Shown here piece by piece: positions 1-33,440 of a stretch of 33,440 bases of DNA. Each line of letters starts with the position of its first letter. Position 1 is the first letter of the stretch. A program made the position numbers and the translations under genes. The notes beneath the pieces are model-generated. The model saw nothing but the letters and a program-made list of their open reading frames with translations. It did no database searches and was not told the origin of the DNA. Source of the DNA: Sulfurospirillum sp. (GTDB lineage Bacteria > Campylobacterota > Campylobacteria > Campylobacterales > QNZT01). The stretch covers positions 1 to 33,440 of the forward strand of contig JANTGR010000007.1 in the NCBI GenBank assembly GCA_024762875.1. Reading direction: 5' to 3'.

Positions 1-119
1 TGTTTATAGAGGTAGAGATAGGATATTGTGGTGATAGAAAAAATGATTCCAAAAACAATCAGGGAAAACATATATCCCATTTTGAGACCGCGAAATTGAT
101 ACATTAAGCTGCCAAACAT
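1..119 (-). CDS. N-terminus of a membrane protein (partial, runs off window)
   Basis: Reverse complement from 119 reads MFGSLMYQFRGLKMGYMFSLIVFGIIFSITTISYLYLYK with an N-terminal hydrophobic helix; AAGGA-like RBS just upstream. Confidence 0.5.
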   Translation of the reverse strand, partial: MFGSLMYQFRGLKMGYMFSLIVFGIIFSITTISYLYLYK

Positions 120-176
120 GCATGATCCTTTGTCCTTTGATAGGTAGATCGACAATTTATAGAATAATTTTAATCT

Positions 177-656
177 TTACCTGCTTTGATGTCCCATGCC
201 CATTGCATTTGTCTGGAAATCGCCATCAAGAAAGTCATAGGCTTCACCAAAGCCAAAAACTGCGCGTCCAGTTTGCGGAGTCAGCTCAAAAAGTTGAAAA
301 TCAACCATATTTTCGTAAATATCTGCATAATCGCCAAACTTCTCTCTAAAGAGTATCATGATGTCATTAAAAGTGAGACAATTGCGTTCAATGGGTTTGA
401 CTTGCATATCAAATGTAATCCGTTTTCTTGCAAATAAATTTGCACTTTTTGATTCATCTTCTATTATCATGATAGAAATGCTTTTATTATTGGAGAGATT
501 TTGTGTATGTTTTGCCATTTGAGAGATACAAATATAAAATTTATGTTCATTTTCAACAAAAGGGGCATAAGAGCTGTGGGCTGTTAAATCTTTGTTAATG
601 GAAGCAATCTGCATGGTGGAGAAGGAGGCGATGAAGTCCCAGGGGTTTTGTTTCAT
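177..656 (-). CDS. pyridoxamine 5'-phosphate oxidase / HugZ-like family protein
   Basis: 159 aa ORF; split-barrel-like features and GRAVFGFGEAYDF near C-terminus resembling HugZ/HutZ proteins. Confidence 0.6.
   Translation of the reverse strand: MKQNPWDFIASFSTMQIASINKDLTAHSSYAPFVENEHKFYICISQMAKHTQNLSNNKSISIMIIEDESKSANLFARKRITFDMQVKPIERNCLTFNDIMILFREKFGDYADIYENMVDFQLFELTPQTGRAVFGFGEAYDFLDGDFQTNAMGMGHQSR
465..474. repeat. TATCATGATA iterated palindrome
   Basis: Exact 10-mer; in HugZ-like CDS, read IMI. Confidence 0.95.
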
Positions 657-763
657 GAAAATGCCTTTTTACGTTAATAGTAACAAAATAATGGCTGTTT
701 TTACCAATAAAATTTAAAATATCTATCTGTTTATACAAATTTAAAAATTTAAGCTAAAAACTA

Positions 764-792
764 TTGACTTATTTTTGTTATTAGGGTAAAAT
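764..792 (+). promoter_or_regulatory. sigma70 promoter of tRNA array
   Basis: TTGACT (764-769), 17 nt spacer, TAAAAT (787-792), upstream of tRNA-Pro. Confidence 0.6.
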
Positions 793-830
793 CTCATCTC
801 TCAAAAGCTTATAAAAGTTTTTGAAAACCT

Positions 831-908
831 CGGAGTGTAGCGCAGCCTGGTTAGCGCACCTGGTTTGGGACCAGGGGGTCGAAGGTTCGAATCCTTTCAC
901 TCCGACCA
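831..908 (+). tRNA. tRNA-Pro(TGG)
   Basis: Cloverleaf with loop TTTGGGA, GGTTCGAATCC T arm, encoded CCA. Confidence 0.95.
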
Positions 909-935
909 TCAAAAATTAAAATATAGATGACATAT

Positions 936-1013
936 GGTGAGATTAGCTCAGCTGGTTAGAGCACTGGTTTGTGGTGCCGGGGGTCGCGGGTTCGAATCCC
1001 GTATCTCACCCCA
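936..1013 (+). tRNA. tRNA-His(GTG)
   Basis: Cloverleaf with anticodon GTG, extra G-1, encoded CCA. Confidence 0.95.
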
Positions 1014-1034
1014 TTATTTTAAAAAAACGGTTAA

Positions 1035-1111
1035 GCGCTCGTGGCTCAACTGGATAGAGCAACAGATTTCGGCTCTGTAGGTTACAGGTTCGACTCCTGT
1101 CGAGCGTACCA
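1035..1111 (+). tRNA. tRNA-Arg(TCG)
   Basis: ACAGA-TTTCGGC-TCTGT anticodon arm, encoded CCA. Confidence 0.93.
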
Positions 1112-1122
1112 TCCTAAATTAC

Positions 1123-1153
1123 GATAAAATGAGCAAAGCTCAGTTTATCTACG
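1123..1153 (+). repeat. tRNA-downstream hairpin element, copy 1
   Basis: GATAAAATGAGCAAAGCTCAGTTTATCTACG, 11 nt 3' of tRNA-Arg(TCG). Confidence 0.55.
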
Positions 1154-1266
1154 CTTACGCCGCTGAGGCGCTAAAGCTATTACTTCTTTGAAGTAAAGAA
1201 AGTTTCAACTAAAGCTTTGCTTTTGGCAAGAGTTTTATTTTACTTGATTAATTAGTTGTTTTTTGT

Positions 1267-1343
1267 GCGCTCGTAGCTCAGCTGGATAGAGCATCGCCCT
1301 TCTAAGGCGAGGGTCTCAGGTTCGAATCCTGACGGGCGTACCA
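1267..1343 (+). tRNA. tRNA-Arg(TCT)
   Basis: TCGCC-CTTCTAA-GGCGA anticodon arm, encoded CCA. Confidence 0.95.
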
Positions 1344-1359
1344 CCCTTATTATTGTTGT

Positions 1360-1444
1360 GCGGATGTGGTGAAATTGGTATACACGCCAGACTTAGGATC
1401 TGGTGCCTCACGGCGTGAAGGTTCAAGTCCTTTCATCCGCACCA
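1360..1444 (+). tRNA. tRNA-Leu(TAG)
   Basis: CCAGA-CTTAGGA-TCTGG anticodon arm, long variable arm, encoded CCA. Confidence 0.95.
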
Positions 1445-1472
1445 TCTTTTAACTCAATTTTTTTCAATCTTT

Positions 1473-1557
1473 GCGCGCGTGGTGAAACTGGTAGACACGC
1501 ATGATTCAGGTTCATGTGCCTTCGGGTGTGGAAGTTCGACTCTTCTCGTGCGCACCA
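1473..1557 (+). tRNA. tRNA-Leu(CAG)
   Basis: CATGA-TTCAGGT-TCATG anticodon arm, long variable arm, encoded CCA. Confidence 0.93.
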
Positions 1558-1590
1558 TCTTGTTATTTTTTAAAAAACAGTCTATTTTTA

Positions 1591-1634
1591 TTTTAATTCC
1601 ATTTTAATTCCATTTTAATTCCATTTTAATTCAC
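1591..1634. repeat. 11-bp tandem repeat TTTTAATTCCA (3 full copies plus a partial)
   Basis: Direct reading; immediately upstream of TATAAT at 1635-1640. Confidence 0.9.
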
Positions 1635-1640
1635 TATAAT
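1635..1640 (+). promoter_or_regulatory. -10 box TATAAT for the DUF6394/K+ channel operon
   Basis: TATAAT 41 bp before the ATG at 1681, preceded by phased A/T tracts. Confidence 0.55.
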
Positions 1641-1680
1641 ATCAAGAATACTTTACTACATTATTTAACAAGGAGTTATA

Positions 1681-2061
1681 ATGAATTTACAGAAAGTCAT
1701 TTCAGGTTTTTTCTTTATATTGGCAATGACGCTTAATTTTGGTTTTTTTTATGGTTCTCCTGAAATTTTGGTTGAGCACAGTCGATATGAACTTTTTGCA
1801 GCGATTGTCGTGAACTTGATTGCAACAATTCTCAAGTTTGGAGATAAAACACAAATAGGTTCGGTTCTGCTGGCTACAAGTTTGGTGGCAGATATACAAT
1901 TAATCGCATCTGCTTCTATATGGGGGTATGGATTGTATGGCTTGGGAACTATGAACGAGGAAATATCAACTGCCATAGTGTCACTTTCCGGAGGTGCTTT
2001 ACTGGCAAATATCACTTCTGTAGCTATCTTTGTAGGTGATACCTTAAAATCCAAAAGATAA
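1681..2061 (+). CDS. DUF6394-like small membrane protein
   Basis: 126 aa, about 4 predicted TM helices, RBS AAGGAG upstream, adjacent to channel genes. Confidence 0.7.
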   Translation: MNLQKVISGFFFILAMTLNFGFFYGSPEILVEHSRYELFAAIVVNLIATILKFGDKTQIGSVLLATSLVADIQLIASASIWGYGLYGLGTMNEEISTAIVSLSGGALLANITSVAIFVGDTLKSKR

Positions 2062-3750
2062 ATGATGAATAGTTTATCTAGCTGGATCGTAATACGGAGA
2101 TTAAGGCTCCCTTTTCTCATTATCATACTGACATTTGCCATTTCTATTTTGGGAATGGTTTTAATCCCTGGAGTGGATGATAAAGGTGAAGTCTATCATT
2201 TGAACTTTTTTGATGCTTTTTATTTTGTAAGTTATATGGCATCTACGATTGGATTTGGTGAATCCCCTTATACTTTTACATATCCTCAGCGTCTGTGGGT
2301 CTCTTTTTCTCTTTATATCACTGTTGTTGGCTGGTTTTACGGTATAGGTAGTATCATCGCTTTAATGCAGGATAAAGTGCTCTCTTTAGAGTTGGCAAGA
2401 TCAAGTTTTATCAAATCTGTTGAAAAGATCAATGAACCTTTTATTCTGGTATTTGGATATAACAATGTTACAAAAAAACTGATAGAAAAACTCAATAGAG
2501 ATTATAAACGTATGGTGATCATTGATAAAGACCAGGATAAAATAGATGCTTTAAGGCTGGAAAATTATCATCCTTTTGTACCGGGTTTTGCCGCAGATGT
2601 GCTTGATCCGGAATTATTGAAGATAACAGGTATACTTTCTCAAAATTGCCAAGCGGCAATCATTGTTTTTGAAGATGACAAAAAAAACACAACTCTTGCT
2701 ATGAAATGCCAATATCTCAATAAAAATGTTTCTCTTTTGGTACGCTCATCAAGTATTGAAAATAGTGATTATCTCTATTCTTTGGGTTTGTCACATATAG
2801 AAAATCCTTTTAAAGTAATCTCAAACCGTTTATCCCTTGCTTTGTCAGCGCCCCATCTTTGGCTGCTGGAACTTTGGGTATATGGACGTACTTTGAAATT
2901 GGAAAAAAAAGATATTATTCCCAAGGGTAACTGTGTGGTTTATGGTTATGGGCGTATGGGAAAGGCTTTAGAGAGTGGACTGAAAAAAGCAGAAGTTAAT
3001 TATTCTTTTATCGATTCAGGTGAAATATTTGCACAGGAAAATCATTCCCATATCTATGGAAATGATACGGTTGAAGAAAAACTGATAGAAGCAGGTATAA
3101 AAAATGCATCCATTGTAATTGCGGGGACAAGAGATGATATGGTCAATTTAGCGATTATTTTTATCGCTAAAAAACTGAATCCGGATATTTACACGATTGC
3201 AAGAGAAAATGAGATAGAAGATGTGAGTATATTTGATTCTGCACCGATAGATCGCAACTATGTACTCGAAGAGATTGTTAGCAATAAAATATATAATTAT
3301 CTGGCAATGCCGCTTGCCAACAGATTTGTTAAATTGTTGAATGATAAAGATGAAAATTGGGGTAAAAATCTGGTCAATCGTATCGTCACCAAGATGGGCT
3401 GTGATCCTTATCTGTGTGAGATGTCATTGAGTCAAAAACAAGCCAATGCTGTCTCTATTTCTTTAATGAAAAATAACACTATTACGCTTGGTGTGCTCAA
3501 AAGATCACGGAAAGATTATGAAAAGAACAATAATGTCATGTTTCTTATGCTTGTAAGAGAGGGGAAAGAATATCTTCTACCGGATGATAATTTTCAGGTA
3601 CGTCTGAATGATGTCCTGCTTGTTGTCTGTCATGATAAAGAGAGTGAGACAGATCTTGCTTATGTGTTGAACAATATCTATGAACTGCATTATGTAATGT
3701 ACGGCAGGGAAAAAATATCTGGTGTATTAGGGAAGTTGTTAAAAGCATGA
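2062..3750 (+). CDS. K+ channel-like protein with two TrkA/RCK domains
   Basis: TM segments plus pore-like STIGFGESPYTF; nucleotide-binding motifs FILVFGYNNVTKKLIEKL and NCVVYGYGRMGKAL; C-terminal TrkA-C-like region. Confidence 0.8.
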   Translation: MMNSLSSWIVIRRLRLPFLIIILTFAISILGMVLIPGVDDKGEVYHLNFFDAFYFVSYMASTIGFGESPYTFTYPQRLWVSFSLYITVVGWFYGIGSIIALMQDKVLSLELARSSFIKSVEKINEPFILVFGYNNVTKKLIEKLNRDYKRMVIIDKDQDKIDALRLENYHPFVPGFAADVLDPELLKITGILSQNCQAAIIVFEDDKKNTTLAMKCQYLNKNVSLLVRSSSIENSDYLYSLGLSHIENPFKVISNRLSLALSAPHLWLLELWVYGRTLKLEKKDIIPKGNCVVYGYGRMGKALESGLKKAEVNYSFIDSGEIFAQENHSHIYGNDTVEEKLIEAGIKNASIVIAGTRDDMVNLAIIFIAKKLNPDIYTIARENEIEDVSIFDSAPIDRNYVLEEIVSNKIYNYLAMPLANRFVKLLNDKDENWGKNLVNRIVTKMGCDPYLCEMSLSQKQANAVSISLMKNNTITLGVLKRSRKDYEKNNNVMFLMLVREGKEYLLPDDNFQVRLNDVLLVVCHDKESETDLAYVLNNIYELHYVMYGREKISGVLGKLLKA

Positions 3751-5309
3751 AAGAGACAAAAAATATGCATAAATTAGTATCGTTTTCCTATTGGCTGGAA
3801 AGTTTGCCTATCTACAATACAATCAAAAACTTTTTTTATAATTTACTTGAAAATGACCAATATCCTTACAAAAAATATTTTGATTTTTTTATGATTATTA
3901 TTATTCTTTCCAGTGTAACGATTTTGGTGGTTGATGTTAAAGAGCACATCCCTCAATGGCTGGATGATTATGATCTCTATTTTGTAACATCTGTATTTGT
4001 GTTAGAATACTTTTTACGTATGTGGATTTATAGCGATATGCACAAAATCATTATCGATGAGTATGAAGAGTGTCAGTTTTTTGAAAAGCCTCTCTCTTAT
4101 ACTGTTTTGTTCCAAAAAATATTTAAAACAAAATTAGAATATGTGACTTCACTATCTGCAATTATCGATCTTATTGCTATTTTACCTAGTTATCGTGGTC
4201 TGAGAATCTTACGTGTGTTGGTACTGTTTAGGGCTTTTAAGATGCTGCGGTATGCAAGAAGTTTAACAGGATTTTTATATGTACTAAAAAATAAAAAATT
4301 TGAATTGATTACTCTTTTGACTCTCTCTGCATTTTTTATTTTTATCTCCGGTATCATGCTTTATGTCTTTGAAGGTGCAAATCTAAACCCGAATATACAC
4401 AATCTTTTTGATGCTTTTTACTGGGCACTTGTGACGATTTCTACAGTGGGTTATGGTGATATATCTCCAGTGACGCCTGAAGGACGTGCTATCTCTATGA
4501 TTATTATTATTGCAGGTATTGGATTGATTTCATTTATTACTTCAGTGATTGTTGCTTCTTTTAGTGAGCGTTTAAGTGTGTTGCGTGAAGACAGGGTGCT
4601 GCATGAGATAGGGAAGAAGAGAGATTTAACTGTCATTTGCGGATACGGCTTACTGGGTAAATTGGTTGCAAAAGAACTCGAAAAAGAAAATGTAGAGTTT
4701 GTTGTGTTGGAAAAAGATGAAGATCGGGCAGCAGAAGCTGACAATAATGGTTTCCGCTCAATCTGTGCAGATGCTGCAAAAGGAGAGATTTTTGAGCAAC
4801 TAGGTGTAAAATCTCGTATCAAGAATGTGCTTTGTCTAACATCTGATGACGTACAAAATGCTTTTATTGCTATCAATGTAAAAAGTCTTAATCCTTCTGT
4901 GCGTGTTACATCACGCTGCAGTGATGAAGAGATTGCAGAAAAATTAAAATTGGCAGGGATAGACCAAGTAGTGATGCCAGAAGATATAGCAGGTATGATG
5001 GGTGCTGTTTATGCCGGTGAGCCTACTGCTTTTAAGGTTGTACTCTCTATTATAGAGGAAAAAGAAAAAACGCAGATTGATGAGATTCGTGTAATAAAAG
5101 GCAGTTTTTTAGAACATAAATCGATTGAAGATGTTGACTTTAAAGCTTTACGATTGATTTTACTGGGTATATTCAGGCAAGAAATGAGTGAGAGTGAATC
5201 CGGCAAATTTGTATTTAATCCCAGTGATGATTTTGTGCTGGAATGTGGAGACAGTCTAGTTTGTATAGGGTACACAGCAGCGATAGCAAATTTAAAGAAA
5301 AAGGCGTAA
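3747..5309 (+). CDS. voltage-gated-type K+ channel with TrkA-N/TrkA-C
   Basis: S4-like RGLRILRVLVLFRAFKMLRYARSL, filter TVGYGD, RCK motif TVICGYGLLGKLVAKEL; ATGA overlap with previous gene. Confidence 0.9.
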   Translation: MKETKNMHKLVSFSYWLESLPIYNTIKNFFYNLLENDQYPYKKYFDFFMIIIILSSVTILVVDVKEHIPQWLDDYDLYFVTSVFVLEYFLRMWIYSDMHKIIIDEYEECQFFEKPLSYTVLFQKIFKTKLEYVTSLSAIIDLIAILPSYRGLRILRVLVLFRAFKMLRYARSLTGFLYVLKNKKFELITLLTLSAFFIFISGIMLYVFEGANLNPNIHNLFDAFYWALVTISTVGYGDISPVTPEGRAISMIIIIAGIGLISFITSVIVASFSERLSVLREDRVLHEIGKKRDLTVICGYGLLGKLVAKELEKENVEFVVLEKDEDRAAEADNNGFRSICADAAKGEIFEQLGVKSRIKNVLCLTSDDVQNAFIAINVKSLNPSVRVTSRCSDEEIAEKLKLAGIDQVVMPEDIAGMMGAVYAGEPTAFKVVLSIIEEKEKTQIDEIRVIKGSFLEHKSIEDVDFKALRLILLGIFRQEMSESESGKFVFNPSDDFVLECGDSLVCIGYTAAIANLKKKA

Positions 5310-5312
5310 AGA

Positions 5313-6011
5313 ATGTATCGGCATAGTGCAATTATACTTTTTGGCTATGGCTCGTTTGGACGGCAGCTGTATAAGAACTTATGTGATGCAGGACATCATG
5401 TAAGGGTAGTGACCGGATTGGATGAGTATGTTGAGCGTGGGAAACAAGAACAGATTGATATCACGAAAATAAATATAAAACGTAATGATGACCTTCTCTC
5501 TCTCAATATTAATCCTGAAAAAGATTTGCTTTATTGTGCGATGAATAAAACAGCAAACAATCTTTTTTTGGTATTAAGCCTGCGTACACTCTATCCCAAG
5601 GCAAATATCATCTCCATCAGCAACTCTTTTGAAAATACACGTAAACTGAAATATGCCGGAGTGGACAGTGTGATAGATCTTTATGAAGCTACAGCAAGAC
5701 GCACGGCACATATGCTGACCAAACCGGCAGTGACTAAAGCATTAGATGAAATTATATACAATCACAATGATTTGAAAATGGCTGAAATTACATTGACAAA
5801 AGAGACATTTATGGATGGAAAAAATGTCAGTGAGATACCATTTAAAAAACTCGGGGTTATTTTAATCGCCATTATAGATAAAGAGTTGGGACATGAACTT
5901 ATTTTCACAGACCATCGTATCGATCATAAGTTAGATGCAGGAGATGTGCTGGTTGTTGTCGGCAAACATGAAAGTTTAGCCAAACTGCAAAAAAAAATGC
6001 AAGAGGGATAA
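5313..6011 (+). CDS. stand-alone TrkA/RCK-like regulatory protein
   Basis: AIILFGYGSFGRQLYKNL Rossmann start, TrkA-C-like C-terminus, no TM segments. Confidence 0.85.
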   Translation: MYRHSAIILFGYGSFGRQLYKNLCDAGHHVRVVTGLDEYVERGKQEQIDITKINIKRNDDLLSLNINPEKDLLYCAMNKTANNLFLVLSLRTLYPKANIISISNSFENTRKLKYAGVDSVIDLYEATARRTAHMLTKPAVTKALDEIIYNHNDLKMAEITLTKETFMDGKNVSEIPFKKLGVILIAIIDKELGHELIFTDHRIDHKLDAGDVLVVVGKHESLAKLQKKMQEG

Positions 6012-6017
6012 GAAAAA

Positions 6018-6290
6018 ATGCATACATACCGATTTTTGATTTCAGGCAAAGTACAAGGTGTTTTTTATCGTAAAACGATTCAGCAAATGGCTGCTTTTGG
6101 ACAGATTCAGGGCTATGTAAAAAACCTTTCTGATGGTAGCGTTGAAGCAGTTGCTTTTTTGTATGATGATCAGTTGGATGATTTTATCAATATTCTCCAA
6201 AACGGCTCACCGCTGAGTCAAGTAACAGATATCAAATATGAAGTTTTGGAAGAAGATGATTTGCTTTACGATGGATTTGAGATAAAATAA
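6018..6290 (+). CDS. acyP: acylphosphatase
   Basis: 90 aa with RFLISGKVQGVFYRKTIQQMA and GYVKNLSDGSVEAVA signatures. Confidence 0.92.
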   Translation: MHTYRFLISGKVQGVFYRKTIQQMAAFGQIQGYVKNLSDGSVEAVAFLYDDQLDDFINILQNGSPLSQVTDIKYEVLEEDDLLYDGFEIK

Positions 6291-6324
6291 GATAGAATCT
6301 ATCCTTTATTATAAGGATTTTATT

Positions 6325-6816
6325 ATGAGAGAAAGTATAACAAGTTTTTTTGGTGAATATGCAGCTATATTGGTTTTTTTGCATATAGTATCTGCTGTGA
6401 TTTGGGTTGGGGGGATGATTGCGGTGCGTGTAGCAGTACATCCTAGTCTGCAGGCCATAGAGGATGCAAATGTAAAGCTTGGCAGGACACTACAGATAGT
6501 AGGACGGCTTTTTAATCTCGTGATTCCTTTTATCATCATCTTGATTTTTACAGCAACAGTGATGGCGGTAGGTCTTGGATTTAAGGGCAGCGAACTTTAC
6601 TGGCTGGTACATGTCAAAGAAGGAATATGGATGTTGATGACGATTAATTTCATCTATATGTATATCAAAAGAAGCAAGGCGCAAAGATTATATGCTACAG
6701 GAGACCTGGCAGGGGCTAAAAAGCACGTTATGCACTTTCCCAATCTCTTACTACCTATCAATATCGTTTTGGGATTGGCGGCTATTTTTGCAGGTGTAAT
6801 TCTGAGAGGATATTAG
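6325..6816 (+). CDS. CopD-like membrane protein
   Basis: 163 aa polytopic; LHIVSAVIWVGGMIAVRVAVHP and H/GK-containing helices. Confidence 0.65.
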   Translation: MRESITSFFGEYAAILVFLHIVSAVIWVGGMIAVRVAVHPSLQAIEDANVKLGRTLQIVGRLFNLVIPFIIILIFTATVMAVGLGFKGSELYWLVHVKEGIWMLMTINFIYMYIKRSKAQRLYATGDLAGAKKHVMHFPNLLLPINIVLGLAAIFAGVILRGY

Positions 6817-6828
6817 GGGATAATATAA

Positions 6829-6869
6829 CTTTTATCTTTAGGTGGGATGATCCCTCCTAAAGATAAAAG
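6829..6869. terminator. bidirectional terminator hairpin
   Basis: CTTTTATCTTTAGG-TGGGA ... TCCC-TCCTAAAGATAAAAG between convergent CopD-like gene and rplT. Confidence 0.75.
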
Positions 6870-6877
6870 AGTTTAAT

Positions 6878-7228
6878 TTAGATTGCTGCTTTCGCTGCTT
6901 CTACTACTTTTGTAAAGGCTGCCGCATCATGCATAGCCATATCAGCCAAGATTTTTCTATCAAGCTCAATACCTGCTTTATTCAATCCATGAATAAATTT
7001 TGAATAACTCATACCGTTTAATCTGCAAGCTGCATTGATTCTAGTGATCCAAAGTTTTCTAAAATCTCTTTTTTTGTTTCGTCTATCTCTATAAGCATAA
7101 ACTAATGATCGCTCTAATTGTTCTTTCGCTTTTCTAAAATGTTTTCTTCTTCCACTAAAGAAACCTCTTGCCTGTTTTAGAAGTTTTTTATGTCTTCTTC
7201 TTCTGACTATACCAGTTTTTACTCTCAT
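6878..7228 (-). CDS. rplT: 50S ribosomal protein L20
   Basis: [34 protein letters not shown]. Confidence 0.98.
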
Positions 7229-7323
7229 AATTTTCCCTTTGCCATTTTGGCGTCACATTTGTGAACTTGTCCTATGTTTAGTAGGAGGATATTAGATGGT
7301 TCACCGACCATCAACGCTAAACT

Positions 7324-7518
7324 CTATTTACCTAATAGTGTTCTTACTTGTGCAACGTTAGTTGAATCAACTGTTTGAGGTGATCTTAAACCAACTTTTC
7401 TTTTTTGATCTTTTTTAGTAAGGATGTGACTTCTGTAAGCTGATCCTCTTTTGATCGTGCCATTTTTTTTCGTTTTGAAGCGTTTAGCTGCGCCACGATG
7501 TGTTTTCATTTTAGGCAT
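7324..7518 (-). CDS. rpmI: 50S ribosomal protein L35
   Basis: [36 protein letters not shown]. Confidence 0.98.
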
Positions 7519-7611
7519 TTTATTTCCTTTTTTGTATTTTTAAAAACCAAAATTGGCTTTTAAAGATTGCAATTATATCTTTTTATATTGATTTTTGGCT
7601 TAAATATGGAG

Positions 7612-7639
7612 ATAAACGGCTATCATGATAGCCGTTTAT
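7612..7639. repeat. 28-bp perfect palindrome between infC and rpmI
   Basis: ATAAACGGCTATCATGATAGCCGTTTAT, self-complementary over all 28 bp. Confidence 0.95.
7621..7630. repeat. TATCATGATA iterated palindrome
   Basis: Exact; centre of 28-bp palindrome, intergenic. Confidence 0.95.
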
Positions 7640-7651
7640 AGGCAGTAAATG

Positions 7652-8203
7652 CTATTTATCTTTATCTTTCTTGGGAACGACATACATATTGACATAGCGT
7701 CCTTCAAATTTTGGTTCATTTTCTTTTGTACCGATATCTTCGACCATTGGCCAGACACGATTGAGCACATCGATTCCCGCTTGAGGGTTTGCCATCTCCC
7801 GGCCTCTTAAAAAGACACGAAATTTAACATGTTTGTCTGCTTCGAGAAATTCTCTGGCATGCTTGACTTTATAGTTGATATCATTTTCAGCTATTTTTAC
7901 AGAAAGTTTGATCTCTTTGACTTCAATTTTTTTCTGCTTTTTCTTTGCTTCTTTGAGTTTTTTCTCTTGTTGATATTTATATTTACCATAGTCCATGATT
8001 TTGCAGACTGGTGGCTTGGCATTGGGTACTACGAGGACTAAATCCATCCCCTTCTCTTCTGCGATAGCGAGTGCTTCATTTGATGAAATGATCCCAAACT
8101 GATTGCCTTCATCATCCATACAGCGAACTTCAGGCAGTCTTATCGCTTCATTTAAAAGCGTTTCATCCTTCTTTTTTCTACCTCTGTCTCTGTTATCTCT
8201 CAA
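7652..8203 (-). CDS. infC: translation initiation factor IF-3
   Basis: [39 protein letters not shown]. Confidence 0.97.
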
Positions 8204-10011
8204 AAGCGTACCTCATCCATTTTCTCCTTTATTAGTGTGTAAAATTCGTCTTTGCTTAAATTATACTGTTTTCTAGCTCGTCTATCCCTTAAAGCAACAC
8301 TTTTATTCGTCACTTCTTCATCACCAAGTACCAAAATCATTGGTACTCTCTGTTTTTCTGCTGTGCGGATTCGCTTGTTCAGGCTCTCATTTTTAGAACT
8401 TATTTCACAATCGATATCCATCATTTGCATTTGCTGTTCCAACTCTTTTGCATAGGCAAGGTGTGCATCAGCAATTGGTATGATTATCACCTGCGTTGGT
8501 GCGATAAAGAAAGGAAATTCTCCCGCTGTATGCTCGATCAAAATTCCTATAAACCGCTCAAAAGAACCTAAAATAGCACGGTGCAGCATGACAGGCTGTG
8601 CTTTTTCATTGTTCTCGTCAGTATAGTCCAGCAAAAAGCGTTCCGGAAGGTTAAAATCGACCTGTATCGTTCCACATTGCCATTTTCTTTTTAAAGAATC
8701 AAGGATTTTGATGTCGATTTTAGGACCGTAAAATGCCCCGCCACCTTCATCAACACCATAGGATATACCATTTTCATCCAGTGCATCTTTCAAGCCCTGT
8801 GTCGCACTTTCCCAAATAGCATCTTCACCGATGGCTTTTTCAGGTTTTGTAGAGATTTCCATACTGTACTCAAAACCGAAACTTTGCATAATATCATCTA
8901 CAAAACTCAAGACTTCCAAAACATTTTCTTTGATTTGTGCCGGAGTACAGAAGATATGTGCATCATCCTGCGTAAATTCTCTTACACGAAAGAGTCCATG
9001 CATCGCACCACTCATTTCGTGGCGGTGAACAACACCATACTCAAAAAATTTGAGTGGCAGATCACGGTAACTTCGGATATCGTTTTGATAGACTTTGATA
9101 TGACCCAGACAATTCATCGGTTTGATTCCATACTCGATATCATCAATTGTCGTAAAGTACATATTTTCACCATAGTTTTGATAGTGACCACTGACTTTCC
9201 AAACATCAGACTTGAGGATTTCAGGACCACGAACAGGTTGATAGCCTCTTCTTCGATGTGCGGTAAACAGAAGGGATTCAAGTTTACTTCTAAGGCGTGC
9301 ACCGTTTGGCAGCCAAATCGGCAGCCCTGCTCCTACTTCTTCGTCAAAAGTAAAGAGTTTGAGATCGGTTGCCAGCTTGCGGTGATCGCGTTTTTTAGCT
9401 TCTTCAATCATGCTAAGATACTCTTGCAGGCTCTCTTTGTCTGCAAAAGCAGTACCATAGATACGTGTCAGCATCTCCCGTGATTCATCGCCACCCAGAT
9501 AGGCTCCTGCGATACGGGTCAGTTTAAAGTTGTGTAGATATTTTGTATTGGGGACATGGGGACCGCGACAAAGGTCTTCAAATGCGCCTTGTGTATAAGT
9601 AGTCAGTGTGTCATCGGATATTCTTTTGAGGACTTCCTGCTTCAGATCATCATCACCAAATTTTTGGTTTATTTCATCAAGTGTATAAGTATGTTTTTCA
9701 ATCGGATATTTTTTCTTGATGATTTTTTTCATCTCTTTTTCGATATTTTTCAAGTCTGTATCACTGAGTTTTTCAGAGGTTCTAAAATCATAATAAAAAC
9801 CGTCTTCGATCACAGGTCCCACGAAAAATTGAGAATCAGGATAAAGAGATTTGATCGCTTGTGCCATCAGGTGAGCTGTTGAGTGTCTGATCACTTCGAG
9901 TGAATCAGGGGAATTGTCATAGTGGATTGCTTCACCTTCTATCTCTTGCAGCGATGCAGTCTGTGTGTCTATAATTTCGCCATCTTTTTTGATAGCTATG
10001 ATATCTTCCAA
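8200..10011 (-). CDS. thrS: threonyl-tRNA synthetase
   Basis: 603 aa; [50 protein letters not shown]. Confidence 0.98.
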
Positions 10012-10133
10012 GAAAAATCCTATATTTATGATGTAATGTTATTGTTTTTTGTAAAAAAGTTAAGAAGCCATTATCTAAATCAAGCGAGAAATACCTGCGC
10101 CTGGGGACTGCACCAAGCAGAACCTTGTATCAA

Positions 10134-10165
10134 CGTAGTAAAATGGGCTTCGCTCATTTTACATC
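10134..10165 (-). repeat. tRNA-downstream hairpin element, copy 2
   Basis: Minus strand GATGTAAAATGAGCGAAGCCCATTTTACTACG, 8 nt 3' of tRNA-Val; resembles 1123-1153. Confidence 0.55.
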
Positions 10166-10172
10166 ATCCAAA

Positions 10173-10248
10173 TGGTGGCCACGATTGGACTTGAACCAAC
10201 GACCACCACCATGTCAAGGTGGTGCTCTACCAACTGAGCTACGCGACC
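10173..10248 (-). tRNA. tRNA-Val(GAC)
   Basis: Reverse complement GGTCGCGTAGCTCAGTTGG...CCACC-TTGACAT-GGTGG...CCACCA. Confidence 0.95.
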
Positions 10249-10287
10249 ATAAATAATTTAAGAAATAGGATTTTACCTGATTTTTAT

Positions 10288-12282
10288 TTAAATTTCCTTA
10301 GTTTTACGCTTTTTTTCAATAAAATGCTTAGGCTTTACAATCAGTTCGATATCTTCATGGAGGTGGCGCGCATGATATTGCCGTAAATAGATGGCTCTGT
10401 TATGACCCAAATTTACTTTCAATAACGGTCTGTAGAAAAAGAGTGAAACACCGTAAATTTTCCCCCATAAGGCCAAAGACCAGGGCACAATTTCATAACT
10501 CTCTATTAAGTCAGTATCAATATATCTGCTTTTTGCCCCCACGAGTGTCATAGTGTGATGGGTAATAAAAAGTTTAAAATAAAACCATTTAAAAAGTTTT
10601 TTCACCACCAGATAGGTAACCCCTGTCAAGATCGCTGTATCTGCTATCATGATAAGATAGGACATAGGTATCTCATATCCCTCTGCCCACATATCGTTGA
10701 TCGGTGTTATCTGTACGATCAAATAGACAAGCCAATTTGCTATCATGATAGCGATCATCACAGCGCACAGGATGATAAGCATAGAGAGTATGGGATTACT
10801 CAGACGGCGGTAAAATATAACTTTGCGTTTGTTGATCTTTGCATGAAAGAGTTTGTAAACAAAGATGACATAAAAAAGCAGCAGAGAAAGAGAAAGTACC
10901 ATCCCCTCATAAGGGAAAAGCAGATAATCTTTTTTCAATACAGCATAAAGATGTTCTGGCCTAAAAGTCTCATTGAGAACTTTTTTATAGTAACTTGGTG
11001 TAATAGATGCAAAGAGTGTATAGGGATTTTGGACACTAGTGCCGTAAAATTGCTCAAATGCTTCGTACGTATCAATCATCTGCATCAATGAAGCCGTATC
11101 GTGCTCCATTGCATTGTATTGATTTTTGTGCTTTTTGAGAGCTTGGATGATGACCGAGTTATTGATATCTCCTGACCCTTCTTTAAACATGATGGATTTT
11201 GCCACTTCAATATTTTTTTCATATACAGCATGCGGAGTGCTAAACTGCAGCATGGCGATACCTGCATTATGCTCGGTTTGCAGATATCCTGACGGGCTGT
11301 ATGCTTCACCGCTTTGAGAGCGAAATATTTTTCCCAGCCGATTTGCCAAATCTTCTATATACGTCTCTATCACCACCTTTTTTTTCGGATCATTGATAAG
11401 CAGTTTCACACCAAGTGTGACTTGTGGACTCTCCTCCATACCGCCTTTGTACCGGATAAATGGTTTATGATCCAGCAGGGCATCTTTGATCATAGGCTTT
11501 TTTGTGCTCTTTCCCTCTCGTTTAGGTGCTTTTCCAAAGGTTTTTGCGATCACCTCTTTCATGCGTGGAGTATAAAATTTTCCGGCAATTTTCAGTGTCA
11601 TATTTCCCGGATAGTAATAATCATGATAATGTGCCATCACCTCTTTCAATGAGAATGTTTTATTGTTATACTTATAGAGCGACTCATCTTGGTATTTTAG
11701 TTTGTCAGCTGTTGTATCGATACCAAAACTGTCTCTAAAGACATTTGCCTGTGGAGGAAACAGGCTTTCCCATATATCTATGTAGTCAATTATCTTAAAC
11801 CTGTCAGGCAGATAGTGATCTACCCAGTTTGGCTCCCCTATCTCGATCTGTAAAGCATGTTTTTCAATCTCTAAATCTTTTTGTGTCACATTTTTATCCA
11901 GTAACATTTGGGCAAAAGTTTCTGTCAGCCAATAGGCACTTTCAGGATTTATCGTTGCAATGAAATTACTCTTTTTGTATTCGGTGAAGCCATTGAGATA
12001 GGTAGCACCCTTCTCCGTGATCAGGCTGTAATAATCTCCATCTTTGATCCGGGTGTCACGAAAAATCATATGTTCTACAAGGTGCGAGACGCCGGCAGTA
12101 GCTTCTGTTTCAGCATCCATACCAACATTGACATTGACTACCAACTGGGTATTTTGTGCTTCCAAATCAGGTAGGAGATAGATATGCATGCCGTTTTGCA
12201 GCTGGTAATGTATGAGGTTTTCATAGGGGTTTTTAGCAAAAAGAGAAGAGAGAAAAAAAAATAAAACAAGGAAAAAACGCAT
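10288..12282 (-). CDS. M16 family (insulinase-like) zinc peptidase with C-terminal membrane domain
   Basis: 664 aa; HXXEH motif in SHLVEHMIFRDT, signal peptide; C-terminal third has several TM helices. Confidence 0.85.
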   Translation of the reverse strand: MRFFLVLFFFLSSLFAKNPYENLIHYQLQNGMHIYLLPDLEAQNTQLVVNVNVGMDAETEATAGVSHLVEHMIFRDTRIKDGDYYSLITEKGATYLNGFTEYKKSNFIATINPESAYWLTETFAQMLLDKNVTQKDLEIEKHALQIEIGEPNWVDHYLPDRFKIIDYIDIWESLFPPQANVFRDSFGIDTTADKLKYQDESLYKYNNKTFSLKEVMAHYHDYYYPGNMTLKIAGKFYTPRMKEVIAKTFGKAPKREGKSTKKPMIKDALLDHKPFIRYKGGMEESPQVTLGVKLLINDPKKKVVIETYIEDLANRLGKIFRSQSGEAYSPSGYLQTEHNAGIAMLQFSTPHAVYEKNIEVAKSIMFKEGSGDINNSVIIQALKKHKNQYNAMEHDTASLMQMIDTYEAFEQFYGTSVQNPYTLFASITPSYYKKVLNETFRPEHLYAVLKKDYLLFPYEGMVLSLSLLLFYVIFVYKLFHAKINKRKVIFYRRLSNPILSMLIILCAVMIAIMIANWLVYLIVQITPINDMWAEGYEIPMSYLIMIADTAILTGVTYLVVKKLFKWFYFKLFITHHTMTLVGAKSRYIDTDLIESYEIVPWSLALWGKIYGVSLFFYRPLLKVNLGHNRAIYLRQYHARHLHEDIELIVKPKHFIEKKRKTKEI
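10645..10654. repeat. TATCATGATA iterated palindrome
   Basis: Exact; M16 CDS, read IMI. Confidence 0.95.
10741..10750. repeat. TATCATGATA iterated palindrome
   Basis: Exact; GCTATCATGATAGC; M16 CDS, read IMI. Confidence 0.95.
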
Positions 12283-12283
12283 T

Positions 12284-12730
12284 TTACTCTTTATCTTTTT
12301 TTCTAAAGGTGATAATCAAAATCAACAATACTCCCAAATCTATCATGACATCAGCAAAATTGAAAATAGCAAAATCAAATCCACAATGCCAATAGACATA
12401 ATCGACCACTCCCGGATGGATAAAGCGATCAAGCAGGTTACTCACGCCACCTCCAAGAACCAGACCCAGGGCAAAGGCATACTCTTTTAGTACGGCTTTT
12501 TCCCATAACAAATAGCCCAAAACAGAAGTGATAAGCAGGACTTGAATGTATTTTAAATATTCACCCAAAAAGGCAAACATAGAAAAAGCAACACCTTTGT
12601 TGAAAGTGAGGTTGAGGGATATGCACTGGCTATTCCAGTCAAATCCACCCAAAAATAGCTGCTTGATTAATTGGTCGATGACAAATACGGCAACAAAAGC
12701 GATGAGAAAAAGTTTGGTTGTTTTAGCCAT
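12284..12730 (-). CDS. lspA: lipoprotein signal peptidase
   Basis: [42 protein letters not shown]. Confidence 0.96.
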
Positions 12731-14063
12731 TGAGTTTCTTAGTAAAAAATTCTTCTAACTCTTCCATTCTATCATTAACCAGATTAGAGTCTTTGCCTTC
12801 CAGTAATAATCTAAGCAGATTTTCAGTACCAGAATAGCGTATCAGTGGTCTGATATGATCACTTTCCAGTTTTTCTATCATTTCTTGATATCCTTCGATT
12901 TTTTCCAATGGTACTTTTTTCTTGATTTTGATATTTCTTAAAATTTGAGGATACAGTTCAAAAGGATCCAGGACTTCACTGGCTTTTTTCTTCTTTCGAA
13001 TCAGATGTACGACTACCTGTAAAGAGGCTGCCAAAGCATCACCTGTTTTGGCATAATCACTGAGTATGACATGTCCGCTCTGCTCGCCTCCCAGATTGAG
13101 TCCCTCTTTTTGCATCACTTCCAGGACATATTTATCACCAACATTACATCTATAGAGCTCGATATTGCGTTCTGTGAGATAATCTTCCAGTGCCTGGTTG
13201 CTCATCACGGTCGCGACGACACCATTGTTTGAAAGTTGATTGCTTTGTTTGAGGTGGCAGGCAAGTACTGCGATGAGTTTATCACCATCTACAATTTCCC
13301 CATTCTCATCTACAACGACAATTCTATCTGCATCGCCATCAAAGGCAAATCCGATATCTGCACGCAGCTTAAGTACCTCTTCACTCAGCTTTTGCGGATG
13401 CAAAGCACCACAGCCTTCATTGATATTGCGTCCATCAGGTTGGTCGTTGATAGAGATAACATCCGCTCCCAACTCTCTAAAAACAGTAGGTGCTACTTTG
13501 TAGGCGGCACCATTGGCAGTATCAAGCACAACACGCAAACCATTGAGTGCCATGGAACGCGGCATAGAATTTTTGATATGTACGATATAGCGACCGATAA
13601 CGTCATCAATTCTTTTTGATTGGCCGATCTCCATGTTGAGTGCCTGATGCTTTTCTATGAGTGCATCATCGAAATAAATTTTTTCTATTTGTGCTTCGAT
13701 CTTTTCACCCAGTTTGTTACCGCGCTTATCAAAGAACTTGATACCATTATCATGATAGGCATTGTGGGAAGCACTGATCATGATACCGGCATCACATCTG
13801 AGATCTTCTGTCAAAAAGGCGATTGCAGGTGTTGGCATCGGACCGATTTGACGGACATCATAACCCACAGCAGTCAATCCCGACACAATAGCATTTTCTA
13901 TCATATAGCCGCTTTTGCGTGTATCTTTTCCTACCAAAATCTTATTTGTTACAGAATGTTTTCTAAAGTAAATACCTGCAGCCATTGCCAAACGCATTGC
14001 CAGTAATGCAGTAATCTTTTCTCCTGCCATGCCCCGTACGCCATCAGTTCCAAAAAGTTTCAT
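12723..14063 (-). CDS. glmM: phosphoglucosamine mutase
   Basis: [54 protein letters not shown]. Confidence 0.97.
13748..13757. repeat. TATCATGATA iterated palindrome
   Basis: Exact; glmM CDS, read YHD. Confidence 0.95.
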
Positions 14064-14276
14064 GATTTATATGCCTTTATTCATTTGAGTGTTTTAAATT
14101 GTCTGCATAATATTAAAATAATTTAATTTATACCTGTTAATATATATCGACACGAATTAAAATCTTCTGAATAGTTTTGATAAAAAAACTAAAAAACTAA
14201 AAAAACCCTTAAATTAAGAAATATTTTAGTAAGACTTGGATAGAATCGCTCACTAAAATTCCAATAAGGACAGATT

Positions 14277-14549
14277 ATGGCAAACCATAAGTCAGCATTA
14301 AAAAGAGCAAGACAAACAGTAAAAAGAACAGAAAGAAATAGATTTTACAAAACTAGAATCAAAAACATCACAAGAGCTATCCATGAAGCGGTAGAAGCTG
14401 GTGATGCAGAAAAAGCGGCAGCAGCACTAAAAGATGCAAATAAAAACTTTCATTCATATGTAAGTAAAGGTATTTTGAAAAAAAATACAGCTGCTAGAAA
14501 AGTAAGCAGACTTACAAAACTCGTATCAAGTATCGGTAAAGCTGCGTAA
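14277..14549 (+). CDS. rpsT: 30S ribosomal protein S20
   Basis: [22 protein letters not shown]. Confidence 0.97.
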
Positions 14550-14580
14550 GCAGTTTTACCTGACCTCTTAAAGCGCATAT

Positions 14581-15648
14581 ATGCTTAAATCAAAACTCCA
14601 GCCCTTTCTCGATCGTTACAACGAAATCTCTGATTTACTCTGTTCTCCTGATATCGCAAATGATATTACAAAGATGACAGAACTGTCACGTGAGCAAAAA
14701 AATCTCGAATCTATCAAAGAAAAAGCCGAAGAATACCTCCAGGTATGTGCGGATATCGATGACAATAAAGAGATGCTGGAGGATAAGGAACTGGGTGAGC
14801 TTGCAAAAGAAGAACTTAAAGAGCTTGAACCTAGAAAAGCTGAAATAGAAGAAGAGATTAAAATCCTCATGCTTCCACGTGACCCCAATGATGACAGAAA
14901 TATCTATCTTGAGATGCGTGCAGGAACAGGTGGTGATGAAGCTGCCCTTTTTGTAGGAGATCTGTTTAAGGCTTATGTTCGATACGCAGAAGCCAATGGC
15001 TGGAAAGTAGAAATCATGTCCTCATCAGAAGGAACAGTAGATGGCTACAAAGAGATGATCGCTCTCATCAAAGGTGAGGGTGCGTATTCGAAACTCAAAC
15101 ATGAAGGCGGCGTGCACCGCGTACAGCGTGTTCCTGCAACAGAGTCCCAAGGGCGTGTACACACCTCAGCGATCACCGTAGCAGTTATGCCGGAAGTGGA
15201 TGATGTTGAGATCGAGATCAATGAAAATGACCTCAAAATAGATGTTATGCGATCTTCTGGATGTGGTGGACAGTCGGTCAATACTACCGATAGTGCGGTA
15301 CGTATTACACACCTTCCTACAGGACTTGTTGTCACCAACCAAGATCAAAAATCACAGCATAAAAATAAAGATAAAGCGATGAAAGTTCTCAAAGCCAGAC
15401 TCTATGATCTTGAGATGCAAAAACAACAGGAAGAGAATTCTGCAGATAGAAAAACACAGGTAGGTTCAGGGGATAGATCAGCTAGAATTCGAACTTATAA
15501 CTACCCACAAAATCGTATCTCAGATCACCGTATCAACCTTACACTCTATCGTTTGGATGCGATTATGGAGGGAGGACTGTTTGATGAGATTATCGATCCT
15601 CTGATTCAGCACTATCAAACAGAGATGATGACAGCAGCGGGACTTTAA
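14581..15648 (+). CDS. prfA: peptide chain release factor 1
   Basis: [46 protein letters not shown]. Confidence 0.97.
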
Positions 15649-15711
15649 TCTAGTTCAAATACTCTTAAGCAGATTGCCATTTGAGATGGCATGAAGCTCT
15701 TCAAATCTTAT

Positions 15712-16296
15712 CTAATCCACCAGAATAATATCCAACCCGCCAAGCAGCCTTACTGCATCATAACGGCTAAACTTTGCCCCTTTGATAACATTGACTCTCA
15801 CGTCGATGTCAAAATTGCTTGCGTGGGCAAGGTTTGCTTCAGTGAGGTTTGTATTTCTAAAAAGAGCACCCATAAAGTCAGTATCACGTAAATCTGCTTT
15901 GGTGAGATCTGCCTCGCGAAAGTCCACTTCTCTTGCTTCACATTCACGTATCATGATAGATTCCAGTTTGAGTCCCCAAAAAGAAGAGTCATCTAAAACA
16001 GATCGCAAGAATTTTGGCTCTCGCTGTGTCAGTGCAGACCAGGATGCTTTGGTCCAATCTACTCCTATAAGTTTGCAATCCTCAAAACTACAGTCATTAA
16101 ACTGTGAATCTATGACTTGCATCAAGGAGAGGTCACAAAAGTGGAAGTGACAGCCAAGAAACTTACACTGCTTAAACCGTGCGTGTGATAAGTCACATTT
16201 GCTAAAGGTACAATCATCAAACTCTGTGCAGCTGATCTCTTGTCCTGAGAGGTCGAGTGCCTCAAATACTTCGGCAAAATTATCTTCCTGTATCAC
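15712..16296 (-). CDS. pentapeptide-repeat protein
   Basis: 194 aa with A(D/N)LxxA-type repeats: READLTKADLRDTDFMGALFRNTNLTEANL. Confidence 0.85.
   Translation of the reverse strand: MIQEDNFAEVFEALDLSGQEISCTEFDDCTFSKCDLSHARFKQCKFLGCHFHFCDLSLMQVIDSQFNDCSFEDCKLIGVDWTKASWSALTQREPKFLRSVLDDSSFWGLKLESIMIRECEAREVDFREADLTKADLRDTDFMGALFRNTNLTEANLAHASNFDIDVRVNVIKGAKFSRYDAVRLLGGLDIILVD
15949..15958. repeat. TATCATGATA iterated palindrome
   Basis: Exact; pentapeptide CDS, read IMI. Confidence 0.95.
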
Positions 16297-16328
16297 TTTT
16301 TTATCCTTGCTATAACAATCATCTGGCC

Positions 16329-17039
16329 TTAAACCAAGTAAGCACTGACCAATCCGATAACTCCGCCAAAAACACCACCCCAGACAACCAGCCAGCCAAG
16401 GTGTTCGCGCATCAAATCCTGCATCATCTCTTTGACCAGCTGTGGGGAGAGTTCATTGAGGCGATTCTGCACAATTTTGTCGATAGAGTGTATCAAGTCA
16501 TCACTCAAAGCAGAGTTTTGCAAATGTCGGTTCATCTCTGTTTTGAAGGAATCAGATGAGACAATTTTACTGACAGCTGATTTGAGTTTATTGGAGAAAG
16601 GTTCCTTGAGTTTTTCCAGGGCACTTTCCCCGCCAAACATTCCAAGTGCTGCTCCAAACTGTGATTCCATCACTGTTTTGGAGAGGGCATCAAAAGCAGG
16701 TGAAAAGTCAGTTTTCTGTACGAGCGGTGCCAGATCAATCTTTTTTTCCTCTTTTGCAAAAAAATTATTGATTTGTTCATGGCTGAAAAACTGTTTCATC
16801 ATCATATCCCGAATAGCATCTTTGAACTCTTCAAAACGCAGCTCTATGATACCTGAACCATAGAGAAAAGGGACTTTTTCAAAAAGCATGTGAATGGCAA
16901 GGTGATTGGTAAGTGCACCAGAAAGTGCAAATAGTCCGGCATAAAGCAGTGGTCTATGCCAAAACTCTGGTAAAATAAATGCTATCATGATAAGCATAAG
17001 AGCGATGAGATTTGTGAGAAGTGATTTTGATAATTTCAT
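16329..17039 (-). CDS. DUF445-like membrane protein
   Basis: LFALSGALTNHLAIHMLFEKVPFLYGSGIIELRFEEFKDAIRDMMMKQFF; C-terminal TM. Confidence 0.75.
   Translation of the reverse strand: MKLSKSLLTNLIALMLIMIAFILPEFWHRPLLYAGLFALSGALTNHLAIHMLFEKVPFLYGSGIIELRFEEFKDAIRDMMMKQFFSHEQINNFFAKEEKKIDLAPLVQKTDFSPAFDALSKTVMESQFGAALGMFGGESALEKLKEPFSNKLKSAVSKIVSSDSFKTEMNRHLQNSALSDDLIHSIDKIVQNRLNELSPQLVKEMMQDLMREHLGWLVVWGGVFGGVIGLVSAYLV
16983..16992. repeat. TATCATGATA iterated palindrome
   Basis: Exact; DUF445-like CDS, read IMI. Confidence 0.95.
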
Positions 17040-17075
17040 GGCGCTATTTTAATCTATTTATTGTTAGGATTTACT

Positions 17076-17768
17076 ATGAACCATAAAGCTTTTGCGCATA
17101 AAATGCAATCATATACCATCCTTTATGTTGAAGATGATACAGAGGTAAGAGAGCATTTAAGAGAATTTTTAAGCCGTTATTGCAAAGAAGTATATGCATG
17201 TGACAGCAGTGAAGAAGGATTGAAAATATACCATCAAAAGCGTCCCGACATCTTGCTGTTGGATATCAATCTACCGGGCATGAATGGTATTGAAATGGCA
17301 GCAGAGATAAGAAAAAAAGATAAAAAGAGCCGTATTTTGATCTCCACGGCTTACACGAACAAAGAGTTTATGCTTCAGGCTATTGAGCTTGAGTTGACAC
17401 GTTATCTTGTCAAACCTGTGACAAGTGAAGAGCTCTTTGCCGCTTTTGGGAAGTGTTTAAACGAGTTGAATACTGAAGAAGTGCTGTTAGGAGAGGGATA
17501 TATCTATGACAAACGTTTAGCGGCTATTGTCAAAGAGGATGTGAAAAACATTTTGCGCAAAAAAGAAGTAGCACTTTTGGAGTTTTTTATCGCACATGAA
17601 GGTGAGGTGATTCGTTATGAAATTCTTGAAGATAGTATCTGGGGAGGTGAAATGATGACACGCGATGCGATAAGAAGTCAGATACGCAATCTACGGAAAA
17701 AAGTAGAGATAGATCTGTTTGACAATATAAGTGGTGTGGGCTATAAATTTCAAAGAGAAAGCTACTGA
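17076..17768 (+). CDS. OmpR-type response regulator
   Basis: TILYVEDDTEVREHLREFL, DILLLDINLPGMNG receiver; C-terminal winged helix; ATG at 17076 preferred over the TTG at 17061. Confidence 0.9.
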   Translation: MNHKAFAHKMQSYTILYVEDDTEVREHLREFLSRYCKEVYACDSSEEGLKIYHQKRPDILLLDINLPGMNGIEMAAEIRKKDKKSRILISTAYTNKEFMLQAIELELTRYLVKPVTSEELFAAFGKCLNELNTEEVLLGEGYIYDKRLAAIVKEDVKNILRKKEVALLEFFIAHEGEVIRYEILEDSIWGGEMMTRDAIRSQIRNLRKKVEIDLFDNISGVGYKFQRESY

Positions 17769-19642
17769 TGAGAACCTTAAAAAAAATAGCAACCAAAAAA
17801 AACTTCACGATAGATTTTCACTGTACATTAAAAGAGGCGATGTATCAAATGCGCCAAAATGCAGATGGATCCGTTGTTCTTTTAAATGACAATAAACCTG
17901 TTGCGATTTTGACAGAGAGTGATATCATCAATGCTTTGGGGCAAAAGATGGACTTGCAGGAAAAAGCGTATAGTTTTGCAACCAAAAAAGTTATTTCTAC
18001 GCATGAAAATAGACCGATAGACTTTGCTTTTAATTTTCTCAGTGAGCACAATATCAGACGAATCGTTTTGACAGATAGTCAGCAAAAGTTCGCTGGTGTG
18101 GTACTTCAAGAGGATCTGTTTGATTATTTGGAGGAAGATGTCTATAAGGTAGATTTGCAGATTTCTCATATCAAAAAGCGTCAAAATGAGATGGTGACGG
18201 TAGAAAGAGATGCATCACTTTTAAATGCGCTTGATTTAATGAAAAGTTACCATATCGGTTCGATTGTAGTGATGGAAGGGCAAAAATTTGTAGGTATTTT
18301 AACCGAAAAAGATATCCTGAAACTCACCTATCAAGAAGTTGATATGTCAGAAAAAATAGAAAAATATATGTCTTCTCCCGTCTATAGCGTTGAGGAAAAT
18401 ACCTTGGTGACAGAAGTCATAGCATTGATGAAAATAAAAAAAATACGGAGGATTCTGGTCACGGATTCGTATGGTGTTATGTTGAGTATTTTGACAAATC
18501 GCGACATCCTGAAACAGATCAAAGGCAATTACAGCCGCATCCTGCAAATCAAGATAAAACATGCACAAGAAATTATGGATCTTTTACCAGAAGCGATCAT
18601 TGAGGTATTTGATGGAAAAGGAAATCCGATCATTCACTGGATGAATAAAAAGGCAAAAAAAATTTTTGGAGAGGGACTGATCGATAAAAAGTTAATCACA
18701 GTTTTTTCACAGGATGATTGGGAGTCGATATACAGGCACTTTCAAAAGCAATCTTCTCTTTCAAATAAAAGAGTGACCATAAAAAATCTCAGTTTTGAAG
18801 TTTCAGGTACGCTCTCAAAAAATCTACACAACAGCTATATTAAACTGATTTTCAAAGATGTTACAGAACATGAAAAGACAAAGCAAAAGTTGCAAGATGA
18901 GATCGATAAACAGATAGAAAAACGTCTTGAAAATGAGTATCTCCTGATGCAGCAGTCCAAACTGGCTACCATGGGAGAGATGATAGGACATATTGCCCAT
19001 CAATGGCGCCAGCCACTTGCCCAGCTGGGCGGCATCTTTATGAATCTGGATGCTGCATATGAATTTGAAGAGTTAACACCGGAGTATTTCAAAAAAAAGG
19101 TGCAAAATGGTAACGAACTGATCAAATATATGTCACATACGATTGATGATTTTCGTCACTTTTTCCAGCCAAATCACACCAAAGAAACCTTTGATCTGTT
19201 ACAATATATCCAGAGTGCAGTCAATATCATCACTGCGTCATTGACATATCATCATATAGTATTGGATGTGAAAAGACCAAAAGAGCCTATTTTTGTTTTG
19301 GGTTATCCTGGCGAATTTTCGCAAGTTGTGTTAAATCTATTAGACAATGCCAAAGATATACTGGTTGAAAGAAATATTGAAAAACCGCATATCATGATAG
19401 AGGTCAAAGAGGATGGTAAAAAAGTCACTGTGTTGATTTCTGACAATGGAGGTGGGATTGATGAAGCGATCATTGACAAGATATTTGATATCTATTTTAC
19501 GACCAAAGCGAAGAAAGGCGGAAGCGGCCTGGGACTCTATATGTCTAAACTTATCTTAGAGAGTAAAGAGATGGGCAAAATCACTGCCGGCAACGCAGAT
19601 AGCGGTGCATGTTTCGCTATCAAATTGACTAAAGGGCACTAA
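17768..19642 (+). CDS. CBS-domain sensor histidine kinase (tandem CBS, PAS-like, HisKA/HATPase)
   Basis: Four CBS-like repeats, H box MIGHIAHQWRQPLAQLGG, N/G boxes LNLLDNAKDIL, ISDNGGGI, GGSGLGLYMSKLI; start overlaps regulator stop. Confidence 0.88.
   Translation: MRTLKKIATKKNFTIDFHCTLKEAMYQMRQNADGSVVLLNDNKPVAILTESDIINALGQKMDLQEKAYSFATKKVISTHENRPIDFAFNFLSEHNIRRIVLTDSQQKFAGVVLQEDLFDYLEEDVYKVDLQISHIKKRQNEMVTVERDASLLNALDLMKSYHIGSIVVMEGQKFVGILTEKDILKLTYQEVDMSEKIEKYMSSPVYSVEENTLVTEVIALMKIKKIRRILVTDSYGVMLSILTNRDILKQIKGNYSRILQIKIKHAQEIMDLLPEAIIEVFDGKGNPIIHWMNKKAKKIFGEGLIDKKLITVFSQDDWESIYRHFQKQSSLSNKRVTIKNLSFEVSGTLSKNLHNSYIKLIFKDVTEHEKTKQKLQDEIDKQIEKRLENEYLLMQQSKLATMGEMIGHIAHQWRQPLAQLGGIFMNLDAAYEFEELTPEYFKKKVQNGNELIKYMSHTIDDFRHFFQPNHTKETFDLLQYIQSAVNIITASLTYHHIVLDVKRPKEPIFVLGYPGEFSQVVLNLLDNAKDILVERNIEKPHIMIEVKEDGKKVTVLISDNGGGIDEAIIDKIFDIYFTTKAKKGGSGLGLYMSKLILESKEMGKITAGNADSGACFAIKLTKGH
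19390..19399. repeat. TATCATGATA iterated palindrome
   Basis: Exact; histidine kinase CDS, read IMI. Confidence 0.95.
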
Positions 19643-19722
19643 ATGTTATAACTTTTTATATATTACATTTTAATTACATTTTTTTTTGTTAACATCCTTC
19701 TAAATACTTACAAGGAACGTTA

Positions 19723-20577
19723 TTGAAGAAAAATATCGAACAAGTAAAAGTTCTCCTGGATGCACTTCCTTATATCAAAAAATATAGTGGAGAAATATTT
19801 GTCATCAAATATGGCGGCTCCGCACAAAACGATCCTCTTCTTAAAGATAAAGTAGCACAAGATATTTTGCTGATGTTTTTGATGGGTATCAAGCCCGTTA
19901 TCGTTCATGGTGGTGGCAATAAGATATCCAACTTGCTGGAAAAACTGGATATAAAGAGTCATTTTATCGATGGGCTTAGGGTCACAGATGAAGCAACAAT
20001 GGAAGTCGTTGAGATGGTCTTGTCAGGCAATATCAACAGTGAAATCACTGCCCTGATCAATCAACACGGTGCCAAAGCACTGGGTATAAGCGGCAAAGAT
20101 GCCAACTTTATCACAGCCAAACCGGTTGATATCGATAAATACGGTTTGGTGGGAGATATCATTTCAGTTGATGAAGGGGTAATCAATAAGATTCTTGCAG
20201 AAAATTTTATCCCGGTTATCGCACCTATTGCAGCAGCAGTAGATGGAAAAAATCACCCAGGTTATAATATCAATGCTGACTTGGCAGCCAGTAAAATAGC
20301 AGCAAGTTTAGGGGCTAGAAAAATCATATTTATGACAGATACACCAGGCGTGATGGATAAGGAGAAAAACTTTTTATCCACGCTTTGTGAGAGTGAAATC
20401 AATGCCTTAAAACTTGAAGGTACGATTGCCGGAGGTATGATTCCAAAAGTCAATGCATGTATCGAAGCTATTGAGGGAGGTGTAGCTAAAGCACATATTA
20501 TCGACGGACGTGTAGAACATGCACTGCTTTTGGAAGTCTTCACCAGTGAGGGTATAGGAACGGTGATCAAGCAATGA
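19723..20577 (+). CDS. argB: acetylglutamate kinase (TTG start)
   Basis: VIKYGGSAQNDPLLKDKVAQDILLM, IVHGGGNKIS, GGMIPKVNACIEAIEGG. Confidence 0.96.
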   Translation: MKKNIEQVKVLLDALPYIKKYSGEIFVIKYGGSAQNDPLLKDKVAQDILLMFLMGIKPVIVHGGGNKISNLLEKLDIKSHFIDGLRVTDEATMEVVEMVLSGNINSEITALINQHGAKALGISGKDANFITAKPVDIDKYGLVGDIISVDEGVINKILAENFIPVIAPIAAAVDGKNHPGYNINADLAASKIAASLGARKIIFMTDTPGVMDKEKNFLSTLCESEINALKLEGTIAGGMIPKVNACIEAIEGGVAKAHIIDGRVEHALLLEVFTSEGIGTVIKQ

Positions 20578-20870
20578 AAAAAGGAGGTGCAGTGCTGGAA
20601 GACAATAGAAGAGATATTACATTGAGACAATGTGAGGCCATCATCCAGGAGGGTTTAGATGCAATGTATAAAGCGGATCGTGCTCTTTCTATCATCCACG
20701 ATATGTCGCTTTACAGCCAAAAATATAAAGACTTTGAAGCATACTGTGAAGATAAATGGGATATCGGTCAAAAACACCAGTATGTCTTTATACAGGGTAA
20801 ATCCCGCAAACCTGCTTTGCTATTACCACAAAACAACATAATAAGGAGAAAATATGAGTCAAACAAATGA
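20574..20870 (+). CDS. hypothetical small protein between argB and arginine kinase
   Basis: 98 aa ORF; ATGA overlap with argB and 17-nt overlap with next gene. Confidence 0.65.
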   Translation: MKKGGAVLEDNRRDITLRQCEAIIQEGLDAMYKADRALSIIHDMSLYSQKYKDFEAYCEDKWDIGQKHQYVFIQGKSRKPALLLPQNNIIRRKYESNK

Positions 20871-21894
20871 GTTTCCAAACCTGCCGGCAGATTGTAAATC
20901 TATGCTATGCAAGTATCTAACAAAAGAGGTTTTTGAGGCACTAAAAGATAAAAAGACCAGCAATGGCTTTACTTTGGCAGATGCTATCAACTCAGGTGTC
21001 AAAAATATCGACAGCGGCATTGGTGTTTATGCCGGTGATGTAGAGTCTTATGATCTTTTTGCACCGCTTTTTGATCCTATCATCAAAGAGTATCATGGCT
21101 TTTCGGCAACAGACAAACATGTCAGTAATCTCAACCCGGATGATCTCATCGCCCCAAATCCTGATCCTGATGGAAAATATATCATCTCTACAAGAATCCG
21201 TGTGGGGAGAAATGTAGATAATATGCCTTTAGGCCCAGCTATCACAAAAGAGCAGAGAAACAAGGTAGAAAAAGATGTTTCAGAAGCACTCATGGCGATG
21301 ACTGGAGAGTTGGCGGGCAGCTATTATCCTCTCAATGGGATGAGTGAAGAGGTCAGTGCAAAACTCATCGCTGATCATTTTCTATTTAAAGCGGGAGATA
21401 GATTTTTGGAGGCTGCAGGACTAAATCGTGACTGGCCCGAAGGAAGAGGAATCTATCATAATGATGATAAAACATTTCTTGTCTGGATCAATGAAGAAGA
21501 TCAATTGCGTATCATATCCATGCAAATGGGTGGCGATATCAAAGAGGTATTTAGCAGATTGATGACTGCTATCAAAGAGATAGAAAAAAAGGTACCATTT
21601 TCATTTACTGATCATCTCGGTTATATCACCAGTTGTCCTACAAATCTAGGAACAGCGATGAGAGCGAGTGTGCATATCGCTTTGCCAAAACTGGCAGAAG
21701 ATATGGAAACTTTTAAAGCTATCACCGATAAATATCATTTGCAAATTCGCGGCATCCATGGAGAACATTCAGAGAGTGAAGGCGGCGTCTATGATATCAG
21801 CAACAGAAGAAGACTGGGAGTCACTGAAGTACAGTGTGTACAAGATATGTATGACGGTGTCGTCGCACTGATTAAAAAAGAGCAATCACTGTAG
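20854..21894 (+). CDS. ATP:guanido phosphotransferase (arginine kinase-like)
   Basis: 346 aa; SGIGVYAGDVESYDLFAPLFDPIIKEYHG, ISTRIRVGRN, active-site loop CPTNLGTAMRASVHI, RGIHGEHSES. Confidence 0.95.
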   Translation: MSQTNEFPNLPADCKSMLCKYLTKEVFEALKDKKTSNGFTLADAINSGVKNIDSGIGVYAGDVESYDLFAPLFDPIIKEYHGFSATDKHVSNLNPDDLIAPNPDPDGKYIISTRIRVGRNVDNMPLGPAITKEQRNKVEKDVSEALMAMTGELAGSYYPLNGMSEEVSAKLIADHFLFKAGDRFLEAAGLNRDWPEGRGIYHNDDKTFLVWINEEDQLRIISMQMGGDIKEVFSRLMTAIKEIEKKVPFSFTDHLGYITSCPTNLGTAMRASVHIALPKLAEDMETFKAITDKYHLQIRGIHGEHSESEGGVYDISNRRRLGVTEVQCVQDMYDGVVALIKKEQSL

Positions 21895-21904
21895 CTCGCA
21901 CCAA

Positions 21905-21920
21905 GGAGGTTTCAACCTCC
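21905..21920. terminator. hairpin between convergent genes (possible terminator)
   Basis: GGAGGTT-TC-AACCTCC between the kinase stop and the DUF2628-like stop; no strong T run. Confidence 0.4.
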
Positions 21921-22403
21921 AAAGTGTTGAATCCCCGGTGACAAACTGGCTATCATGATAGAGGTATAGATAAATCCTGCCCAAGCGATAACATGTATGA
22001 CTATAGCAAGCCATATCGCCCATTGATTGACACCTCCGACGGTGCGAAGGGCTTGTAGTTGTTCCTCTTTTGTGCTTAAGTTTTCTTCGACCTGTGCCAA
22101 GGTCTTTTTATAGCGTTTATAGACAAAATATGGCAAGATACCACCAGAAGCCACCCACATGATAAGCCCCATGAAAGGAATCATACCCACGATAGCAAAC
22201 AGCAGAAAATAGACCAAAGCTTCAAGATACAATTTGCGATAAAGAAGATAAAATATACCGCCAAACATCGCCCACCAGGACCAATGCCACTGAAACTGAT
22301 CTACACCGGCTGCAGCATACTTGGCAAAGGCCTCTTCATAATACTGCTCTGACTTCTCTTTGTTGATATAAGCACGTATTGCTTCTGATTGTTCAAGATT
22401 CAT
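21912..22403 (-). CDS. DUF2628-like membrane protein
   Basis: 163 aa; WHWSWWAMFGGIFYLLYRKLYLEALVYF. Confidence 0.75.
   Translation of the reverse strand: MNLEQSEAIRAYINKEKSEQYYEEAFAKYAAAGVDQFQWHWSWWAMFGGIFYLLYRKLYLEALVYFLLFAIVGMIPFMGLIMWVASGGILPYFVYKRYKKTLAQVEENLSTKEEQLQALRTVGGVNQWAIWLAIVIHVIAWAGFIYTSIMIASLSPGIQHFGG
21951..21960. repeat. TATCATGATA iterated palindrome
   Basis: Exact; CTATCATGATAG; DUF2628-like CDS, read IMI. Confidence 0.95.
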
Positions 22404-22852
22404 GATGACTCCTTTTTAAAATCTTTTTCCCAAAAAAACTCTATCCAGTCATGCGCTTCATGCAGTGCAAAGTCAGCTTGCAGTCGTGCACTTTGTTTAT
22501 AAAATAAAGCAGCTATTTTTATCTCAATATCCGGATAACATCTTTTAACAGCTTCGACAACTTCCTGCATGGTCTGTCCGCTGTCTATGATATCGTCCAG
22601 CAGCAGAACTCTTTTAGTATTGCTGAGGTCGGGGATATTGAATATATCACAGTTTTCACCACGTTTTTGTCCCTCATAGAGAATGGAGTTGATAGTCAAA
22701 AGATGGCGATTATCCGTAGCACTTGCATAGGCATGCCCCAGTGTCAATCCTCCACGCGCTATAGCGATGATGGCATCTGCGGGGTAACCCGCCGTCATCT
22801 TCACAAGGGCTTTGACATCGGTAACAAATGTTTCGTATGGATAGTAGGTCAT
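22400..22852 (-). CDS. phosphoribosyltransferase
   Basis: PRPP loop VLLLDDIIDSGQTM; DAIIAIARGGLTLGH. Confidence 0.88.
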   Translation of the reverse strand: MTYYPYETFVTDVKALVKMTAGYPADAIIAIARGGLTLGHAYASATDNRHLLTINSILYEGQKRGENCDIFNIPDLSNTKRVLLLDDIIDSGQTMQEVVEAVKRCYPDIEIKIAALFYKQSARLQADFALHEAHDWIEFFWEKDFKKESS

Positions 22853-22893
22853 CTTTTTCCTGTGTCACTTTGTTTTTGTACTATTTTAGCATA

Positions 22894-22903
22894 TATCATG
22901 ATA
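22894..22903. repeat. TATCATGATA iterated palindrome
   Basis: Exact; supplies the MATE stop codon (TTA TCA TGA). Confidence 0.95.
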
Positions 22904-24185
22904 ATCTTCTCCCCGCTTTCCAAAACATCCAGCTCTGGATCAGGGTGCGGAAAAGAAAAAAGAGGACAAAAGATCCCCACAATGCCCAGTTGTAGTCGAT
23001 AGTTTTACTCATATGAAAAACAGCCAAAAAAAGAGCCATAGAGAGAAGAACAGCATCACGCATCGCTTTGGAAGCAGTCATCCCGATAAATATACCATCC
23101 CAGATAAAAGCACCAAAAGAGAGAACAGGCATCAGTGAAACCAGCCACATATAGGGCAATGCTGCTGTGATAAGCGCTTCTTGATTGGTATAAAGATGCA
23201 GGATACGCTCACCTGCCAATCCATAAACCAAAGAAAACAAAAGAGCAAAACCCGCACCCCAGTAAAAGCTGAATTTGACAGCTTTGTCAAACAATACCCA
23301 CTCTTTTGCACCATAGTATCTGCCAGCCAGGCTCTCTGCTGCATTGGCAAAGCCGTCAACAGCAAATGACATCCAGATGAGAAACTGCAGCAGCAGCACC
23401 ATAACAGCCAGTGTTGATTCACTATGTTTTGCTGATTGGGAATAAAAATATGCCAAAACAAAAGTCAGTGCCAACGTGCGGATAAAGATATCTTTATTGA
23501 CATGGAAAAAACGCAGAATTTTTGCTTTTTCAAAGCTTTCATGATAAGAGATAAACTGTAAGATAACATGATACCTCCTTATCATGATAACACCAAAAAC
23601 GACACCTGCATACTGTGCTATGAGTGTGCCGTAAGCTGCCCCTTCTATACCCATATGCAGATGATTGACAAAATAAACACTGAAGAGAATGTTGATGATA
23701 TTGATAAAGAGTGTCATCAAAAGTGGTATGATGGCATTTTGCAGACCAAAAAACCACCCCATGAGTGCAAATTGCAGCAGCACGGCAGGAGCTGTCATGA
23801 TACGAATGTGAAAATAGGCATCCACTTTTGCAGCATAGGCATCATCGATATTCATCAGATAAGAGGCAAGCGAGAGAATCGGGGTTTGAAACACAATGAG
23901 CACCAAAGCGATAAACAAGGCTATCATGATAGCACGGGAGAGCGTATTTGCGATGAGTTTATCATCTTGGTCTCCATAGGCCTGTGCTGTGATACCCGTT
24001 GTGCCCATGCGTAAAAACCCAAAACTCCCATACAAAAAGACAAAGATCATCGCCCCGGATCCCAGTGCCGCCAGATGTGAGACAGATAGATGCCCCATCA
24101 GCATCGTGTCCACAGCAGAGATAAGCGGGACGGAGATGTTTGAGATGATATTTGGGATAGCAAGGCGAAGGATTTGGCGGTTCAT
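22896..24185 (-). CDS. MATE family efflux transporter
   Basis: 429 aa, about 12 TM; IPNIISNISVPLISAVDTMLMGHLS. Confidence 0.93.
   Translation of the reverse strand: MNRQILRLAIPNIISNISVPLISAVDTMLMGHLSVSHLAALGSGAMIFVFLYGSFGFLRMGTTGITAQAYGDQDDKLIANTLSRAIMIALFIALVLIVFQTPILSLASYLMNIDDAYAAKVDAYFHIRIMTAPAVLLQFALMGWFFGLQNAIIPLLMTLFINIINILFSVYFVNHLHMGIEGAAYGTLIAQYAGVVFGVIMIRRYHVILQFISYHESFEKAKILRFFHVNKDIFIRTLALTFVLAYFYSQSAKHSESTLAVMVLLLQFLIWMSFAVDGFANAAESLAGRYYGAKEWVLFDKAVKFSFYWGAGFALLFSLVYGLAGERILHLYTNQEALITAALPYMWLVSLMPVLSFGAFIWDGIFIGMTASKAMRDAVLLSMALFLAVFHMSKTIDYNWALWGSFVLFFLFRTLIQSWMFWKAGRRLS
23580..23589. repeat. TATCATGATA iterated palindrome
   Basis: Exact; TTATCATGATAA; MATE CDS, read IMI. 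Confidence 0.95.
23922..23931. repeat. TATCATGATA iterated palindrome
   Basis: Exact; GCTATCATGATAGC; MATE CDS, read IMI. Confidence 0.95.
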
Positions 24186-24208
24186 ATGGTATTTCCTCTG
24201 TTTATAGC

Positions 24209-24218
24209 TATCATGATA
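24209..24218. repeat. TATCATGATA iterated palindrome
   Basis: Exact; GCTATCATGATAGC; MATE 5' region. Confidence 0.95.
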
Positions 24219-24233
24219 GCCTAATTAGGCTAT
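24216..24233. repeat. 18-bp perfect palindrome overlapping the TATCATGATA element
   Basis: ATAGCCTAATTAGGCTAT. Confidence 0.9.
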
Positions 24234-24300
24234 GGAAGAGGATTTCAAGATTTACCAAGCTTATATCAGCTTAGCTCTTTTTCAATGACAAATCATCATC

Positions 24301-24735
24301 TTATTTTTCAGCTGCCTTTGTCGTGATCATATCCATCGCTTTGCGCATCTTTTTTATCATTTTACAATCTTTCAGTTGGAAATTTTCGCTCCATTTTTGT
24401 GGGTCTCTATAGACTATTTTAGTGACATTTCCTACACGAAATACCAAGACTTTCATCGGCAAATCAAGCGCAGTAAGCGGGTCTTTTTGCATCAGTTTTG
24501 TGCCTAGTTTGGGGTTGCCAAAGAGAATGACTTTGGTAGGAGTAAGTGCCAAGCCTGCTTTATCTGCTCCTTTTTTGTGGTCTATGATACTAAAGACACC
24601 CAAGCCCTTTTTTGCTTCAACGATATGTTCTATCTTTGTGATAGTGTCATCCACGCTAAGCGCACTATCTTTGATGATCAAATCCGACGCGGCTAACGGC
24701 AACACCGCCAATACGATAAATAATAACTTTATCAT
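24301..24735 (-). CDS. DUF302 family protein
   Basis: 144 aa with signal peptide; VVEAKKGLGVFSIIDHKKGADKAGL-type N-terminus, LFGNPKLGTKLMQKDPLTALDLPMKVLVF. Confidence 0.85.
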   Translation of the reverse strand: MIKLLFIVLAVLPLAASDLIIKDSALSVDDTITKIEHIVEAKKGLGVFSIIDHKKGADKAGLALTPTKVILFGNPKLGTKLMQKDPLTALDLPMKVLVFRVGNVTKIVYRDPQKWSENFQLKDCKMIKKMRKAMDMITTKAAEK

Positions 24736-24739
24736 GATA
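24730..24739. repeat. TATCATGATA iterated palindrome
   Basis: Exact; TTATCATGATAA; contains dapF stop and DUF302 start. Confidence 0.95.
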
Positions 24740-25493
24740 ACGCCTCTACTTCGATACTGGCTTCAAATACTTTTGCAACTTTACCTTTGAAAAATATCTC
24801 TCCATCACGGATAGACAGTGTCAGCTCCTCTTTGCTTGTAGGATAGACTTTGGTGACATCCGGTACATCGCCATTTTGATTGGCAGCATAAAAACAGGCT
24901 GCCATTCCAGTGCCGCAGGCCAGAGTTTCATCTTCGACTCCTCGCTCATAGGTACGCACATAGAGCTCTTTTGTTTCCGGATCAATTTTGACAAAATTGA
25001 CATTGGCATTGTAGTTGTTGCGCATCTGCCTTGCCATATCTTTGTCATAGACATTCAAATCATCCACAAAAGTCACAAGATGTGGTACACCTGTATCATA
25101 GAGACTCCACTTCAGCCCTTCGGCGACGATGAGCTTATCAAGGATTTTTGGCTTTGTCAGCTTGACTTCTGCATTATCGCCTGTCACGGTTGATTCTATC
25201 ACACCTGCTATCGTGAGAAACTTCATCTCATTGCCAGCCAGAGCATTTGTATAGGCATAGTGTGCAGCAGCGCGAGAGCCATTGCCGCACATCTCTGCAT
25301 CGCTTCCATCGGAGTTGTAAAACTGCCACTCAAAATCATATGCCTGATGTGGCAGTAAAACGATCAACCCATCTGCACCAATACCCTTTTGACGGTGGCA
25401 GAGCTGTTTGGCAAGTTCATTTCTCGGCTCATTGAGAAAGGTATGAAAGATGACAAAGTCATTACCGCTGGCATTGTACTTGGTGATTTGCAT
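24732..25493 (-). CDS. dapF: diaminopimelate epimerase
   Basis: KYNASGNDFVIFH, AEMCGNGSRAAAHYA, ERGVEDETLACGTGMAA. Confidence 0.97.
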   Translation of the reverse strand: MQITKYNASGNDFVIFHTFLNEPRNELAKQLCHRQKGIGADGLIVLLPHQAYDFEWQFYNSDGSDAEMCGNGSRAAAHYAYTNALAGNEMKFLTIAGVIESTVTGDNAEVKLTKPKILDKLIVAEGLKWSLYDTGVPHLVTFVDDLNVYDKDMARQMRNNYNANVNFVKIDPETKELYVRTYERGVEDETLACGTGMAACFYAANQNGDVPDVTKVYPTSKEELTLSIRDGEIFFKGKVAKVFEASIEVEALS

Positions 25494-25580
25494 GCTGTTT
25501 CCTTGGTATGGTTTTTCTTATTTTATCAAAAGATCTTAAAGAGTGGGATTGCCAAAAAGAGGATGGTGCCTGGACATGGT

Positions 25581-26927
25581 CTATTTATTTATCACAAATG
25601 TCTTTAGTTTATAGGACTCTTGCAGAAGCTGCATTTCTATGCGATGCTGATGCAGCTCTTTTTGTGCCTGCAGCAGGTTCATCTCGCGGGTATTGAGTGT
25701 CATCAAATTGCTGCTTCCAAGTGCAAAGCGTTTTTCTTCAGCCTCTTTTATCTTTTGTAAAAGTGCCACTTTTTCGGCAGTATAGTGTAATCTTGTCTTG
25801 ATACTTGAAAGCGAATTGAGGATTTTTGACAGATCCGTCTTTATATAACTTAACTTTTGTTTCCACTCGCTTCCCAGAGCCAAAAGTTTTGTGTGTATCT
25901 GTGCATTTTTAGCCTCTGCTTTTTTCTGGCCGATTGCATAGGAAAGGTCCAGTGAAAGCTTGTACCCCTCTTTGTAGACAAAATCATAATTTCCCACAGC
26001 ACCAAGGTTAAGCGTTGGATACTGCATCAGTTTAATATTTTGTTTTTGCTCTAAAAGCTGCTTTTTACGTAACTGCAATATTTTCAGATCAGGTCTGTTT
26101 ACTTTGGCAGTTTCTAAAGCATCTTGCAGTGTTGGGATAGTTGTTTCTTTTTTATTGAATGTCGGAAGTATATATTTTTCAAAAAATTTTTTGCGTGTTG
26201 TATTGAGATAGTAGAGAAATGTTGCAAGTCTGTTTTCGTACTTTTCTCTAGCAAGTACGACACGTTTTTGTGCATCCAAAATGACACTATCTTGCTCAAT
26301 CAGTGTAATGGGAGCAAACAAACCTTCTTTGATTTTTGTTGCGATAAAATTTTTTTGTTTATGTAAGTGCTCTAAAAATGTCTCTTCTGTCTCCAGCAGT
26401 ATTTTAGCTCCCAGCAGTTGATAATAGACACTGAATGTCTCATACAGTATCTGCTGCTGTTTTTGTAAACTTCCCAGTGCGGACTTATCAGCTTCGAGGT
26501 TTGAAAGATCAGCATATAAACGATCTTTATTACTTTGCATCAAAAGTTCAATCAGTGGAACTTTTATCCCCATAAGAAGTTCTCCATCTGCTGAAGTTTT
26601 GATATTGTTATACTCTTGTGTTCCTTTTGCGCGGCGATAGTCGGTTTTCAATTCTATACCGTTATAGAGTTTTTTGCTGAGACCTGCTTGCTCATACGCT
26701 GCTTTGGAGATAGCAAACTCTTTATTTTCTGCCTTGGCATGCGCTTTGATATCAAATGCACCCTGCGCATAAAGTGCGCTTTGTCTATCAACAAGTTCTT
26801 GTTGTCTGGCAAGGATGATGTGTGGATTATTATCGTTTAAATATCCAAATATATCTTCTGTTGTAAAAATCTCTTGTGCCGATGAGAGTGTTGCTGCAAA
26901 CAATAATAACGTGAACTTTTTTTGCAT
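25581..26927 (-). CDS. TolC family outer membrane efflux protein
   Basis: 448 aa, signal peptide, two alpha-helical repeats typical of OEP family. Confidence 0.85.
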   Translation of the reverse strand: MQKKFTLLLFAATLSSAQEIFTTEDIFGYLNDNNPHIILARQQELVDRQSALYAQGAFDIKAHAKAENKEFAISKAAYEQAGLSKKLYNGIELKTDYRRAKGTQEYNNIKTSADGELLMGIKVPLIELLMQSNKDRLYADLSNLEADKSALGSLQKQQQILYETFSVYYQLLGAKILLETEETFLEHLHKQKNFIATKIKEGLFAPITLIEQDSVILDAQKRVVLAREKYENRLATFLYYLNTTRKKFFEKYILPTFNKKETTIPTLQDALETAKVNRPDLKILQLRKKQLLEQKQNIKLMQYPTLNLGAVGNYDFVYKEGYKLSLDLSYAIGQKKAEAKNAQIHTKLLALGSEWKQKLSYIKTDLSKILNSLSSIKTRLHYTAEKVALLQKIKEAEEKRFALGSSNLMTLNTREMNLLQAQKELHQHRIEMQLLQESYKLKTFVINK

Positions 26928-28207
26928 TAAAACTTCTTTTTGTCAGGTGTGATCATTTGCGGAGGAGCAGCTTGCATCAAACGCCATATCTGATACCATA
27001 CGGGTACAGTTTCCAACTGTACCCACACAGAAGCCTGTGTACCAATACGAAGAATTTCCGGATTTGGCCACGGTTCTTCGTTGGGATCTGCAGTGACATA
27101 AGCGTAGTAAAATCCTTTTTCATGACTGGTATTTTCAACCCTGGTAATGACACCACCGTATGAACCATAAGTGATCTTTGGCCAGCCGCTTACCTGAAAA
27201 GCCGGCCAGCCATAAAACATGATACGCACTTTGAGCCCCGGTTTGATAAGAGGCATATTGAAATCAGAAACCTTGATACGCAGTGTCTCTTTGGTGACTT
27301 TTGGTGCAAACAGTACAAGCGGTTCACCTTGTTTGATAAATCTGTTTAAGTCATTTTGTAAAATTTTGACAACATGTCCATCTTTTTGTGCAATGACATG
27401 CGCATTTTGGTATTGGTTTATTGCGCGTTGCAATGCATTTTTCTTTTGTTTGAGCTGATAGATACTGTTTTGAATAAGCAGCAATGCATTTTTTTGATCA
27501 GTGATGGTATTGTGCGTTGTATTGACAAATTGCTGACGCTTTGCTTTTAACAGTTTGATTGTATCTTGTTGGGTTTTGATAGAAAGCACATTTTTATCAA
27601 GTTCTATTTTGGATTTGGTACATCTGTTTTGACTAAGTTCATACTTTCTAAATGACTCAATCCCATCATCATACAGGGACTTGATACGGCGGCAGTTATT
27701 TTGCGCTGTTTGATTTTGCTGTTTGAGCGTTTTGTGTTCTAGTTTCAATGTATCAAGCTTGTTTTGCAACTGTTTTTGCTCTGTATCAAAACGCTCCAGC
27801 CCCAGGCTGTAGTTTGCTTCTGAGCGTTTGATATTCTCTTGAAAATTGGCATACTGAAGATTTCTGTTTTTTAATTCTTGCATGGTGGTATTGTAATCTT
27901 GCTGCATACGTTTTAAAAATTCTTTGTCCAGATCTCTCATCTGCAAAATAGAGTCACCTTTTTTAACAAATCCGCTCTCTTTTGCCAAAAAGGTCTCGAT
28001 ATAACCACTGATCGGTGCGTTGATAGTATATTGTCGTTCTGATGGCTCGTAGGCTGTTAATGTACCTTGCCCGTGAACAGTCTGTTTCCAGGGTAAAAAG
28101 AGTAGCAAAAAGAGTGCGATCAGTATCAAAAAAGTGATTACCCACACTCTTTTGATAAACGCTTGTGGTTCAGAGATTGTGACTGATTTGAAGTGAAAAT
28201 TATCCAT
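26927..28207 (-). CDS. HlyD-like membrane fusion protein
   Basis: N-terminal TM, lipoyl-like INAPISGYIETFLAKESGFVKKGD, coiled coil, DGHVVKIL. Confidence 0.88.
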   Translation of the reverse strand: MDNFHFKSVTISEPQAFIKRVWVITFLILIALFLLLFLPWKQTVHGQGTLTAYEPSERQYTINAPISGYIETFLAKESGFVKKGDSILQMRDLDKEFLKRMQQDYNTTMQELKNRNLQYANFQENIKRSEANYSLGLERFDTEQKQLQNKLDTLKLEHKTLKQQNQTAQNNCRRIKSLYDDGIESFRKYELSQNRCTKSKIELDKNVLSIKTQQDTIKLLKAKRQQFVNTTHNTITDQKNALLLIQNSIYQLKQKKNALQRAINQYQNAHVIAQKDGHVVKILQNDLNRFIKQGEPLVLFAPKVTKETLRIKVSDFNMPLIKPGLKVRIMFYGWPAFQVSGWPKITYGSYGGVITRVENTSHEKGFYYAYVTADPNEEPWPNPEILRIGTQASVWVQLETVPVWYQIWRLMQAAPPQMITPDKKKF

Positions 28208-29156
28208 GTGGTTTCTCTTTGAGGGTAGTTGAGAGTTTTTCTACTTTATAAAGTCCTTCGAGTATTTCATACATATAATCAATCTGTTTTACAAATGTTT
28301 TCAATGCACTTGTCATGGTCACAACGATAATCTCTGATGCAACAAACTCTCCAACAGGTAATTTTCCTTCAATCACCAGATATCCGCCAACCAGGAGAAA
28401 AAAGATAAAAATAGTCCCTTCCATCACAAAGGTAGTAATCAGTTGGCGTATGATGATTGTAAACATGGTTATTCTTGCTTCAACATAATGATAAAGATGA
28501 TTGTCCAACTCTTCTAAAATACGCTTTTCTTCGCGCGAGTCATAAGGAATATGCTGCAGATAGTAAATGGAAGCATGTTTGACATCAGATCTTTCAATCG
28601 CACTTTTAATACCGTTTTTACCGGTTAGATAGATCAGAACACCAAAAAAAAGAAAAAAGAAAAGTCCCATACTAAACAGATAAGGATCGAAAGCCAGTAA
28701 AAGCAGTAAACTGACTGTAGTCTTGAGTAGCACGCTTGTGCCGTCAAGCAAAAGAACCGGAAATACTTTTTGAATAGAAATGATATCAAAAAAGTAGTTC
28801 ATATACTTGTCAATATCTGGATTGATATCACTTTTTTTACGTAGTTTAAGCGCTTTTTTTGCTATGTCGATAGAGGCTTTGACAAAAAGTTTTTGTTGAA
28901 ATTTTTCGACAATATACTGTTCGATAAACTGCAGTATAATCAAAAATATAAAAACAGTGATAATCATAATCCCAAGTGTCATGATAGAAATTGCAGTATG
29001 CGCTAAAACACTGTTAATGATAAATACAGATGCCAGAGGAATGGCAAGTACAAATAAAGCTTCAATTATAGAGAAATACAGCAGATACAGAAGCATGTTT
29101 TTATCACTTTTAACCAGTGACAACAGTGTTGAAAGTAGTTTTCTTTTTGAAATCAT
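28200..29156 (-). CDS. ABC exporter transmembrane domain protein lacking an ATPase domain
   Basis: 318 aa, multiple TM helices like T1SS ABC membrane domains; no Walker A/B or LSGGQ. Confidence 0.7.
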   Translation of the reverse strand: MISKRKLLSTLLSLVKSDKNMLLYLLYFSIIEALFVLAIPLASVFIINSVLAHTAISIMTLGIMIITVFIFLIILQFIEQYIVEKFQQKLFVKASIDIAKKALKLRKKSDINPDIDKYMNYFFDIISIQKVFPVLLLDGTSVLLKTTVSLLLLLAFDPYLFSMGLFFFLFFGVLIYLTGKNGIKSAIERSDVKHASIYYLQHIPYDSREEKRILEELDNHLYHYVEARITMFTIIIRQLITTFVMEGTIFIFFLLVGGYLVIEGKLPVGEFVASEIIVVTMTSALKTFVKQIDYMYEILEGLYKVEKLSTTLKEKPHG

Positions 29157-29185
29157 TTCTAAGTTACCTTATTAGCCTGTGCGGG

Positions 29186-29782
29186 TTATCTACGGTTTTT
29201 GATATAAGCGATAAAACGCTCTACTTCAGCACTCAAATAGGCCATATCTTGAGAATTATCAATCACAAAACTGCTTTGTGTTTTTTTCAATTCGATAGAG
29301 ATTTGTGAATCGATACGGTTATTTGCCTCATTTTTATCAAATCCATCCCGTGCCATTAAGCGTTCTCTTTGTACCTTTAATGGTGCATAGACCAGTGCTA
29401 CCTCATCTATATCATAGTTTTTTGTCTCAAAAAAGAGTGGGATATCAATGATATAAGGCTTTTTGATTTTTTCAAAAACCGCACTTTGACTCTCTATCTC
29501 TTCTTTGATGAGTGGGTGTAAAAAGTTTTCTAATTTTTCACGGTTTTTGGGTTGTGAAAATATGATAGACCCCAGCGCTTTTCTGTCTACGACACCTTCT
29601 TTGATGTATTGACTCCCAAATAAAGCAGTGATACCTTCGGCATTTTCGTCAAGTACACCATGCGCGACTTTATCTGCGTCGATGATGTTAAAACTCTCTT
29701 TTTCTAAAATACTCGCAACGGTACTTTTTCCTGTTGCGATGCCCCCTGTGAGGACGATGGCGTGTTTAAATAAATCTTTCAT
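29186..29782 (-). CDS. coaE: dephospho-CoA kinase
   Basis: VLTGGIATGKSTVASIL, DADKVAHGVL. Confidence 0.96.
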   Translation of the reverse strand: MKDLFKHAIVLTGGIATGKSTVASILEKESFNIIDADKVAHGVLDENAEGITALFGSQYIKEGVVDRKALGSIIFSQPKNREKLENFLHPLIKEEIESQSAVFEKIKKPYIIDIPLFFETKNYDIDEVALVYAPLKVQRERLMARDGFDKNEANNRIDSQISIELKKTQSSFVIDNSQDMAYLSAEVERFIAYIKNRR

Positions 29783-29846
29783 AGGGGTATTTTAGCATAA
29801 AAGATGAAAAGCTGGATATTGTGCCATCGTGCAATGTTTTCATGTC

Positions 29847-29856
29847 TATCATGATA
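29847..29856. repeat. TATCATGATA iterated palindrome
   Basis: Exact; intergenic, upstream of TPP promoter cassette 1. Confidence 0.95.
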
Positions 29857-29868
29857 AAATATAAAGTT

Positions 29869-29903
29869 ACTTTAATTAAGATATATTTTATCCTATTTAA
29901 AGT
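29869..29903. promoter_or_regulatory. 35-bp dyad (15-5-15) before TAGAAT, copy 1
   Basis: ACTTTAATTAAGATA-TATTT-TATCCTATTTAAAGT; arms match 13/15; TAGAAT at 29903-29908. Confidence 0.75.
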
Positions 29904-29918
29904 AGAATTCAATTATCA

Positions 29919-30002
29919 AACTCTCGGGGTGCCATTGAGGCTGAGATAGCAAAGCTTATCCCGTTGAACTTGAACTGGGTCATACCAGCGTAAGGAAGAG
30001 AA
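29919..30002 (+). promoter_or_regulatory. TPP riboswitch (THI element) upstream of TonB-dependent receptor
   Basis: TCTCGGGGTGCC...GGCTGAGAT...CCCGTTGAACTTGAACTGGGTCATACCAGCGTAAGGAAGAGA. Confidence 0.96.
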
Positions 30003-30088
30003 AGTAAGTAAGTATATATCGAAACTACTCCTCATAGATACCTCTACTACCTCTTTCCTTACATATAAAATATTTTAGGAAAACAATT

Positions 30089-32170
30089 ATGAACATCAAA
30101 ACACTATCCGTCTTTACAGCTATCATGATAGCCCAGAGCACGATATTTGCAGAAGAAGTAAATCTTGATCCTATCGTCGTTAGCTCAGACTTTCGAGATA
30201 CCAAACTTTCAAAAACAACCGGCAGTGTCTCTGTTGTCGGGGAAGAAGATATATACGACAAATCCAGTGATGCATTTGAAGATGTTATCGGCAGTGTCCC
30301 CAATGTCAACTTTACCAGTGGCGCATCCAGAGCACACTATATCCAGATCAGAGGTATTGGCGAGAGAAGCCAGTTTACTTCGCCGGTCAATCCTTCTGTT
30401 GGTATCATACTCGATGGTATCGACCTGTCACAAAGTGCACTTGGGATCACACTGTTTGATCTCCGTCAGATAGAAGTTCTCAAAGGCCCACAAGGGACAA
30501 CGTTTGGTGCCAATGGTCTTGCCGGTGTGGTCAATATCCAAAGCAATCAACCAACCAAAGAAACAGAAGCACACGCAGAAATGACCATCGGAAACTATAA
30601 CACGCAGGCGGCAGGTATAGCAGTAGGCGGAACTATCTTAAAAGATAAATTGCTTGGTAGAATGTCACTGTATAAAAACAGCAGTGATGGTTTTATGAAA
30701 AACAGCTTTTTAGATAAAAAAGATACAAACAATCTCGATGAACTCACACTAAAAGGGGCATTGAAGTGGCTGGTCAATGACAGGCATACGGTTGATTTAA
30801 ATTTACTGCACTTGGATGTAGACAATGGCTATGATGCATTTACATTTGACAACTCACGCACTTCACATGCCGATCAGCCGGGAACGGATGCACAAAAAAC
30901 AGATGCATTTTCACTGAAATCAACGTATCAGATCAATCCAGCTATGCACCTGGAAAGCGCACTCAGCTACAGTAAATCAGATATTGAATACAGCTATGAT
31001 GAAGATTGGTCTTATGTAGGTGAATTTGCTGATGATCTGTATCCTTATAGTTCATTTGACCAATATCTAAGAGACAGAAAGCAAATTGACTTTGATATGC
31101 GTTTGATTTCTGATGCAGACGGTAAAATACTCTCTGGTTCTACAGACTGGACTATTGGCACATATCTGAAGCATTTTTCAGAAGATTTTACTAGAAACTA
31201 TACTTATCTAGATGCGCCTTATACATCGGATTACGATACGGATAACCAAGCGGTATATGGTCAGCTGGATTCGTCTTTGAACGATAAATTGACCTTGGTA
31301 ACTGGGGTGCGGGCAGAACAGTGGAAAGCAACTTATACAGACTCAGATGCTGTTGATATCTCTACAGATGAACTCCTCTGGGGAGGTAAACTGGGATTAA
31401 AATACCAGCAAACTGCAAACCATCTCTTTTATGTAACGCTCTCCAAAGGCTACAAACCAGGCGGGGTCAATGCAGATAATTCTCTTTTGCCCTCACAAAG
31501 AGACTATAAAACAGAAAATCTATGGAATATCGACTTTGGCGCAAACACCAGCCATCTGGATGGACAGCTTACCAGCCGTCTGAACTTTTTTTATGGAAAG
31601 AGAAGAGATCAGCAGGTGAAAAGTTCTGTTGTGCAGGTTCGGGATGACGGCAGTACAAAATATACAGACTATTTAACCAATGCAGCCAAAGGACATTATG
31701 AGGGATTGGAGTATGAGCTTGATACCTATCTGGACAGTTTGCATCTTTTTACCAATGTAGGTTTGTTACAAGCTGAGTTTGATGAGTATGTGGATCCAAA
31801 TCCTGATGCTCTCAATGTTAACGGACGCTCTCCGGCACAATCTCCAAAATACCAGTACAATGTAGGTTTTGACTATACTTTTGCAGATACATGGACATTT
31901 AAAACCAATGTTGAAGGACGGGGATCTTACTATTTTTCAAACCGCCACAATGCCAAAGCAGATGCTTGCAATCTTGTAAATTCCAGCCTTTCTACTACAA
32001 ACGGAAAATGGTCAGCAACACTATGGGGGCGCAATCTGGCAGATACCGACTATCAGGTACGGGGATTTGGCTCTTTTGGAAACAATCCGGGCAAGGGCTA
32101 TGTCACAGAAACATATACACAGCAAGGTGCGCCTAGAACTTTTGGGATAACTGTTTCGTACGATTACTAA
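30089..32170 (+). CDS. TonB-dependent outer membrane receptor, predicted thiamine-related
   Basis: 693 aa; signal peptide, plug motifs (VVGEEDIYDKSSDAFEDVIGSVPNVNF, LKGPQGTTFGANGLAGVVNIQS), beta-barrel C-terminus GITVSYDY; follows TPP riboswitch. Confidence 0.93.
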   Translation: MNIKTLSVFTAIMIAQSTIFAEEVNLDPIVVSSDFRDTKLSKTTGSVSVVGEEDIYDKSSDAFEDVIGSVPNVNFTSGASRAHYIQIRGIGERSQFTSPVNPSVGIILDGIDLSQSALGITLFDLRQIEVLKGPQGTTFGANGLAGVVNIQSNQPTKETEAHAEMTIGNYNTQAAGIAVGGTILKDKLLGRMSLYKNSSDGFMKNSFLDKKDTNNLDELTLKGALKWLVNDRHTVDLNLLHLDVDNGYDAFTFDNSRTSHADQPGTDAQKTDAFSLKSTYQINPAMHLESALSYSKSDIEYSYDEDWSYVGEFADDLYPYSSFDQYLRDRKQIDFDMRLISDADGKILSGSTDWTIGTYLKHFSEDFTRNYTYLDAPYTSDYDTDNQAVYGQLDSSLNDKLTLVTGVRAEQWKATYTDSDAVDISTDELLWGGKLGLKYQQTANHLFYVTLSKGYKPGGVNADNSLLPSQRDYKTENLWNIDFGANTSHLDGQLTSRLNFFYGKRRDQQVKSSVVQVRDDGSTKYTDYLTNAAKGHYEGLEYELDTYLDSLHLFTNVGLLQAEFDEYVDPNPDALNVNGRSPAQSPKYQYNVGFDYTFADTWTFKTNVEGRGSYYFSNRHNAKADACNLVNSSLSTTNGKWSATLWGRNLADTDYQVRGFGSFGNNPGKGYVTETYTQQGAPRTFGITVSYDY
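30121..30130. repeat. TATCATGATA iterated palindrome
   Basis: Exact; GCTATCATGATAGC; TonB receptor signal-peptide codons, read IMI. Confidence 0.95.
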
Positions 32171-32272
32171 AAGAAGCGTGTAGGAAGGTTTCTTCCTATC
32201 ACGATACGCATACCATTCAAATCACCACCCATAAGACCATCGTTAGGGGCTTTATCACACTATTAACATTGT

Positions 32273-32824
32273 TTATCTTTTAAATGGGGCAAAAACCTTT
32301 GCAAAATCAAGCGAGATTTCACAACCAATGCCTTCAAACTCCAAAAGCTCTTTAGAAAAGTCCCCGACTTTGAGGTATGTGCCTTCTTTTAGTTGATAGA
32401 CTTTGGCTTTTAAGTCATCTGGATAGACGAGGATATAGTAGTTTACGCCCTCTTTTTCGTATATATCAAACTTGATGGTTTCATCTTTTTGCGCTGTAGA
32501 GGGGCTTAGGATTTCAACAATGATTTTGGGTGCTTTGGTGAGGTATTGTATGCCTTCATCATCACAGGTAAAGATAATATCAGGGCGCAGGATGGTGTTG
32601 TTTGAGATTTTCCAATCATTTTCAAAAGAGACAACACACTCTGGACATGCCTCATCACCAAGAGCATTTTTAAGTGCTACTAAAATTTCAGTTGCGATAT
32701 TTTGATGTACTCTGGTGGGTGCCGGTGCCATAGAGACAGGCATACCATCGATAAGCTCCCATTCTCCTTCCCATATCTCATAATCTTTATAGGTGTAGTT
32801 GAGTATTTCTGCTACAGACATCAA
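32273..32824 (-). CDS. Uma2 family (DUF820, PD-(D/E)XK-like) protein
   Basis: WELIDGMPVSMAPAPTRVHQNI, LRPDIIFTCDD, PKIIVEILSPSTAQKDETIKFDIYEKEGVNYYILV. Confidence 0.92.
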   Translation of the reverse strand: MMSVAEILNYTYKDYEIWEGEWELIDGMPVSMAPAPTRVHQNIATEILVALKNALGDEACPECVVSFENDWKISNNTILRPDIIFTCDDEGIQYLTKAPKIIVEILSPSTAQKDETIKFDIYEKEGVNYYILVYPDDLKAKVYQLKEGTYLKVGDFSKELLEFEGIGCEISLDFAKVFAPFKR

Positions 32825-32871
32825 GACTCCTTTTACTGTGGGTTTTGTCTATTATAGCATATTTTATACCC

Positions 32872-32881
32872 TATCATGATA
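32872..32881. repeat. TATCATGATA iterated palindrome
   Basis: Exact; intergenic, upstream of TPP promoter cassette 2. Confidence 0.95.
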
Positions 32882-32898
32882 CAATATTTACGCATAGC

Positions 32899-32933
32899 AG
32901 TTTAATTAAGATAACTTTTATCCTAATTAAACT
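32899..32933. promoter_or_regulatory. 35-bp dyad (15-5-15) before TAGAAT, copy 2
   Basis: AGTTTAATTAAGATA-ACTTT-TATCCTAATTAAACT; arms match 14/15; TAGAAT at 32933-32938. Confidence 0.8.
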
Positions 32934-32951
32934 AGAATAATAGTGTCAAAA

Positions 32952-33032
32952 CTCTCGGGGTGCCGTAAGGCTGAGATAGCGCAAGCTAGTCCCGCTGAAC
33001 TTGAACTGGGTAATACCAGCGTAAGGAAGAGA
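32952..33032 (+). promoter_or_regulatory. TPP riboswitch (THI element) upstream of thiC
   Basis: CTCTCGGGGTGCCGTAAGGCTGAGATAGC...CCCGCTGAACTTGAACTGGGTAATACCAGCGTAAGGAAGAG. Confidence 0.97.
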
Positions 33033-33043
33033 AAAGTACAAAC

Positions 33044-33053
33044 TATCATGATA
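33044..33053. repeat. TATCATGATA iterated palindrome
   Basis: Exact; CTATCATGATAG; between TPP aptamer and thiC start. Confidence 0.95.
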
Positions 33054-33118
33054 GCACCTGCTCTCATACATTTTTTATACATTTTCTCTTTATTTAAAAC
33101 AATAAATAAAGGAAAGCA

Positions 33119-33440
33119 ATGACAATCCAAACTGACATTTTAGAAAATTCAAACAATATTATCACCAGAGAGCCTTTTCCGGCTTCAACAAAAGTCTATG
33201 TACAAGGTGAGATTCACCCTGAGATACAAGTTCCTATGCGCGAGATACTACTTGCCAATGAACACAAGCTACGGGTATATGATACATCCGGTGTCTATAC
33301 AGATCCAAGTGTAGAAATCGACGTCTCAAAGGGAATCAGCACTATCAGAAAAGAGTGGATAGCAAAAAGAGGCGATGTCGAAGAGTATAAAGGGCGTATC
33401 ATCGATCCTAGAGACAATGGTTACAACAGCCAAGATCAGA
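33119..33440 (+). CDS. thiC: phosphomethylpyrimidine synthase (partial, runs off window)
   Basis: FPASTKVYVQGEIHPEIQVPMREILL...LRVYDTSGVYTDPSVEIDVSKGISTIRKEWIAKRGDVEEY; RBS AAAGGAAA upstream. Confidence 0.95.
   Translation, partial: MTIQTDILENSNNIITREPFPASTKVYVQGEIHPEIQVPMREILLANEHKLRVYDTSGVYTDPSVEIDVSKGISTIRKEWIAKRGDVEEYKGRIIDPRDNGYNSQDQ

What the first reader, a model, noticed from the sequence alone, without database searches (positions are those of the whole stretch)
465..33053. Highly iterated perfect palindrome TATCATGATA: 18 exact copies in 33 kb
Exact copies start at 465, 7621, 10645, 10741, 13748, 15949, 16983, 19390, 21951, 22894, 23580, 23922, 24209, 24730, 29847, 30121, 32872 and 33044. 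A rough base-composition estimate (about 38% GC) predicts about 0.1 copy per window, so enrichment is on the order of 100-fold or more. Flanks also lean palindromic: 11/18 have C before and 11/18 have G after; 7 are CTATCATGATAG and 5 are GCTATCATGATAGC. Single-mismatch versions also occur (354, 3628, 11619, 12341, 13776, 23537, 23564, 23793, 28977, 32197). Surrounding sequences are otherwise unrelated, so this is not a transposed long repeat. It behaves like cyanobacterial HIP1 (GCGATCGC family) but with a different sequence. Possible roles are a nucleoid-protein or chromosome-organising site, a methylation target (core TCATGA), a DNA-uptake or repair-recognition word, or a biased mutation/conversion process.
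Basis: partly seen in the sequence, partly recalled or inferred. Interest (0 to 1): 0.92.

Follow-up and report, generated by a model that had tools for sequence, protein, structure and literature searches.

The report
Thousandfold-repeated conserved 10-base genome palindrome
A bacterium related to sulfur-oxidising vent microbes carries the ten-letter palindrome TATCATGATA about a thousand times, evolution keeps the copies in place even at the expense of the encoded proteins, and related bacteria use other palindromes of the same design, so this is a real signal like one known only from cyanobacteria.

Summary
TATCATGATA occurs 18 times in the window (0.02 expected), 1,009 times in the 2.28 Mb genome (reversed control: 1), and 1,549 times in the only same-genus genome searched. 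In the two genomes 59% of aligned sites are identical, against 7-12% for control 10-mers at 74% overall identity. The conserved footprint is exactly 10 bp, synonymous codons inside it are frozen, and the word has made its tripeptides (IMI, YHD) the two most over-represented in the proteome. Relatives carry other palindromes of the same design: TTCATGAA, TACATGTA (over 1,000 copies in a Sulfurospirillum-like family) and TAGTACTA, all flanked Y...R. Three of the four have a CATG core. High-copy TCATGA genomes in the family all carry an m6A methyltransferase whose relatives sit beside NlaIII/IceA-type (CATG) restriction genes. The order-wide TACATGTA association is strong but imperfect (14 of 18). 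MutL is absent, which excludes the published mismatch-repair model for cyanobacterial HIPs. Best explanation: a methylation-marked self-recognition or uptake word spread by biased recombination, comparable to the Campylobacter RAm6ATTY rule. This is inferred; no reader protein was found and competence genes were not established. I found no report of HIPs outside cyanobacteria in the open-access library searched.

The parts
465..474 (.). TATCATGATA, inside ORF 177-656 (-), frame T|ATC|ATG|ATA
7621..7630 (.). TATCATGATA in a longer perfect palindrome aacggcTATCATGATAgccgtt, intergenic
10645..10654 (.). TATCATGATA inside ORF 10288-12282 (-), Ile-Met-Ile frame
10741..10750 (.). TATCATGATA inside ORF 10288-12282 (-), Ile-Met-Ile frame
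13748..13757 (.). TATCATGATA inside the phosphoglucosamine-mutase-like ORF 12723-14063 (-), Tyr-His-Asp frame
15949..15958 (.). TATCATGATA inside pentapeptide-repeat-like ORF 15712-16296 (-), Ile-Met-Ile frame
16983..16992 (.). TATCATGATA inside ORF 16329-17039 (-), Ile-Met-Ile frame
19390..19399 (.). TATCATGATA inside sensor-kinase-like ORF 17768-19642 (+), Ile-Met-Ile frame
21951..21960 (.). TATCATGATA inside ORF 21912-22403 (-), Ile-Met-Ile frame
22894..22903 (.). TATCATGATA overlapping the 3' end of ORF 22896-24185 (-)
23580..23589 (.). TATCATGATA inside MATE-like ORF 22896-24185 (-), Ile-Met-Ile frame
23922..23931 (.). TATCATGATA inside MATE-like ORF 22896-24185 (-), Ile-Met-Ile frame
24209..24218 (.). 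TATCATGATA (GCTATCATGATAGC), intergenic
24730..24739 (.). TATCATGATA across the junction of ORFs 24301-24735 and 24732-25493
29847..29856 (.). TATCATGATA, intergenic
30121..30130 (.). TATCATGATA inside TonB-receptor-like ORF 30089-32170 (+), Ile-Met-Ile frame
32872..32881 (.). TATCATGATA, intergenic
33044..33053 (.). TATCATGATA, intergenic

Best explanation
TATCATGATA, in the fuller form YTATCATGATAR, is a highly iterated palindrome of a Campylobacterales genus that works as a self-identity word. SHOWN: it is genome-wide, actively maintained at individual positions over exactly 10 bp, strong enough to change proteins, randomly spaced at about one per 1.5-2.3 kb, specific to this genus, and replaced in relatives by other palindromes of the same YT...AR design. 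INFERRED: an orphan D12-class m6A methyltransferase (G000 contig C98, next to selO in both genomes) methylates the CATG core on both strands. A DNA-binding reader, most plausibly of the DNA-uptake machinery, prefers DNA carrying the methylated word. Recombination of preferentially imported conspecific DNA then restores lost copies and spreads new ones, even where they alter an amino acid. This would be the Campylobacter jejuni rule (uptake only of DNA methylated at RAm6ATTY by CtsM) combined with the molecular drive known for neisserial and pasteurellacean uptake sequences, using a palindrome instead of an asymmetric word.
For: Genus-wide enrichment. Positional conservation: 79 of 133 sites exact in the sister, against 10.5% of same-composition 10-mers and 7.1% of other 10-bp palindromes (Fisher p about 1e-39 and 1e-29). 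Per-position identity is 0.80-0.91 inside the 10 bp and 0.50-0.82 outside. Where the tripeptide is conserved, the codons are identical in 31/33 (29% expected) and 11/11 (48% expected) cases. Proteome change: IMI 185 against 38 expected and YHD 126 against 12, top two of about 7,000 tripeptides, and the same in the sister. Poisson-like spacing. Fewer copies in coding than non-coding DNA, 0.40 against 1.04 per kb. Alternative words TTCATGAA and TAGTACTA and TACATGTA, all with Y before and R after. CATG methyltransferase: D12 family, no restriction gene beside it in G000 or G001, relatives in 17 loci next to IceA/NlaIII-type nucleases. In the family all six genomes with at least 400 WTCATGAW per Mb carry it, and none of the 11 without it exceeds 255 per Mb (p = 0.006). 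Order-wide, 14 of 18 TACATGTA-rich genomes carry it against 44 of 182 others (p = 1e-5). Same-phylum precedent: C. jejuni imports only DNA methylated at RAm6ATTY (PMC10046745).
Against: No reader protein, methylome or transformation data exist for this lineage. Competence genes were not demonstrated: motif searches of the 32% and 48% of the two genomes in hand found none, but they are insensitive. Known uptake sequences are not palindromes (PMC1939737). Four TACATGTA-rich genomes (G106, G129, G137, G186) lack any D12 methyltransferase, and several genomes with the enzyme lack the word (G002, G009, G013). Some methyltransferases of this family were transferred recently (L172/L173), so the enzyme is not always as old as the word. 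The association p-values ignore shared ancestry, and within family f20 or f16 alone p is only about 0.05. CATG avoidance does not differ between IceA-linked and unlinked loci (p = 0.28).
Confidence: 0.42

Rival explanations
1. The word is the binding site of an abundant chromosome-organising, nucleoid-associated or segregation protein that binds as a dimer; selection keeps the sites because chromosome structure needs them.
For: The palindrome suits a dimer; sharp 10-bp footprint; present in coding and non-coding DNA; the shared Y...R frame of all four words suits one evolving protein family; chromosome organisation has been proposed for HIP1 (PMC6604393).
Against: It does not explain why three of four words keep a CATG core with a matching methyltransferase. 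Replacing over 1,000 sites between genera of one family is hard for a structural site without a spreading mechanism. Spacing is random, with no periodicity.
Confidence: 0.22
2. The words are made by a biased repair or conversion process tied to methylation, as in Elhai's model for cyanobacteria, with no function of the word itself.
For: Cyanobacterial HIPs track methyltransferases for their core (PMC4390886). One-off variants lie mostly at the outer positions (TGTCATGATA 10-17x, CATCATGATA 6-11x) and rarely in the core, as that ratchet predicts.
Against: MutL is absent from all 23 genomes tested, including every high-copy genome searched, while the control rang in 11 of 14 genomes, so MutSL repair cannot do it. 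The published model needs G-meC; these words are AT-rich and the enzyme is an adenine methylase. Fixing many amino-acid changes argues against a weak bias. An unknown MutL-independent process (for example NucS- or MutS2-linked) is not excluded.
Confidence: 0.15
3. The word is a Chi-like signal for a RecBCD or AddAB nuclease, palindromic so that it works in both orientations.
For: Density of one per 1.5-2.3 kb and random spacing; conserved and found in genes; words differ between lineages.
Against: Known Chi sites are asymmetric and mostly GC-rich (general knowledge). It gives no reason for the CATG core or the methyltransferase association.
Confidence: 0.08
4. The pattern is ordinary: palindrome-prone mutation, codon or composition bias, or relics of a mobile repeat.
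For: The genome is AT-rich and Ile codons are common.
Against: O/E of 90-110; other 10-bp palindromes are not conserved (7.1%); no similarity outside the 10 bp beyond coding background; close relatives of similar composition lack the word.
Confidence: 0.02

Closest known systems
HIP1 (GCGATCGC) and the alternate HIPs of cyanobacteria
   Same: Palindrome at hundreds of copies per Mb, within genes as well as between them, lineage-specific replacement by other palindromes, methyltransferase predicted for the core, variants concentrated at the outer positions (PMC4390886).
   Different: Different phylum, AT-rich word, core CATG (or GTAC) rather than GATC/CGATCG or another GC-rich core, adenine methylase of another family, and no MutL. 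Elhai reports only cyanobacterial genomes.
Campylobacter jejuni methylated uptake motif RAm6ATTY with CtsM (Beauchamp 2017, via PMC10046745)
   Same: Same phylum, palindromic core, m6A by an orphan methyltransferase, marks self DNA.
   Different: Six-base degenerate motif; iteration of it and positional conservation were not examined here; the enzyme family was not compared here; uptake in the present lineage is untested.
DNA uptake sequences of Neisseriaceae and Pasteurellaceae
   Same: 9-10 bp word, about one per 1-2.5 kb, in coding and non-coding DNA and enriched in the latter, lineage dialects, outward pattern of mismatched forms (PMC1939737; dialects and density from general knowledge).
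   Different: Those words are asymmetric and not methylation-dependent; this one is a perfect palindrome with a methyltransferase.
NlaIII/HpyIM-type CATG restriction-modification systems
   Same: The methyltransferase family here sits beside IceA/NlaIII-like nucleases in 17 relatives.
   Different: In G000 and G001 no nuclease gene lies beside it (orphan), and the iterated word is 10 bp, not 4.

Membership tests
Highly iterated palindromes (HIP class, defined in cyanobacteria) | A palindromic word at hundreds to thousands of copies per Mb, far above Markov expectation | tested here: met
   443/Mb in G000 and about 620/Mb in G001, O/E 90-111; below the 1,000-2,000/Mb typical of cyanobacterial HIPs
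Highly iterated palindromes (HIP class, defined in cyanobacteria) | The genome encodes a methyltransferase for part of the word | tested here: inconclusive
   D12 m6A enzyme present and orphan; CATG specificity inferred from IceA/NlaIII neighbours of relatives, not measured
Highly iterated palindromes (HIP class, defined in cyanobacteria) | Alternate words replace one another between related lineages | tested here: met
   TATCATGATA, TTCATGAA, TAGTACTA and TACATGTA in different genera or families
HIP1 in the strict sense | Sequence GCGATCGC in a cyanobacterium | tested here: not met
   Different word; Campylobacterales
Mismatch-repair-generated HIP (Elhai model) | MutS/MutL repair directed by G-meC in the word | tested here: not met
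   MutL (PF01119) absent from all 23 genomes, control positive in 11 of 14
DNA uptake sequence | Short word over-represented genome-wide and maintained at its positions | tested here: met
DNA uptake sequence | Cells take up DNA with the word preferentially | not testable with these tools
   Needs a transformation assay
DNA uptake sequence | Competence machinery (ComEC, uptake pilus) present | tested here: inconclusive
CATG restriction-modification system | Cognate restriction gene beside the methyltransferase | tested here: not met
   Neighbours in G000 and G001 are selO and housekeeping or unrelated genes; no IceA-like hit there although 17 relatives have one

The most novel reading that the evidence does not exclude
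Campylobacterales use a family of methylation-marked palindromic self words with a common YT-[palindrome]-AR frame (TATCATGATA, TTCATGAA, TACATGTA, TAGTACTA). These are iterated over 1,000 times, spread by a drive strong enough to rewrite the proteome and switched between lineages, so that HIPs and DNA uptake sequences are one phenomenon that arose at least twice.
Probability: 0.3. Interest if true: 0.92.

Novelty: new variant of a known kind. Interest (0 to 1): 0.82.

Why it matters
HIP1 in cyanobacteria has had no agreed function since 1995 and was treated as a cyanobacterial oddity. An independent set of such words in a phylum without MutL removes the only detailed published mechanism I found, and ties the phenomenon to methyltransferases in a phylum where methylation-dependent DNA uptake is known. 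Because TACATGTA occurs at high copy in a Sulfurospirillum-like family, whose relatives can be cultured, the question of what these palindromes do becomes directly testable. It is also a clear case of a DNA word imposing hundreds of tripeptides on a proteome.

Tried and rejected
Composition or palindrome artefact: rejected. Long transposed repeat: rejected, no conservation outside 10 bp. Regular spacing or helical phasing: none. MutSL mismatch repair: rejected. A viral source of the word: scans of IMG/VR for TCTATCATGATAGA and for close pairs found no contig with host-like density, at most 3-4 local copies; inconclusive because only parts of contigs were seen. N6_N4-type methyltransferase as the enzyme: absent from G000. 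A second methyltransferase class in the four TACATGTA-rich genomes without D12: only G186 has a PF01555 hit. CATG avoidance as a statistical test of specificity: not significant between IceA-linked and unlinked loci (p = 0.28), although CATG is the first or second most avoided of 16 four-base palindromes in 35 of 69 loci. Competence genes by motif: no hit, uninformative. Beauchamp 2017 itself is not held and is cited through PMC10046745.

Full report
OBSERVATION. TATCATGATA occurs exactly 18 times in the 33,440-base window, at every coordinate given, against 0.02 in dinucleotide shuffles. The flank counts and the ten one-mismatch sites are also right, with one further variant at 19247. The window lies in a 2.28 Mb draft genome (G000) with 1,009 copies, where the reversed word occurs once. 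The only other genome of the genus searched (G001) has 1,549 copies against 7. G001 corresponds to the metagenome-assembled Campylobacterales genome Dive100_bin4.86, because the matching contig has the same length and methyltransferase coordinates. In the rest of the family the counts are 3 to 88, and elsewhere in the order mostly 0 to 20. In sampled DNA the O/E against an order-2 Markov model is 90 (G000) and 111 (G001), and no other palindrome approaches that.

ANATOMY. The word is a perfect 10-bp palindrome. Beyond it there is only a preference for a pyrimidine before and a purine after (C 51-61%, T 24-36%). One-mismatch forms are enriched mainly at the two outer positions; mutations in the TCATGA core are rare. 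Of 359 copies in 738 kb of G000, 270 lie wholly inside called ORFs and 59 between genes, which is 0.40 per kb of coding and 1.04 per kb of non-coding DNA. Inside genes it is read as T|ATC|ATG|ATA (Ile-Met-Ile) or TAT|CAT|GAT|A (Tyr-His-Asp), never in the third frame, which contains a stop. Spacing is Poisson-like in G000 and slightly clustered in G001, with no periodicity.

MAINTENANCE. In 272 kb of G000-G001 alignment (73.7% identity) 133 G000 sites are covered, and 79 (59%) are identical in G001. Controls: all 10-mers 7.8%, same composition 10.5%, CATG-centred 7.9%, other 10-bp palindromes 7.1%, one-off variants 14.7% (Fisher p about 1e-39 against same composition). Identity per position is 0.80-0.91 inside the ten bases and falls at once to the codon-periodic background (0.50-0.82) outside. 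On the first 141.6 kb of that alignment, where the tripeptide is conserved the codons are conserved too in 31 of 33 and 11 of 11 cases, against 29% and 48% expected from the same codons elsewhere. So the DNA word itself is maintained, not the protein.

COST TO PROTEINS. IMI is found 185 times in the sampled G000 ORFs against 38 expected (162 of them written by the word), and YHD 126 times against 12 (100 by the word). In G001 the figures are 412 against 60 and 257 against 17. They are the two most over-represented of about 7,000 tripeptides in both genomes. In other genomes of the family IMI is at expectation (14 against 17) and YHD at 14 against 5. The force behind the word therefore overrides amino-acid constraint at many places. 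ORFs were called with a simple longest-ORF procedure, so the counts are approximate.

OTHER WORDS OF THE SAME DESIGN. G008, G011 and G016 have TTCATGAA at 14-20 times expectation. G007 has TAGTACTA at 43 times, and its genome-wide WAGTACTW count is 1,339 against 228 WTCATGAW. TACATGTA exceeds 200 copies in 18 of 200 genomes of the order, up to 1,727, concentrated in family f20 and part of f16. A named Sulfurospirillum metagenome contig (L173) carries it at 26 times expectation, so f20 is probably Sulfurospirillaceae (inference). All four words have a pyrimidine before and a purine after in 84-91% of cases (the TAGTACTA, TTCATGAA and TACATGTA flanks rest on 16 to 25 sites each). The common formula is YT-[palindrome]-AR.

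METHYLTRANSFERASE. G000 and G001 share one D12-class adenine methyltransferase next to selO, with no restriction gene beside it. Its relatives at about 60-65% identity occur in Campylobacterota, Flavobacteriia and others. In 17 loci the gene just upstream is an IceA/NlaIII-type nuclease (PF05315, E = 1.7e-9). IceA1 is 52% identical to NlaIII, and HpyIM beside it is CATG-specific (PMC2749054). CATG, the centre of three of the four words, is therefore the likely target; this is inference. In the family the six genomes with at least 400 WTCATGAW per Mb all have this enzyme, and no genome without it exceeds 255 (p = 0.006). For TACATGTA 14 of 18 rich genomes have it, against 44 of 182 others (p = 1e-5). 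Shared ancestry inflates these values. Four rich genomes lack any D12 enzyme, and some enzymes were moved recently between lineages. The association is real but not strict: the enzyme without the word is common, and the word without this enzyme exists.

MECHANISM. Elhai's account of cyanobacterial HIPs uses methyl-directed MutSL repair (PMC4390886). MutL is absent from all 23 genomes tested here, while the control search was positive in 11 of 14 genomes, so that account cannot hold in this order. A process is needed that restores lost copies, spreads new ones despite amino-acid changes, leaves spacing random, and can switch words between genera. Uptake-biased recombination is the process proposed for known DNA uptake sequences (PMC1939737) and would do all of this. 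In this phylum C. jejuni imports only DNA carrying RAm6ATTY made by CtsM (PMC10046745). I therefore favour a methylation-marked self or uptake word (0.42). A chromosome-organising protein site comes next (0.22), then a MutL-independent biased repair process (0.15) and a Chi-like signal (0.08). The reader protein, the methylation and competence itself are not shown.

RELATION TO THE KNOWN. It works like a HIP and belongs to that class by density, palindromy and alternate words, but it is not HIP1 and not in a cyanobacterium. My searches of the open-access library found no report of HIPs in this phylum, nor of TATCATGATA in this sense, nor of TACATGTA with Sulfurospirillum. The library lacks most subscription papers, so prior description cannot be excluded.

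Noticed in passing
G007 (same family), locus L104: TAGTACTA, 16 copies in 20 kb (43 times expectation), a highly iterated palindrome with GTAC core; no D12 methyltransferase in that genome and its cognate enzyme was not identified.
   Followed up: partly
Family f20 and part of f16 (G040, G070, G082, G106, G177, G195, G204, G116, G137, G184 and others): TACATGTA at 200-1,727 copies per genome; four of the 18 rich genomes lack any D12 methyltransferase.
   Followed up: partly
L172 and L173: Nearly identical CATG-type methyltransferases on contigs labelled Sulfurimonas KA11 and Sulfurospirillum Kmv13: recent transfer, or a binning error in one metagenome.
   Followed up: no
G001, sampled DNA: GATC (O/E 0.18) and GGCC (0.19) are strongly avoided, suggesting past or present restriction of both words.
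   Followed up: no
L220, L231: In flavobacterial loci GTAATTAC (15 times, 4 copies) and TTCGCGAA (29 times, 6 copies in 21 kb) are enriched; possible further iterated palindromes.
   Followed up: no
window 20854-21894: A phosphagen (arginine-type) kinase gene, unusual in bacteria, judged by sequence from general knowledge.
   Followed up: no
G004, G018, G020 (genus g4): No D12 enzyme found, yet WTCATGAW is 7-10 times its reversed control, perhaps a decaying remnant of the TTCATGAA word.
   Followed up: no
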